From NCBI GenBank assembly GCA_026126125.1, contig JAHCJW010000007.1, forward strand, positions 1 to 55,370: a DNA stretch of 55,370 bases, read 5' to 3'. The position numbers and the translations under genes are program-made. The notes under the pieces were generated by a model that was given only the letters and a program-made list of their open reading frames with translations, did no database searches and was not told where the DNA came from. This stretch comes from Devosia sp. (GTDB lineage Bacteria; Pseudomonadota; Alphaproteobacteria; Rhizobiales; Devosiaceae). Positions 1 to 55,370 of this stretch are shown piece by piece; positions within the stretch are counted from its first letter, which is position 1, and each line of letters begins with the position of its first letter.

Positions 1-612
1 TCCACCCAGGATCTGACGGTCGATGGCATCACCGCAGGCGGCGCCGTCGACGGCACTGCAACCGGCAACAGTTCCGTGCTGGGCAATTCGGTTCGCGCCG
101 GCCTCGCCAGCCAGTTCAACGAGCTCCGCGATCAGCTCGACAAGCTCGCCGATGACGCCTCCTTCAACGGCATCAACCTGCTGCGCGGCGACAAGCTGAA
201 GATCACCTTCAACGAAAGCGGCACCTCGTCCATCGACATTCAGGCGAAGGACAAGAACGGCAATGTTCGCGGCATCAACGCTTCGAACCTGTCGATCGAT
301 ACCCTGGTGGCCGAAGACCTCGACACCGACGAGAAGATCGACGCTTTCTTGAGCAAGCTGTCCTCGGCTCTGACCGAACTGCGCTCGCAGGCCTCGTCCT
401 TCGGCTCGAACCTCTCGTCGGTTGAAAACCGTCAGTCGTTCACCAAGAACATGATCAACACGCTGGAAACCGGCGCGGCGAACCTGACCTTGGCCGATAC
501 CAACGAGGAAGCCGCCAACCTCCTGGCCCTCCAGACCCGTCAGCAGCTGTCGTCTTCGGCACTGTCCATGGCGTCGCAGCAGGACCAGGCTGTGCTGCAG
601 CTCCTGCGCTAA
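1..612 (+). CDS. Flagellin, C-terminal part (5' end outside window)
   Basis: The frame is open from the first base, so the N-terminus lies outside the window. The protein is the structural subunit of the flagellar filament. The last 60 or so residues form the conserved flagellin C-terminal helix, with the stretch ADTNEEAANLLALQTRQQL and a terminal QAVLQLLR that packs in the filament core. The visible upstream part looks like the short variable region of alphaproteobacterial flagellins. Two GC-rich hairpins follow the stop codon. I cannot tell which flagellin paralogue this is. Confidence 0.93.
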   Translation, partial: STQDLTVDGITAGGAVDGTATGNSSVLGNSVRAGLASQFNELRDQLDKLADDASFNGINLLRGDKLKITFNESGTSSIDIQAKDKNGNVRGINASNLSIDTLVAEDLDTDEKIDAFLSKLSSALTELRSQASSFGSNLSSVENRQSFTKNMINTLETGAANLTLADTNEEAANLLALQTRQQLSSSALSMASQQDQAVLQLLR

Positions 613-626
613 TCGCGCAAAAAATA

Positions 627-663
627 CCGGGGGCGGCGCCACGCCGCCCCCGGCCTTCGTTTT
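627..663 (+). terminator. Intrinsic terminator of the flagellin gene
   Basis: A 12-bp perfect GC-rich stem (arms 627-638 and 642-653, three-base loop) is followed by a T-rich stretch ending at 663. It starts 15 bases after the flagellin stop codon, where a Rho-independent terminator is expected. Confidence 0.8.
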
Positions 664-701
664 CCCGATCCGTCGGCGGCGAAAACCGCCGTCAAATCCC
701 C

Positions 702-723
702 TGGGCGCCCTGGCGCCCATTTT
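702..723 (+). terminator. Second terminator-like hairpin behind flagellin
   Basis: The arms TGGGCGCC (702-709) and GGCGCCCA (712-719) form a tight stem followed by TTTT (720-723). It may back up the first terminator. The stem is symmetric, but only the plus strand has the T-run next to it. Confidence 0.5.
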
Positions 724-760
724 GCGTTAAAAACGGCGCCGCTCTCCAAACCCTGAATGC

Positions 761-783
761 GTCGAGCCCACTGCCGGCTCGAC
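761..783 (-). terminator. Hairpin behind the dimethylformamidase-like gene
   Basis: The perfect 8-bp stem GTCGAGCC / GGCTCGAC with a 7-base loop lies 11 bases beyond the end of the leftward operon. No T-run follows on the minus strand, so it may be an RNA 3'-end structure or a weak terminator. The operon and the flagellin gene converge here. Confidence 0.4.
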
Positions 784-794
784 AAATCCCGAGG

Positions 795-2432
795 TCACCC
801 CCCGAGATAACGGTTCAAGACGTTGGCGGTCACCTTCTCCACCATCGGGTCTTCTTTCAGCAGCCCGGCGATCCATTCGCAGCTGCCGGCATGAAACACT
901 TCGCCCTGGCCCATGGCGAAGTTGACGATCATGCCGCAGCCGCGCTTGACCTTGTCGACATGCTCCGCTTCGTCGCTGCCAAAGCGCAGCCGCGCCACGA
1001 AACGCGCATCGGCATCGCCCATGAAGCGATGTTCCGAGGCGATGTCCGCGCTTTCCTCCTTCAAGGAAGACAGGCCGAGCCCAAGGATCTGCAATCCCTC
1101 GGGCGCGCCGCTCGTCGCGGTCGGCTCGGGCAGGCCATCACGAATGATATAGTCCAGGCCATCGACCTCGTATCCGTAGACATGGCTGTCGACGCCCAGT
1201 TGATCCCCGTAATAAAGGCCCGTGCCGGCGAATGCCCAATGCTCAGGCCGATAGATCGGAAAACCTCGCGTTCCGCGTGGCGCGCATCCGCCCCAGCCCG
1301 TATACATTCCATTCGTGGCGTTGAGGCCAAAGGTCAGCGCTCCGGGCCTTCCGATATGCGGGTCTTCCCAGGCGCCCGAGGTGCGGCTTCGATCTGCGGC
1401 CTGATAGAGCGGATCTTCGTCCCGCGCTCGATACTTGTAACAGACATGGCGGGCACCATCGTCCTCGAGACGCGACTGCCACATGAAGTTTCCGGCGAAG
1501 CGCGCGACGTGCCCGCCGCGCTTGACGTAGCTTTCAACCGCGTCGCGCATTTCCCAGGTCCAGTATTCGTCGTGCCCGACAAAGACGACGCAATCATAGC
1601 CATCCAGCAGTTCCGGCATGAAATGCAATTCGTGCTGGCTGGCCAGATCGACGGCGTAGCCCTGCCGCTCGGCCCATCGGAAAAAATGGCTGTCATAGCT
1701 TGCCCAGCCGGAGGACGCATATTTGCGGCTATAACCCTTGGCGAACGCCCATTCCATGTGGGGGTAGCGCGGGATCATCGCCGGAGGAATGGACGGCTCC
1801 AGCGGAACCCGTGGCGCATCCTCGGGCAGCACGACGAAGCCGCGCGCCAAAGGTCGCTCGATGCTGACCACCGGCGAATACTTATTTTTCTGCGGGCCCG
1901 TCAGGCCCTGATAGTGGTTGGAGCCGCCCCAGGTATTGTAGGCGGTCCAGGTTCCGGTCGCCGCGATCTGGAGCAATCGGCCGGGCTTGGCGCCCGGCAT
2001 CGGATGCACGATGAACATGTGATGCCCGACGATGGGCTCGCCCTGTCTGCCTTTGGCGCGCAGCGTCACGCGATAGGCGCCCGAGGGCCAATCCTGCGGA
2101 ATGTCGAATGAAAACCCCGGCTCCCACCCGCATCCGACAAGGGAACAGTCCGGTGGTGTCTCCTGCCAATGGGCGGCGATATGGGTCTGGCTGAAAACCA
2201 CGGTTTCGCATGCGCCGTCACGCGTGATCTCAAGATCGAAAAGAGGTGCCGACGAACTCACATAGAGATCGACGCGGGCGCCGGCCGGATAGGCATAGCG
2301 GCGGGTGTAGCACCAGATCTCGCCCTTATCGCCGTCCATGCCGGGATATTCGTAGTAATGCCCTCGCACAGCCTCGTTCAACTGTTCGGGTGATAATCCG
2401 TGGTCGACAAAATCGCGGTTATACGGGGTCAT
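795..2432 (-). CDS. N,N-dimethylformamidase large-subunit-like protein
   Basis: The 545-residue protein resembles the C-terminal catalytic part of the large (beta) subunit of N,N-dimethylformamidase, an iron enzyme that hydrolyses small amides. Recognisable segments are the aromatic-rich stretch AYNTWGGSNHY near residue 165, the GHDEYWTWEMRDAVE segment near 290 and the tyrosine-rich regions from which this family draws metal ligands (two Tyr and one Glu in the studied enzyme). It is shorter than the roughly 760-residue classical subunit, and no gene for the small alpha subunit lies next to it. The ATG has a GGAAGGA ribosome site. It is the last gene of the leftward operon, so an amide substrate is likely, but the real substrate is unknown. 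Confidence 0.75.
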   Translation of the reverse strand: MTPYNRDFVDHGLSPEQLNEAVRGHYYEYPGMDGDKGEIWCYTRRYAYPAGARVDLYVSSSAPLFDLEITRDGACETVVFSQTHIAAHWQETPPDCSLVGCGWEPGFSFDIPQDWPSGAYRVTLRAKGRQGEPIVGHHMFIVHPMPGAKPGRLLQIAATGTWTAYNTWGGSNHYQGLTGPQKNKYSPVVSIERPLARGFVVLPEDAPRVPLEPSIPPAMIPRYPHMEWAFAKGYSRKYASSGWASYDSHFFRWAERQGYAVDLASQHELHFMPELLDGYDCVVFVGHDEYWTWEMRDAVESYVKRGGHVARFAGNFMWQSRLEDDGARHVCYKYRARDEDPLYQAADRSRTSGAWEDPHIGRPGALTFGLNATNGMYTGWGGCAPRGTRGFPIYRPEHWAFAGTGLYYGDQLGVDSHVYGYEVDGLDYIIRDGLPEPTATSGAPEGLQILGLGLSSLKEESADIASEHRFMGDADARFVARLRFGSDEAEHVDKVKRGCGMIVNFAMGQGEVFHAGSCEWIAGLLKEDPMVEKVTANVLNRYLGG

Positions 2433-2501
2433 GATAATGCTTCCTTCCCCGACGGCCGTGAAGGCCGCGTCGGCGGAGTTGGGTCAGGAGGATCTGGCGG
2501 A

Positions 2502-3893
2502 TCAGGCGGCGGCTGCGATCTGCGTCAGGGGCTGCTGGAGCAGGGCGATCAGCGGCCGGTAGTCACCGGCATCGAACGCATGAAACGCCGCCTTGAAGGC
2601 CGAAGTCTCGTAATTGCGGGTGGCAACGTCGAACTTCTCCGTCAGCTTGTCGCGGGCCATGGGATTGTCGGGGTCGCCGAGCGGATAGAGAACCTCGCGC
2701 ATATGCTGCCCCGTCGCGGTTTTCAGGATGATGCGCGCCGCGGTGGTCTCGGGAAAACGATTGTCGAGTGCCGGGTCGACGAACAGGCTGACGCGGCGGG
2801 CGAAATTGACGGCCTTCTCGTCGTGCAGGCGCTGCTGTGACAGCGGCAGCAAGGCTTCCCGGCCATATTGAGCAGCGACGCCCAGGACGAAAGGCACTGA
2901 ATACTGCGCTCCTTCCAGCGTGTCCGGATCGGTATCGTTGTTGAGTTTGAGGGCGCGAGCAAAGGTGTGTACTTCGACCTGCTCTACGGCATCGACGCGC
3001 AGGCCGTCATGCTCGAGAATATCGGTCAACCCGTCAATGGCGGCATGCGCCCAGCGGCAGCACGAATAGGGTTTGAAATACACCCGCTCGATCGCGGATG
3101 ACCGGCCAAGACCGCGGACGATATTCGACGCTTCGAAATAGGCGTGATGATCGAGAATATCGGTGGGGCCGGTGAAGCCATTGGCGGCAAGGTCAACGGC
3201 GAGAATGCCGGTCAGGGTGCTCCACGGAATCCCTTCCTTGGCATGATTGCCCATGACCTTGGAGTAGCCGGCGGCCGACTGGTTCGGCCCATGCACGCCG
3301 GCAATCGCCATCGCCTGGACCAATTGGCCATGATCGAGGCCACGCAAGCGGCCCACGGCGGCGGCCACGCCATAATTGCACCATTTGCCCGTCGACATGG
3401 TGTCGAGGCGGCTGAAGTCGCGTCCGGCGGCCACCCGGACCGCCACTTCGTAGCCCACCACGATGGCAACGGCCAGTTCTTCCCAGCTGGCGTCGACCTC
3501 CTCGGCCACGGCAAGGCACGCCGGTATGATCGCCGCGCCGGGGTGACCGGTTGCTGCGCGATGGCCGTCATCGAGGTCGAGAATGCTCGCGGCATTGCAG
3601 TTCGCCAGCACGGCGGCGCTCGCCGGAACCTTGGTGCCGGAGAACCATACCGAGCTTGGACCGGTGCCGAACGCACTTCCGGACACGGCTCGGGCCGCGC
3701 GGGCGCCCACTTCATCCGAGCCGGCGATCGCCGCGGTCACGCAGTCGAGCACGCAATCGCGCACCGATTGTAAGGTCGTCTCCGACAATTTTGCGGCCGA
3801 GACACCCATGACATAGGTCGCCAGCCGCGAAAGCGTGGTGGAGCTTCGGTTGGAAGATTGTGCCAGGGGACGATTGGGGAGCATCAGGGACAT
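2502..3893 (-). CDS. MmgE/PrpD family protein
   Basis: This is a 463-residue member of the MmgE/PrpD family, which includes 2-methylcitrate dehydratase, cis-aconitate decarboxylase and iminodisuccinate epimerase. Typical signs are the N-terminal all-helical half with the segment ILDLDDGHRAATGHPGA near residue 110, and the second half with the KPYSCCRWAHAAID region. I chose the ATG at 3893, because the frame extends upstream only to a TTG. It follows the permease gene by four bases (TGA at 3898) and is probably translated with it. No other methylcitrate-cycle gene is present, so a role in propionate metabolism is unlikely. A dehydration or epimerisation step in the amide pathway is an inference. 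Confidence 0.85.
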   Translation of the reverse strand: MSLMLPNRPLAQSSNRSSTTLSRLATYVMGVSAAKLSETTLQSVRDCVLDCVTAAIAGSDEVGARAARAVSGSAFGTGPSSVWFSGTKVPASAAVLANCNAASILDLDDGHRAATGHPGAAIIPACLAVAEEVDASWEELAVAIVVGYEVAVRVAAGRDFSRLDTMSTGKWCNYGVAAAVGRLRGLDHGQLVQAMAIAGVHGPNQSAAGYSKVMGNHAKEGIPWSTLTGILAVDLAANGFTGPTDILDHHAYFEASNIVRGLGRSSAIERVYFKPYSCCRWAHAAIDGLTDILEHDGLRVDAVEQVEVHTFARALKLNNDTDPDTLEGAQYSVPFVLGVAAQYGREALLPLSQQRLHDEKAVNFARRVSLFVDPALDNRFPETTAARIILKTATGQHMREVLYPLGDPDNPMARDKLTEKFDVATRNYETSAFKAAFHAFDAGDYRPLIALLQQPLTQIAAAA

Positions 3894-3897
3894 TGTC

Positions 3898-4833
3898 TTA
3901 TTTTCCAACTCGTTTCAGTCTCGGATCCATCGCATCGCGAAGGCCGTCTCCGAGCAGATTGACGGATAAAATCGTGAACATGATCGCAAGTCCCGGCAGA
4001 GTCACCAGCCACCATGCGTTGAGGATATAGTTGCGTCCCTCGGCCAGCATGATGCCCCAGGTTGGCGTGGGCGGAGGGACGCCCATGCCCAAAAAGGACA
4101 GCCCGCTTTCCCAGATGATGTAGTTGGCGGCGCGAACGGTCGCCAATACGAGGATGGGGGCAAGGATGTTGGGAACGACGTGACGACGGATGATCGTCCG
4201 GTTGCGGGCGCCAATCGCTTCAGCCGAGCGGATATAATCCTTGTTGCGCACGGCGATAACGCTGCCACGCACCGTGCGGGCATAGGTCACCCAATCGGCA
4301 AGCGCGAGAATGATGATCAGATTGGTAAGCGAAGGCCCCAGCAAGGCAATCACCGAGATTGTGAGGAGCATAAAGGGATAGGCCAGGAAAAGGTCGCCGA
4401 CTCGCATGATGATGCTGTCGACCCAGCCGCCATAGAAGCCGGAAAGTGTCCCAAGCACCAGACCTACCGTAAGGGCTATCGCCACCGCGCAAAGCGCTAC
4501 GGTGATGGACACACGGCCGCCGACCAGGATCCGGCCCAGTACGTCCCGGCCCAAATTGTCGGTGCCGAGGGGAACCGACCACGACCCGCCCTCCTGCCAG
4601 ACCGGAGGCACGAATGTATTGAGCAGGTTGGTCGCTTCGCCATCCTGGCCGAGCAGGGTCGGCACGACAAAGCAGGAAAATATGATCAGCGCGAGGATAA
4701 TCGCCCCGATGAAGGCGCTGGGGCTTTGCAGCAAAAGCGAGCACAGCGCCGACCATGCCCGTGCCGGCCAGGCGGTCCGCGTCATCGCCAGATCATCATC
4801 TCTGATCCCTGCGGCCGATTGGTTCTGGCTCAT
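3898..4833 (-). CDS. Dpp/Opp-type ABC transporter permease (DppC-like)
   Basis: This is a 311-residue inner-membrane permease of the peptide/nickel importer family. The N-terminal transmembrane segment (residues about 38-60) is followed by the family's extended loop with the SVPLGTDNLGRDVLGRILVG motif. Four or five further membrane spans carry the binding-protein-dependent transport signature, with SAEAIGARNRTIIRRHVVPN as the EAA loop that contacts the ATPase. It overlaps the dppB-like gene by four bases (ATGA), which suggests translational coupling. With the neighbouring ATPases and binding protein it makes one full importer. The substrate is not shown by the sequence. Confidence 0.92.
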   Translation of the reverse strand: MSQNQSAAGIRDDDLAMTRTAWPARAWSALCSLLLQSPSAFIGAIILALIIFSCFVVPTLLGQDGEATNLLNTFVPPVWQEGGSWSVPLGTDNLGRDVLGRILVGGRVSITVALCAVAIALTVGLVLGTLSGFYGGWVDSIIMRVGDLFLAYPFMLLTISVIALLGPSLTNLIIILALADWVTYARTVRGSVIAVRNKDYIRSAEAIGARNRTIIRRHVVPNILAPILVLATVRAANYIIWESGLSFLGMGVPPPTPTWGIMLAEGRNYILNAWWLVTLPGLAIMFTILSVNLLGDGLRDAMDPRLKRVGK

Positions 4834-5759
4834 TTGCTTTCCCCCTGCAGGCTGACATTTGGGTCCAACCAGCCATAGGCGAGATCGACCAGAAGATTGA
4901 CCATGACGAAAACCATGGCCAGCAGCATTACCGCTCCCTGGACCACCGGATAATCGCGGTCCATGATCGCCTGCACGATCAGGCGCCCGACGCCCGGCCA
5001 GGCGAAGACGGTTTCGATGATCACCGCGCCGCCCAGCAGCAGCCCGAACTCCATGCCGATCATCGTGATCACCGGGATCATCGCATTTTTCAACGCGTGC
5101 TTGCCGATCACGAGATATCCCGGCAGGCCCTTGGCGCGGGCGGTGCGGACATAATCCTGCCCGAGCACTTCAAGCATGGTCGAGCGCGTCAGGCGCGCAA
5201 ACAGCGCAACCATGGAAATGCCCATGGCGGCGGCGGGCATGATGATATGAAGAAAACTGCCCCTGCCGGAGGTCGGCAACCAGCCCAATTGCACGGAAAA
5301 CAACATAATCATCATGATGCCGAGCCAGAAATGGGGCATGGACAGGCCGAACAGCGCCAGGATCATGCTGGCCGTATCGATGATTGTACCGCGTTTCAGC
5401 GCCGAAACGATCCCGATGGGCAGGGCGATCACCAGGGCGAACGCCATGGAGAAAAAGGCCAGTTCGACCGTTGCCGGCAGTCTCTCGAGGATAAGGCCGG
5501 CCACCGGCTCGTTGGAAAACAGCGAGCGTCCGAGATCGCCCTGAAGGGCATTGCCGGCAAAGCGCAGGTACTGGAAGATGACCGGATCGTCGAGGCCCAG
5601 CTTGTGGCGCAGCTCTTCGATCTGCTGCGAGGTCGCATCCTGCGGCAGCATCAACCCGACCGGGTCGCCGGACAGCTGCAGGAAGACGAAGCTGATGATC
5701 GAGATGCCGATGATCACCAGGACGGTGTGGCCCAGCCTCTTCAGAATATGGGACAGCAT
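4830..5759 (-). CDS. Dpp/Opp-type ABC transporter permease (DppB-like)
   Basis: This is a 309-residue inner-membrane permease that pairs with the DppC-like protein. It starts MLSHILKRLGHTVLVIIGIS, the usual DppB beginning: a short cytoplasmic stretch and a first membrane helix that runs into FVFLQLSGDPV. The EAA loop is ARAKGLPGYLVIGKHALKNA. I chose the ATG at 5759 over the in-frame upstream one at 5825, because GGAG lies about ten bases before it and it matches the family start. A strong stem-loop separates it from the binding-protein gene. Confidence 0.92.
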   Translation of the reverse strand: MLSHILKRLGHTVLVIIGISIISFVFLQLSGDPVGLMLPQDATSQQIEELRHKLGLDDPVIFQYLRFAGNALQGDLGRSLFSNEPVAGLILERLPATVELAFFSMAFALVIALPIGIVSALKRGTIIDTASMILALFGLSMPHFWLGIMMIMLFSVQLGWLPTSGRGSFLHIIMPAAAMGISMVALFARLTRSTMLEVLGQDYVRTARAKGLPGYLVIGKHALKNAMIPVITMIGMEFGLLLGGAVIIETVFAWPGVGRLIVQAIMDRDYPVVQGAVMLLAMVFVMVNLLVDLAYGWLDPNVSLQGESK

Positions 5760-5837
5760 GCAATCTGCTCCGACAGGAAGTGAAAACGGCTGGCCCGCGT
5801 GCAAGCCCGAGACCGACAAAAGCATCAGCCGTCGAAT

Positions 5838-5871
5838 GCGGGCGGCCTGAGGGAAACCCTCCGCCGCCCGC
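5838..5871 (-). other. Stem-loop between binding-protein and permease genes
   Basis: The arms GCGGGCGGC (5838-5846) and GCCGCCCGC (5863-5871) pair perfectly. A second inner stem GAGGG / CCCTC sits in the loop. No T-run follows on the minus strand. Such structures behind a binding-protein gene often protect the upstream mRNA from 3' decay and raise binding protein over permease. That role is inferred from position. Confidence 0.6.
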
Positions 5872-5888
5872 GCCTTAATCAGCAGCGA

Positions 5889-7394
5889 TCAGCCGTTCTT
5901 GGGCGAAGCGTACCGCATGAACAAGAACCCGTCCCGCCGTCCTTCATAGTCGACATTGGGTGCCAGCCCATAAGTGACCGGGATCACGTAGAGGAACACC
6001 CAGGGCGCCTCTTCATAGAGCTTGCGGTCGAACTCCTGATAGATCTTCTCACGCTCTGCGCGGTCCAGCGTCGAACGTCCCTTGGCAAGGATCGCGTCCG
6101 TCTCGGGGTTTTTGTAGTAGTAATCGCGGCTGTTGGAGTGGAGCAGGGTATAGGCGTAGCGATCCGGCTCCGGATTGTCGTCCCACCAATACACATACAT
6201 GTCCTGTTCACGGGCGCGATACTGCTCGACCATCACCGAGCGGTCCAGCGGCCGCAGTTCAACCTTGACGCCGATCTTGGCCAGATCCGCAGCGATGACC
6301 TGGGTCTGTTCCTGAATCTGGATCATGTCGGTCGGATAGCTGAGCGTGGTCGAAAAGCCATCGGGATAACCGGCCTCGGCAAGCAGCGCCTTGGCCTTTT
6401 CCGGATCATACGGATACGGATGGAGGTCGAGATCGGCACCGAAGGTGCGCGGGCTGAGCGGCCCGGCGGTCAGGATGGCCTTATCGGCGAACAACGCCTT
6501 GTTGATCAGCTCGCGGTTGATGCCATAGTTGAGCGCCTGGCGCACCCGCTGGTCGTCAAACGGCTTCTCATAGGTGTTGAGGCCGAGATAGTTCATGATC
6601 CCCATGCTGTTGGTCAGCCGGCCACGCCCCGATTTTTCGATCAGGTCCTGGCTGTTGCGGGATACGCCTTCGACAAAGCCCACCTCGCCGGTCAGCAGGG
6701 CTGCCACGCGGGAGCTTTCTTCGGGAATGGCGCGGAAAACCAGCCGGTCATAGGCGGGCTTGCCGGCCCAATAGCCGTCAAATGCGGTCAGCACGATGTC
6801 GCCGCCGCGATCCCATTTCTCAAAGACATAGGGACCGGCGCCGATGGGATGGCGATTGAACGTGTCGGGATCGGTTTCCGCCGCCGCTTTCGGCGGCACG
6901 ATGGCCAGATAGATCGACATCAGATGCAGGATGGGAGCGAAAGGTTCGGCCGTGACGAACTCCACCGTCAACGGGTCGATGATGCTGACACCGGTGATCT
7001 GCTGCATGCGCCCCGCATGAGGCGAGGCAATCGCCGGGTCCTGAAGGCGCTCCAGCGAGAACTTCACCGCATTCGCGTCGACCGGCTCTCCATTGTGGAA
7101 CGTCAGGCCTGTCCGCAGCTTGACCCTGAGCGTGGTGTCGCTGGTAAACTCCCAGCTTTCTGCCAGGCCCGGCCCGACGCCGCCGTCTTCAAGCGGGTCG
7201 AACAGACGGTCCTGGATATTGAAGGCGACATTCAGGGAATGCTGCAGATTATTGCGCGCGACATCGAGCCCGACCGGCTCGGCCGACTGCGCGACGATCA
7301 GCTGCGTGTCTTGCGCCAGCGATAATTGTGGCGAACTTAACGCCACGGTGAGAGCAAGGGCTCCTGCCCCCACCCATTTCTTCAACATCTGCAT
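5889..7394 (-). CDS. ABC transporter substrate-binding protein, family 5
   Basis: This is a 501-residue periplasmic binding protein of the DppA/OppA family (SBP_bac_5). A signal peptide is clear: KKW, a hydrophobic core, then a likely cleavage after SLAQ near residue 28. The family pattern follows: AEPVGLDVARNN, then the lobe-1 segment LRVKLRTGLTFHNGEPVDA and RVRQALNYGINRE near residue 285. It binds the imported substrate and delivers it to the permease pair. A GAGGAG ribosome site precedes the ATG. The ligand could be a peptide, an opine, an amide or a sugar derivative. The enzymes around it favour a nitrogenous compound. Confidence 0.92.
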   Translation of the reverse strand: MQMLKKWVGAGALALTVALSSPQLSLAQDTQLIVAQSAEPVGLDVARNNLQHSLNVAFNIQDRLFDPLEDGGVGPGLAESWEFTSDTTLRVKLRTGLTFHNGEPVDANAVKFSLERLQDPAIASPHAGRMQQITGVSIIDPLTVEFVTAEPFAPILHLMSIYLAIVPPKAAAETDPDTFNRHPIGAGPYVFEKWDRGGDIVLTAFDGYWAGKPAYDRLVFRAIPEESSRVAALLTGEVGFVEGVSRNSQDLIEKSGRGRLTNSMGIMNYLGLNTYEKPFDDQRVRQALNYGINRELINKALFADKAILTAGPLSPRTFGADLDLHPYPYDPEKAKALLAEAGYPDGFSTTLSYPTDMIQIQEQTQVIAADLAKIGVKVELRPLDRSVMVEQYRAREQDMYVYWWDDNPEPDRYAYTLLHSNSRDYYYKNPETDAILAKGRSTLDRAEREKIYQEFDRKLYEEAPWVFLYVIPVTYGLAPNVDYEGRRDGFLFMRYASPKNG

Positions 7395-7447
7395 TCAGTC
7401 TGCTCCTCTCCTTAAGACGGCCCGCGTTTCCCGCATGCGCCGTGGTG

Positions 7448-8470
7448 TTAACTGGATTTTGCGCCAGCCTCGGCCGGTGGCGGCTCATGGCCGCCGTTTG
7501 TCGGCGCATAAAGATGACAGGTCACTCGTCTGCCCCCGCCCAGGTCGGTAAAGCCGGGCGCGACAGTGCGGCACTGTTTCAAGGCCACGGGACAGCGCGG
7601 ATGGAAGTGACAGCCCGTTGGCGGGTTGATCGGCGAGGGCATCTCACCGACCAGAAGCTGGCGGGTCCGCTCGGGCCGCAGGCGCGGTAGCGGCACGGCG
7701 TCGATCAGCCCCTTGGTGTAGGGGTGCAACGGTTCGCGGAATACATCTTCGGTAAGACCTTCCTCGACCACGCGCCCCAGATACATCACCGCCACGCGAT
7801 GGCAGATGAAGCGTATCGCGCCCAGGTCGTGGCTGACCATGACGTAGCTGGCGCCGAATTCCGCCTGCAATTGCTTCATGAGGTTGAGAATCTGCGCCCG
7901 GATCGACACATCGAGCGCCGAAACCGGCTCGTCGCCGATGATCAGGTCCGGTCGCAGGATCAGCGCGCGGGCAATGCCGATGCGCTGGCGTTGGCCGCCG
8001 GAGAATTCGTGCGGATGGCGCTCGCTCAGGCGGGGGTCCAGCCCCACCGACGCCATCACGTCCCGCACTTTTTCCAGCCGTGTCGCCGCGTCGTCACTGG
8101 TATGGACGCTCAGCGGCTCGTCGATCAGCTGGCGCACCGTCATGCGCGGGTTGAAGGAGCCGAACGGATCCTGAAAGACGATCTGCATATGGCGTCGTTC
8201 CGCCCGCAGCTCTTCCTTGGACAGGTGGGTGATATCGCGTCCGCGAAACACGATCTTGCCCGCATCGGGTTCGACCAGCCGCAGCATGGCGCGGGACAGG
8301 GTGGTTTTGCCACAGCCCGATTCGCCGACGATACCCAGGGTTTCGGCCCGGCCGAGGCTGAAGGAAACGCCATCGACCGCGTGAATGTAGCGCTGCTGTT
8401 TTGAGAAGAGACGCTTTGGCAGTTCGAAGCGCCGGACAAGGTTGGTGACCTCAAGCAGCTTAGTGTGCAT
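7448..8470 (-). CDS. Oligopeptide-type ABC transporter ATPase (DppF/OppF-like)
   Basis: This is a 340-residue cytoplasmic ATPase. Walker A is GESGCGKTT, the signature is FSGGQRQRIGIARAL and Walker B is LIIGDEPVSALD. The C-terminal oligopeptide-transporter extension has the cysteine pattern HFHPRCPVA plus a later Cys, which in this subfamily can bind an iron-sulfur cluster. The ATG at 8470 overlaps the end of the DppD-like gene by 11 bases. I prefer it to an upstream in-frame start because protein similarity begins at KLLEVTNLVRRF. Confidence 0.93.
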   Translation of the reverse strand: MHTKLLEVTNLVRRFELPKRLFSKQQRYIHAVDGVSFSLGRAETLGIVGESGCGKTTLSRAMLRLVEPDAGKIVFRGRDITHLSKEELRAERRHMQIVFQDPFGSFNPRMTVRQLIDEPLSVHTSDDAATRLEKVRDVMASVGLDPRLSERHPHEFSGGQRQRIGIARALILRPDLIIGDEPVSALDVSIRAQILNLMKQLQAEFGASYVMVSHDLGAIRFICHRVAVMYLGRVVEEGLTEDVFREPLHPYTKGLIDAVPLPRLRPERTRQLLVGEMPSPINPPTGCHFHPRCPVALKQCRTVAPGFTDLGGGRRVTCHLYAPTNGGHEPPPAEAGAKSS

Positions 8471-9446
8471 CCGTTGCCTCCCAACACGCGACGTGATGGT
8501 CGGCGCCAACCTTGATGCGCTGCGGATCTGACGTGGTGCAGATGTCGCGCGCTATCGGGCAGCGAGGATGAAAACGGCACCCGCCCGGCAGATGTCCCGG
8601 CCTTGGCACATTGCCTTTGATTTCATGCAGTATGGCGGGCATCACCTCGGCATCGGGCTGGGGAACGGCCCGCATCAGGCCGCGCGTATAAGGATGGCGC
8701 GGGTTTTGAAACAGCTCGGCCACAGGCGCTTCTTCGACGACGCGCCCGCAATAGAGCACGGCCACCCGATCGGCGACTTCCGCTACCACGCCCAGATCGT
8801 GCGAGATAAAGATGATCGCCGTGCCGAAATTTCGTTGCAGGCCGCGCATGAGTTCGAGGATCTGCGCCTGTATCGTCGCGTCGAGAGCGGTCGTGGGCTC
8901 ATCGGCGATCAGGACTTTCGGCCGGCATGCCAGCGCCATGGCGATCATCACCCGCTGCCGCATCCCACCCGACAGATCGGCTGGATATTGCGTCACGCGG
9001 ATCTCCGGCGAGGGCACCCCAACCTCGGCCAGGGCATCGACGGCCTTGCGCCGCGCTTCCGCCTTTGACATGCCGCGGTGGGTCCGGAACACTTCGGCCA
9101 CCTGGTCGCCAACGGTAAAAACCGGATTGAGCGCCGTCAGTGGCTCCTGAAAGATCATGCTGATTTCATTGCCGCGGATGGCGCGGATCTTTCGCTCCGA
9201 TAGATCGGTAAGCGATTTTCCCTCGAGCCGGATATTGCCGCCCGCGATGCGCAGCCCCGGCTCCAGAAGGCGCAGGATGGAATAGGACAGCAGGCTCTTG
9301 CCGCAGCCTGACTCGCCAACCAGCCCCAATACCTGTCCGGCCTGGAGGTTCAGCGAGACCTCGTCGACCAGGCGCACTTGCCTGCCCGCAGACACGGCGT
9401 CGATCGAAAGACGATCAATTTCAAGCAATGGTGGCCCTGCATTCAT
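8460..9446 (-). CDS. Oligopeptide-type ABC transporter ATPase (DppD/OppD-like)
   Basis: This is a 328-residue cytoplasmic ATPase, the partner of the DppF-like subunit. Walker A is GESGCGKSL, the signature is LSGGMRQRVMIAMAL and Walker B is VLIADEPTTALD. The C-terminal segment CRFHPRCPIARDIC is the oligopeptide-type extension. The ATG at 9446 has a GGGGAAG ribosome site. The frame also reaches a TTG six bases upstream, which I reject. It is the first gene of the leftward operon, about 60 bases behind the promoter and operator at 9505-9559. Confidence 0.93.
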   Translation of the reverse strand: MNAGPPLLEIDRLSIDAVSAGRQVRLVDEVSLNLQAGQVLGLVGESGCGKSLLSYSILRLLEPGLRIAGGNIRLEGKSLTDLSERKIRAIRGNEISMIFQEPLTALNPVFTVGDQVAEVFRTHRGMSKAEARRKAVDALAEVGVPSPEIRVTQYPADLSGGMRQRVMIAMALACRPKVLIADEPTTALDATIQAQILELMRGLQRNFGTAIIFISHDLGVVAEVADRVAVLYCGRVVEEAPVAELFQNPRHPYTRGLMRAVPQPDAEVMPAILHEIKGNVPRPGHLPGGCRFHPRCPIARDICTTSDPQRIKVGADHHVACWEATDAH

Positions 9447-9504
9447 CGTCAAACGCTTCCCCTCACACGTCGCAAATACGTTTTTCTATTTATTGGACGC
9501 ATAT

Positions 9505-9559
9505 CGCACATAAGTGCGCAATACGTACATTACTAATGTTGGTTGAGCTTTCGTGTCAA
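9505..9559 (-). promoter_or_regulatory. Promoter and operator of the leftward transporter/amidase operon
   Basis: On the minus strand there is a perfect -35 TTGACA (9559-9554), an 18-base spacer and a -10 TAGTAA (9535-9530). Directly downstream lies a 25-bp site (9505-9529) that matches 21 of 25 positions with the site at 10727-10751 before the rightward operon. The 3' 16 bases of the site read GTGCGCAATACGTACA on the plus strand. Part of it is an inverted repeat, CGCAC-ATAA-GTGCG. A 22-base hairpin (GCTTTCGT / ACGAAAGC, 9547-9568) overlaps the -35. The likely ligand is the IclR protein. Confidence 0.65.
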
Positions 9560-9773
9560 TACGAAAGCCGCGTTGCCGCGCTCGCACCCGGGGTGGGTGG
9601 CGCTAAGGCTCTGGGTGTGGCGGGAGAAATGCGGCGCCGGATCGCGCGCGATCAGGGCTGGGCGGCGCGATTCGATGCGCCCAGCAGTCGTGCGCGTAGG
9701 GTGGGGTGCCGTCGCGGGTGTGTGCGCAGGCAATCCGTTGCGGCGGTTGCTTTTCAGCGGCGCGGGAGTGTTG

Positions 9774-10559
9774 TCAGAAGTTTCCGATGGCGCGCTCGGT
9801 GTCGCGCGCGGCGCCGCGCAGCGCCGGCAGGACGGTGTCGATCAGCGCCTCCAGCGAGACGCGGCCGGCATGGGCTCCGACGCTCATGGCGGCGATGACC
9901 GTGTTGCGGCGATCGTGAATGGGAACGGCGATCGAGCGCATGCCGCGCTCGGACTCTTCGTCGATCACTGCATATCCCTGCAGGCGGACGCCCTCGAGGC
10001 GTTCGAGGAAGCTGGTCTTGTCCTGCGGTAGTGTTTCGGGGTCGCGCAGCGCTTGCACTTCCCACACGGCGTCGATCTCTGTGTCGGTGAGTTCTGCCAG
10101 GAGAACCTGGCCCAAAGTGCTGGTAAAGCTGGGGAGGCGCGTTCCGACGGCGACGGATTCTGCCATAAAGCGGTCGGTTGCCACGCGTGCCACGCAGATG
10201 ACGTCGCCGCCATCCAGAACGCCAAGTGTGCAGCCTTCGCCGATCTGGCGAGAGACGTCCTTCATGTAGACTTCCGCCACATCGGCGATGCCGAAAGATG
10301 ACAGGTAGGAATATCCCAATTCCAGCACGCGCGGCGACAGCTCGAAGAGGCGGCCATCGGTGCGGGCATAGCCGATGGCGACGAGGGTGTGCAAAAGCCG
10401 GCGTGACGTCGCTCGGGTAAGGCCGGTGCGGCGCGCGACGTCGCTCAGCGTCATGTGAGAGTGGTTTCGATCAAAGGAGCGGATGACCGTCAGTCCCTTT
10501 TCCAGGGAATGGATGAAATCCCGCCGCTCCAGCGGGCCGTCCTCACGGTTATCGTCCAA
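9774..10559 (-). CDS. IclR family transcriptional regulator
   Basis: This is a 261-residue regulator. An N-terminal winged helix-turn-helix (about residues 15-75; LSDVARRTGLTRATSRRLLH) precedes the IclR effector-binding domain, with GTRLPSFTSTLGQVLLA and the C-terminal segment RSIAVPIHDRRNTVIAAMSV. I chose a TTG start at 10559 because GGGGAG sits seven bases before it; an in-frame TTG at 10574 has no ribosome site. The gene lies between the two matching promoters and is the obvious candidate to bind both. The effector would be the pathway substrate or an intermediate. About 327 bases to its left hold only the dpp promoter, its operator and a small hairpin. Confidence 0.9.
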   Translation of the reverse strand: MDDNREDGPLERRDFIHSLEKGLTVIRSFDRNHSHMTLSDVARRTGLTRATSRRLLHTLVAIGYARTDGRLFELSPRVLELGYSYLSSFGIADVAEVYMKDVSRQIGEGCTLGVLDGGDVICVARVATDRFMAESVAVGTRLPSFTSTLGQVLLAELTDTEIDAVWEVQALRDPETLPQDKTSFLERLEGVRLQGYAVIDEESERGMRSIAVPIHDRRNTVIAAMSVGAHAGRVSLEALIDTVLPALRGAARDTERAIGNF

Positions 10560-10683
10560 GCCACTGCTCCCCAAAACGCGAATAAATACAAGGCACTTAA
10601 CCTTGGGTCGGCGCTGATCGCGGAAGATAATCCGCTATTGCGCCCTGTCAACATAAACGCGTCACGTCGCGGCCTGCCGGCAC

Positions 10684-10751
10684 TTGACAGGCTTTGGTTG
10701 GCAAAATAGTAATCTCGTGCGACATGCGTACATAGATGCGCAATGCGTACA
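10684..10751 (+). promoter_or_regulatory. Promoter and operator of the rightward hydantoinase/oxidase operon
   Basis: TTGACA (10684-10689), a 17-base spacer and TAGTAA (10707-10712) form a sigma-70 promoter with the same hexamers as the leftward promoter. The 25-bp site at 10727-10751, ending in ATGCGCAATGCGTACA, matches 21 of 25 positions of the site at 9505-9529. TGCGYA occurs three times in tandem here. The position just behind the -10 fits repression by IclR. Confidence 0.65.
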
Positions 10752-10821
10752 AATACAAAAGCATCGGGCCGGTGCATCTCGATACGGCTATAGGCAGAGA
10801 GTTTTTAGGGAGGACTTCTCA

Positions 10822-12876
10822 ATGACGCTCCATATTGGCGTCGACACAGGCGGCACCCATACCGATATCGTGTTGTTGGATCGCGGCGCCGGCCAGTTCC
10901 ACACCCTCAAAGTGCCCACGACGCCCGAGGATCTGTCTATCGGCATTCTCGACGGCGTCCGCCGGATCATCGGCGAGCACGGCTATGCCGATAGCGCTGC
11001 CGATATCAGCTTCTATTATGGCACCACGCTCATCACTAACATCATCGTCGAGAAAAAGAGCGTCCGCATCGGCCTGATCACCACTGCCGGTTTCCGCGAT
11101 GTGTTGGAAATCGGGCGCGCGGTTCGCAAGCCCAATATCTATGACATTCATTGGCGCCCGCTCAGCCCCTTGATCCCGCGTGAACTGCGTCGCGGCGTCG
11201 CCGAGCGCATCGACTACAAGGGCAGTGTCGTGGCCCCGCTCGATGAAGACGATGTCCGCGCCGCCCTGCGCGAACTCATGCGCCAGGACGTGCGCGCCAT
11301 CGCCGTCTGCCTTCTGAACGCTTACGCCAATCCCGCCCACGAGCAGCGCATTGCGGCTATCGCTGCGCAGGAATGTCCCGGCGTTCCGGTCTCTTTGTCC
11401 AGCGAAGTCGCGCGCGAGTTCCGTGAATATGAGCGCACCTCGACCACGGCGCTGAATGCTTTCGTCGTTGCGCCGATGACGGCACATCTCGATCGGCTCG
11501 CCGCGCGGTTGGCCGAGCAGGGCGTCGATCAGATCCCCTTCATCATGCGCGGCAATGGCGGCGTGATGAGTTTCGATCTGGCCAAGAACCTGCCCGCCGC
11601 CGTCACGCATTCCGGCCCGGTCGCCGGCATTGTTGGCGGCAATGCCATTGCCCGATCGGCGGGCATCTCCGAGGCCATCACATTCGATATGGGCGGCACC
11701 TCCTCCGATGTCGCGCTGATTTCGGATGGCAAACCCTATTCCACGACGCGCGGCGATCTTGCCGGCTATCCGATCCTGTTGCCGATGCTCGATCTGGTCA
11801 CGATTGGTGCGGGTGGGGGCTCCATCGCCTGGATCGACCCGGCCGGCGGCCTGAAGGTCGGGCCGCAAAGCGCCGGCTCTGTGCCAGGTCCGGTCTGTTA
11901 TGGCCGTGGCGGTGAAAACCCCACCATCACCGATGCCAATCTCATCTGCGGTCGTCTCAATGCGGATTTCTTCCTCAATGGCGAGCGCGAACTGCATATG
12001 GACCTGGCCCGCCAGGCCATCGCGGACAAAATCGCCAGACCGCTGGGCATGACGGTGGAGCAAGCGGCGCTGGGCATTCTCGCCGTCGCTGAGTCTCATA
12101 TGGTCAATGCCATCAAGCTGGTTTCGGTCCAGCGCGGTATTGACCCACGCGATTTCACCCTGATCGGCTTTGGTGGCGCAGGGCCGCTGCACACGGTTTC
12201 GCTGGCCGAGGCGCTCGGGATAAACCGGGTGCTGATCCCCGCGGCTCCCGGCAATGTCTCGGCCTCCGGTCTGTTGTCAGCCGAGATCCGGCACGATCTC
12301 GTGCGCACCAAGGTCGCGCCGCTCAAATCCGTCGATATCGACGCGATGGAGGCCGATTTCAGCCTTCTGGTCGCCGAGGCGCAGACAAGTCTCGAACAGC
12401 AGAATGCGACGGACGGCCAGATCCTGCGTGCCCTTGACCTGCGCTATCGTGGTCAGGCCTACGAACTGACCTTGCCGGTTCCCGCCCGTGCGCTCGATCA
12501 CGCGCTGTTCGAGCAGATCGCCGAGGCGTTTCATACCGAGCACGAACGCGTCTATGGCTATCGGCTCGACCACCACGGCATCGAGGTGGTCAACCTGCGG
12601 GCGACCGCGATTGGCGGCTTGCCCGAGCATCCCTGGCCGGTGTCTGAAAAGCAGGGCGGCCAGGCCCGTCCCGTCGCCACGCGTCCCGTGATCTACGGCG
12701 CGGACCCCAGCGCCCGCGAATGGCCGGTCTACCGCTTCGTTCAGATCGCGGCGGGCCAGACTGCCCCGGGCCCCGCCATCATCGAATATCCGGGCTCCAC
12801 CTGCGTGGTTCCGGCTGGATGGACGATCACCTGGGACGAGGCGCGCCATGCCCACATCGTCAAGAATGCGAACTGA
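10822..12876 (+). CDS. Hydantoinase/oxoprolinase subunit A (HyuA family)
   Basis: This is a 684-residue subunit of an ATP-dependent hydantoinase/5-oxoprolinase-type enzyme. It begins with the nucleotide-binding loop GVDTGGTHTDIVLLD of the Hydant_A_N domain. The actin-like hydantoinase A core follows, with THSGPVAGIVGGNAIA, FDMGGTSSDVALI and GAGGGSIAWID. A C-terminal domain ends the protein. The family includes N-methylhydantoinase, 5-oxoprolinase and acetophenone carboxylase, so lactam or imide opening driven by ATP is likely but the substrate is open. The ATG at 10822 has an AGGGAGGA ribosome site; a longer frame upstream would run through the promoter. It is the first gene of the rightward operon. 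Confidence 0.92.
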   Translation: MTLHIGVDTGGTHTDIVLLDRGAGQFHTLKVPTTPEDLSIGILDGVRRIIGEHGYADSAADISFYYGTTLITNIIVEKKSVRIGLITTAGFRDVLEIGRAVRKPNIYDIHWRPLSPLIPRELRRGVAERIDYKGSVVAPLDEDDVRAALRELMRQDVRAIAVCLLNAYANPAHEQRIAAIAAQECPGVPVSLSSEVAREFREYERTSTTALNAFVVAPMTAHLDRLAARLAEQGVDQIPFIMRGNGGVMSFDLAKNLPAAVTHSGPVAGIVGGNAIARSAGISEAITFDMGGTSSDVALISDGKPYSTTRGDLAGYPILLPMLDLVTIGAGGGSIAWIDPAGGLKVGPQSAGSVPGPVCYGRGGENPTITDANLICGRLNADFFLNGERELHMDLARQAIADKIARPLGMTVEQAALGILAVAESHMVNAIKLVSVQRGIDPRDFTLIGFGGAGPLHTVSLAEALGINRVLIPAAPGNVSASGLLSAEIRHDLVRTKVAPLKSVDIDAMEADFSLLVAEAQTSLEQQNATDGQILRALDLRYRGQAYELTLPVPARALDHALFEQIAEAFHTEHERVYGYRLDHHGIEVVNLRATAIGGLPEHPWPVSEKQGGQARPVATRPVIYGADPSAREWPVYRFVQIAAGQTAPGPAIIEYPGSTCVVPAGWTITWDEARHAHIVKNAN

Positions 12877-12897
12877 TTTTCCTCAAGGTGCTTCAAG

Positions 12898-14631
12898 ATG
12901 ACTATCGCTGCCCAAGCAACGTCTCGCGTCACGGAACTCACCGAGCGCCCCGGCGTCAATCCGATCACGCTGGAAATCGTTCGTAACGGCCTTACCATGA
13001 TCGCCGAGCAGATATCGCGCCGCATGATCCGCGCCGGAACCTCCTATATCATCAAGGAGATGGAGGACTGTTCGGCCGCCCTGTTCGATGGTCAGGCGCG
13101 CCTTCTCGCCGAAAGCGCTTCCATTCCGATCCACCTCAATTGCATCGGCATCACCCTCAAGACCGTCCTCGAGCATTATTATCCGGCCGACACCTGGCGG
13201 CCCGGTGACGTTGTCATCACCAACGACCCCTATGCGGGGGGAGGGTCGATGTCCTCGCATCATACCAACGATATCATCGCCTTCTTTCCGGTATTCTCTG
13301 CCGAGCGTCTTGTTGGTTTCACCGCGCTCAACACCCACCACATGGATATTGGCGCGATGTGGATGGGCACGCGCGGCTGGGGCGTGGAAATCTGGCAGGA
13401 AGGGCTGCGCATCCCGCCGCTCAAATTGATGCGCGAAGGCAAGCTGGACACAGCGCTGATGGCGCTGATCCTCAACAATACGCGCGTTCCGCTTATTCTC
13501 GAAAACGACCTGGTGGCGGAAATGTCGGCGATCCAGAAGGGCGCCGAAGAAATGCAGGCGATGTTCGCCAGCTATGGCACGGACACCGTTCTCGAGTGTT
13601 TTGACGAGCTGATCCGCCAATCCGAACGGCGGACGCGCGCCGAAATCGCCGCCATTCCCGATGGCGTCTACCGCCACGAAGAGAAGATCCTCGACGACGG
13701 CGCCAAGGGTGGGCCCTATACGCTGTGCCTCACCATGACCGTCGAGGGCGACAATATCACCTTCGATTATACGGGCACCGATCCGCAGATCGACGGGCCG
13801 ATCAATGCGCCTCTCTCGGCCACCATGGCGGCGACCTATTATGTGATGAAGTGCATCACCGACTCGACCATCCCCAATACCGAAGGCTGCTCGCGCCCGA
13901 TCACCATCATCGCTCCCCCCGGAAGCCTGGTGAATGCCCAGCTCCCGGCCGCCTGTTTCCAGCGCATGATCGTCTGCCATTCGATTGTCGACCTGATCAT
14001 GGGCGCAATGGCCCAGGCCGTCCCCGAGCGCTCGATGGCCGATAGCTGTGGCTGTCTCTACAATTCCGTCGTTGCCCCGCATCTTGACACCGGCGAGATC
14101 GGTGTTGCGTCCGAAGTGGTGCCCGGCGGCATCGGCGCGACCTCGCGTGCCGATGGTCTCAACGTCATGTCCTGCCACGTCACCAATTGCCCCATCCCCC
14201 CGATCGAGGCGACCGAGATCGAGGCGCCGGTGCTCTATATGCGCCGGGAATTTTCGCAGGACAGCGGTGGCGCGGGCTATTGGCGCGGTGGCCTGGGGCA
14301 AGTGCTCGAATACAAGGTTCTGGGCAAGAACCCTCTCTTCCACCATACCTCGCAGAAATCCGTCATTCCCCCGCAGGGCATGATGGGCGGCCTGCCGGGC
14401 AATGGCGGCGGCTGGTATATCAACCGGGGCACCGACCAGGAGCGCAAGGTTGAATACGCCATCGGCGACGTTGAGTTCCTCAAGGCCGGCGACACCGTAA
14501 CCCATATCAGCCCCGGCGGCGGCGGTTACGGCAATCCGCTCGCGCGCGATCGGCAGCGGGTCGAAAACGACATCGTGGCTGGCTTCATCAGCCGCGAGGC
14601 GGCTGCAAAACTCTACGGCTTCTCGTCCTGA
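12898..14631 (+). CDS. Hydantoinase/oxoprolinase subunit B (HyuB family)
   Basis: This is a 577-residue partner of the preceding subunit and is expected to form a complex with it. The Hydantoinase_B domain spans nearly the whole protein. Typical stretches are GDVVITNDPYAGGGSMSSHH near residue 105, FDYTGTDPQIDGPINAPLSA near 290 and the glycine-rich C-terminus HISPGGGGYGNPLARD. It starts 21 bases after subunit A. The split into two genes is the bacterial norm, whereas 5-oxoprolinase of eukaryotes is one chain. Confidence 0.92.
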   Translation: MTIAAQATSRVTELTERPGVNPITLEIVRNGLTMIAEQISRRMIRAGTSYIIKEMEDCSAALFDGQARLLAESASIPIHLNCIGITLKTVLEHYYPADTWRPGDVVITNDPYAGGGSMSSHHTNDIIAFFPVFSAERLVGFTALNTHHMDIGAMWMGTRGWGVEIWQEGLRIPPLKLMREGKLDTALMALILNNTRVPLILENDLVAEMSAIQKGAEEMQAMFASYGTDTVLECFDELIRQSERRTRAEIAAIPDGVYRHEEKILDDGAKGGPYTLCLTMTVEGDNITFDYTGTDPQIDGPINAPLSATMAATYYVMKCITDSTIPNTEGCSRPITIIAPPGSLVNAQLPAACFQRMIVCHSIVDLIMGAMAQAVPERSMADSCGCLYNSVVAPHLDTGEIGVASEVVPGGIGATSRADGLNVMSCHVTNCPIPPIEATEIEAPVLYMRREFSQDSGGAGYWRGGLGQVLEYKVLGKNPLFHHTSQKSVIPPQGMMGGLPGNGGGWYINRGTDQERKVEYAIGDVEFLKAGDTVTHISPGGGGYGNPLARDRQRVENDIVAGFISREAAAKLYGFSS

Positions 14632-14640
14632 TGCAAGACG

Positions 14641-14665
14641 CGGCCGGCTTGATACCAGCCGGCCG
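14641..14665 (+). other. Stem-loop between hydantoinase B and aldehyde dehydrogenase genes
   Basis: A perfect 9-bp stem, CGGCCGGCT and AGCCGGCCG, encloses a 7-base loop ten bases after the hydantoinase B stop codon. Pyrimidines follow, but no run of T. It may be a partial terminator or an mRNA-stability element inside the operon. Confidence 0.55.
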
Positions 14666-14698
14666 TATTCCCCCTCCTTTGGCCCCAAGAGGTCCGAC

Positions 14699-16276
14699 AT
14701 GTCCCGCGCATCCCTGCCTCGCGTCACCTATTCCAACACCCATGCCGATTTTTCGGGTGTCCATGCATTGCTCGATACGATGATCCCACAGGTTACTGCC
14801 GACCTTCTCGGCAAGTCCTGGCCTCACCGGATCGCTGGAGAAGACGTGGCCGATGGCGTGCTCTATGACGCGTGGTCGCCGATCGACAAGCGTATGCTGC
14901 TCGGCCGTTTCTACAATGGCGGCCGAGCGGTGGTGGACCAGGCCGTCAAGGCCGCTCGCGCCGCTCAGCCCGGCTGGGCCGCGACCCCATGGCCACAGCG
15001 CCTCGCGCTCATCCGCCGCTTTGCCGATCGGCTGGAGGCCAACAAGTTCGAACTGGCCGTCGCCTGTCTGCTCGAAGTGGGAAAGTCGCGGCTCGAAGCG
15101 ATGGGCGAAGCCGAAGAGGCGATCGATCTGGTGCGCTATTACAGCCATCAGATGGAAGAGAATCACGGCTTCGTCCGCCCGATGAGCCGTGCCTTCGCCA
15201 ATGAGGAAACCAGCGACCGGCTACGCCCCTATGGCGTTTTCGGCGTGATCGCGCCGTTCAATTTTCCCCTGGCGCTGTCCGTCAGCATGATTTCCGCCGC
15301 CCTCATCGCCGGCAATGGCGTGGTCTACAAGCCGAGCGAGTTCGCCGGACTGACCGGCGCCCTGATCATGCGCGCCGCCGAAGAAGCCGGCCTGCCGCCA
15401 GGCCTGTTCAACCTTGTCTGCGGCAATGGTGAGACCGGCTTGGCCATGGTCGAACATCCCGAATTCGACGGGTTCGGTTTCACTGGCAGCTACAGGGTCG
15501 GTACCTCCATTCTGCGGGCCGCCGCGAACGGCGCCTATAACCGTCCGGTGGTTGTCGAGATGGGCGGCAAAAACCCGACCTATGTCACGGCCTCGGCGGA
15601 CATCGTGCGGGCTGCCCGCGGCGTCATGCGCTCCGCTTTTGGCCTGCAGGGCCAAAAATGCTCTGCCGGCTCCAAGGTCTATGTCCATGCCGACGTCAAG
15701 CAAGACTTCCTCGACACGCTCGTCCAACTGACACAGACGATCAAGATCGGGGACCCGGCCGACATTTCCGTCTTCATGGGCCCGCTCATCAACGAGGCAT
15801 CCTTCCGGCGCTTTGAAACAGCCTGCGCCGATGCCGGCCGCGACGGGCATATCCTGACAGGGGGCAAGCGTCTCTCCGGCGCGGGCTATGATCATGGCTT
15901 CTATGTCGAGCCGACCATAGTCGATGGCCTGCCTGCCGATCATCACCTCAACAAGGAAGAGCTGTTTCTGCCCTTTCTGACCATCCAGAGCTTTACCGAT
16001 CTTTCCCTGGCGCTGGCCGATGGCAATGCCGTCGCCTATGGGTTGACCGCCGGGTGCTATTCCCAGGACCAGGGGGAGATCGAGCAATTTCTCGATCACG
16101 CGCAGGCGGGCGCGCTCTATGTCAATCGCGCCAGCGGCGCCACGACCGGCGCCTGGCCCGGTATCCAGACTTTCTGCGGCTGGAAGGGCTCAGGCGTCTC
16201 CGGCAAGGGCGGGCTGGGTCCTTACTATCTTCAGCAATTCATGCGCGAACAGAGCCACACCATCTGGCGTGACTGA
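14699..16276 (+). CDS. Aldehyde dehydrogenase, P5C-dehydrogenase-like
   Basis: This is a 525-residue NAD(P)-dependent aldehyde dehydrogenase that oxidises an aldehyde to a carboxylate in the cytoplasm. The catalytic residues are visible: Asn188 in APFNFP, Glu287 in VEMGGKNP and the nucleophile Cys321 in GLQGQKCSAG. The APFNFPLA and QGQKCSA wording is closest to 1-pyrroline-5-carboxylate dehydrogenases (RocA, PutA C-terminal domain). The substrate may therefore be an amino-acid semialdehyde produced by the oxidase encoded next. An AAGAGG ribosome site precedes the ATG. Confidence 0.9.
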   Translation: MSRASLPRVTYSNTHADFSGVHALLDTMIPQVTADLLGKSWPHRIAGEDVADGVLYDAWSPIDKRMLLGRFYNGGRAVVDQAVKAARAAQPGWAATPWPQRLALIRRFADRLEANKFELAVACLLEVGKSRLEAMGEAEEAIDLVRYYSHQMEENHGFVRPMSRAFANEETSDRLRPYGVFGVIAPFNFPLALSVSMISAALIAGNGVVYKPSEFAGLTGALIMRAAEEAGLPPGLFNLVCGNGETGLAMVEHPEFDGFGFTGSYRVGTSILRAAANGAYNRPVVVEMGGKNPTYVTASADIVRAARGVMRSAFGLQGQKCSAGSKVYVHADVKQDFLDTLVQLTQTIKIGDPADISVFMGPLINEASFRRFETACADAGRDGHILTGGKRLSGAGYDHGFYVEPTIVDGLPADHHLNKEELFLPFLTIQSFTDLSLALADGNAVAYGLTAGCYSQDQGEIEQFLDHAQAGALYVNRASGATTGAWPGIQTFCGWKGSGVSGKGGLGPYYLQQFMREQSHTIWRD

Positions 16277-16381
16277 GAACCACCGGCTGGTCCGCCCGAT
16301 AAGGCCGGCAGATCGGCGGTAATTTTCAGCAAGGCAACGCCTCCTGGGTGCATTCCTCCTTTCAATTTTCATGTAACAGCC

Positions 16382-16678
16382 ATGTATAGTCCCCGCTTCC
16401 ATCGTATCGCCGAGACTGACCGACCCAAGATCGTGCTGACCGTCGACGGAAGGCCGGTTGACGCCGCCGATGGGGACACGCTCCTGACCGTGCTGATGCG
16501 CCATGACGGCTGGGTTCGGGACAGCGAGTTTGATGGGCAGCGCCGCGCCGGTTTCTGCGCCATGGGGGCTTGTCAGGATTGCTGGCTGACGCTCGCGGAT
16601 GGCCAGCGCCTGCGCGCCTGTACGACAGTCGCCAGAACGGGAATGGCTATCGTCAGAAAGCCGGCTACCCATGACTGA
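16382..16678 (+). CDS. (2Fe-2S)-binding small subunit of an opine/amino-acid oxidase (HcnA-like)
   Basis: This is a 98-residue ferredoxin-like protein. Four cysteines fit a plant-type [2Fe-2S] site: Cys59, Cys64 and Cys67 in FCAMGACQDCW, and Cys80. Proteins of this size and pattern form the small subunit of heterotrimeric opine oxidases, hydrogen cyanide synthase (HcnA) and D-hydroxyproline or proline dehydrogenases. It overlaps the next gene by eight bases, and the two large partners follow at once. Its job is electron transfer between the flavoproteins. Confidence 0.85.
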   Translation: MYSPRFHRIAETDRPKIVLTVDGRPVDAADGDTLLTVLMRHDGWVRDSEFDGQRRAGFCAMGACQDCWLTLADGQRLRACTTVARTGMAIVRKPATHD

Positions 16679-18068
16679 CGGCGATATGACTTCAGCAGAC
16701 ACGCCGCGCATCGCCATCATTGGCGCCGGGCCGGCAGGCATCCGCGCTGCTGAAACGCTGGTCGAGGCCGGTTTGCGCGTCACCCTCATCGACGAAGCCG
16801 CTCTGCCTGGCGGCCAGATCTATCGGCAGCCGCCGCCGACCTTGCGGCGTCCCGCCAAGGCGCTTTATGGCTTTGAAGCCGGCAAGGCCGAGGCCCTCCA
16901 TTCCAGTTTCGCGCGCTTGCGGTCGGCCATCGACTACCGCCCCGAAACGCTTGTCTGGGGAGCGCGGGACAATCGCCTGCTCCTCTCCAGCCGCGCCGGA
17001 AATACGGAAATCGCCTTTGACAAGCTTATCCTGGCGACCGGAGCGATGGATCGTATCGCCCCTGTCGCCGGCTGGACGCAGCCGGGGGTCTATTCTTTGG
17101 GCGGGGCACAGGTGGTGCTGAAGCACCAGGCCTGCCTCATCGGCAAGCGCCCGATTTTCGCCGGAACCGGACCCTTGCTGTATCTGATCGCCTGGCAATA
17201 TCTGCGAGCCGGTTCCCGGCCGGCCGCCGTTCTCGACACCGGCAGTTTCGCCGGCCAGTTGCGGGCCCTTCCGCGCCTCGCAAGGCAGCCGCGAACCTTG
17301 CTCAAGGGCCTCTATTTCACCGCCGCCCTGCGAGCGAAGGGCATTCCCGTCCTTTACTCCGCCCTGCCAGCCCGGATCGATGCCCGGGACGATAATCTGG
17401 TCCTCACCTATACCCGGAATGGCAGGAGCCATGAGATCGCCGGAGACGCGGTGGCTCTGGGCTCCGGCCTGAAGCCGGAAACGCAATTGGCGGAAATCCT
17501 CGGCTGCGCCTTCGATTTCCACTCGCCATCGCGGTCCTATCTGCCGCGCTGCGATCGCATGGGGCGCAGCAGCCTTGCGACCACCTATATCGCGGGGGAC
17601 ACCGGCGGCATTCGGGGCGCCGATGCCGCCGAGGCCGGAGGCGCGCTGGCCGCGCTGGCGGTATTGGAAGATCTCGGACGCTCCGTCCCGGAAGTGCGCA
17701 AGCGGCAATTATTGACCCATATGCGGCGAGCCGAGATTTTTCGATCGGGCCTCGAGCTGGCCTTCGCCTATCCCGCGCCCGCCATAGCGGGCTTGGCGGA
17801 TGATACGGTGCTGTGCCGCTGCGAAAACGTCACCATAGGCGATCTGCGTGCCGCGATACCGCAGTGGAACATCACCGAAATGAACCGGCTCAAGGCCATC
17901 ACGCGTTGCGGCATGGGGCGCTGTCAGGGCCGCGTCTGCGGTTCCGCCGCCATGGAGGTGCTGGCGAGCGAAACCCACGCGCCAATCGAGAGCGTGGGAC
18001 GCCTGCGAGGACAGATCCCACTCAAGCCGGTCGTCGGCAGCAATTTCGAGACCAAGGCCGCGTCGTGA
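16671..18068 (+). CDS. FAD/NAD(P)-binding oxidoreductase with BFD-like domain (HcnB-like)
   Basis: This is a 465-residue flavoprotein, the middle subunit of an HcnABC/opine-oxidase-type complex. The N-terminus holds the Rossmann motif GAGPAG (residues 18-23). A second nucleotide-binding region and the FAD motif YIAGDTGGI come later. The C-terminal BFD-like [2Fe-2S] region has CRCENVTIGDL and RCGMGRCQGRVCG. I chose the ATG at 16671 inside the end of the ferredoxin gene; an ATG at 16686 is possible. It ends in a four-base overlap with the next gene. Confidence 0.87.
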   Translation: MTDGDMTSADTPRIAIIGAGPAGIRAAETLVEAGLRVTLIDEAALPGGQIYRQPPPTLRRPAKALYGFEAGKAEALHSSFARLRSAIDYRPETLVWGARDNRLLLSSRAGNTEIAFDKLILATGAMDRIAPVAGWTQPGVYSLGGAQVVLKHQACLIGKRPIFAGTGPLLYLIAWQYLRAGSRPAAVLDTGSFAGQLRALPRLARQPRTLLKGLYFTAALRAKGIPVLYSALPARIDARDDNLVLTYTRNGRSHEIAGDAVALGSGLKPETQLAEILGCAFDFHSPSRSYLPRCDRMGRSSLATTYIAGDTGGIRGADAAEAGGALAALAVLEDLGRSVPEVRKRQLLTHMRRAEIFRSGLELAFAYPAPAIAGLADDTVLCRCENVTIGDLRAAIPQWNITEMNRLKAITRCGMGRCQGRVCGSAAMEVLASETHAPIESVGRLRGQIPLKPVVGSNFETKAAS

Positions 18069-19216
18069 CCGATATCGTGCAATATGATGTCTGCATCATT
18101 GGGGGCGGGCTGGTCGGCTGTTCTGCCGCTCTGCATCTGACGCGGGCCGGTCAGTCCGTGGTGCTGGTGGAGCGCGACAGCGTTGGCGCGCATGCGAGTG
18201 GCGTGAACTTTGGTGGGGTGCGCCGCCACGGGCGCAACGCGCTTGAGTTGCCGCTGTCCCTGCGCTCGCTCGATATCTGGCGCAATATGGCGGCGCTGGT
18301 CGGCAATGACTGCGAATTCATGCCCTGCGGCCATCTCAAGGTTGCGCGCAACGAAGCTGAAATGTCGGTTCTGGAGCAATGGCGCGGCTTCGGCGCGCAG
18401 CATGGGATCGATGTGGAGCTGCACAATGGCGCCAAACTACGGCAGCGGTTTCCCTGGCTGTCCGCCCAGATCTACGGGGCGTCCTTCTGCCCTGGTGATG
18501 GCCATGCCAATCCACGTCTGGCAGCGCCCGCCTTTGCGCTGCGCGCCCGGGCGGAAGGCGCCGTCATCATCGAGGGAGACGGCGCGGATGTGATCGAAGA
18601 CGCGCAGGGCGGCTTTGAGGTCACTTTAATGTCCGGCAAACGCCTTCGGGCGAGCGTTCTCGTCAACGCTGCCGGCGCCTGGGGGCGCACGATCGCCGCC
18701 CGCTACGGAGACGATGCTCCGGTCAACGCCGTCGCGCCGCAAATGTTCGTCAGCGAACCCGTTCCCTATTTCATTGACGCCGTATTGGGCATGGTATGCG
18801 GCGGGCTCTATCTGCGGCAAATCCCCCGTGGCAATGTGATTTTCGGGGGTGGACGCGGCACGCTCAGCCCCGACCAGCGCTCGAGCTGGCCAAGCGATCG
18901 CGTCTTTGCCGAAACCGTTGGTCTCGCCGGAGAAATCATCCCCCAGCTGAGAAACCTGGCCATTATTCGCTCCTGGACCGGTGTCGAGGGCAATTGCGAT
19001 GATGGTCTTCCCGTCGTCGGGTCGTCGCCGCGCCGCCAGGGCCTCTATCATGCCTTCGGCTTCTCTGGTCATGGCTTCCAAATGGCGCCAGCCGTAGGTG
19101 CGGTCCTCAGCGAACTGATCACGCGCGGCGCCACGCCCACCGACATTTCCGCCCTCAGTCCGCAGCGTTTCGCCGACGCAAAAAGCGGCCTGGTCATGGC
19201 TGAGAGTGAAATCTGA
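18065..19216 (+). CDS. FAD-dependent amino-acid/opine oxidase subunit (DAO family, HcnC-like)
   Basis: This is a 383-residue flavoprotein of the D-amino-acid oxidase/sarcosine oxidase fold and probably the catalytic subunit of the three-part complex. GGGLVGCSAALHL binds the FAD ADP part near residue 12. The C-terminus has VEGNCDDGLPVVGSSP and AFGFSGHGFQMAPAVG, as in glycine-oxidase relatives. The start is GTG at 18065 within GTGA, fused to the previous stop codon, so translation is coupled. Such enzymes oxidise the C-N bond of secondary amines (opines, D-proline derivatives, N-methyl amino acids). Confidence 0.87.
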   Translation: MTDIVQYDVCIIGGGLVGCSAALHLTRAGQSVVLVERDSVGAHASGVNFGGVRRHGRNALELPLSLRSLDIWRNMAALVGNDCEFMPCGHLKVARNEAEMSVLEQWRGFGAQHGIDVELHNGAKLRQRFPWLSAQIYGASFCPGDGHANPRLAAPAFALRARAEGAVIIEGDGADVIEDAQGGFEVTLMSGKRLRASVLVNAAGAWGRTIAARYGDDAPVNAVAPQMFVSEPVPYFIDAVLGMVCGGLYLRQIPRGNVIFGGGRGTLSPDQRSSWPSDRVFAETVGLAGEIIPQLRNLAIIRSWTGVEGNCDDGLPVVGSSPRRQGLYHAFGFSGHGFQMAPAVGAVLSELITRGATPTDISALSPQRFADAKSGLVMAESEI

Positions 19217-19229
19217 CAAGGAACATCCC

Positions 19230-20558
19230 ATGAGCCATGTGTTTCACCGCTCGACGAGAAGCGTCCCGCTCACTGCCAGCCATGGTTCGGGCTCCGTCAT
19301 TTTCGACAAGAGCGGCAGAGCCTATCTCGATGCCTGCGGGGGCGCGGCGGTGTCATGCATCGGCCATGACGACACCGACGTCATGGCCGCCATCGCTGAG
19401 CAGACGGGCAAGCTCGCTTATGCGCATACGAGCTTTTTCACCTCGGAGGCGGCGGAAGAACTCGCCACCGTGCTCAGCGCGAGCACCTTCCATCAGCTCC
19501 CCAAGGTATACTTCACCTGCGACGGATCGGAGGCATGTGAAACCGCCCTGAAAATGGCGCATGGCTACCACCGCGAGCGCGGCGAGCCCCAGCGGACCCA
19601 CATCATCGCGCGCCGCCAGTCCTATCACGGCAACACGCTGGGCGCCCTGTCGGCCGGCGGCAATATGTGGCGGCGCGCCATCTATGGCGCGCTGATGCTG
19701 CCCAGCGTCTCGCATATTGATCCTTGCTATTTCTACCGAGGCGCCAAACAGGGCGAGAGCCCCGAAGCCTATGGTTGGCGGATGGCCGCGCAACTGGAGG
19801 CGGAGATCGTGCGCATCGGGCCGGAAAACGTCTCCTGCTTCATGGCGGAAACCGTGGTTGGGGCCACGCTCGGCTGTGTTGCCGCCGAAGTGGGCTATTT
19901 TAAAGCCATTCGTGACATCTGCGATCGCCATGGCGTGCTGCTTGTCCTTGACGAGGTCATGTGCGGCATGGGGCGGACCGGCACGCTGCACGCGTTCGAG
20001 CAGGAAGGCATCGTCCCCGACATACTGGTGGTCGCCAAGGGGCTGGGGGCCGGCTATGTGCCGCTGGGCGCCGTTCTTTGTCGGCAGCAGATTTTCGATA
20101 GCTTCCGCGATGGCTCGGGCGCCTTCGTGCATGGCCACACCTTTGTCGGCCATCCCGTGGCCTGCGCGGCGGCCCTCGCCGTGCAAAAGACAATCGCCGC
20201 AAAAAACCTGGTCCAGGCGTCGGCACGACAGGGCGACAAGCTGCGCAACCTGCTTGTCGAGCGCTTTGGGCAGCATCCCCATATCGGCGATATCAGGGGG
20301 CGCGGGCTGTTCGTCGGCCTTGAACTTGTCGAGGACCGCGCGACCAAAAAACCCTTTGATGCCGTCTTGCAGCGCCATGCGGCAATCAAGCAGGCCGCCA
20401 TGGAGCAGGGCCTGCTCATCTATCCGGGCGGCGGCACCATCGATGGGCGCCAGGGTGACCACATCCTGCTGGCGCCGCACTATATCGTCACCGACAGTGA
20501 ACTGGAGTCGATTGCGGTGTTGCTCTCAAGAGCAATCGACGCCGTCATGCCTTGCTAG
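19230..20558 (+). CDS. Class III (omega) aminotransferase
   Basis: This is a 442-residue PLP enzyme. Visible key parts are FTCDGSEACETALKMA near residue 100, SYHGNTLGALSAG near 135, Asp241 in LDEVMCGMGR for the PLP ring nitrogen, and Lys270 in VVAKGLGAGY as the Schiff-base lysine. It moves an amino group between an amine or omega-amino acid and a keto acid or aldehyde. The ATG at 19230 has AAGGA eight bases ahead, and a GTG at 19206 inside the previous gene is less likely. It closes the operon. About 275 bases without a gene or clear signal follow. Confidence 0.9.
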   Translation: MSHVFHRSTRSVPLTASHGSGSVIFDKSGRAYLDACGGAAVSCIGHDDTDVMAAIAEQTGKLAYAHTSFFTSEAAEELATVLSASTFHQLPKVYFTCDGSEACETALKMAHGYHRERGEPQRTHIIARRQSYHGNTLGALSAGGNMWRRAIYGALMLPSVSHIDPCYFYRGAKQGESPEAYGWRMAAQLEAEIVRIGPENVSCFMAETVVGATLGCVAAEVGYFKAIRDICDRHGVLLVLDEVMCGMGRTGTLHAFEQEGIVPDILVVAKGLGAGYVPLGAVLCRQQIFDSFRDGSGAFVHGHTFVGHPVACAAALAVQKTIAAKNLVQASARQGDKLRNLLVERFGQHPHIGDIRGRGLFVGLELVEDRATKKPFDAVLQRHAAIKQAAMEQGLLIYPGGGTIDGRQGDHILLAPHYIVTDSELESIAVLLSRAIDAVMPC

Positions 20559-20833
20559 ATCGTTTCACTCCGACACTGCATTTCCCTCGGCCTCGACCGA
20601 ATAATGATCGAGCGTGAGGATGGTTCGGATGAAAAGGCAAAGGCGATGCCGAGCGCCCCTTGGCCACCAGTGACGCTCTGATACATTCACCAAACTTATC
20701 TGCATGGTTCTGATCAATCAATTTTCCTGAATGATATGTTCTCGCTAACTTTGCCCCATCGCCAGCCGGACGTGCCGAAGATCACGCCGGTCGCATGAGG
20801 AGAGGCCCCAGGGGGCCGGTTAGGGAGCAGATC

Positions 20834-21760
20834 ATGACAACAGCCCGAATTCTGTCCGTTGGCCTTATGCTCGGGGTCGCCGGGTTCGCCTCGCCTGGTC
20901 CGGTTTTGGCGCAGGACAAGACCATGGCGTTCTCGCCCTTGTCGCTCGATATTCCGGCGATGCAAGGTCTGTCCGGCGCGCTCGGCCACTTCGCCGAAGA
21001 GGCCGGCATCGGCTATATGACCCTCGACCCCAAATTTGACGCCAATACCCAGGCCCAGCAGCTGTCTCAGGTCATCGAAACCGGCCGCGTCTCCGGCGCC
21101 TGGGCGATCACCATCGGCGCGCCCGCCCTGCGCGGGGTGATCCAGCGCGCGGTGGAATCGGGTATTCCGATGGTCGTTTCCGGCCGCCCCGGCGATTATG
21201 GCTTTACCGAAGCGCTGCCGGGCATCGCCTTCTCCGACATCGACTACGAGGCCTATGGCACCACGATCGGCCGCGAATTGGGCAATTGCATCGCCGAAAG
21301 GCTCGCTGGTCAGGGCAGGGTGTTCTTTCTCGGCGACACTTCGGGCAACGAGGCCGCCGGCATCACCGATAGTTTCGGCAGGAAGGGTCTCGAAACCGCC
21401 GCGCCCAATGCCGTCATCGTGGCGGAGAACCTTGCCAAGGAGCGTCTCGAAAGCCAGCAGAAAGTGTCGCAGATGCTGCTCGCGCATGGCGACGCCAATG
21501 CCGTCTATGCCTCCAACGACGAAAACGCCATGGGGGCCCTGCAGGCCTTCGAGGCGGCCGGCCTGCCCACCCCCTGCATCGTCTCGGGCGGTGGCTCGGA
21601 CGAGGTGCTGGGCTTTGTCGAAAGTGGCAGGATCTATGCCGCCGCCGGGTTCGATTTTGCCGGCGATGCATACCAGAACTTCCAGACCCTGTTGGCGATG
21701 ATGGAGACGCCGGCCGCGCTCGGTCCCATCCTTTCCATCCCGATCAAGCTGACGAAGTAA
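20834..21760 (+). CDS. Sugar ABC transporter substrate-binding protein (RbsB type)
   Basis: This is a 308-residue periplasmic binding protein of the type-1 fold used by ribose, fructose and rhamnose importers. A signal peptide ends after PVLAQ near residue 27. The mature part has the repeated beta-alpha layout, with AQQLSQVIETGRVSGAWAI and VYASNDENAMGALQAFEAAG, the latter typical of the family hinge region. I chose the ATG at 20834 for its AGGGAG site and because the signal peptide begins there. The ligand is not fixed by sequence. The rhamnosidase encoded downstream suggests a monosaccharide from a plant glycoside. Confidence 0.87.
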   Translation: MTTARILSVGLMLGVAGFASPGPVLAQDKTMAFSPLSLDIPAMQGLSGALGHFAEEAGIGYMTLDPKFDANTQAQQLSQVIETGRVSGAWAITIGAPALRGVIQRAVESGIPMVVSGRPGDYGFTEALPGIAFSDIDYEAYGTTIGRELGNCIAERLAGQGRVFFLGDTSGNEAAGITDSFGRKGLETAAPNAVIVAENLAKERLESQQKVSQMLLAHGDANAVYASNDENAMGALQAFEAAGLPTPCIVSGGGSDEVLGFVESGRIYAAAGFDFAGDAYQNFQTLLAMMETPAALGPILSIPIKLTK

Positions 21761-21765
21761 AGACC

Positions 21766-22839
21766 ATGTCCCACGATGCAATCAGCGCTGGCGCCCCGTC
21801 CGGGGGCGCCACCCAGGGAGCGGCCACCGGCCAGGTGCATCTGCCGCTCGATGTGGCCATTCTGGTCTTTCTGCGCGACCGCGGCATTTTCGTGTTGTGG
21901 GCGCTGCTCCTGGTGGTGTTTTCCATCTGGAACCACCCCTATTTCGCCACCATCAACAACGCCATGCTGATCCTGAGCGCCGCCTCGCTGACCGCGATCT
22001 TCGCGGCGGCGGTGGCGGTCGGCCTGTTTTCCGGCGCGCTCGATCTGTCTCTGCCGGGCGTGGCGGCGCTTTCGACCTGTGTCGTGGGGGTGCTGCTCAA
22101 GCAGTTCGGCGTGCCGGTGCCGCTGGCGCTGCTGGCCGGGCTCGGCGTCGGCATGCTCTGCGGCCTGGTGAACGGCTATATCGTCCTGCGCGGCCTCAAT
22201 CCGTTGATCGTCACCATCGGCACGCTCTCGGTCACCTCGGGCCTGGCGGCGCTGGTCGTCGGCGGCTATGCCATTTCGGGCCTGTTCGAGCTCGAATTCA
22301 TGGGCGCCGCCCGCTATTTCGGCATTCCCTCGCACGCCTATATCGTTGCCCTCGTCTATTTTGCCCTGACCGTTTTCCTCACGCGCACCCGCCACGGCAT
22401 TCGCATGCGGGCCGTGGGCGGTAATGCCGAGGCGGTGCGCCGGGCCGGCCTCAGCGATCAGCGCTACAAGATACTGGGCTTCGTCATCTCGGCCATGCTG
22501 GCGGCGCTTGGCGGCATCATGACCATGGCACTGGTGTTCGAGGCCTCGCCCTCGGCCAGCCCCTCCATCCTGTTCACCGCGCTGACGGCCGTGTTTCTCG
22601 CCGGTGTGTCGCTGGCGGGCGGACGGGGATCGCTGCCTCGCGTGCTGATCGGCGCGCTGGTGCTGGCGACCATTTCCGACGCGCTGACCATTGCCGGCGT
22701 GCAACCCTATTGGGCCACGGTGACCACTGGCCTGCTGATGATCGGGGCGCTGGTGTTCGACAAGTCGATGACCGAGGCCATCTCGGCCCGTCTGGTCCAG
22801 GTTTCGACCCTCTCCGTGCATGAAAAGGGCAAGAAATGA
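21766..22839 (+). CDS. Sugar ABC transporter permease (RbsC type)
   Basis: This is a 357-residue inner-membrane permease of the CUT2 (ribose/xylose/fructose) importer class. Eight to ten hydrophobic segments begin near residue 35 (GIFVLWALLLVVFSIW). The conserved region LNPLIVTIGTLSVTSGLAALVVGG sits mid-protein, and the cytoplasmic loop GGNAEAVRRAGLSDQRYKILGFVIS contacts the ATPase. The gene follows the binding-protein gene by five bases and overlaps the ATPase gene by four. Confidence 0.92.
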   Translation: MSHDAISAGAPSGGATQGAATGQVHLPLDVAILVFLRDRGIFVLWALLLVVFSIWNHPYFATINNAMLILSAASLTAIFAAAVAVGLFSGALDLSLPGVAALSTCVVGVLLKQFGVPVPLALLAGLGVGMLCGLVNGYIVLRGLNPLIVTIGTLSVTSGLAALVVGGYAISGLFELEFMGAARYFGIPSHAYIVALVYFALTVFLTRTRHGIRMRAVGGNAEAVRRAGLSDQRYKILGFVISAMLAALGGIMTMALVFEASPSASPSILFTALTAVFLAGVSLAGGRGSLPRVLIGALVLATISDALTIAGVQPYWATVTTGLLMIGALVFDKSMTEAISARLVQVSTLSVHEKGKK

Positions 22840-23618
22840 CCCAGCCATCCAATGGCGCCGCGCTGCGTCTTTCCGGCATTTCCAAGCACTACGGATATAT
22901 CAAGGCCCTCGACGCCGTGGATTTCCACGTTCACCCCGGCGAAGTCGTGGCCCTGCTGGGCGATAATGGCGCCGGCAAATCGACCCTGCTCAAGGTGATG
23001 TCCGGCGCCCATGAGGCCTCTTCGGGCGAGATCGCCGTCAACGGGAAAACGGTGCATCGCTACGATCCGCGCATCGCGTCGGAACTGGGCGTCGAAATGG
23101 TCTATCAGGACCTTGCCCTGGTCGACACGCTCGATATTTCGACCAATCTGCAATTGGGCAAGGAACCGTTGCTGCCGTTTCCGCTCAATCTTCTGGGTCT
23201 CGTCGATTTCCGCAAAATGCATCAGATCACCGAGACGCAGCTCGAGCGTCTGGGCGTTCGCACGGCGCCGGCCGAGCGGCCCGTCGAGATGCTTTCGGGC
23301 GGCCAACGGCAGGTAACGGCCATTTCCCGCGCCGCCGTGCGCCTCTTCGAGCGCGGCAAGGGCACCATTCTGATGGATGAGCCCACGGCCGCCCTCGGCT
23401 ATGAGCAGACGCAGATGGTGCAAGGCCTGATCCGACGCATGGCCGAGGATGGCTTTGCCATTGTGCTGGTGACGCACAATCTGCCGCTCTGCTTTGCCGT
23501 TTCCGACCGCATCGTCGTGCTCAATCGGGGCCGCAAGGTCGCCGACGTGCCCCGCGGCGAGGCGGATCATAGCCGGGTCGTCGCCTGGATCACCGGCGCC
23601 GAACGCGCCATCGCCTAG
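22836..23618 (+). CDS. Sugar ABC transporter ATPase, single-domain CUT2 (FrcA-like)
   Basis: This is a 260-residue ATPase with one nucleotide-binding domain: Walker A GDNGAGKST, signature LSGGQRQVTAISRAA, Walker B TILMDEPTAALG and switch histidine VTHNLPLC. Most CUT2 ATPases (RbsA, XylG) carry two such domains in about 500 residues, so this is the shorter FrcA kind, which works as a homodimer. The ATG overlaps the permease stop codon (ATGA). The stop codon runs straight into a palindromic repeat. Confidence 0.92.
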   Translation: MTQPSNGAALRLSGISKHYGYIKALDAVDFHVHPGEVVALLGDNGAGKSTLLKVMSGAHEASSGEIAVNGKTVHRYDPRIASELGVEMVYQDLALVDTLDISTNLQLGKEPLLPFPLNLLGLVDFRKMHQITETQLERLGVRTAPAERPVEMLSGGQRQVTAISRAAVRLFERGKGTILMDEPTAALGYEQTQMVQGLIRRMAEDGFAIVLVTHNLPLCFAVSDRIVVLNRGRKVADVPRGEADHSRVVAWITGAERAIA

Positions 23619-23675
23619 AGCCTGTCTGCCGGAAACGGGAACCGGTTTCGGCAAAAAAGACAGGCGCAAAACACA
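23617..23675. repeat. Palindromic intergenic repeat, type A
   Basis: This copy begins at the stop codon of the ATPase gene. Outer arms CCTGTCT and AGACAGG (23621-23663) enclose inner arms around GGGAACCGGTTTCGG, so the RNA would form a long hairpin. The same pattern occurs at 34202, 38543, 39937, 49137-49370 (three copies), 50278-50432 (three copies) and, cut by the window end, at 55344. It resembles rhizobial RIME elements. Confidence 0.85.
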
Positions 23676-23752
23676 AAAGTCGCAGCGCATGCAGCGAGCC
23701 CAAAGCCGCGCCGCGCTCGAGGCTGCGTTCTCTTTTCAACAGCAGGTGCAAG

Positions 23753-24601
23753 ATGTTTGAAACAATCACCATCGGCGATAGCGATGGCGCCGCCCTGATG
23801 GCCGATCTGTTCACGCCCCCCCAGGGCGGTGGAGCGCTGCCGCTGATCGTGGCCGCCGCCGGCGGCGGCTGGCGGCGCGGAAATCGCCAGTCGCTGCAGG
23901 CCTGGGGCCGCTATTTCTGCGGCCAGGGCTTTGCCTTCGCCAGCATCGACTATGCCCGGGCGGCGTCCGGCCCCGTCTGGCCGCGCAACGCCGCCGATGT
24001 CGGGATGGCGCTGCACCATTTCGGCGCCAATGGCCCGGCCTATGGCATCGATACGGACCGCATCGGCGTGCTGGGGGTATCGGCCGGCGCGCATCTGACG
24101 GCGCTGGCCCTGTTGTCGGACGCGTTCGAAACCCCACCCGTGCGGTGCTTTGCCGGAATTTATGGCGTCTATGACCTGATGGCACACTGGCAAGGAGATC
24201 TGGCCGTGCATGCTCGCCCCGGCGAAGACCTGACCGAGCGCATGATCGGCTGCACGCCCTATGACGATCCGCAACGCTTTCACGACGCTTCGCCGCTCCG
24301 CCAGATCACCTATGCCAAGGCCATGCCGGTTTTTCTCAGCTGGGGGCACAATGATCGCGAGGTGAGCCCGACCCAGTCCGCGGCCTTTGCCATCGCCTTG
24401 CGCCAGGCGGGCTTTCCGGTGCGCTGCCGCGAGTTCGATGAGGCGGGCCATTTCTGGTTCAGCGAGGAAGACCCCGAACTGGCCGGCTCCGTGTCGGCGC
24501 GCCTCGCGCCCGAGCTGGCATCGTTTTTCAAGCGCTCTTTGGCCGCGCTGGACAAGACCGCTTTTCGGCCCATGGTCGCGGTGTCGCGCAACGCCATGTG
24601 A
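23753..24601 (+). CDS. Alpha/beta hydrolase (esterase-like)
   Basis: This is a 282-residue cytoplasmic hydrolase of the carboxylesterase/BD-FAE type. The oxyanion-hole region is AAGGGWRRGNRQS near residue 35. The nucleophile is the Ser in GVSAGAHLTALAL near 107. The likely acid is the Asp in SWGHNDREVSP and the base is the His in FDEAGHFWF. No signal peptide is seen. The position ahead of two glycosidases suggests removal of acyl groups from imported glycosides or plant esters. That is inferred from context only. Confidence 0.82.
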   Translation: MFETITIGDSDGAALMADLFTPPQGGGALPLIVAAAGGGWRRGNRQSLQAWGRYFCGQGFAFASIDYARAASGPVWPRNAADVGMALHHFGANGPAYGIDTDRIGVLGVSAGAHLTALALLSDAFETPPVRCFAGIYGVYDLMAHWQGDLAVHARPGEDLTERMIGCTPYDDPQRFHDASPLRQITYAKAMPVFLSWGHNDREVSPTQSAAFAIALRQAGFPVRCREFDEAGHFWFSEEDPELAGSVSARLAPELASFFKRSLAALDKTAFRPMVAVSRNAM

Positions 24602-24628
24602 GGCCCTGGGCCGGTGAGGAGGAGCGCA

Positions 24629-27112
24629 ATGGAGATCACGCCGGAGGATTTTCCCGAGATTGCCTGGCATGGCCATTGGATCTGGCTGGGCGAGGCCGAG
24701 ATCGGTATGGGCTCGCCCGCCGGCTGGGATCGCGCGCCCCGCCCGCCCCAGCACGGGCTGTTCCGGCGCCGCTTTCATCTCGACACGGTGCCGGCGCGGG
24801 TGCCGGCCCGGATCACGGCGGATTCGCGCTATATGCTGTTCGTCAACGGTCAGCGGATCGGCTACGGACCGGTGCGCGGGCATTTCCGCCGCCTGTCCTA
24901 CGATATGTATGATCTCGCCCCGCATCTGCGGCCCGGCCCGAACACCATCGCCGTTCTCGTCAAATATCATGGCCGCGCCACCTCCGACTGGATGCCCGCG
25001 GTGGCCAATGCGCGCCTCGGCAAAACCGGCGTCATGGTGTTCGAGGCCGATCTGGGCGAGGCTTGGCTGGTGAGCGATGAGCGCTGGGTTTCGGCCATTG
25101 GCGCTGGATGGCGCGACGACGCGCATGATCCCCATATTCCCGAAATCGTCGCCGGCGTTCCGGTCGAAAGCTTCGATGCGCGTCTGGCCGCGCCCGACTG
25201 GTTCGCCGAGGCATTTGACGACTCGGCCTGGGCCGCCGCGCAAAAGATCGTCGCCGTGCATTTTGGCGCCAGGGGGCGCTCGCAACCGCCCACCGACCCC
25301 TATGGGCCGCTCCTGCCCAGTGGCCTCGCCCGCCTCTCGGGGGCGCGCATGGTTCCGCTGTCGGCGCGCGCTGCGGTCCATGCCTTTGCGCCCGACCTTT
25401 CGCCGATCGGGCCTGCGGCCCGTGTCGAGGCGGCCATCGCCGCTGGCGGCGCGCCCCAGGCTCGCTTGGCCGCGCTTTCCATCGCCGAGGGTGGCCATGG
25501 CCTGATCTGCCTCGACATGGGGCGGATCACGGCGGGCTTTGTGGATTTCGACATTTCCGCGCCGGCGGGGACGGTCCTTGAACTGCACTATACCGAGGGG
25601 CCGGCGGGCACACCCGGCCCCTTCGGCGCCCATGGCGGCAGCCGCTATGTGGCAAGGGGGTTTGCCGACAGCCACCGGGTCTTCGACAAAAAGGGCTTCC
25701 GCTTCGCCTATCTGCTGATCCATGGCGCTGCGGGCACGGTTACGCTGCATGATTTCTCGGTCGAAGAGCACCTCTATCCCACCACCGGCGCGGCCGGGTT
25801 CGCCTCGTCCGACCCGGCGCTGGACCAGCTCTATCGGGCGGGGTGCCGCACGGTGGCGCTCAATGCCTGGGATGCTTTCATCGATTGTCCGACCCGCGAG
25901 CAGCGGGCCTGGGCCGGCGATGCGGTGGTCCACCAAATGGTGCATCTGGCCACCAATGCCGATTGGCGGCTGGCGATGCGCTATATCGAGCTGAGCGACA
26001 GTCCGCGATCCGACGGCATCCTGCCGATGAGCGTGGCCGGCGATGTCGAGGCCGGCGAAGGCTTCACCATTCCCGACTGGTCGCTGCACTGGCTGCATGG
26101 CCTCTGGAACATCTATCGCCACAGCGGCGAGCGCGCTTTCGTCAAGACGCATCTGCCCAGCGCCGAGCGCGTACTGCGCTGGTATCTGCCGTTCTTCAGC
26201 CGCAGCAATGTCCTGCAGGATGTGGTCGAATGGAACCTGGTCGATTGGTCGGCGCTCTATTCGGAAGCGCAGAGCGCTATCCTCACCGCCCTCTGGGCGC
26301 GCGGCCTCAAGGAATTTTTAGAGATGGCCGAGTGGCTGGGCGAGCAGGCGAGTGCCGCCTGGGCGCGCGGGCTTTACGCCCGCTGTCAGGCCGGGTTCGA
26401 GCTGTTCTGGGATGAGGCGCGCGGCCTCTATGTCGATCACGCGCGCGGCGGGGTGGCGCAAAGACCAGTCAATCAACTGGCCGGGGCGCTGGCCATCGTC
26501 TCCGGCCTTGCGCCACAGCATCGCTGGGGGCGGATCATCGCCGCGATCACGGACGAGAACCGGCTGGTGGTGCGCAGCTGGATGTTTCCCGGCCCCGGAG
26601 CGCCGCCGGAAAAGGCCGGTGCTTCGTTTCGGCAGATGATCCTGGGCGGGCTGACGCCGGATTGGAATGTCGAGACTGAAATTGTCCGGGCCGAGCCCTT
26701 CATGAGCTATGTCGTGCACGACGCGGTTGCCCTTTCTGGAGAGGCGGACAGGCTGCCGCCCATGCTGATGCGCTGGCACGAATTCCTGACCGATGGCTAT
26801 GACACTTTCGGCGAGAATTGGGGCACCGGCACGCGTGTGCATGGCTGGTCCAGCACCCCAACGAGAGACCTCGCCACCTATGTGCTCGGCATTACCCCGG
26901 CGGAGCCGGGCTTTGCCGTCGCCCGTATTGCCCCGCGTCTCGGGCACCTGGCCTGGGTGGAAGGGGCGGTGCCCTGCCCGCAGGGGCTGATCCGCGTATC
27001 GCTGCGCGCGGATAATTTGACGATAGACAGCCCGGTGCCGGTCTTGCTTGATCTGTCGGGAACACCCCGACGGCGATTGCCGGCCGGCCGCCAGATGGTG
27101 AAATTGCATTGA
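24629..27112 (+). CDS. Alpha-L-rhamnosidase, GH78 family
   Basis: This 827-residue glycosidase would remove terminal alpha-L-rhamnose. N-terminal beta-sandwich domains, with FRRRFHLDTV and NGQRIGYGPVRGHFRRLSYD, precede an (alpha/alpha)6 barrel from about residue 390. The barrel carries the family block DCPTREQRAWAGDA starting at Asp419, which holds acidic catalytic residues, and VVEWNLVDWS near 535. The C-terminus has the usual beta domain (GITPAEPGFAVARIAPRLG). There is no signal peptide, so it acts on imported substrate. The ATG at 24629 is preceded by GAGGAGG. Rhamnosidases split flavonoid rutinosides and also pectin fragments, and the sequence does not say which. Confidence 0.88.
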   Translation: MEITPEDFPEIAWHGHWIWLGEAEIGMGSPAGWDRAPRPPQHGLFRRRFHLDTVPARVPARITADSRYMLFVNGQRIGYGPVRGHFRRLSYDMYDLAPHLRPGPNTIAVLVKYHGRATSDWMPAVANARLGKTGVMVFEADLGEAWLVSDERWVSAIGAGWRDDAHDPHIPEIVAGVPVESFDARLAAPDWFAEAFDDSAWAAAQKIVAVHFGARGRSQPPTDPYGPLLPSGLARLSGARMVPLSARAAVHAFAPDLSPIGPAARVEAAIAAGGAPQARLAALSIAEGGHGLICLDMGRITAGFVDFDISAPAGTVLELHYTEGPAGTPGPFGAHGGSRYVARGFADSHRVFDKKGFRFAYLLIHGAAGTVTLHDFSVEEHLYPTTGAAGFASSDPALDQLYRAGCRTVALNAWDAFIDCPTREQRAWAGDAVVHQMVHLATNADWRLAMRYIELSDSPRSDGILPMSVAGDVEAGEGFTIPDWSLHWLHGLWNIYRHSGERAFVKTHLPSAERVLRWYLPFFSRSNVLQDVVEWNLVDWSALYSEAQSAILTALWARGLKEFLEMAEWLGEQASAAWARGLYARCQAGFELFWDEARGLYVDHARGGVAQRPVNQLAGALAIVSGLAPQHRWGRIIAAITDENRLVVRSWMFPGPGAPPEKAGASFRQMILGGLTPDWNVETEIVRAEPFMSYVVHDAVALSGEADRLPPMLMRWHEFLTDGYDTFGENWGTGTRVHGWSSTPTRDLATYVLGITPAEPGFAVARIAPRLGHLAWVEGAVPCPQGLIRVSLRADNLTIDSPVPVLLDLSGTPRRRLPAGRQMVKLH

Positions 27113-27141
27113 GGGCGGCGCCATTGCCGCCGGGAGGACCC

Positions 27142-28794
27142 ATGACCGACGATTTCTCGCAAGCGCCGTTCCATCTCGGCGTGGCCGAACTGGCCTGGAT
27201 CGAGGACCGGATGGCGGCGCTGACGCCCCGCCGGAAGCTCGCCCAATTGTTCAACGTCCTGCTCTGGGGATCGGACCCGGCGGCCCTGGCCATGGTCGAG
27301 GAATTGCAGCCCGGCTCGGTAGGCCGTTTCGACGTGGTCGATGTGGCAAGCGAGCGGGCCTTGCTCGACCGGCTGAATGCGCGGTTCACCGTGCCGATGA
27401 TCGTTACCACCGATCTCGAGGGCAGTTTCGCCACGCCGCGAGGGTCGACGCCCTCACCCAATCCCATGGCCTTCGCCGCCATCAACGATCCGGCGACGAC
27501 CGAAGCCGTCTCGGCGGCGATGGCCCGGCAGGCGGCCGAGATCGGCGTCAAATGGTCCTTCACCCCGGCGGTGGATATCAACAAGGCCTGGCGTTCGGGC
27601 ATTGTCGGCACGCGCAGTTTCGGGTCGGACCCGGCCCGGATCCGCGAGCAGGCGCTGGCGCATATGCGCGGCCTGCAAGGCGCCGATTGCGCCGCCACGG
27701 CCAAGCACTGGCCGGGCGAGGGCTATGACGACCGCGACCAGCATCTGGTGACCACGGTCAACCCGCTTTCCGTGGCCGAATGGGAGGCCAGCTACGGCCA
27801 GCTCTACCGAGCCTTGATCGAGGGCGGCGTGCTCTCGATCATGCCGGCGCATATCGCCTTCCCCGCCTATATGCGCGATGTCGAAGGCGTGACCGGCCGT
27901 GACGCCTATAGGCCGGCCTCGATCAATCGGGCGCTCAACGAAAACCTGCTGCGCGGGCGCCTCGGCTTCAAGGGCCTGTTGGTTTCCGACGCGACGCCCA
28001 TGGCCGGCCTCACGTCGTGGATGAAGCGCGAGGAACTGGTCGTCGAACTGCTCAACGCCGGTTGCGATGTCATCCTCTTCGCCAAGGATCTTCGCGCCGA
28101 TATCGCCACGCTCGAAGCGGCGCTGGCCGATGGTCGCGTCAGCTGGCAGCGCGTGGATCAGGCCGTCCGCCGGCAATTGGCGCTCAAGGCCAGGGTGGGC
28201 GCTCACCACAATCACGGCCAGTTGCCCGCGCCCACAGCCGGCGCCGAGGATGCCCGGCTGATCGCCGACGCCCTCAAGCGGGCGCCGACACTGGTCAAGG
28301 ACAGCAAGCAGCACTTGCCGATGACGCCGGAGCGCTATCGCAAGGTGCTGCTGGTCTCAAAGGGCGTGGTCTTCCCGCCCGCGCCCCGGCCGCTGCCATT
28401 GGCGCTGATCGAGATGATGCAGGGCGAAGGCTTCGAGGTCACCCATCACCAATGGGGGACGCCGGTCGATCCGGCCGGCTATGATCTGCTGCTCTATGTC
28501 TTTGCCGAGGAGACGCTGCTGACGCGCGGCATCGTTTCGCTCAACTGGCTGGAAATGAACGGCCAGTTCGAGGCGGCCATGAACCGGCACTGGCATGATG
28601 TTCCCACCATCATGATCTCCCTGGGCTGGCCCTATTATCTCGCCGAGGCCACGCTGGTGCCCACCTATGTCAACGCCTATGCCGCCCATCCCGCCATGCA
28701 GCGAAATGTGCTCGACGCGCTGATGGGCCGCGCGGACTTCCCCGGCGACAGCCCGGTCGATCCCTGGGTGGGCATGGACCTGGCGCTGGGGTGA
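27142..28794 (+). CDS. Glycoside hydrolase family 3 protein (NagZ-like)
   Basis: This is a 550-residue GH3 enzyme. The N-terminal TIM barrel has TTDLEGSFATPRGSTP, then KHWPGEGYDDRDQH (Lys188-His189), which matches the substrate-binding and general acid/base loop of NagZ-type enzymes. Asp283 in VSDATPMAGL is the expected nucleophile. A second domain follows after residue 370. GH3 members act as beta-glucosidases or beta-N-acetylhexosaminidases, and the KHxPG-type loop leans toward the latter. The gene follows the rhamnosidase gene by 29 bases with a GGGAGGA site, so both may work on one glycoside. There is no signal peptide. Confidence 0.85.
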   Translation: MTDDFSQAPFHLGVAELAWIEDRMAALTPRRKLAQLFNVLLWGSDPAALAMVEELQPGSVGRFDVVDVASERALLDRLNARFTVPMIVTTDLEGSFATPRGSTPSPNPMAFAAINDPATTEAVSAAMARQAAEIGVKWSFTPAVDINKAWRSGIVGTRSFGSDPARIREQALAHMRGLQGADCAATAKHWPGEGYDDRDQHLVTTVNPLSVAEWEASYGQLYRALIEGGVLSIMPAHIAFPAYMRDVEGVTGRDAYRPASINRALNENLLRGRLGFKGLLVSDATPMAGLTSWMKREELVVELLNAGCDVILFAKDLRADIATLEAALADGRVSWQRVDQAVRRQLALKARVGAHHNHGQLPAPTAGAEDARLIADALKRAPTLVKDSKQHLPMTPERYRKVLLVSKGVVFPPAPRPLPLALIEMMQGEGFEVTHHQWGTPVDPAGYDLLLYVFAEETLLTRGIVSLNWLEMNGQFEAAMNRHWHDVPTIMISLGWPYYLAEATLVPTYVNAYAAHPAMQRNVLDALMGRADFPGDSPVDPWVGMDLALG

Positions 28795-28798
28795 TCCT

Positions 28799-28837
28799 GG
28801 AGCGGCGTGTGTTCTCTCGAACGCACATTGCCGCTCC
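28799..28837. terminator. Hairpin between convergent GH3 and LysR genes
   Basis: GGAGCGGC (28799-28806) pairs with GCCGCTCC (28830-28837). An inner stem GTGTGT / ACGCAC extends the stem with one wobble pair. It lies five bases after the GH3 stop codon and before the end of the opposing LysR gene, as a two-way terminator would. No T-run follows. Confidence 0.5.
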
Positions 28838-28890
28838 AATCCCCTGTTTGCGCCTCGGATCATCCCAACACCGGAAGCTCGCTTTTCGGT

Positions 28891-29817
28891 CTAAAAGCTC
28901 GACGCCGCGTCCGGGGCGTCGAGCCGATGCTCGCAGATGCTCTGCCGGACCCATTTGAGGCAGGCATCGTCCTCGGCAAACTTGCCCCATTGCAGCACCA
29001 GCCGGTTTTCCGGCACGTCGAAGGGCAATGGCCGCACCTCGAGCGGCAGGATGTCGGCGAAGATGCGCGCCAGCGACAGGGGCAAGGTGCCGATGCGGTC
29101 GGTACCCAGCACCATCCAGGGCACCGCCGAGAAGGCGTTGACGGTCACGGCGGAGCGCAGCATGCCATGTGTCTGCTCGATCAGGTTGCGATCCGCCGGC
29201 ACTTTGGCCATTTGCCCGATCTCGACCGTGACATGGCCAGCTTGCAGATAGTCCTCCATCGTCAGGTCCCGCCCGGCAAATCGTCCCTCGTTCCAGAGAA
29301 GGCAGGCGAAAGGCTCCGAATACAGCTCCTGCATCGGATGCTGGGGCGAGGTGTATTGGCGCGGGATGAGGAGGAAATCCATGCGCCCCTGTTCGAGATA
29401 GGCGTGCGGCGGATGCACGATGGGCCGAATGTTGAAGGCGATGCCGGGCGCGCGCGCGGCGATCTTTCGGCTCACGCTCGTCATGAAAACGATGCTGGCG
29501 ACATCCGAGGTCATGATCGAAATCGTGCGCTGCTGCTCTTCGGGCCGGAATTCGCGCGGGTTCAACACCCTGGCATCGATCTGCCGCAGCAGATCGCGCA
29601 CATCCTCGTGGATGACGCGCGCCCGATCCGTCATCACCATCTGGCGGCCCACCCGCACCAAGAGGTCGTCTTCGAAAAAATCGCGCAGCCGGGTGAGCGC
29701 GTTGCTCATCGCCGCCTGGCTCAGATGCATGCGCTCGGCGGCCCGCGTCACGCTTTTTTCGTCCAGCAGCGCTTCGAGCGCCACCAGCAGGTTGAGATCG
29801 AGATTTCGAAACCGCAT
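28891..29817 (-). CDS. LysR family regulator, NodD-like
   Basis: This is a 308-residue regulator. The start MRFRNLDLNLLVALEALLDE is almost word for word the NodD beginning, and the helix-turn-helix spans about residues 20-45 (SVTRAAERMHLSQAAMSNAL). The effector domain keeps the NodD-type length and ends RLVLQWGKFAEDDACLKWV. I chose the ATG at 29817 because GGAGGAGG lies five bases ahead; an ATG at 29838 is possible. NodD and its kin sense flavonoids, and other members of this branch sense aromatics. No nod genes or nod box are seen. It is divergent from a second LysR gene and faces the glycosidase operon. Confidence 0.88.
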   Translation of the reverse strand: MRFRNLDLNLLVALEALLDEKSVTRAAERMHLSQAAMSNALTRLRDFFEDDLLVRVGRQMVMTDRARVIHEDVRDLLRQIDARVLNPREFRPEEQQRTISIMTSDVASIVFMTSVSRKIAARAPGIAFNIRPIVHPPHAYLEQGRMDFLLIPRQYTSPQHPMQELYSEPFACLLWNEGRFAGRDLTMEDYLQAGHVTVEIGQMAKVPADRNLIEQTHGMLRSAVTVNAFSAVPWMVLGTDRIGTLPLSLARIFADILPLEVRPLPFDVPENRLVLQWGKFAEDDACLKWVRQSICEHRLDAPDAASSF

Positions 29818-29915
29818 GGCCGCCTCCTCCGCCATCACTGTCGCATATGGGGGCCTTGAGTAAAGAAATGGATTTGGCCTATCCCATAGTCTGTGTTTAT
29901 GGACAGGAGGAAGAC

Positions 29916-30815
29916 GTGACGCTCGACCCCCGATTGCTGAGGATACTTCTGGCCGTGTCGCGCGAGCACTCGCTCTCCGCCGCGGCGGTGCGGCTCAACA
30001 TGACCCAGCCCTCGGTCTCCATTGCCATCGCCCAGCTCGAAGACCGGATCGGGCGTCAGCTTGTGGTGCGCGATCGCAAGGGGGCGGTGCTGACCCCGGC
30101 GGGTGAAATCCTGGCGCGCCATGCCCGGGCCCTTGAAAACGTGCTGGCCACGGCCGCGCTGGAAGTGCGCCATCAGCACGACGCGCTGGATGGTCCGCTC
30201 ACCATCGGGGGCACGACGGGCGCCCTCCTGGCCATCGTTCCCAAGGTGACAGCTTTACTGCAAGGGGACGGGCGGCAAGTCGATATCGCCCTGCTCGATG
30301 CCAGGGACGAGGACCTGCCCGACTTGCTGCGCAGCCGCGCCGCCGATCTGGTGCTGTCTCCCGCCCCGGCCCGCGCCGGCCCGCAGGACATCGAGCAGAT
30401 CCTGCTGCTGCGCGAGCCGTTTCTGCTGGTCGCCGGGCCACAGCTTGTGCTCCCCGAGGCCGGATTCACCGTGCGGCAGGCGGCGCAATTTCCCTGGATA
30501 TTGCCGCTGGCGCAAGGCGCCACGCGCAGCCAGCTCGAGGCCATGTTCCTCAGCGCCGACACCCCGCTTCCGGCCAGTGTGGTGCGCTGCGATCTTTTGG
30601 CCACCATGAAGGAACTGGTTCGCCATACGCGGGCCCTGGCGCTGCTTCCGGCCTCCGTGGTCGAAGCCGAGATTGCCGCCGGTCTTTTGGCTACGGCGCC
30701 CTTGATCGGCGGGCCGCCGCCGCGCCGCTTGGTGGCGCAGCGCCTGCGCCATGCCGAAATCTCGCCGGTCGCCGCCCGCTTCCTGCAACATGCCCAGACC
30801 TTGCAGGAGCTTTAA
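29916..30815 (+). CDS. LysR family regulator of the aromatic gene set
   Basis: This is a 299-residue LysR protein. The helix-turn-helix is at about residues 15-45 (SLSAAAVRLNMTQPSVSIAIAQLE). The substrate-binding-like effector domain follows, with DGPLTIGGTTGALLAIVPKV. I chose GTG at 29916 because CAGGAGG precedes it by five bases; ATG codons upstream in the frame lack this. The gene points to the monooxygenase gene, and a LysR-type box (30815-30835) lies between them. The 98 bases to the divergent NodD-like gene hold CTAT-CCC-ATAG, which may be an autoregulatory site. Confidence 0.87.
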   Translation: MTLDPRLLRILLAVSREHSLSAAAVRLNMTQPSVSIAIAQLEDRIGRQLVVRDRKGAVLTPAGEILARHARALENVLATAALEVRHQHDALDGPLTIGGTTGALLAIVPKVTALLQGDGRQVDIALLDARDEDLPDLLRSRAADLVLSPAPARAGPQDIEQILLLREPFLLVAGPQLVLPEAGFTVRQAAQFPWILPLAQGATRSQLEAMFLSADTPLPASVVRCDLLATMKELVRHTRALALLPASVVEAEIAAGLLATAPLIGGPPPRRLVAQRLRHAEISPVAARFLQHAQTLQEL

Positions 30816-30835
30816 GCATAGCTTTTATCTATGCT
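30815..30835 (+). promoter_or_regulatory. LysR-type operator before the monooxygenase gene
   Basis: AGCATAG-N7-CTATGCT is a perfect 7-bp inverted repeat that contains the LysR T-N11-A pattern (T at 30819, A at 30831). It lies about 88 bases upstream of the monooxygenase start and touches the stop codon of the LysR gene. It could also fold as a small hairpin, but no T-run follows. Confidence 0.6.
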
Positions 30836-30922
30836 GACTGAAAATTCTATTATTTGGCTTTAGAGATCTTGCCGCCGATACTCCCCTCGATGGCGCGCCG
30901 AAACGGCGTCCAAGGAGGTGGC

Positions 30923-32482
30923 ATGGGTCCTCAATGGGATATTGCGATCATCGGCGCGGGGCCGGTCGGGGCCTATCTTGCCAATCGTCTGGCCCTCTGC
31001 GGACTGCGCACCCTGGTCGTGGATCGCGAAGCCGCGCCCTATGCGTTGCCGCGCGCCGTCCATATCGACCATGAAATGCTGCGCCTCTTGGCCGATATCG
31101 GCTTGGCGCAAACCCTGCTGCCGCAGATGCGCGCCGGGGATGGGCATATCCATATCGGCGCCGACCATGGGGTGATCCGCTATCTTTCCGTCGCCGGCGA
31201 TCCGCGTCCCTATGGCTATGCCAATGACTATTTCTTCTATCAGCCCGAATTCGAGACGGCGTTGCGCGCCGGCCTGAGCCGGTTCGCTCATGCCGAATTG
31301 CGGCTGGGCGTTGACCTCGTCGGTCTGGCGCCCGACAAGGCCGGCGTGACGCTCACCTTTGCCGGTGGCGAGATGGCCCGCGCCCGCTGGGTCATCGGCT
31401 GCGACGGCGCCCGCTCCACCGTTCGCCGGCTCAGCGGCGTCGCGCTGGACGATCTGCACTTCGACGAACCCTGGCTGGTGGTCGATGCGGAAGTCGAGGG
31501 GCCGATTTCGTTCCCCCCGCTGGGCGGTGTGCCCGATGGCGCCAATCTGCAGAACCTGTCGCTGATGATGTGCGACCCGGCTCGCCCGACCACGGTCGTG
31601 CCCGGTCGCGGCAATCATCGCCGCTGGGAATTCATGCTGCTGCCGGGCGAGGATGACGCTGCCATGGCGGCGCCGGACCAGGTTGCCCAGCTGCTGCGGC
31701 CCTGGGTCGATGGCGTTGCCCATCGGGTCATCCGCGCCGCCACCTATCGCTTTCATGGCCTCGTGGCCAGGGATTGGCGGGTGGGGCGGGTATTTCTGGC
31801 CGGCGACAGCGCCCATCAGACACCGCCCTTTTTCGGCCAGGGCATGTGTCACGGTCTGCGCGATGCAGCCAATCTGGCCTGGAAACTGGCCCTGGTCCTG
31901 ACGGGGAAAGCGGGCGAGGCTTTGCTCGACACCTATCAGACAGAGCGCGAAGCCCAGGTCCGCCACGTCATCGGCGCGGCCATCACTGCCGGACGCTATA
32001 TCTGCGAACTCGACGCGCAAAAGGCTTCCGAGCGAGACCGCCGCATCCGCGCCGAACGCGGCATGCGCTCGGCCTCCGAGCTCATCGCGCCCATCGCCTC
32101 CTCCATCCTCGCACAAGGGGCGGGCGAGCGCTTCATCAACCCCCGGCTGGCCGATGGGCACCTGCTGGACGCAGCCACGGGCGGCGGCTGGGTGCTCCTC
32201 GAGACGAGCGAGCATATCCTGCCACCCTCGGCCGCCCAGGTGCTCGCCGCGCTCGCCGTCACCCGCATCCCTCTCGCGGCCCTCACCGAGCCGCACAACC
32301 ACCTCGCCGGCTGGTTTGCCGAGCGCAAGGTCACGGCGGCGCTGATCCGGCCTGACTTCTATGTCGGGCTGGTGGCCAGCTCGTCGGCGCAATTGGCCGA
32401 GCGCTTGGCGCAACTGGCCGGGGCGATGGCGCTGAGCGGGCCGGTCGCCAACGCTTCAGCTCAAGAACGGACAGGAACTTAG
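30923..32482 (+). CDS. FAD-dependent aromatic hydroxylase (MhpA-like)
   Basis: This is a 519-residue class A flavin monooxygenase. It has the FAD motif GAGPVGAYLANRLA near residue 11, the DG motif GCDGARSTVRRLSG near 155 and the GD motif FLAGDSAHQTPPFFGQGMCH near 295. A thioredoxin-like C-terminal part is typical of 3-(3-hydroxyphenyl)propionate hydroxylases (MhpA) and phenol hydroxylases. It would add a hydroxyl group to a phenolic ring with NAD(P)H and O2. An AAGGAGG site precedes the ATG at 30923. It is the first gene of a run with ring-cleavage and hydrolase genes. The substrate is unknown. Confidence 0.87.
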   Translation: MGPQWDIAIIGAGPVGAYLANRLALCGLRTLVVDREAAPYALPRAVHIDHEMLRLLADIGLAQTLLPQMRAGDGHIHIGADHGVIRYLSVAGDPRPYGYANDYFFYQPEFETALRAGLSRFAHAELRLGVDLVGLAPDKAGVTLTFAGGEMARARWVIGCDGARSTVRRLSGVALDDLHFDEPWLVVDAEVEGPISFPPLGGVPDGANLQNLSLMMCDPARPTTVVPGRGNHRRWEFMLLPGEDDAAMAAPDQVAQLLRPWVDGVAHRVIRAATYRFHGLVARDWRVGRVFLAGDSAHQTPPFFGQGMCHGLRDAANLAWKLALVLTGKAGEALLDTYQTEREAQVRHVIGAAITAGRYICELDAQKASERDRRIRAERGMRSASELIAPIASSILAQGAGERFINPRLADGHLLDAATGGGWVLLETSEHILPPSAAQVLAALAVTRIPLAALTEPHNHLAGWFAERKVTAALIRPDFYVGLVASSSAQLAERLAQLAGAMALSGPVANASAQERTGT

Positions 32483-32483
32483 C

Positions 32484-33308
32484 ATGCGTTTTGTTAGCTT
32501 CACTCACAAGGGCAAACCGGGCTGGGGGCGGCTCGAGGGCGATAGGGTGATCGACCTCGGCGCCTTCGCCAGTGACCTCAAATCCGCCATCGCCGCCGAC
32601 CTCCTGTCGACCGAGGCCACTGGCCCCGTGCTCCAGCGGCAGGCTATCGAGCTGCTGCCGGTCATTCCCAATCCCGGCAAAATTCTCTGCGTCGGTCACA
32701 ATTATGAGGAGCATCGGCTCGAAACGGGGCGCGAGCGCACCGATCATCCCTCGATCTTTGTCCGCTTTGCCGACTCGCTGGTCGGCGCCGATGCTCCGAT
32801 CCTGCGGCCCATTGTATCCTCCGACCTCGACTATGAAGCCGAGCTCGCCGTCGTCATCGGCAAGGGCGGGCGCCACATCCCGGCCGCCACAGCCATGACG
32901 CATGTCGCCGGCTATGCCTGCTTCAACGATGCTTCGCTGCGCGATTGGCAGTGGCACACAAGGCAGTTCATTCCGGGCAAGAATTTTCCGGCCACCGGGG
33001 CGTTCGGCCCGGCCCTGGTGACGCCTGACGAGATCGACGATCTCGACGCGGTGCTGGTCGAATCCTATCTCAACGGCGCGCGCATGCAGAGCGCGACGCT
33101 CGCTCATATGGTCTTCCCCATCGCGCAGATCATCGCCTATGTTTCCGCCTTCACCCCGCTCAGCCCCGGCGATGTCATCGCCACTGGAACGCCCGGCGGC
33201 GTCGGTGCCAAGCGCAACCCCCCGGTCTGGATGGTGCCCGGCGACGAGATCGAAGTGCGCATCTCGGGCATCGGTAGCCTCGTCAACCGCATCGTTGCGG
33301 AGGCCTGA
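32484..33308 (+). CDS. Fumarylacetoacetate hydrolase family protein
   Basis: This is a 274-residue member of the FAH family, which hydrolyses, hydrates or decarboxylates ring-cleavage products. The metal-binding residues are visible: Glu118 and Glu120 in DLDYEAELAVVIG, and Asp149 in CFNDASLRDWQ. NPGKILCVGHNYEEH near residue 65 is the conserved family start. It begins one base after the monooxygenase stop codon and ends one base before the dioxygenase gene, so the three are translated together. It probably acts on the product of the extradiol dioxygenase. Confidence 0.9.
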   Translation: MRFVSFTHKGKPGWGRLEGDRVIDLGAFASDLKSAIAADLLSTEATGPVLQRQAIELLPVIPNPGKILCVGHNYEEHRLETGRERTDHPSIFVRFADSLVGADAPILRPIVSSDLDYEAELAVVIGKGGRHIPAATAMTHVAGYACFNDASLRDWQWHTRQFIPGKNFPATGAFGPALVTPDEIDDLDAVLVESYLNGARMQSATLAHMVFPIAQIIAYVSAFTPLSPGDVIATGTPGGVGAKRNPPVWMVPGDEIEVRISGIGSLVNRIVAEA

Positions 33309-33309
33309 T

Positions 33310-34203
33310 ATGGACGTCATGCCGCGCTTCCCCATTGCCGATCTGGTCAATGTGCAGCTTTTTGTGCCGGACCTCGAAAAAGCCGTGCAGTTTTATACCC
33401 GGATCTGGGGGCTGTTCGAGGCGGCGCGCCTCGGCGATGTCGTCTATCTGCGCGGCTCGGGGCGCGACCCCTATCTTCTGGCGCTGCATGCGGGGGACCG
33501 CGCGTCGGTTCTCAGTGTCGGCTTCCGCGCCGATCCGCAAACGGATCTGACGGCGCTGCGGCAGCGGATCGCGGCCGCCGGCGCCAGCGTGGAGCCGATC
33601 GCGCCGGTCGCCGATTTCGCCGGCGGCCTCGGCTTTGCCTATCGCGACCGGGGCCATCGGCGGTTCACCATCGTTCAGGGCGACGCGCTGCTGGCCCCGC
33701 TCGACGCGCCGCTGGCGCCGCGGCGCCTCGCGCATGTCAACATCAACACCGCCGATATCGAGGCCGAACTCGCCTTTTACCGGGACGGCCTCGGCTTCCA
33801 GCTGACCGATCGCAGCTCCGTCATGAGCTTTGTGCGCACCAATGACGACCACCATGTCGTCGTCCTGGCCACCGATACCATCGATACGCTCAATCATATC
33901 GCCTTTCTGCACGACGATCTGGAGGCGGTGATGAAAGCCTCCGGCCGCATGGTCGATGCCGGCTATTCCGTGGCCTGGGGGCCGGGGCGGCATGGGCCGG
34001 GCGACAATGTCTTCACCTATTTTGTCGATCCGTTCGGGATCGTCATCGAACACACCGCCGAAATCCTTAAAGTCGGCGATGACTACCGGGTCGGCGGGCC
34101 CGCCGACTGGGTCTGGCCGCCGGGCCGCACGGATCAATGGGGTATCGGCCACGCCAAGGGCGAGGCCTGCAAAAAAGCCCAAAGGGCAATACCGTTCAGC
34201 TAG
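33310..34203 (+). CDS. Extradiol ring-cleavage dioxygenase (VOC superfamily)
   Basis: This is a 297-residue protein of two VOC modules, the layout of type I extradiol dioxygenases (catechol 2,3-dioxygenase). The likely Fe(II) ligands are His142 (RLAHVNINT), His196 (DTLNHIAFL) and Glu247 (GIVIEHTAE), all in the second module; the first module lacks them, as is usual. It would open a catechol-type ring made by the hydroxylase encoded two genes upstream. I chose the ATG at 33310, one base after the preceding stop codon. The frame is open further upstream only as a shadow of the FAH gene. The stop codon merges with a palindromic repeat. Confidence 0.88.
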   Translation: MDVMPRFPIADLVNVQLFVPDLEKAVQFYTRIWGLFEAARLGDVVYLRGSGRDPYLLALHAGDRASVLSVGFRADPQTDLTALRQRIAAAGASVEPIAPVADFAGGLGFAYRDRGHRRFTIVQGDALLAPLDAPLAPRRLAHVNINTADIEAELAFYRDGLGFQLTDRSSVMSFVRTNDDHHVVVLATDTIDTLNHIAFLHDDLEAVMKASGRMVDAGYSVAWGPGRHGPGDNVFTYFVDPFGIVIEHTAEILKVGDDYRVGGPADWVWPPGRTDQWGIGHAKGEACKKAQRAIPFS

Positions 34204-34310
34204 AGCATGTCTCCCGAAAGTGGGAACCGGTTTCGGGATAAAGACATGCGGCAACACAAAGGTTTAAAGCGCAGGGAGCGAATCTGAAAGAAACGCGACG
34301 CGCTCTAAGG
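34202..34310. repeat. Compound palindromic repeat: type A plus tail
   Basis: The type A hairpin (GCATGTCT arm, then GTGGGAACCGGTTTCGGG, then AGACATGC arm) is followed by a conserved tail around GAAAGAAACGCGACGCGCT. The first bases coincide with the TAG stop codon of the dioxygenase gene. The same tail follows the copies at 38543, 39937 and 49265. Confidence 0.85.
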
Positions 34311-34328
34311 ATGATTGGGGAGGAACTC

Positions 34329-35327
34329 ATGACCGATTCAGCATTTCACGACAGCCCGCCGGGGCGCACCCAACCCTATGTGCTCAAGGCCGGGCAGGGG
34401 CGCTCGGTTCTGGTCGCCGGCCAGCTCGTGCGGATACTCGCCGGGGTCGCCGAAACCGCCGCCGGCTATGGCGCGGTGGTCCTTGAATCCACCATCGACA
34501 AGCGCCCGATCCCCATGCACTTCCACGCCAAGGAACACGACACGTGGCTGTGTACCCGCGGCCGCCTGCAGATCTGGGCCAATGATAGCTGCCGGGTGCT
34601 CACCGAAGGCGATTTTGCCTATGTCAAACCCGGCGACGTGCACGCCTATCAATGCGTGGCGCCGCGCACCGAGTTCTTTGGCATCGTCGCTCCGGGCGGC
34701 TGGGAGGGCTTTTTTGACGATGCCGGCGAGCCCTGGACCTCGTCCGCCCTGCCCGAGCCGACCCATCCCTATGATTTCGCGCGCATGGGGCCGGCCATGG
34801 GCAAGCATGGGGTGATGCGGGTCGACAAGGACTATGCCGCCCCCTCCAATGGCGACGCCTCCGATCGCACTTTGCCCGATGCGCCGGCGTCTTACGTTCT
34901 GCAATCGGGCTATGGCGCGCGCAGCCGCCTGAATGGCCACCTCGCCACCACCATTCTGAGCATGGCGATCACCCGGGGCGCCGTGGAGATGCGCACCATC
35001 GAAGCCGGTCGCGGCGCCGCCATGCCCGCCCTGCGCCATGCGCGGACCCATGTCTCGCTCTTCGTCCTCAACGGCACCCTCACGCTGACGCTCGATGGAC
35101 TGGCATACGAGCTTGGCGACGGCGATTTTGCCAATATCCCGGCCGGAACCGCCTATGCGACCACGGTGACAAGCGGCCATGCGCGCTGGGTGCTCTCCAG
35201 CGCCAATGGCGATGGCCTGCAGTTCTGGTCGGCGCTCGGCGACGCGACGGACAGCTTTGCCTTCGCCGAACCGGGCTCGGCCTTGGCGCTGACAAGTCCG
35301 GCTGGCGGAGATGTCGAGCTGGCATAG
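34329..35327 (+). CDS. Bicupin, quercetin 2,3-dioxygenase-like
   Basis: This is a 332-residue protein with two cupin domains, the size of bacterial quercetinases. In the first cupin, His64, His66, Glu69 and His105 (MHFHAKEHDTW and PGDVHAY) match the metal ligands of quercetin 2,3-dioxygenase. The second cupin (from about residue 215) lacks a clear HxH set and looks structural. Quercetinases open the flavonol C ring with O2 and release carbon monoxide. Bicupins of this kind also have other substrates. A GGGGAGGA site precedes the ATG at 34329. It lies behind the ring-cleavage genes across a repeat. Confidence 0.72.
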   Translation: MTDSAFHDSPPGRTQPYVLKAGQGRSVLVAGQLVRILAGVAETAAGYGAVVLESTIDKRPIPMHFHAKEHDTWLCTRGRLQIWANDSCRVLTEGDFAYVKPGDVHAYQCVAPRTEFFGIVAPGGWEGFFDDAGEPWTSSALPEPTHPYDFARMGPAMGKHGVMRVDKDYAAPSNGDASDRTLPDAPASYVLQSGYGARSRLNGHLATTILSMAITRGAVEMRTIEAGRGAAMPALRHARTHVSLFVLNGTLTLTLDGLAYELGDGDFANIPAGTAYATTVTSGHARWVLSSANGDGLQFWSALGDATDSFAFAEPGSALALTSPAGGDVELA

Positions 35328-35367
35328 GGATCGCGGCGCTCCCGCAAATGGGAGCGCCGGCCGTTGT

Positions 35368-36543
35368 TCAGTTCGCCTCGAGGCAGACCGCAACGCCCAT
35401 GCCGCCGCCAATGCACAGGGTCGCCAGGCCCTTTTGGGCGCCGCGCTCGCGCATGGCGTGCAACAGGGTGACGAGGATACGGGCGCCCGAGGCGCCGATA
35501 GGGTGGCCGATGGCAATGGCGCCGCCATGAACATTGAGCCTGGCGGGGTCCCAGCCCATGCCGGCGGTGACGGCGCAGGCCTGGGCCGCGAAAGCCTCAT
35601 TGGCTTCGATGAGGTCGAGATCGTCCGTCGTCCAGCCCGCCTTCGACAGCGCCTTTTGCGACGCCGGGATTGGCCCGGTGCCCATCAGCGCTGGATCGAC
35701 GCCGGCCGTGGCCCAGCTGGCGATGCGGGCGAGGGGCGTCAGCTGCCGACGCGCCGCTTCGCTCGCCGGCATCAGCACCAGGGCGGCGGCGCCGTCATTG
35801 AGGCCCGAGGCATTGCCGGCGGTGACGGTGCCGGCCTTGTCGAAGGCCGGGCGCAGTTTCGCGAACCCCTCGGCGCTGGCGTCGTGGCGGATATATTCAT
35901 CCCGATCGACCGTCACCTCGCCCTTTCGCGTACTGATCACCACCGGCACGATTTCGGCGTCAAAGCGCCCGGCAGCCTGGGCCGCCGCCGCTTTTTTCTG
36001 GCTCTCGAGCGCATAGGCATCCTGCTGGTCGCGCGAAATGCCATAGTGACGGGCGACGTTCTCGGCCGTGATCCCCATGTGATAGCCGCCGAAGGCATCG
36101 ATCAGGCCTTCGCTGAGCATGGTGTCGGTGAGCGAGATGGGGCCCATCTTGGTGCCGCCGCGCAGATTCTGGCAGTGGGGCGAGGAAGACATCGCCTCCT
36201 GGCCGCCGGCGACGATGATTTTCGCGTCCCCCAGGGCAATCTGCTGCATGCCCAGCGCCACCGCGCGCAGGCCCGAGCCGCAGACCTGGTTGATGTTGAA
36301 GGCGGTCGCCGCGGCCGGAATGCCGGCCTTGATCGCCGCCTGCCGGGCCGGGTTCTGCCCGGCCCCGGCGGTCAGCACCTGACCGAGGATGACTTCATCG
36401 ACCTCCTCGGGCGCCACGGCGGCCCTGGTGAGAGCAGCTGCGATGGCGGTGGCGCCCAGCTCGTGGGCGGGTGTCGCGGCAAAACTGCCGAGGAAACTGC
36501 CGACCGGCGTGCGGGCGGCGGCGACGATGACGATATCGCTCAT
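35368..36543 (-). CDS. Acetyl-CoA C-acetyltransferase (thiolase)
   Basis: This is a 391-residue thiolase. Key residues are Cys88 in NQVCGSG (acyl carrier), His347 in GHPIGASG and Cys377 in TLCIGGGMG. The length and motifs fit AtoB/PhaA. It cleaves acetoacetyl-CoA to two acetyl-CoA, or condenses them. The ATG overlaps the end of the CoA-transferase subunit B gene (ATGA), so the three genes form one unit that takes acetoacetate to acetyl-CoA. A beta-ketoadipyl-CoA thiolase (PcaF) is the main alternative, but no other pca gene is present. Confidence 0.9.
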
Positions 36544-37199
36544 GACTGGACCTTTTCCTCGAGTGCGACGGTAAAGGTGGCTTCGGTTTTGGCGTAAACC
36601 TCCTCCAGCGTCACTCCTTCGGCCAGCTCGATCAGGACCATATTGGCCTCTCCCCGCCGGGCAAGGGTAAAAACGCCGAGATCGGTGATGACGAGATCCG
36701 CGACGCGCTGGCCGGTCAGCGGCAGGGTGCACTGCTTGAGTAGTTTCGCCTGGCCCCTCGCCTCATGCTCCATGACCACGACGACGCGCTTGACGCCCGC
36801 CACCAGATCCATGGCCCCGCCCATGCCCTTGACCATTTTCCCCGGGATCATCCAGTTGGCGAGATCGCCATTCTCGGCCACCTGCATGGCCCCGAGAATG
36901 GAAAGGTCGATATGCCCGCCCCGGATCATGCCGAAACTGTCGGCGCTGGAGAAAAAGCTGCTCTCGGGCAGGGTGGTGATGGTTTGCTTGCCGGCATTGA
37001 TCAGATCGGCGTCTTCCTCGCCGGCATAGGGGAACGGGCCCATGCCGAGCATGCCGTTCTCGCTTTGCAGGCGCACATCCATGCCGGCGGGAATGTAGTT
37101 GGCCACCAGCGTCGGAATGCCGATGCCCAGATTGACATAGTAGCCGTCGCGCAATTCCTGCGCGGCGCGGGCGGCCATTTGTTCACGGGTCCAGGCCAT
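36540..37199 (-). CDS. scoB: 3-oxoacid CoA-transferase subunit B
   Basis: This is a 219-residue subunit of succinyl-CoA:3-ketoacid CoA-transferase, which moves CoA from succinyl-CoA to acetoacetate. It opens with [17 protein letters not shown], and the catalytic glutamate is Glu47 in [33 protein letters not shown] is the conserved second half. The start codon overlaps the subunit A stop codon by one base, and the thiolase gene overlaps at the other end. An AtoA or PcaJ identity is possible because the families are close. Confidence 0.88.
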
Positions 37200-37906
37200 C
37201 AGACGCTCTCCGCCGGGCGCAAGGTGCGCTGTTCGATATGTTTGGTCGGGTCGGGAACATGCACGATCCGGTCGACGAAAATGCCGGGCGTGTGCACATG
37301 GTCCGGATCGATGGCCCCGGTCGGCACCAGATGCTCGACCTCGGCGATGGTGATCCTGCCGGCGCTGGCCATCATCGGGTTGAAATTGCGGGCGGTCATC
37401 CGATAGACGAGATTGCCCTCGGCGTCGCCCTTCCAGGCATGGACCAGCGAGACGTCGGCGACGAGGCCGGTTTCCATGACATAATCGTCGTCACCGAAGC
37501 CGCGCACTTCCTTGCCCTCGGCGATCAGCGTGCCGACGCCGGTCTTGGTGTAGAATGCCGGGATGCCGGCGCCGCCGGCCCGGATGCGTTCGGCCAGCGT
37601 CCCCTGCGGGTTGAATTCCAGTTCCAGCTCGCCCGACAGATATTGCTCGGCGAACAGCTTGTTCTCCCCGACATAGGACGAGATCATTTTCCGGATCTGC
37701 CTTGTGGCCAGAAGACGGCCGAGGCCAATGCCATCGACGCCGGCATTGTTGGAAATGACCGTCAGATCCCGGGCGCCGGAGCGCTCGATGCCTTCGATCA
37801 GAGCTTCGGGAATGCCGCAAAGACCGAAGCCTCCCGACATGATGGTCATGCCATCGCCAAGGATGCCTTCGAGCGCCTCGGCAACGGTGGAACGGACCTT
37901 GCGCAT
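37199..37906 (-). CDS. scoA: 3-oxoacid CoA-transferase subunit A
   Basis: This is a 235-residue partner of subunit B. Typical stretches are [18 protein letters not shown] near residue 22, [16 protein letters not shown] and [19 protein letters not shown]. The C-terminus [15 protein letters not shown] is of the ScoA kind. A GGAGGAGGG ribosome site precedes the ATG. It is the first gene of the leftward trio and is divergent from a PAS-LuxR regulator gene 81 bases away. Acetoacetate could come from an FAH-type hydrolysis in the aromatic route. Confidence 0.88.
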
Positions 37907-37973
37907 GCCGTCCCTCCTCCTCTTTGGTTATCGTTGCCCAAACGCTAGGTCTTGCTGACGCCAAGCGGTTAGT

Positions 37974-37985
37974 CGTATTTATACG
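37974..37985. promoter_or_regulatory. Palindromic site between scoA and the PAS-LuxR regulator
   Basis: CGTAT-TT-ATACG is an inverted repeat that ends two bases before the regulator's ATG. It lies within the 81-base divergent gap and is a candidate operator for the LuxR-type protein. No good ribosome site precedes the ATG, so the regulator mRNA may have a very short leader. Confidence 0.4.
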
Positions 37986-37987
37986 GC

Positions 37988-38539
37988 ATGACAGCAGCTC
38001 TGACTTTTCCCCTGGCCGATATCCCGGTGCCGATGGTGTTTGCCACGCACCGCATCATTCGCGACTGCAACGAGGAGTTCGCGGCGCTGTTCGGCTATGG
38101 GCGGGCGGACCTGATCGACGCCAGTTTTTCGCGGCTTTATCCGGCGGTGGCCGACTTCGTGCGCACCGGCGAAATGTGGCGCCATCGCCTGCCGGGTGGC
38201 GCGGTTTACTACGATGAGCGCATCATGGCCGGGGCAGGGGGCAAGCGCTTCTGGTGCCGGGTCAACGGCCGATCGCACGATCGCAACGACCCGTTCGCGG
38301 CGGCGCTGTATTGCTTCGAGCCGATGAGCCGGCCGGTGACGCAATCGACGCTGAAACTCACCGGCCGGCAGCGGCAGATCCTGACGCTGGTGGCGCAGGG
38401 CAAGACCAATGCCGCGATCGCCGACGAGTTGGGCCTGTCCCGCCGCACCGTGGAAGCCCACCGCCTGCGTCTGGCGCGTTCGGTCGGGGTGGCGAATTCA
38501 GCCGAACTGGTCGCCTGGTTCCTCTCGCTGCCCGTCTAG
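37988..38539 (+). CDS. PAS domain LuxR-type regulator
   Basis: This is a 183-residue regulator. A PAS domain (about residues 8-110; IRDCNEEFAALFGYGRADLI) is followed by a LuxR/GerE helix-turn-helix (residues about 120-180; LTGRQRQILTLVAQGKTNAAIADELGLS... AHRLRLARSVG). No receiver domain is present, so the PAS part probably senses a small molecule or binds a partner. Divergence from the acetoacetate gene trio suggests it controls those genes. The stop codon is followed at once by a repeat. Confidence 0.85.
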   Translation: MTAALTFPLADIPVPMVFATHRIIRDCNEEFAALFGYGRADLIDASFSRLYPAVADFVRTGEMWRHRLPGGAVYYDERIMAGAGGKRFWCRVNGRSHDRNDPFAAALYCFEPMSRPVTQSTLKLTGRQRQILTLVAQGKTNAAIADELGLSRRTVEAHRLRLARSVGVANSAELVAWFLSLPV

Positions 38540-38646
38540 AGTAGAGCATGTCTGCCGAAAGCGGCCCGGTTTCGGGATAAAGACATGCGACAAAACAAAG
38601 GGTTAAAGCGCAGGGAGTTGCTCTGAAAGAAACGCGACGCGCTTTA
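38540..38646. repeat. Compound palindromic repeat: type A plus tail
   Basis: The pattern (GCATGTCT arm, CCGGTTTCGGG core, AGACATGC arm) and the GAAAGAAACGCGACGCGCT tail match the copy at 34202. It fills the gap between the convergent PAS-LuxR and UgpC-like genes and may end both transcripts. Confidence 0.82.
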
Positions 38647-38678
38647 AAATCTCCCGAAACTGCCTCACCTCACCGCCA

Positions 38679-39761
38679 TCACTTGGCGGGCAGCGCCTCG
38701 CCTGCGGTGTCGAACAGCACCGCTTTTTCGGTGTTGACCGCAAGGCTGATGGCGTCGCCCGAGGCAGCGGAAAAGTCGCCGGGGAGGGCCGCGATCATCG
38801 GCGCGCCCGAGGGCAGGGCAAGGCTGACAATGGTTTCGTTGCCCAGGTTCTCCACCAGCAGCACCTTGCCCTTCACCGGGCCATCGATATCGAGCGAGAA
38901 CTGGTGCGGTCGCACGCCCAGCGTCAGCCCGGCGCCCGGTGTCAGCCCGTCGCTGCGCACCGGCACCGACACGCGGGCGATATCCTGGCTCGAAACCGCC
39001 ACCGCCCCGGGGCCCACGCTGTCGACAGCGACGGAGAACAGGTTGATCTTGGGCGAGCCGATAAAGCCGGCGACGAAGAGATTGGCCGGCCGGTGATAGA
39101 GTTCGAGCGGGCTGCCGACCTGCTGCACCACCCCTGCATTGAGCACCACGATCTTGTCGGCCAGCGTCATCGCCTCGACCTGATCATGGGTGACATAGAT
39201 CATCGTCGCGCCCAGCTCCTGATGCAGCTTGGAGATTTCCATGCGCATATCCATACGCAACGCGGCATCGAGATTGCTGAGAGGTTCGTCGAACAGGAAC
39301 ACGTCGGGTTGCCTTACGATGGCGCGGCCGATGGCGACGCGCTGGCGCTGGCCGCCGGACAATTGCGCCGGCTTGCGCTCGAGCAGATGCTCCATCTGCA
39401 GGATGCGCGCGGCGTCGCGGATCTTCTGGTCGCGAATATCCTTGGGCGTCTTGTTGAGCCGCAGCCCGAAGCCGACATTGTCGTAGACGCTCATATGCGG
39501 ATAGAGCGCATAGGACTGGAACACCATGGCCACGCCCCGGTCGCGCGGCTGCACGGTGTTGACCACCCGCTCGCCGATGCGCAATTCGCCGCCGGTGATG
39601 TCCTCGAGCCCGGCGATCATCCGCAACAAGGTGGATTTGCCGCAGCCCGAGGGGCCGACGAAAACGACGAATTCGCCATGCGCGATGTCGAGATCGACGC
39701 CCTTGATCACCTCGACCTTGCCATAGGTCTTGTGCAGATTGTTGAGGCTCAGTCCCGCCAT
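38679..39761 (-). CDS. Sugar ABC transporter ATPase (UgpC/MsmK-like)
   Basis: This is a 360-residue ATPase of the CUT1 (oligosaccharide) importers. Walker A is GPSGCGKST, the signature is [15 protein letters not shown], Walker B is [12 protein letters not shown] and the switch is VTHDQ. The C-terminal regulatory TOBE/OB region from about residue 240 is the MalK-type extension. The ribosome site is AAGGAG. It is the last gene of the LacI-controlled sugar operon but is separated from the rest by 378 bases of repeats. Such ATPases can also serve other CUT1 importers. Confidence 0.93.
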
Positions 39762-39801
39762 TGTCTTCTCCTTGTGCCTCTTTTGGCCGCTGCCTGGTTT
39801 C

Positions 39802-40095
39802 CTTCTCCCCTCCGAGGGGAGACGGTGGCCCGAAGGGGCCGGATGAAAGGTTCAGTCCTGCGTTTCAGGCCGAGGGCTCACCCCGAAACCCGCCCCTCGA
39901 GAGGCTGGGGCGAAGCCCTCATCTGTCCTCGCCCGGGAGCATGTCTGCCGAAAGTGGCCCCGGTTTCGGGACAAAGACCTGCGGCAAGACAAAGGCCTGA
40001 AGCGTAGGGAGCTGATCTGAAACAAACGCGACGCGCTTTAGAGCATCGGACCGAAAAGTGTACTCACGGTTTTCGGGTAATCCGATGCGCAAACA
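39802..40095. repeat. Mosaic of three intergenic repeat types
   Basis: The 378 bases between 39761 and 40140 hold no gene. From 39802 to about 39925 are CCCCTCCGAGGGGA-type and GGCCCGAAGGGGCC-type palindromes. Type A with its tail spans 39937-40040. A second palindrome, type B (40041-40095), has arms GCATCGGA and TCCGATGC around CCGAAAA and GTTTTCGGG, as in many rhizobial RIME elements. Type B recurs at 46094-46145. Confidence 0.78.
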
Positions 40096-40139
40096 AGGGA
40101 TTAGAGCGGCGATTTGCGTTCGACAGCACGCACGCCGCT

Positions 40140-41132
40140 CTAGACCTTGGCCCCGGGCGGCAGCTTGTCGAGTTCGGTGTGCAGCAGCCCATCGGCGTCG
40201 ATCCGCACCGGGATCGGGTCGGACACCTCGCCGATGAACGAGCCGTCGGCGGCGTCGTGGCGGAAGCCCATGAAGACGAGGCCGCTATCGGTCTCGACGA
40301 TCTTGCCGGCATAGCGGCTGCCCTGGGCGCCGTCGAAGAAGGGGCCGGGCGCCACGCTCCACGGGCCGCGCGCATCGTCGGCGATGAGATAGTGGCTGCC
40401 GCGCACCGGCTGTTCGGGGTTGAACGCCTTATAGGCCTCGGACCAATGCGCGCCGTCGGTGCAGAACATCATGTACCATTTGCCGTTGGCTTCGAAGACC
40501 TGCGGCACTTCCATCTGGCCGAACATGCCGCCGGCATAGACGGGGGGCTGCAGCGTCCAGGTGTAGAGATCGGGCGAGGTGGCAAAGCCCACCGTGCCGC
40601 CGGCATTGGGCTCGGCGATGCCGGGCTTGCGCGCTACCATATACATGATCCAGCCTTCCCCCTTGGGGTCCTTCATCACCCAGGGATCGCGGAAGGCGCG
40701 GTCGTGCCAGTGGCCGGGCGTATATTCCTCGTAGTCGGGCCCGGAAATATCGAGCGCCAGCCCGCTGCCGACGCGCGTCCAGGTGTGGCCATCGCTCGAT
40801 GTGGCGTGGCCGATGCGCTGCTTCATGCCCTCTTCGGCGTGCTCGGTGCCGGTATAGAACAGATGCCAGAGCCCGTCGTCGTCGCGCAGCGTCGAGCCGG
40901 TCCAGGTGGTCCAGTCGTCCCAGGCCACCGGATCGGCGGGCTTGAACGTCGTGCCCAGATGCGTCCAGTTGACCAGATCCTTGGAGACGGCGTGGCCCTG
41001 GGTGACATTGCGGTGGCGCATGTCGGGATGGGGAAGGGTCTTGTCGGCCTGCAGGAAATAGATGTGGTAGTCATCGCCGTCGCGATACACCCAGAAATCC
41101 CAGATCCATTTGTCGGTGAGAGCGAGAACCAA
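40140..41132 (-). CDS. Five-bladed beta-propeller glycosidase, GH32/GH68-like
   Basis: This is a 330-residue single-domain enzyme of the fructan-active clan. Three acidic positions fit the catalytic triad: Asp12 in WIWDFWV (nucleophile), Asp149 in the FRDPW motif (transition-state stabiliser) and Glu208 in GQMEVPQVF (acid/base). The first motif reads WIWDFW rather than the GH32 WMNDPNG and recalls GH68. The usual GH32 C-terminal beta-sandwich is missing. There is no signal peptide. The start is a TTG, because an in-frame stop lies five codons upstream and no ATG fits. It probably hydrolyses the sucrose- or fructan-like sugar that the neighbouring importer brings in. Confidence 0.72.
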   Translation of the reverse strand: MVLALTDKWIWDFWVYRDGDDYHIYFLQADKTLPHPDMRHRNVTQGHAVSKDLVNWTHLGTTFKPADPVAWDDWTTWTGSTLRDDDGLWHLFYTGTEHAEEGMKQRIGHATSSDGHTWTRVGSGLALDISGPDYEEYTPGHWHDRAFRDPWVMKDPKGEGWIMYMVARKPGIAEPNAGGTVGFATSPDLYTWTLQPPVYAGGMFGQMEVPQVFEANGKWYMMFCTDGAHWSEAYKAFNPEQPVRGSHYLIADDARGPWSVAPGPFFDGAQGSRYAGKIVETDSGLVFMGFRHDAADGSFIGEVSDPIPVRIDADGLLHTELDKLPPGAKV

Positions 41133-41161
41133 AATCGTGTCTTTCTATGCTGGTAGAGGCG

Positions 41162-42040
41162 TCAGCCCTTGATGCCGGTCGAGGCGATCGAGGTGATGAA
41201 GGCGCGTTGCAGGAAGAGGTAGAAGGCGAGCACCGGCAGGGTGATCATCGAGAGATAGGCCATCACTTCGCCCCAGGCGGTGTTGAGCTGGAAGAAATAT
41301 TGCAGGCCCACCATCACCGGGCGGAACTGCTCGGACTGGGTGACCATCAGCGGCCACAGATACTGGTTGTACATGGCCAGGAATTTGAGGATCGCCGCGG
41401 TGGCGAAGACCGGCCCGGAGATCGGCACGATGACCAGCGCATAGACCTGGAACCAGCTGGCGCCATCGAGCCGCGCCGCCTCGATCAGCTCCTTGGGCAG
41501 GTCGCGGAAGAATTGCACGAAGAGGAAAATGGTCAGCGCATCGGCCAGGAAGGGCACGATCTGCACGTGATAGGTGTTGAGCCAGCCCCAGGTGATGCCG
41601 TTGCCGCCGATCCAGGGCAGGGCATTGACCACCATCAGCATCGGCACCGCGATGGTCTCGAACGGCACGATCAGCGTGGCGATGATGATCGAGAGCACGA
41701 TGTCCTTGCCCTTGAATTCGAGGAAGGCGAAGGAAAACGCCGCCATCGAGCACAAAAACAGCGAGAAGATGACGGTGATGGCCGTCACGAAGATCGAGTT
41801 GAAGACGAACAGCCCCACCGGCGCGCGGCGGAAGGCGGCGAAATAATTGTCGAGCGAGATCTCCCCCACCGGCAGGAAGGCGCGGAATGAGGAGGTGTCG
41901 CGCAGCAATTGCAGATCGGGCTTGAACGAGCTCACCACCATGAAGACGATGGGGAAGACGAAGACCAGCGCCACGAGGATCAGCAGCAGATATTTGAGCG
42001 AGGTCTTGAGGTGACGATTGGGCGAAGCGACGGCGGCCAT
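41162..42040 (-). CDS. Sugar ABC transporter permease (MalG-like)
   Basis: This is a 292-residue inner-membrane permease of the CUT1 class. Six membrane segments begin with YLLLILVALVFVFPIVFMVV near residue 20. The EAA loop is LPKELIEAARLDGASWFQVY. An AGGGAG site precedes the ATG. It follows the MalF-like gene by two bases. It can form a working importer only with an intact MalF-type partner, and here that gene carries a frameshift. Confidence 0.92.
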   Translation of the reverse strand: MAAVASPNRHLKTSLKYLLLILVALVFVFPIVFMVVSSFKPDLQLLRDTSSFRAFLPVGEISLDNYFAAFRRAPVGLFVFNSIFVTAITVIFSLFLCSMAAFSFAFLEFKGKDIVLSIIIATLIVPFETIAVPMLMVVNALPWIGGNGITWGWLNTYHVQIVPFLADALTIFLFVQFFRDLPKELIEAARLDGASWFQVYALVIVPISGPVFATAAILKFLAMYNQYLWPLMVTQSEQFRPVMVGLQYFFQLNTAWGEVMAYLSMITLPVLAFYLFLQRAFITSIASTGIKG

Positions 42041-42042
42041 GT

Positions 42043-43127
42043 CTAGCGCTCCCTTGTGACATATCGCTGGAACAGGGAAATGGCGAGCACGATGAGGAAC
42101 AGCAGCACCGAGATGGCCGAACCGCCGGCGATGTTCTGCTGCTCATAGCCGCGCGTCACCGCTTGGAACACCAGGGTCTGGGTGGAATCGACCGGGCCGC
42201 CATTGGTCATTACGTCGATCTGCGCAAACAGCGCGAAAGCCTGCATGGTGATGACGACGAGGATCAGGACGGCGGTGTTGCGCAGGCCCGGCCAGGTGAC
42301 GAAGCGGAATTTCTGCCAGGGGCTGGCCCCTTCGATATCGGCGGCTTCATAAAGCGTCAGCGGAATATTCTGCAATCCGGCCAGCCAGATCACCATATGG
42401 AAGCCCACCGCCTGCCAGATCGACATGACGATGATGGCCCACATGGCCGTATGTTATCGTCGAGCCAGTCGACGGGCTGGAAATGGCCTGAAGTGGGAAG
42501 CACGTGCAGCAGATTGTTGAGCAGCCCGCTGCGCCCGTCATAGATGAAGCGCCACAACAGCGAGACGACGACGATCGAAACCACCACCGGCATGAAATAG
42601 ACGGTGCGGAAAATATTGATGCCCTTGAGCTTCTGATTGATCATCAGGGCGAGGAGCAGCGCGAGGCCGGCCTGCAGCGGCGCCACCACGGCGACGAAGA
42701 ACAGCGTATTGGTCAGCGCCTTCATGAACACGAGATCGCGCGCCAGCACCAGCACCCTGTTCTCGCCCCAGCTCCAGCCGAACCATTCGCGCATGCCGTT
42801 GAGCTGGGGATAGTCGGGATTGTTGCGGGTGAAGTCGCGCACCCGCGGATAGCTCGGCTCGCCTGCTGCATCGACAACGACGCGGCCGTCCGCGGCGCGC
42901 TCGGGTTCGAGCACCAGCGTGCCCACGCCCAGCAACTGCTCGAAATTGGCGGTGCCGACGAATTGGGCGGGATGGGGCGAGATCAGCCGCTGATTGGTGA
43001 AGGAGAACCAGAAGGCGAGAAGAAACGGCACGATCAGAAACAGCGTGACCAGCACCAGCGCCGGCCCGCTCATCAGCCAGCCGGCGAGGGGGGTGGATTG
43101 CAGCGATTTGCTCTTTTGTGCGCGCAT
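42043..43127 (-). pseudogene. Sugar ABC transporter permease (MalF-like), frameshifted
   Basis: The first 225 or so codons (from ATG 43127) encode the N-terminus and first membrane spans of a MalF-type permease with a long periplasmic insert, and run in frame to about 42453 (DWLDDN). The rest, MWAIIVMSIWQAVGFHM with the EAA loop LYEAADIEGASPWQKFRFV and the last spans, continues in another frame from about 42444 to 42043. The total is 1085 bases, one short of 362 codons, so a single missing base between 42445 and 42453 explains the break. Either the gene is recently inactivated or the base is a sequencing error. Confidence 0.85.
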
Positions 43128-43203
43128 GGCGAGGGGCCCTGATGACGTGCGGGGAGAGCCGGCCCGGAGACATCCGGGCCGGTCGTGCTTGCGGGAGGAA
43201 AAC

Positions 43204-44472
43204 TTATGGCGCGACCGCGTAATTGTTGTTGCGGGCGATATCGGCGTTGATGGCGTCGGTCGCCGCGTCGAGCGCATCGACCACATCGGCCCCATTGGCG
43301 ATATCGGCCAGCGCCTTGCGGAATTCGAGCGCTTCGAACACATAGCCCGGGGTCACCGGACGCAGCGTCGCCTGCGCCTCGGAGAGGCCATAGAACACCT
43401 CGAGCGCGCCGCCTTCCCTGTAGTTCTGCGTCAGTGCCGCAGCTTCCGCCGTGGCCGGCACGAGGCCGATGGCGTCGGAGAAGGCGGCCAGATATTCCGG
43501 CTGCAAGGCGAATTCGATAAAGGCGCTGGCGCCTTCGGGGTGCTCGGAAGTGGCCGAGACGCCGAACTGCCAGGAGGCGCCGCCGATCTTGGGGCCATGG
43601 CCGAAATCAGGCGCCGGCAGGAACAGCACGTCGTCGCCCAGCGCTTCGAGCGTCTTCACCGCCACCCAGTTGCCGTTCCACTGCAGGGCATAGTCGCCGT
43701 CGATGAAACCGGTCTCGTGGTCGGCCATGTCCTGGCTGGTGCCGGGCACATAGCCATTGGTGAACAGGCTCTGCCACCATTCGCCGAATGCGACCGCCGC
43801 GTCGCCATTCAGCGCGCCTTCGGCGGTTTCATAGCTGGTGCGGTCGACCATGTCGCCGCCAAAGCTCCACAGGAACGGGCCGAAGGCATAGGGATACCAT
43901 TCGCCCTGGTCGGCCATGCCCAGGTTCAGCGCGTAGTCGAACTCGCCGGAAGCCTTGAGCGTTGCGAGGATGTCGTCGAACTCTTCGCCCGTCCATGGCG
44001 CCTCGAGGGTCGGCACGCGGATGTTGAATTTTTCCAGCGTCGACTTGCGGGCATACATGGCAATGGCCGCGTCCCACAGGCCCACCGAATAGACTTGGCC
44101 ATTATATTCGCCGATGGCGCCGGGCAGGAAACCGTCGAGCGCGCCGGCGGAAAGCTGCAGCGGCTGCATATAGCCGGCCCAGGCCCAGTTCGGCATATTG
44201 GGCCCGTCGACATCGAGAATGTCGGGCAGGTTGCCGGCCACGGCGGCGGCCACCACCGAGTCGTTATAGGCCGCCTGCGGGAATTCCTGCAGCACGACCT
44301 TCCAGTCGCCCTGCGTGGTGTTGAAATCGTCGATGATCCCGACGAGGATTTCGCGCTCCACCGGATTGCCGGCGCCATGATACCAGAAGCTCAGTTCGGT
44401 CTGGGCCAGGGCAACGCCGGACAGCGCCGTGGTCAGCGCCAGGCTGGTTGCAAGAAGATTGAGGGCCTTCAT
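43204..44472 (-). CDS. Sugar ABC transporter substrate-binding protein, family 1
   Basis: This is a 422-residue periplasmic binding protein of the MalE-like family. A signal peptide (KALNLLATSLALTTALSGVALAQ) is cleaved near residue 24. The mature protein begins TELSFWYHG, as in many CUT1 binding proteins. ALQWNGNWVAVKTLEALGDD and GGASWQFGVSATSEHPEGA are the typical lobe regions. The ATG overlaps the stop codon of the LacI gene by four bases (ATGA). It captures the sugar for the MalF/MalG-type permease pair. An oligosaccharide with fructose is plausible given the GH32-like enzyme. Confidence 0.92.
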   Translation of the reverse strand: MKALNLLATSLALTTALSGVALAQTELSFWYHGAGNPVEREILVGIIDDFNTTQGDWKVVLQEFPQAAYNDSVVAAAVAGNLPDILDVDGPNMPNWAWAGYMQPLQLSAGALDGFLPGAIGEYNGQVYSVGLWDAAIAMYARKSTLEKFNIRVPTLEAPWTGEEFDDILATLKASGEFDYALNLGMADQGEWYPYAFGPFLWSFGGDMVDRTSYETAEGALNGDAAVAFGEWWQSLFTNGYVPGTSQDMADHETGFIDGDYALQWNGNWVAVKTLEALGDDVLFLPAPDFGHGPKIGGASWQFGVSATSEHPEGASAFIEFALQPEYLAAFSDAIGLVPATAEAAALTQNYREGGALEVFYGLSEAQATLRPVTPGYVFEALEFRKALADIANGADVVDALDAATDAINADIARNNNYAVAP

Positions 44473-45545
44473 GTTTCTTTCCTCCGTGTCGATAGCTGAG
44501 TGATGTTGAAGTCGCGGGACTGGACACTGTCGCGCCAGGCGACGGGGCCGGACACCAGCTCGCGGTTGGCCTCGGCCGGACGCTGGGTGCCGGTGATGAG
44601 GCGCAGCAGCTTGTCGGCGGCGCGGGCGCCCATGGCGGCATAGGGCAGTTGCGCGCTGGTCAGCCCGGGATGCAGATGCTCGGCAATGGTGCGATAATCG
44701 TCATAGCCCGCCACTGACATCTCGCGCGGAATGGCGAGGCCCCGCTCGCGCAGCAGCCCATAGACGCGCATCGCCATCTTGTCGTTGGCGCAGCAGATGA
44801 CGGTGGGCTCGGCCCGCAACACGCGGTCGAGCGCATCCCAGAGCAGGTCGAATTCATGCGTCGGGCTGGGCAGCGCCCCCACCTGGATCAGCCGCTCGTC
44901 GATCTCGACGCCGTTTTCGGCGTGGGCGCGGCGATAGCCGGAAACGCGCAGCGCGCAGGCGGCATAGTGCTCGGGCAGGGTCAGATAGGCGATGCGGCGA
45001 TGGCCACGGCGGATCAGCCCGTCCACCAGCGCGAATTGCCCGCCTTCATCGTCCGGCAACACGCAGGGCGTGTCCTCGGCGTCAAAGCAATTGGCCAGCA
45101 CGATGCGGCCGTCGCGCAGGCTCTGCGGCAGGCTCACTTGCTGATGATAATCGGCGACATAGAGTACGCCCTCGACGCGGTGTTCGCGAAATGTCTGCAA
45201 CAGGGCGGGAATGCGGTCGGCCCGGCCGCCGCTATCGGCGATCAGCAGCGTGCGATTGGCCTGGGCAAACACGCGTTGCGCGCCCTGCACCAGATAGATT
45301 TCCGGCAGGCCCGCATCCTCGAATTCATGCACCGCGCTGATGGCCCCGGTGATCATGCCGATCAGGCCGGAGCGCTGCGAGCGCATGGTGCGCGCCGCGC
45401 TCGAGGGCACATAATTGAGCTGGGCCATGGCGGTCTCGACCGCCGCGCGGGTCTTTTCGTTGACCGGCGCGTCGCCGTTCATCACCCGGCTGACGGTCTT
45501 GGGCGAGACGCCCGCGGCTTTGGCGACATCATAGATCGTGGCCAT
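44469..45545 (-). CDS. LacI family transcriptional regulator
   Basis: This is a 358-residue repressor. The N-terminal helix-turn-helix ATIYDVAKAAGVSPKTVSRVMNG is followed by the periplasmic-binding-protein-like core, with GRADRIPALLQTFREHRVEGVLYVADY and VICCANDKMAMRVYGLLRERGLAIP. I chose the ATG at 45545 because AGGAGGAG lies ahead and the DNA-binding domain begins there. It is the first gene of its own operon, so it should repress itself with the transporter genes through the operators at 45623-45650. Confidence 0.93.
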   Translation of the reverse strand: MATIYDVAKAAGVSPKTVSRVMNGDAPVNEKTRAAVETAMAQLNYVPSSAARTMRSQRSGLIGMITGAISAVHEFEDAGLPEIYLVQGAQRVFAQANRTLLIADSGGRADRIPALLQTFREHRVEGVLYVADYHQQVSLPQSLRDGRIVLANCFDAEDTPCVLPDDEGGQFALVDGLIRRGHRRIAYLTLPEHYAACALRVSGYRRAHAENGVEIDERLIQVGALPSPTHEFDLLWDALDRVLRAEPTVICCANDKMAMRVYGLLRERGLAIPREMSVAGYDDYRTIAEHLHPGLTSAQLPYAAMGARAADKLLRLITGTQRPAEANRELVSGPVAWRDSVQSRDFNITQLSTRRKET

Positions 45546-45622
45546 CTGGTTTCTCCTCCTGGCGCTGCTCGTCCCGCGTCTTGTGCGCAGGTCTTCCTCG
45601 CTCGCCAAGCTGTCATGTTCGA

Positions 45623-45678
45623 TGACATCGATGTCATGATATCGGTGTCATTAACAATAACACGCGGGTCGATGTCAA
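45623..45678 (-). promoter_or_regulatory. Promoter with twin LacI-type operators
   Basis: On the minus strand TTGACA (45678-45673), a 17-base spacer and GTTAAT (45655-45650) make a sigma-70 promoter. Behind it are two adjoining 14-bp operators: TGATATCGGTGTCA (45637-45650), which overlaps the -10, and TGACATCGATGTCA (45623-45636), the core of a perfect 16-bp palindrome. They match LacI-family half-sites with a central CG. A third half-matching TGTCAT lies at 45611. Binding would block the start of transcription. Confidence 0.75.
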
Positions 45679-45773
45679 GGGGGGAGCGTCAAGCGCTCAG
45701 CGCGGCGGGCGAAGAGCCCGGCCGGAGAAACGAGCCATCAATGCGCTTGAGAGCATCCGCTCTTTGCCGCCTT

Positions 45774-46145
45774 CGTCATCGCCGGGCTTATCCCGATGGT
45801 CCATGCGATGGGACGGCTTGCCCGGACAGGCCGGGCAATGACCACAACAGAGGATAGCCTATCCGTGTGAATGCGCACCGATCTCGCGATGGGAACAATT
45901 CGCAAAAAGGACGGCGCCATCGCCCCCTCGCCCCTTTGGGGAGAGGGCTGGGGTGAGGGGCGTTCGCGCATGGGTCTTGCGGCCTTGCTGCCTCAACTCA
46001 CGCCACTGGAGGAATTTCCTGCCGGCCAAAAGCCCGCGTCCCCCCGGACCGTCACCTCGGCCGGAGCCGCGGTGATGATCGAGAGTGAGGATAGAGCATC
46101 GGACCGAAAAGTGTGCTCACGGTTTTCGGATAATCCGATGCGCAA
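45774..46145. repeat. Repeats in the gap between lacI and hemA
   Basis: The 631 bases between the lacI start and the hemA end carry no convincing gene. They hold the LacI promoter, then a palindromic element at 45774-45842 (GTCATCGCCGGGC with CCGGGCAATGAC), a CGCCCCCTCG / GTGAGGGGCG palindrome at 45921-45962 and a type B element at 46094-46145 (GCATCGGA and TCCGATGC arms). All are of kinds common in alphaproteobacterial gaps. Confidence 0.7.
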
Positions 46146-46176
46146 AAAAAAACAAAGATCTGAAACGCGCGGCGTT

Positions 46177-47457
46177 TTAGCCGCCGAGGCTCGGCAGCGT
46201 CAGGTCGCCCGAGGTCAGCTTGCTGGCGGTGATCGCCGCATCGGCCTTTTCGCGCGGCAATTCGAGGCTGGTCCACACGCTCACCAGCGCGTGGCGCAGC
46301 TCGAAGATCATTTCGTCGGTATGCAGCGGCGTCGGGGTGATGCGCAGCCGCTCCGTACCCTTGGGCACGGTCGGGTAGTTGATCGGCTGGATATAGATAT
46401 TGTGCTTGTCGAGCAGCATGTCGCTGGCCGCCTTCACCGCCCGCGCATCGCCCACGATCAGCGGCACGATATGGGTCTGCGTTTCCATCACCGGCAGGCC
46501 CGCATCGGCGAGGATCGCCTTGGTCAGCCGCGCCTGACGCTGATGCATCATGCGCTCATGGCCATTGCCCTTCAAATGCTCGATCGAGGCGCGGGCGGCG
46601 GCGCACAGCGCCGGGGGCAGGGAGGTGGTGAAGATGAATTCGGGCGCATAGGAGCGCACCGCGTCGATGATGGCGCGGTTGGCCGTGATATAGCCGCCCA
46701 TCGCGCCAAAACCCTTGGCCAGCGTGCCTTCGATGATGTCGATGCGATCCATCAACCCGTCGCGCTCGGCAATGCCGCCGCCTCGGGGGCCATACATGCC
46801 CACGGCGTGGACCTCGTCGATATAGGTCAGCGCGCCGAATTCCTCGGCCAGGTCGCAGATTTCCTTGATCGGCGCGACGTCGCCATCCATCGAATAGACC
46901 GATTCGAAGCAGATGAATTTCGGCCGCTTGCGATCCACCTGGCTCAGCAATTCGCGCAGATGCGCGACGTCATTGTGCCGGAAAATCTTCTTTTCCATGC
47001 CCGACTGGCGCACGCCCTGGATCATCGAGGCGTGGTTGAGCTGATCGGAGAAGATGACGCAGCCCGGCATCAGCCGGGCGATGGTGGAAATGCCGGCTTC
47101 GTTGGACACGAAACCCGAGGTGAAGACGAGGGCGGCTTCCTTGCGGTGCAGGTCGGCGAGCGAGCGCTCCAGCTCGACCAGCGGGCGGTTGGTGCCCGAA
47201 ATATTGCGCGTGCCCCCGGAGCCGACGCCCATCGCGCCGGCCGTATCCTGCATGGCCTTGACCACTTTTTCGTGCTGGCCCATGCCCAGATAGTCGTTGG
47301 AGCACCAGATGGTGATTTCGCGCGCATTGTCGGCGTTGTCGCGATAGATCGCCTTGGGAAACCGGCCGGCGACGCGTTCCAGGTCGGCGAAGACGCGATA
47401 GCGCTTCTCAGCCCGCAGCGCATCCACCGCATCCTCGAAAATACCGCGATAATCCAT
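46177..47457 (-). CDS. hemA: 5-aminolevulinate synthase
   Basis: This is a 426-residue PLP enzyme that condenses glycine with succinyl-CoA, the first step of heme synthesis in alphaproteobacteria. The whole family pattern is present: [31 protein letters not shown], the PLP aspartate in YIDEVHAVG and Lys248 in [11 protein letters not shown], the Schiff-base lysine. The length is slightly above the usual 400-410. The ribosome site is AAAGGA. An FNR/FixK-type box lies about 93 bases upstream, which points to oxygen control. Confidence 0.97.
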
Positions 47458-47549
47458 GGGTCGTTCCTTTGAGCCTGCTTCCGGACCACAAGAGGGGTGG
47501 GGTCGATCCGGATTGCCAGCACAGCCTATCTATTGGGCACGATGTGGCA

Positions 47550-47563
47550 TTGACATAGGTCAA
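47550..47563 (-). promoter_or_regulatory. FNR/FixK-type box upstream of hemA
   Basis: TTGAC-ATAG-GTCAA is a perfect inverted repeat that fits the FNR/FixK consensus TTGAY-N4-RTCAA. It is about 93 bases before the hemA start, within the usual range for activation under low oxygen. The 355-base divergent gap to the acyltransferase gene (47458-47812) otherwise shows no clear feature. Confidence 0.7.
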
Positions 47564-47812
47564 TTCGACGCGCGGTCCTCGCGGGCTTTGCGGCGACGCG
47601 CCGGACACGGGGTCGAATTTGAGACTCATTCTAAACTGCGAGCGCCGTCCTGCCAACCGTCATGGTGTCGAAAATCCATGCGCGCGCTGGCTTTTCGGGC
47701 CGGTTTTTCTGCGATTCGACCTTAACCGGGCCGCCATCAGACAGTTGCGAGGCGCGCAAAGCTGCGCTTAGATCATCCTCTGCCACGGATGTGGCGTACG
47801 AGGGGTCGTATC

Positions 47813-49138
47813 GTGAAGAGTTTTTCGTCTTCCAGCTTCGCCGGGCAACATGCCGATGCCCTTGCTCTGGCCCAGGCCGCCACCCGGCGCCATCCGCAAG
47901 CGCTGTTCACCGATTTCCAGTGGTTCTTGTACGAGGGGCGCGACACCGTCTTCTTTACCGCCTTTTCGACCATGGCCTATGACAAGGAGGGCCTGGGCAA
48001 TATGGTGGCCGAGATGGTGGCCCTGGCGCCGCAGCTGAGCCATGGCTTTGTCGGCGCCCAGCCGGGCCAGCCTTTCCCCAAACATCTGCTCGATGCCATC
48101 ACCTCGGTCGAGATCGTCGACGAACTCGACGGCTATCCCGACCAATGGCTGAGCAAGTCGAGCGATATTTTTTCGCGCGACGACCTGCCCCTGTTCCGGG
48201 TGATGACGGCGGTGCGTCGCGGCGGGCCGGACGCGCATGGCCGCGCCTCGGTCATCCAGGTTCGCTCCAGCCACGCCCTGCTCGAAGGCTCCGATTCGGC
48301 GCTGCTCACCCGCTCGCAACTGGCCGGCCACGGCGTCATGTCCGACAAGGCCAACAAGCTGCCTTTCCTGTCCCGCCTCGGCAGCGCCCTGCGCGGCGGG
48401 GCGCTAGCCCTGGTCTATATGGGCATCGCCACGGTGATGGCGCCGCCCGAACAGCCCTGGGGCTTTCGCACCCTGGCGCTGCAGCGCCACCGCCTGCGCC
48501 GGCTGGCCAACAAGCTCGGCGTGCGCCAGCGCTCGCTGATGTTCGCCCTCGTCACCCGCGCGCTCAATGGCGAAGGGGCGGAAAAACACATGAGCAAGAA
48601 GGTGATCGGCGCCGCCTACACCATGCTCGACACCAAGCGCAACAATGCCGACGACGACTTCTTCCGCGTCCGCGCGCTCGAAGCCAAGTTCACCGTGATG
48701 GAGGATTTCGTCGATTATGTCCGCGCCGTCGACGACACCGTCGCCAATATCGAGCAGAAGGACATCACCCGGTTTCAGGTGGTGATCAATTCCATGTTCA
48801 AGGCGCTGCGCGCCGTCAATCGCGTCGCGCCCTTCCTGCCGGGCAAGCGTTTCTGGCGCTTCAATGGCGGCATGCATATCGTGCTGACTCTGGTGCCGCC
48901 GCACCGCACCTATGGCCCGATGACCCATGGCATGATCGAGCCGCTCTATTGCGGCGCCTGGCACACCGAGGTCAATATCTGCACCTTCTGCCCCGGCCGC
49001 GACTACGTCACCTTCAATTTCTCCATGGAACAGCGCCATCTGGCCAATGTCGACAAGGTGCTGGGCCTGCTCGAAGACGTCGAGCGGCGCGACGTCTCCC
49101 CCCGCCACATGCCCCCGGCGGTCGAGCGGCTCCATTAA
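47813..49138 (+). CDS. WS/DGAT-like acyltransferase
   Basis: This is a 441-residue protein of the wax ester synthase/diacylglycerol acyltransferase kind (CoA-dependent acyltransferase fold). The active-site motif HHxxxDG appears as SHALLEG at residues 153-159: the second, catalytic histidine (His154) is kept, but the first His is Ser and the Asp is Glu. The C-terminal part (VNICTFCPGRDYVTFNFSMEQRHL) is the family's second domain. I chose GTG at 47813 for the GAGGGG site eight bases ahead; an ATG at 47789 is possible. The acceptor is unknown. It is divergent from hemA. Confidence 0.7.
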   Translation: MKSFSSSSFAGQHADALALAQAATRRHPQALFTDFQWFLYEGRDTVFFTAFSTMAYDKEGLGNMVAEMVALAPQLSHGFVGAQPGQPFPKHLLDAITSVEIVDELDGYPDQWLSKSSDIFSRDDLPLFRVMTAVRRGGPDAHGRASVIQVRSSHALLEGSDSALLTRSQLAGHGVMSDKANKLPFLSRLGSALRGGALALVYMGIATVMAPPEQPWGFRTLALQRHRLRRLANKLGVRQRSLMFALVTRALNGEGAEKHMSKKVIGAAYTMLDTKRNNADDDFFRVRALEAKFTVMEDFVDYVRAVDDTVANIEQKDITRFQVVINSMFKALRAVNRVAPFLPGKRFWRFNGGMHIVLTLVPPHRTYGPMTHGMIEPLYCGAWHTEVNICTFCPGRDYVTFNFSMEQRHLANVDKVLGLLEDVERRDVSPRHMPPAVERLH

Positions 49139-49370
49139 AGCATGTCTCTCGAAAGTGGGAACCGGTTTCGGGAAAAAGACATGCGGCAAAACAAAGGGCT
49201 AAGCATGTCTCCCGAAAGTGGGAACCGGTTTCGGGAGAAAGACAGGCGGCAAAACAAAGGGCTAGAGCATGTCTCCCGAAAGTGGGAACCGGTTTCGGGA
49301 GAAAGACAGGCGTAAAAACAGGGAGCTCAAGCGCAGCGAGCTGATCTGAAAGAAACGCGCCGCGCTTTGG
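49139..49370. repeat. Three tandem type A palindromic repeats
   Basis: Copies at about 49137-49200, 49201-49264 and 49265-49370 follow the acyltransferase stop codon directly. Each has the GTGGGAACCGGTTTCGGG core and GCATGTCT / AGACATGC or AGACAGGC arms. Only the third carries the tail near GAAAGAAACGCG. The rest of this 368-base gap up to 49507 shows nothing further. Confidence 0.87.
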
Positions 49371-49506
49371 CACCCCGCCTCAAGCCGTCATGCCCTCCTT
49401 GCGTCGCTGACCATATCTGAGGTACGTACATCATATCGCGCTTGCCGGATCCGCCCAAGGGCGTTATCTCAATATGATCCTTCCCGATCAACGCGGATGC
49501 CGCCTC

Positions 49507-50277
49507 ATGTCCCGTTTCGCTTCCTATCCCAGTCTCAAGGATCGTCCGGTGGTCATTTCCGGCGGCGCCAGCGGCATTGGCGAGGCGATGGTGCGCCATT
49601 TCGCGGCGCAGGGGGCGCGGGTCGGTTTCGTCGATATCGCCGAGGCGGCGGGCCGGGCGCTGGCCGATGAATTGACCGCTGCCGGCCATCGGGTGCGCTT
49701 CACTCCCTGCGATGTCACCGATATCGCCGCCTATCAGGCCGCCATTGCCGGCTTCGCCGCCGCCCATGGCGATGCCCGCGTGCTGGTCAACAACGCCGCG
49801 CATGACCAGCGCCACGACTGGTCGACGGTCACGCCCGAGGAATGGGACCAGCGCCTCGCCGTCAATCTCAAGCATTTTTTCTTCGCCATCCAGGCCGTGG
49901 CGCCGGGCATGGAAGCGGCCGGTGGCGGCTCGATCATCAATTTCGGCTCGATCAGCTGGATGATCATGACCCCGTCCCTGCCGCTTTACGAAACCGCCAA
50001 GGCCGCCGTGCATGGCCTCACCCGCTCCATGGCGCGCGAGCTGGGCCGCTCCAGGATCAGGGTCAATTCGCTCGTCCCCGGCGCCGTCATCACCCCGCGC
50101 CAGCTCGCGCTGTGGATCAGCCCGCAGGATCTTGAGGATATCGCGGCCCAGCAGGCACTGCCGGGCCGGCTGATGGCCGAGGATTGCGCGCGCCTGGCGC
50201 TGTTCCTCGCCGCCGATGACAGCGCCATGATCTCGGCCCAGCACGTTCTCGTCGATGCCGGCTGGGCGAACAACTAG
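49507..50277 (+). CDS. SDR family aldose dehydrogenase, XylB-like
   Basis: This is a 256-residue short-chain dehydrogenase. The NAD motif is GGASGIG (residues 19-25), NNAAHDQRHDW follows near 95, and the catalytic residues are Ser148, Tyr161 and Lys165 (YETAK). The start YPSLKDRPVVISGGASGIGE, the segment VNLKHFFFAIQAVAPGM and the end VDAGW closely follow the NAD-dependent D-xylose 1-dehydrogenase of Caulobacter (XylB). It probably oxidises an aldose to a lactone. I prefer the ATG at 49507 over one at 49474. No other xylose gene is nearby. Confidence 0.82.
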   Translation: MSRFASYPSLKDRPVVISGGASGIGEAMVRHFAAQGARVGFVDIAEAAGRALADELTAAGHRVRFTPCDVTDIAAYQAAIAGFAAAHGDARVLVNNAAHDQRHDWSTVTPEEWDQRLAVNLKHFFFAIQAVAPGMEAAGGGSIINFGSISWMIMTPSLPLYETAKAAVHGLTRSMARELGRSRIRVNSLVPGAVITPRQLALWISPQDLEDIAAQQALPGRLMAEDCARLALFLAADDSAMISAQHVLVDAGWANN

Positions 50278-50432
50278 CCTGTCTCCCGAAAGTGGGAACC
50301 GGTTTCGGGATAAAGACAGGCGCCAAAGAGCCAGCCTGTCTCCCGAAAGTGGGAACCGGTTTCGGGAAAAAAGACAGGCGCCAAAGAACCAGCCTGTCTC
50401 CCGAAAGTGGGAACCGGTTTCGGGAGACAGGC
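50278..50432. repeat. Three tandem type A palindromic repeats
   Basis: Units begin at 50278, 50335 and 50393, each with CCTGTCTCCCGAAAGTGGGA and an AGACAGG closing arm. The third is shortened and its arms close directly. They fill the gap between the convergent SDR and FixJ-type genes, so they may act as a two-way transcription end. Confidence 0.87.
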
Positions 50433-50445
50433 CTAAAACAAACAC

Positions 50446-51081
50446 TTAGCTCGTCAGCACGATCCGCATCAGGTCGGCGGTGTTTTTGGCGCCGAGTTTT
50501 TCCATGACGCGGGCGCGATGCACCTCGATGGTGCGCGGCGAGATGCCCAGCTCCCGCCCGGCCTCCTTGTTCGATTGACCATTGGTGATCAATTGCAGCA
50601 CTTCGCGCTCGCGCGGCGTCAGCTGGGAAAAACCGCGCACCTCGACCGGCCGCCTTCCCCCCTGCATTGCCCCCAGATGCACGTCGCGCCGCAGGGCGTC
50701 CCGGACGATGTTGAGCAGATGCTCGCTGTCGATTGGCTTGCCGACCACATCGGTGGCGCCCAGCTTCATCGCCGTCACCGCCGCGTCGAGCTGGGGCTCG
50801 TCGGCCAGCATCACCACCGGCGTGCCGTTGCGCAGCGCCTTGATCCGCCGCAGAAGGGGCAGGCCGCTTTCCTGGCCCAGCGCCAGGTTGATCACCGCGA
50901 CCTCGGGTCGTCGTCGCTCGATGGCGGTGATGAATTGCTGGGCGTCCAGGGAGAAAATCGTCTGGAACCCCTCGAGCCGGAACAATACGCTCAAGCCCTC
51001 GCAAATTCCCGGATCGGCATCCACGATATGGACCAGCCGATCGCGGTTGAGATAGGTGTGGTAGTAATTTTCGCCGCTCAT
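50446..51081 (-). CDS. FixJ-type response regulator with atypical receiver
   Basis: This is a 211-residue regulator with a receiver domain (about residues 16-130) and a LuxR/FixJ helix-turn-helix (LTPREREVLQLITNGQSNKEA and SPRTIEVHRARVMEKLGAKN). The acidic pair Asp21/Asp23 (VDADPG) and Lys115 (GKPID) are kept. The phospho-acceptor position, however, is Asn65 (VAVINLALG), and the Thr/Ser switch position is Ala93. It therefore probably does not work by normal phosphorylation. I chose the ATG at 51081. The frame extends to a GTG at 51162 with GAGG ahead, which would add 27 residues. A strong promoter with a nested palindrome lies upstream. Confidence 0.88.
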   Translation of the reverse strand: MSGENYYHTYLNRDRLVHIVDADPGICEGLSVLFRLEGFQTIFSLDAQQFITAIERRRPEVAVINLALGQESGLPLLRRIKALRNGTPVVMLADEPQLDAAVTAMKLGATDVVGKPIDSEHLLNIVRDALRRDVHLGAMQGGRRPVEVRGFSQLTPREREVLQLITNGQSNKEAGRELGISPRTIEVHRARVMEKLGAKNTADLMRIVLTS

Positions 51082-51224
51082 CTTGCCTGAAGCCTCTTGG
51101 CTTGGGTCGTGTCTGGGGATGGCAAAGACGTCCATCCGGACGAATTCGGACCCCGCAGTCACTTACCTCGTCTCGCGCCTGTATTTTGCGTTAGGTGGTC
51201 CTGCCCGCCGATAGAGGGAATGCG

Positions 51225-51275
51225 TAGGATGGACTACCTATATAATAGGTTATAAATCCTAATGATAACTGTCAA
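51225..51275 (-). promoter_or_regulatory. Promoter and nested palindrome upstream of the FixJ-type gene
   Basis: TTGACA (51275-51270, minus strand) is followed at 17 bases by TAACCT, a fair -10. Downstream lies ACCTAT-ATA-ATAGGT (51236-51250), flanked by TAGGAT (51225-51230) and ATCCTA (51256-51261). All share one centre, so the site is a two-layer dyad. The stretch is clearly AT-rich against its surroundings. It may be an autoregulatory operator. Confidence 0.55.
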
Positions 51276-51302
51276 GAGAAATAATTCCTATATCTGGAGG
51301 GC

Positions 51303-51334
51303 AAAAAACGGCTGGCCTCCAGGGTGCCAGCCGT
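51303..51334 (-). terminator. Intrinsic terminator of mscL
   Basis: On the minus strand ACGGCTGGC, a 9-base loop and GCCAGCCGT form a perfect stem that is followed by TTTTTT (51308-51303). It starts eight bases after the mscL stop codon. Confidence 0.92.
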
Positions 51335-51342
51335 CGAAAATT

Positions 51343-51783
51343 TTACCGGGGATTGGCGCGCAATGCGTCGCGGATCTCGGTCAGCAGCACTTCTTCCTTG
51401 CTCGGGGCGGGGGTGGTTTCCACCGGCTCCTTGGCCGCTTCGCGCTTGAGGCTGTTGATGGCCTTCACCACCATGAACAGCACGAAGGCGATGATGGTGA
51501 ACTTGACCACGGCATTGATGAACAGGCCGACATTGAGCGTGGCGACGCCGGCGGCCTTGGCGGCGGCAATGGAGGGCACTGGCACATTGTCCGGATTGGA
51601 CAGCACGATGAACAGATTGGAGAAGTCGATCCCGCCGATGATCAGGCCGATCAGCGGCATGAAGATGTCATCAACGATGGAAGAGACGATGGCGCCGAAC
51701 GCCGCGCCGATGATGACGCCGATCGCCAGATCGATCATGTTGCCCTTGATGGCAAAGTCGCGGAATTCCTTGAACACACTCAT
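51343..51783 (-). CDS. mscL: Large-conductance mechanosensitive channel
   Basis: This is a 146-residue inner-membrane channel that opens under osmotic downshock. It has the conserved N-terminus [20 protein letters not shown], the pore helix TM1 [20 protein letters not shown], a periplasmic loop and TM2 ([16 protein letters not shown]). A charged cytoplasmic helix ends the protein ([15 protein letters not shown]). The length is typical. The ATG at 51783 has an AGAGGG site. The reading frame is open far upstream but has no coding sense there. Confidence 0.96.
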
Positions 51784-52009
51784 TATGTGGCCCTCTGATG
51801 CATCGTACGAAAAGCGGGGGCGATTTTCCGAGGAAACGATGCGACAACGGAAAACCGGAGCCGGCGGCTGAAAAATTCCGCGCGGCGCAGTGGTTAAGAA
51901 TTCCTGAGCGCGTGCACTTTGGCAATGGGTCGTCTGTCGGACTTGCACTGTATTCGTCGAGAGCGGATAACCACAGCACCATAATATTTGACAACCCGGC
52001 CCGATTTTC

Positions 52010-53641
52010 ATGCCGTTCCTGCCCGAAAACGCTGCGGCCAGTTTAAGACTGGCCATCGATTGCCTGCCCCAGGGCATCGTCGTGTTCGACGCCGGGCTGC
52101 GGCTGGTCGTCTCCAACGCGCGCTATAATGATCTGTTGGCGCTGCCCGAAGATCTGACGCGGGTGGGCTCGGCCCTGTTCGACATCGCCCTGTTCCTCGC
52201 CGAGCGCGGCGATCTGGGGGTGGGCGATGCGGCGCGCCTCGCCATCGAGCGTATCAACCTGCTCACCGCTTCGCCGGTCACTATCACCCAGCGGCTGGGG
52301 CGCGCCGGTCAGTGGCTGGAGTTTTTCTCCAGCCGCCTGCCCGATGGCGGCCTTGTCATCAGTTTTTCCGATGTCACCGACCGGGTGCGCGCCGAACAAG
52401 AACTGGAGCGGGTCAATCTGTCGCTGGAAGGGCGGGTGGCCGAGCGCACCGCCGCGCTCACCCGTGTCAATTCCGAGCTGGAAGTGGCGCGGGCCAAGGC
52501 CGATGCCGCCAATCACGACAAGACGCGCTTTCTGGCTGCCGCCAGCCACGATCTGCTCCAGCCGCTCAACGCCGCCCGTCTCTACACCTCGACGCTGATC
52601 GAGCGGGCCAAATCCACCGCCTTTGCCGAATTGGCCAATTCCATCGAGGCCTCGCTCACCGCCGTGGAAGACATCATGTCGGCTCTGCTCGACATTTCGC
52701 GCATCGACAGCGGCACGCTCAAGATCGTTCCGGCGCCGGTCGCCGCGCAGGATCTGTTGCGCAAGATCGAGGTGGAATTCGCGCCCCTGGCGCGGGACCA
52801 TGAAGTGTCGCTGCGCATCGTGCGGACCAAGGCCGTGGTCATGGTCGATCGCACCCTGGTCGGCCGCATCGTGCAAAATCTGGTCTCCAACGCCATCAAA
52901 TACACCCCGGCCGGCGGCCGGGTGCTGGTCGGCCTGCGCCGGCGCGGCAATCGCCTGCGGCTCGACGTCATCGATACCGGCATCGGCTTCAATCGCGACC
53001 AGCATCGGCTGGTGTTTGCCGAATTCTCCCGGCTCGAGCGCGGCGCGCGCATGGCTCAGGGGCTGGGCCTCGGGCTCTCCATCGTCCAGCGCCTCGTCAC
53101 CGCCCTCGGCCTGACGCTCGAACTCGACAGTCGCGAGGGCATCGGTTCGCGCTTCTCGCTCTATCTGCCCATTGCCCGCAATGCCCGCCCCGCCGGCGTC
53201 AGCGCCCAGACGGCGCCGGAGAGCGACTTCGGCACGCTCAATTTCAAGATCCTCTGCGTCGACAATGAAGAGGCCATCCTCGAAGCCATGCGCGGCCTGC
53301 TGGTCCATTGGGGCTGCGATGTGCGCACCGCGCTCTCGCTCAAGCAGATCGACCGCGAACACCTGCTCGAAGGCTGGTATCCCGATCTGGTGCTGATGGA
53401 TTATCACCTCGACCAGACCTCCGGTCTCGATGCCATCGAGTGGCTCCGCCACAATCTGGGCGGCCATCTGCCGGCGGCGCTGGTCACCGCCGACCGCAGC
53501 CCGGCGGTGCGGGCCCTGGCCGAGGATCGCGGCATCGCCGTGGTCAACAAACCGGTCAAGCCCGCCGCCCTGCGCGCCACCATTTCCGGCCTCGCCAACC
53601 AAGGCGGTCGCGGCCAGGGGCGCTCGCCCGGCGGGGGGTGA
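52010..53641 (+). CDS. PAS hybrid histidine kinase with C-terminal receiver
   Basis: This is a 543-residue soluble sensor kinase with no membrane segment. An N-terminal PAS-like domain (about residues 10-125) is followed by a coiled coil (125-170). The HisKA domain has His180 in [18 protein letters not shown], the HATPase domain has the N box [10 protein letters not shown] (Asn294) and DTGIGF, and the C-terminal receiver has phospho-acceptor Asp464 in [13 protein letters not shown]. The phosphate can therefore pass from His180 to its own receiver. The output partner is not evident; the FixJ-type protein nearby lacks an acceptor Asp. It is divergent from mscL, and the 226-base gap has no clear site. 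Confidence 0.92.
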
Positions 53642-53659
53642 AAAAGGCTCTCGCGCCCC

Positions 53660-54205
53660 CTATCCCCCGCGCTTTGCCTCCCGCCACTCCCCGGGCGCCA
53701 GTCCGTCCAGGGTCCATTCGCCGATGCGCCAGCGCACCAGTCGCAGGGTCGGGTGGCCGACCGCCGCCGTCATCCGCCGCACCTGCCGGTTGCGGCCCTC
53801 GGTGATGGTGAGGGCGATCCAGCAATCGGGCACGGATTTGCGAAACCGCACCGGCGGGTCGCGCGGCCACAGTTGGGGCGGCTCGATGCGCTTGGCCTCG
53901 GCCGGCCGCGTCGGCCCGTCCTTGAGCATCACCCCCTTGCGCAATCGCTCCAGCGCCGCCGCGTCGGGCTCACCCTCCACCTGCACCAGATAGGTTTTGG
54001 GCAGTTTGAAGCGGGGCGAGGCGATCCGGGCCTGCAAGGCCCCGTCATCGGTCAGCAGCAACAGCCCCTCGCTGTCCTTGTCGAGCCGGCCGGCGGCATA
54101 GACGCCGGGCAGCTTGATATAGGGCGCCAGCGTTTCCTCGCGCTTTTCGCCGGTAAATTGCGTCAGCACCCCATAGGGCTTGTTGAAGAGGATGAGGCGA
54201 GACAA
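53660..54205 (-). CDS. 23S rRNA pseudouridine synthase, RluE/RsuA family
   Basis: This 181-residue enzyme isomerises a uridine in rRNA. It contains [11 protein letters not shown] near residue 7, the catalytic Asp42 in [16 protein letters not shown] and the [18 protein letters not shown] block near 135, all as in RluE. It lacks an S4 domain, as RluE does, which fits modification of 23S U2457. I chose TTG at 54205 with GGAG nine bases ahead, since family similarity starts at once. An ATG at 54277 would add 24 unconserved residues. It converges with the kinase gene, 18 bases apart. Confidence 0.85.
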
Positions 54206-54477
54206 GGGGCAGGGCTCCGGCGGGCGGGATGGACTGTCATTGTGCAGTCCGGCGCAAAAGGAAAGCAGTTTCGTCATCCCGGCTCGGGCCGATAAGGGCG
54301 CGGCCGGCGCCAGCCCCCTCCAGCGGGCCTGCATCGATGGCGGCTTCCAAACTCGTGAAGCGAATGACGAGCCCCTGCACTTGCCCGATTCTGTCGGGCT
54401 TTGTATGCCCTCACACGAAAGGCGCCCGATTGTGGCGTATTCGCGCTGACCGCGCCCAGACCCGAGGGAGAGAGAAT

Positions 54478-55341
54478 TTGGCCAGACGCCATCCGACGCC
54501 TTTGCGCACCTCCAAGCAAGACATCGCCGCCTCGCGCAAGGCGCCGCAGACGGCCCAGACCCAGAGCGCCGCCTATCGCCTGGCCTTTGCCGATGACGAA
54601 TTCCTCACCTCCGAGGATATTCGCGGGGTGCGCTTCCAGCTTGAATATCTCAAGCCCGAATTCCGCCTGCGCGAACACGGCATCAAATCCACCGTGGTGC
54701 TGTTCGGCGGCGCCCGTATTCCCGAGCCGGGCAAGCCGGCCTGGGCCGCCAAGAACGAGGTGCAGAAGCGCAATCTCGAGGCCGCTTCGCGCTATTACGA
54801 GGAGGCGCGGCGCTTCGCGCAACTGGCCTCGCAGACCTCGGCGGCCAGCGCGTTCAAGGACTATGTGGTGGTCACCGGCGGCGGGCCGGGCGTGATGGAG
54901 GCCGGCAATCGCGGCGCCGCCGATATGGGCGCGCCCTCGATCGGGCTCAACATCGTGCTGCCGCACGAGCAGGCGCCCAACCTCTATGTCACCCCCGACC
55001 TTTCGTTCAACTTCCACTATTTCGCCACGCGCAAGATCCATTTCCTCCTGCGCGCCAAGGTGGTGGCGGTGTTCCCCGGCGGCTTCGGCACGCTGGACGA
55101 ATTCTTCGAAACCCTGACCCTGATCCAGACCGGCCGCATGGAGCGCATTCCGGTCGTGCTGTTCGGCACCCATTTCTGGGACAAGGTGATCAATCTGCAG
55201 GCGCTGGCTGAAGCGGGCACCATCGCCCCCACCGACCCCGATCTTTTCACCATCGTCGACACCGCCGAAGAAGGCTGGAACGTGGTGCGGGCCTTTTACA
55301 ACCTGCCCGAACTGGGCGAGCCCACCTGGATCGGAGGCTAA
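54478..55341 (+). CDS. LOG family protein (TIGR00730-type Rossmann fold)
   Basis: This is a 287-residue protein of the lysine-decarboxylase-like/LOG family. The two family motifs are clear: [14 protein letters not shown] (from residue 134) and [12 protein letters not shown] (from residue 200). Smaller members are cytokinin-activating phosphoribohydrolases or nucleotide 5'-monophosphate nucleosidases. This one has an N-terminal extension of about 65 residues with [18 protein letters not shown], as in the long bacterial type whose substrate is less certain. I chose TTG at 54478 because GAGGGAG lies eight bases ahead. The 272 bases before it, shared with the divergent rRNA enzyme gene, hold no gene. 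Confidence 0.85.
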
Positions 55342-55343
55342 AA

Positions 55344-55370
55344 CATGCCTGCCCGAACGGGGAACCGGTT
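55344..55370. repeat. Type A palindromic repeat, cut by the window end
   Basis: CATGCCTGCCCGAACGGGGA and the beginning of the AACCGGTT core start two bases after the LOG gene stop codon. The second half lies outside the window. Confidence 0.75.

Follow-up and report, generated by a model that had tools for sequence, protein, structure and literature searches.

A divergent, IclR-centred gene cluster of Devosia sp. resembling putative opine-lactam catabolic genes of Ti plasmids

Introduction

A Ti-plasmid region holding the lactamase/hydantoinase genes HyuAB has been published as a putative rideopine catabolism region, and rideopine is described as forming a lactam (PMC8554961, PMC10410297). 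The assignment is itself presented as a hypothesis, and in the sections of that report used here the rideopine-degrading enzymes are not confidently assigned (PMC10410297). According to the same sections, the rideopine-type plasmids pTi932 and pTi1078 are without lactamase/hydantoinase and several importer genes (PMC10410297); HyuAB is therefore not required in every rideopine pathway. In the part of another report drawn on here, HyuAB of pTiEU6, located near a Nox-like oxidase, was read as a possible opener of succinamopine lactams, and the MmgE of an opine region as a 2-methylcitrate enzyme (PMC6733357). Opine dehydrogenases made of three parts are known biochemically (PMC4575208).

Here we describe a stretch of DNA from Devosia sp. 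(assembly GCA_026126125.1, contig JAHCJW010000007.1, positions 1 to 55,370), referred to as the window, that carries a related set of genes.

Results

Open reading frames and Pfam domains revealed 15 tightly packed genes, fourteen plus an IclR gene, in two divergent arms around the latter; the Pfam scan covered the 14 genes other than K. The left arm, on the minus strand, encodes a dimethylformamidase (DMF)-like iron amidohydrolase of 545 aa (A, 795..2432; DMFA2_C, E 4.8e-70), an MmgE/PrpD protein (B, 2502..3908), two ABC permeases (C, 3898..4833, and D, 4830..5825; both BPD_transp_1), a family-5, peptide-type solute-binding protein (E, 5889..7394; SBP_bac_5, E 5.4e-95) and two Opp/Dpp-type ATPases with ABC_tran and oligo_HPY domains (F, 7448..8509 as the longest ORF, and G, 8460..9452, the first gene of the arm). 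The IclR regulator (R, 9774..10574; Pfam) lies on the same strand. The right arm, on the plus strand, starts with HyuA, an ATP-dependent lactamase/hydantoinase A (H, 10822..12876), recognized by Pfam on a longer ORF from 10684; its start is most likely the ATG at 10822, which has a purine-rich stretch ahead of it, rather than the ORF start. It is followed by HyuB (I, 12898..14631; Pfam E 7.3e-159), an aldehyde dehydrogenase (J, 14699..16276; Pfam/NCBIfam), a [2Fe-2S] gamma subunit (K, 16382..16678), an FAD/BFD alpha subunit (L, 16671..18068; Pyr_redox_2 and Fer2_BFD on a longer ORF from 16599), a catalytic FAD (DAO) beta subunit (M, 18065..19216; DAO, E 4.7e-72, on a longer ORF from 17813) and a class-III aminotransferase (N, 19206..20558; NCBIfam PRK07483, 674.7 bits, cut-off 485). 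Gaps between genes within the arms range from -50 to 105 bp, the value of -50 bp being derived from the longest ORF of F, whose start may be further downstream. Every family named in the original prediction was present, and the divergent layout, the tight spacing and the C-N chemistry that it had ascribed to the enzymes agree with the gene gaps and the family assignments.

The same 25-bp pattern, CGYACATANRTGCGCAAYRCGYACA, precedes both arms as a candidate operator, at 9505..9529 (52 bp upstream of the start of G) and at 10727..10751 (70 bp upstream of HyuA). With up to three mismatches allowed, these were the two sites in the whole 3.9-Mb genome, both exact, and the pattern read backwards as a control gave none; within the window, a 15-bp operator core allowed three mismatches occurred no more often than expected by chance. 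In the genome of Aquamicrobium defluvii two exact sites were located, as in the window, upstream of the counterparts of G and HyuA, along with one overlapping site with three mismatches. Upstream of the operator an exact TTGACA was present in all four intergenic regions of the two organisms, and the -10-like boxes lying between TTGACA and operator were weak, with 3, 2-3, 3 and 4 mismatches to TATAAT. Because one operator pattern precedes each arm, in the genome of origin and in A. defluvii, the two arms are probably co-regulated, in line with the single regulon originally proposed. The IclR gene and the left arm are on one strand but separated by 321 bp, so that a separate promoter may serve the left arm. 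The regulator scored 278.9 bits against the PcaR/PcaU subfamily model of NCBIfam, just below the cut-off of 284.75.

In A. defluvii, 13 of the 15 genes are retained in the same order with 68-92% identity (75% for K), which argues that the cluster is not a chance assembly. Two unrelated adjacent modules were likewise rejected on account of the shared operator and the conserved order. The A. defluvii cluster lacks the aldehyde dehydrogenase and the aminotransferase, and a single fixed gene set is thus not supported.

When HyuA was compared with plasmid records, the best 12 matched at 55.4-56.5% identity and the next at 44.1%; the same 12 records led a DNA search. The four that were examined are all named pTi (pTiS4, pTiCA74_95, pTiAB2_73, pTiQ15_94), the matches lying in the putative rideopine region, and their HyuB proteins are 62-64% identical to that of the window. 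In the HyuA tree these four, the window, A. defluvii and two further genomes (G303, G463) formed an eight-member clade with a support of 100/100, and HyuB behaved likewise. An FAD oxidoreductase gene is found near HyuAB in 8/8 members. HyuB at E <= 1e-120 is rare, being detected, with the genome of origin counted, in 2/397 genomes of the order, 2/385 of the class and 1/398 of the phylum. The PrpD protein B was placed by a quick tree and by a 'DDGHR...GHP' signature in a 16-member group to which each of the eight PrpDs from the four pTi regions belongs. Its score against the one matching 2-methylcitrate dehydratase PrpD model of NCBIfam was 32.3, with a cut-off of 950, and a propionate/2-methylcitrate role was rejected on this basis. 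Of the catalytic residues H99 and Y145 of iminodisuccinate epimerase (numbering of PMC7347537), the histidine is kept in B as H122 and the tyrosine is not, as aligned by eye. Three same-genus genomes with a 41% identical PrpD showed, within the 14-20 kb searched, otherwise just weak ATPase matches to the cluster.

The divergent layout of the window recurs in three of the four pTi (pTiS4, pTiCA74_95 and pTiAB2_73; loci L118, L120 and L121), where PrpD and a peptide-type importer are likewise on the IclR strand, opposite HyuAB; pTiQ15_94 has a different arrangement. Their IclR proteins share only 20-22% identity with R, and the two Ti-region IclR-HyuA gaps searched yielded no half-operator. In pTiEU6, relatives of 11/15 cluster genes were present, and in the nopaline region of pTiC58 three oxidase-subunit genes adjoin HyuAB.

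The gamma subunit K fits the OdhABC gamma pattern C-X4-C-X2-C-X11-12-C with a spacing of X12 (CAMGACQDCWLTLADGQRLRAC), and the beta subunit M has G-X-G-X2-G at residue 13 and the Arg-X-Trp motif as RSW at 302. The cysteines of the alpha subunit L are present with a spacing of X28 (X27 in the pTiEU6 homologue), compared with C-X-C-X15-20-C-X4-C of OdhABC. A quick tree, which did not include the P. putida and B. japonicum proteins characterised biochemically, placed L outside the small pTiC58/pTiEU6 protein group and in the other, large group. HCN synthesis was rejected by judgement, as the operon of K-L-M also includes genes for importer and lactamase.

Around 41 oxidase homologues (stretches of about 20 kb, several from close kin), HyuAB was found at 13, PrpD at 9, a family-5 binding protein at 22 and IclR at 15 loci, compared with 0, 0, 1 and 0 of 20 control stretches. 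Importer, HyuAB and PrpD jointly occurred in 0/41 of these stretches at the set thresholds. After three of them had been lengthened, two (G198 and G167, from one genus) held all three, in one same-strand run K-L-M-E-D-C-G-F-B-H-I followed by relatives of the aldehyde dehydrogenase and the aminotransferase, so that 13 of the gene families lay within about 25 kb; the oxidase end in G167, and the aminotransferase matches, fell on the margin of a stretch or in a stretch of their own. The HyuAB (30-36%) and PrpD (31%) of these two genomes are outside the Ti-region groups. The original view is to be amended in that the core of the cluster has precedents: HyuAB, PrpD, importer and divergent IclR are already found together in three Ti plasmids, HyuAB, three-part oxidase, importer and PrpD in pTiEU6, and relatives of importer, oxidase, PrpD, HyuAB, aldehyde dehydrogenase and aminotransferase in G198 and G167.

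Residues Y399, H519, E521 and N547 of DMFase align with Y165, H287, E289 and N315 of A, which are kept in 84-85 of 85 homologues; of the 2-Tyr-1-Glu iron site with its His/Asn, four residues are thus matched and Y440 is without a placed counterpart. The DMF-like gene was near none of the 41 oxidase homologues. Among 80 DMF-like loci, retained out of 311 confirmed candidates and some of them short, 79 were without a HyuAB, PrpD, IclR or oxidase match of at least 80 bits, and A did not serve as a pathway marker. In the six DMF-like loci or records whose neighbours were inspected, A was in other contexts.

Discussion

On balance, we lean towards reading the cluster as a regulon induced by its substrate, an opine-type compound, namely an N-substituted amino acid that exists in a lactam form as well. 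An opine was among the candidate substrates named originally, and this is supported in that HyuAB and PrpD group with Ti opine-region proteins. The divergent layout shared with three Ti plasmids, the FAD oxidoreductase genes near HyuAB throughout the eight-member clade and the enrichment around the oxidase homologues speak for this reading as well. Against it weigh the hydantoinase-free rideopine-type plasmids pTi932 and pTi1078, the tree position of L, the low identities to the HyuAB of pTiC58/pTiEU6 and to the pTiEU6 PrpD, the distant IclR proteins and missing half-operator of the Ti regions, the results of 0/41 for A and, before lengthening, for importer, HyuAB and PrpD jointly, and the lack of a putrescine-type importer in the cluster. 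Gene order, families, shared operator and clade membership come directly from the sequence, and from these we infer the following steps. The compound would be taken up by the peptide-type ABC importer C-G, and its lactam ring opened by HyuAB at the expense of ATP. K-L-M, as a three-part flavin/iron-sulfur dehydrogenase, would oxidise the secondary amine to a keto acid and an amine, and A could hydrolyse an amide of the substrate or product. B might epimerise or dehydrate the dicarboxylic or amino-dicarboxylic part, which is the least certain step, and N and J would convert the amine part to an acid for central metabolism. The IclR protein would bind the operator that closely follows the -35 box ahead of each arm, most likely repressing transcription until the substrate or an intermediate relieves it.

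Non-opine lactams are also served by the same enzyme families, and in an N-methylpyrrolidone cluster HyuAB is combined with an amino-acid oxidase and an aldehyde dehydrogenase. A substrate of the N-methylpyrrolidone or caprolactam type, whose ring HyuAB would open and whose N-substituent the flavin enzyme would strip before the aldehyde dehydrogenase and aminotransferase finish the degradation, is nevertheless unlikely. HyuA and HyuB do match the caprolactamase CapA/CapB models of NCBIfam, but at 554.2 and 251 bits they are far under the cut-off of 1000, and this reading would leave unexplained both PrpD and the peptide-type importer, and also why HyuAB and PrpD group with Ti-region proteins. 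A literature search gave no match for an N-methylpyrrolidone hydantoinase gene cluster, nor for a Mesorhizobium dimethylformamidase with an aminotransferase.

We consider it quite unlikely that the substrate is instead a natural N-carboxyalkyl amino acid, an Amadori-type compound or a peptide-derived plant or soil lactam with no tumour source, from whose pathway the Ti plasmids borrowed. The close cluster forms in the window genome and A. defluvii are consistent with such an origin, as are the same-clade HyuAB genes that G303 and G463 carry together with TRAP-type importers, and no opine synthase of the NAD-dependent octopine/nopaline dehydrogenase type is among the families of the window cluster; however, this substrate class overlaps the opine-type one too closely for sequence to separate them. 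A hydantoin/creatinine-type route, with HyuAB as N-methylhydantoinase and a flavin enzyme of the sarcosine dehydrogenase type, is very unlikely, for although N-methylhydantoinase is the closest relative of HyuA with a solved structure (E 6.3e-143) and M resembles sarcosine and glycine oxidases, no N-carbamoylsarcosine amidohydrolase-type family is among the 14 Pfam-scanned genes, PrpD and the aminotransferase are given no role, and the closest examined plasmid relatives of HyuAB sit in opine regions.

Returning to the opine-type reading, a wider proposal is a doubtful possibility: the window and A. defluvii might hold a tumour-independent opine-lactam pathway for a metabolite that resembles rideopine or the lactam of rideopine and exists outside crown galls, the HyuAB-PrpD module of the Ti plasmids would have come from such a stock, and the 'DDGHR' PrpDs might be an unrecognised class of opine-catabolism enzymes. 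As the type strain A. defluvii DSM 11603 carries a compact cluster with a candidate operator, it would be possible to test without tumour material which compound is used and what HyuAB and PrpD do, and the cluster offers a route to learning the function of the related Ti-plasmid opine genes.

Comparison with known systems

The dimethylformamidase described from Paracoccus has the DMFA2_C domain and the four active-site residues conserved in A, but 775 residues instead of 545 (PMC7686228). With OdhABC the window shares the three subunits, the nucleotide and Arg-X-Trp motifs of beta and the cysteine motif of gamma (PMC4575208); it differs in that its alpha subunit is placed apart from those of pTiC58 and pTiEU6.

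The succinamopine region of pTiEU6 resembles the cluster in having a peptide-type importer, three-part oxidase, HyuAB, asparaginase as an amide-hydrolysing enzyme and MmgE/PrpD in about 23 kb. It differs in its LysR regulators, two beta subunits and a PrpD only 26% identical to that of the window over 193 residues, and the HyuAB of pTiC58 and pTiEU6 are only 28-35% identical to those of the window (28-34% for pTiEU6). The putative rideopine catabolic region (RIC) of pTiS4, pTiAB2/73 and pTiCA75/95 has a single FAD enzyme in place of the three-part oxidase, N-formylglutamate amidohydrolase in place of the DMF-like amidase, two PrpDs instead of one and a spermidine/putrescine-type importer, whereas the only importer of the window cluster has a family-5 binding protein; the window IclR is distant and its operator different. 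On the other hand, the RIC has same-clade HyuAB (HyuA 55-57%, HyuB 62-64%), PrpDs that belong to one group with B (36-42%), an ABC importer of the peptide type, an IclR gene transcribed divergently from HyuA, an FAD oxidoreductase and an aldehyde dehydrogenase; pTiS4 additionally has an aminotransferase gene of the class-III type. As judged from these sequence comparisons, the core of the cluster most resembles the putative opine-lactam catabolic genes of crown-gall bacteria.

Gene Cluster and Shared Candidate Operator

The cluster (795–20558) comprises 15 genes, eight on the minus strand and seven on the plus strand. The minus-strand arm encodes a dimethylformamidase-like protein (A), a PrpD protein (B), two permeases (C, D), a family-5 binding protein (E), two ATPases (F, G) and an IclR regulator (R), while the plus-strand arm encodes HyuA and HyuB (H, I), an aldehyde dehydrogenase (ALDH; J), three oxidase subunits (K, L, M) and a class-III aminotransferase (N). 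The gaps within the arms range from −50 to 105 bp, whereas 321 bp separate the IclR gene from the rest of the left arm and 247 bp separate it from hyuA. As the cluster is flanked by a flagellin-like ORF on the left and a sugar importer on the right, the borders of the original prediction were correct. This importer, together with a rhamnosidase-like gene and a GH3 glycosidase gene downstream of it, occupies 20795–28794 and probably belongs to a separate sugar-use operon.

Both intergenic regions share the sequence CGYACATANRTGCGCAAYRCGYACA, in which a CGCAC/GTGCG-like repeat occurs three times. PcaU is known to have a triple 10-bp operator. With at most three mismatches, this pattern occurred at two sites in the Devosia genome, one before each arm, and the control pattern, read backwards, at none. 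The A. defluvii genome contains two exact sites, located before the same genes, and one overlapping weak site. The shared operator supports the proposal that both arms form one regulon. When a 15-bp form of the operator was searched in the window with three mismatches allowed, four sites were found against 2.8 expected, which is not above chance; the two exact ones are the arm-operator sites. All four intergenic regions of the window and A. defluvii have an exact TTGACA upstream of the operator. The −10-like boxes of these putative promoters are weak, one having four of six positions mismatched. The geometry of TTGACA, operator and −10-like box suggests repression as the mode of control.

Conservation and Origin

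A match to protein A at E ≤ 1e-30 was found in four of 101 related genomes, including its own, the three others being 50–51% identical. Among 80 loci kept for comparison, the cluster was present in one, that of A. defluvii (L005), and at a threshold of 80 bits none of the other 79 matched HyuAB, PrpD, IclR or the oxidase. In A. defluvii, A–G, R, H, I and K–M are retained at 68–92% identity, and J and N are absent from 33 kb of the cluster contig. The aminotransferase finds its best A. defluvii match (53–54%) on another contig beside a relative of the ALDH, for which 56% is the figure at that locus. There (L137, 4040–11024), the two relatives flank an amino acid-type importer and a SIS-domain gene, and an FMN oxidoreductase gene adjoins.

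PrpD matches at E ≤ 1e-40 were found in four of 61 same-genus genomes, including its own, versus 53 of 61 for the flanking GH3 gene, the full-length matches of which are about 50% identical. The cluster was thus probably acquired, although this difference is weak evidence, as is a G+C content slightly below that of the stretch at 22–36 kb.

Co-occurrence in Other Genomes

The HcnB-like subunit L had a match at E ≤ 1e-80 in 37 of 397 genomes of the order, including its own. All 41 listed places outside its own genome were compared with 20 control stretches, each 100 kb away from one of 20 of these places. Relatives were found at the oxidase loci and controls, respectively, for HyuAB (13 and 0), PrpD (9 and 0), the family-5 binding protein (22 and 1), IclR (15 and 0), ALDH (7 and 2), the aminotransferase (3 and 0) and the dimethylformamidase-like gene (0 and 0); these counts are not independent, many of the 41 loci being related, and the score thresholds were chosen by us.

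Importer, HyuAB and PrpD were found jointly at none of the 41 loci before lengthening. Three loci, all from one genus (g28), had a part at the stretch edge and were lengthened afterwards. In two of them, G198 and G167 (L207 and L208 with L129 and L147), K-L-M, E, D, C, G, F, B, H and I follow each other on the same strand, with no other matches between, at 27–52% identity to the window genes. Beyond this run lie relatives of the ALDH (31–33%) and the aminotransferase (32–34%, clipped by the stretch edge), so that about 25 kb hold 13 of the 15 families, all but A and R. The third, G087, has importer, oxidase and HyuAB, with no PrpD match in the stretch seen. In genome G070, a gene for a PrpD with 60% identity to B is accompanied by oxidase genes, a DAO gene and a gene for a family-5 binding protein. 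At loci L167–L173 of f23 genomes, HyuAB relatives directly precede, in the same orientation, the genes for the gamma and alpha subunits of the oxidase.

Enzymes

Protein A retains four dimethylformamidase active-site residues described in PMC7686228, and its best solved-structure match is N-acetyl-beta-phenylalanine acylase (E 3.1e-12). Relatives of A (~70%) precede a class-III aminotransferase at L012, L042 and L146. Genes for a GNAT acetyltransferase, a histone-deacetylase-like protein and a beta-keto acid cleavage enzyme are also present in some or all of these loci, which may encode a pathway that acts on N-acylated beta-amino acids. Of the two catalytic residues of iminodisuccinate epimerase (PMC7347537), the alignment shows the His conserved in B and the Tyr replaced. 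K-L-M have cofactor motifs known from OdhABC (PMC4575208), one of them differing in spacing from the published form.

Comparison with Opine Regions of Ti Plasmids

Among 72,556 plasmids, HyuA matched 920 records, the top 12 at 55.4–56.5% identity and the following one at 44.1%. Four of these 12 were opened and all are named Ti plasmids. In the HyuB tree, the window, A. defluvii, these four plasmids, G303 and G463 group together (100/100), and likewise for HyuA, with long branches elsewhere making deeper joins unsure. The HyuAB genes of G303 and G463 have TRAP-type importer genes and a gene for a DAO oxidase in their neighbourhood. B falls into a 16-row PrpD group with eight Ti-plasmid PrpDs (SH-aLRT 99) in a quick, midpoint-rooted tree with long-branch warnings, from which the PrpD of pTiEU6, being below threshold, was left out. 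B and these eight share a DDGHR...GHP signature, one having GHA for GHP. Members of this signature group, also with YxKPYxCCR or close to it, are located at 2502–3908 in the window, at 13601–14932 and 27793–29148 in a Ti-plasmid region (L118), and in L141, L142 and L144; the group occurs in opine-type regions and other rhizobial plasmids.

In PMC8554961 and PMC10410297, the Ti region carrying these HyuAB and PrpD relatives is assigned to putative rideopine catabolism and its hydantoinase is linked to rideopine lactam. PMC10410297 also states that a confident identification of degradation genes was not possible and that pTi932 and pTi1078 have no hydantoinase. This last point weighs against an opine-type role of the cluster and the G198 and G167 runs weigh for it, which together leave its likelihood unchanged. 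In searches of an open-licence library, none of the listed titles and abstract openings described this gene set outside Ti plasmids. L does not group with the pTiC58 and pTiEU6 proteins. For pTiEU6, PMC6733357 lists an importer, a three-part oxidase, HyuAB, an asparaginase and an MmgE protein; relatives of B–I and K–M, 11 of the 15 window genes, lie there within about 22 kb at 26–48% identity.
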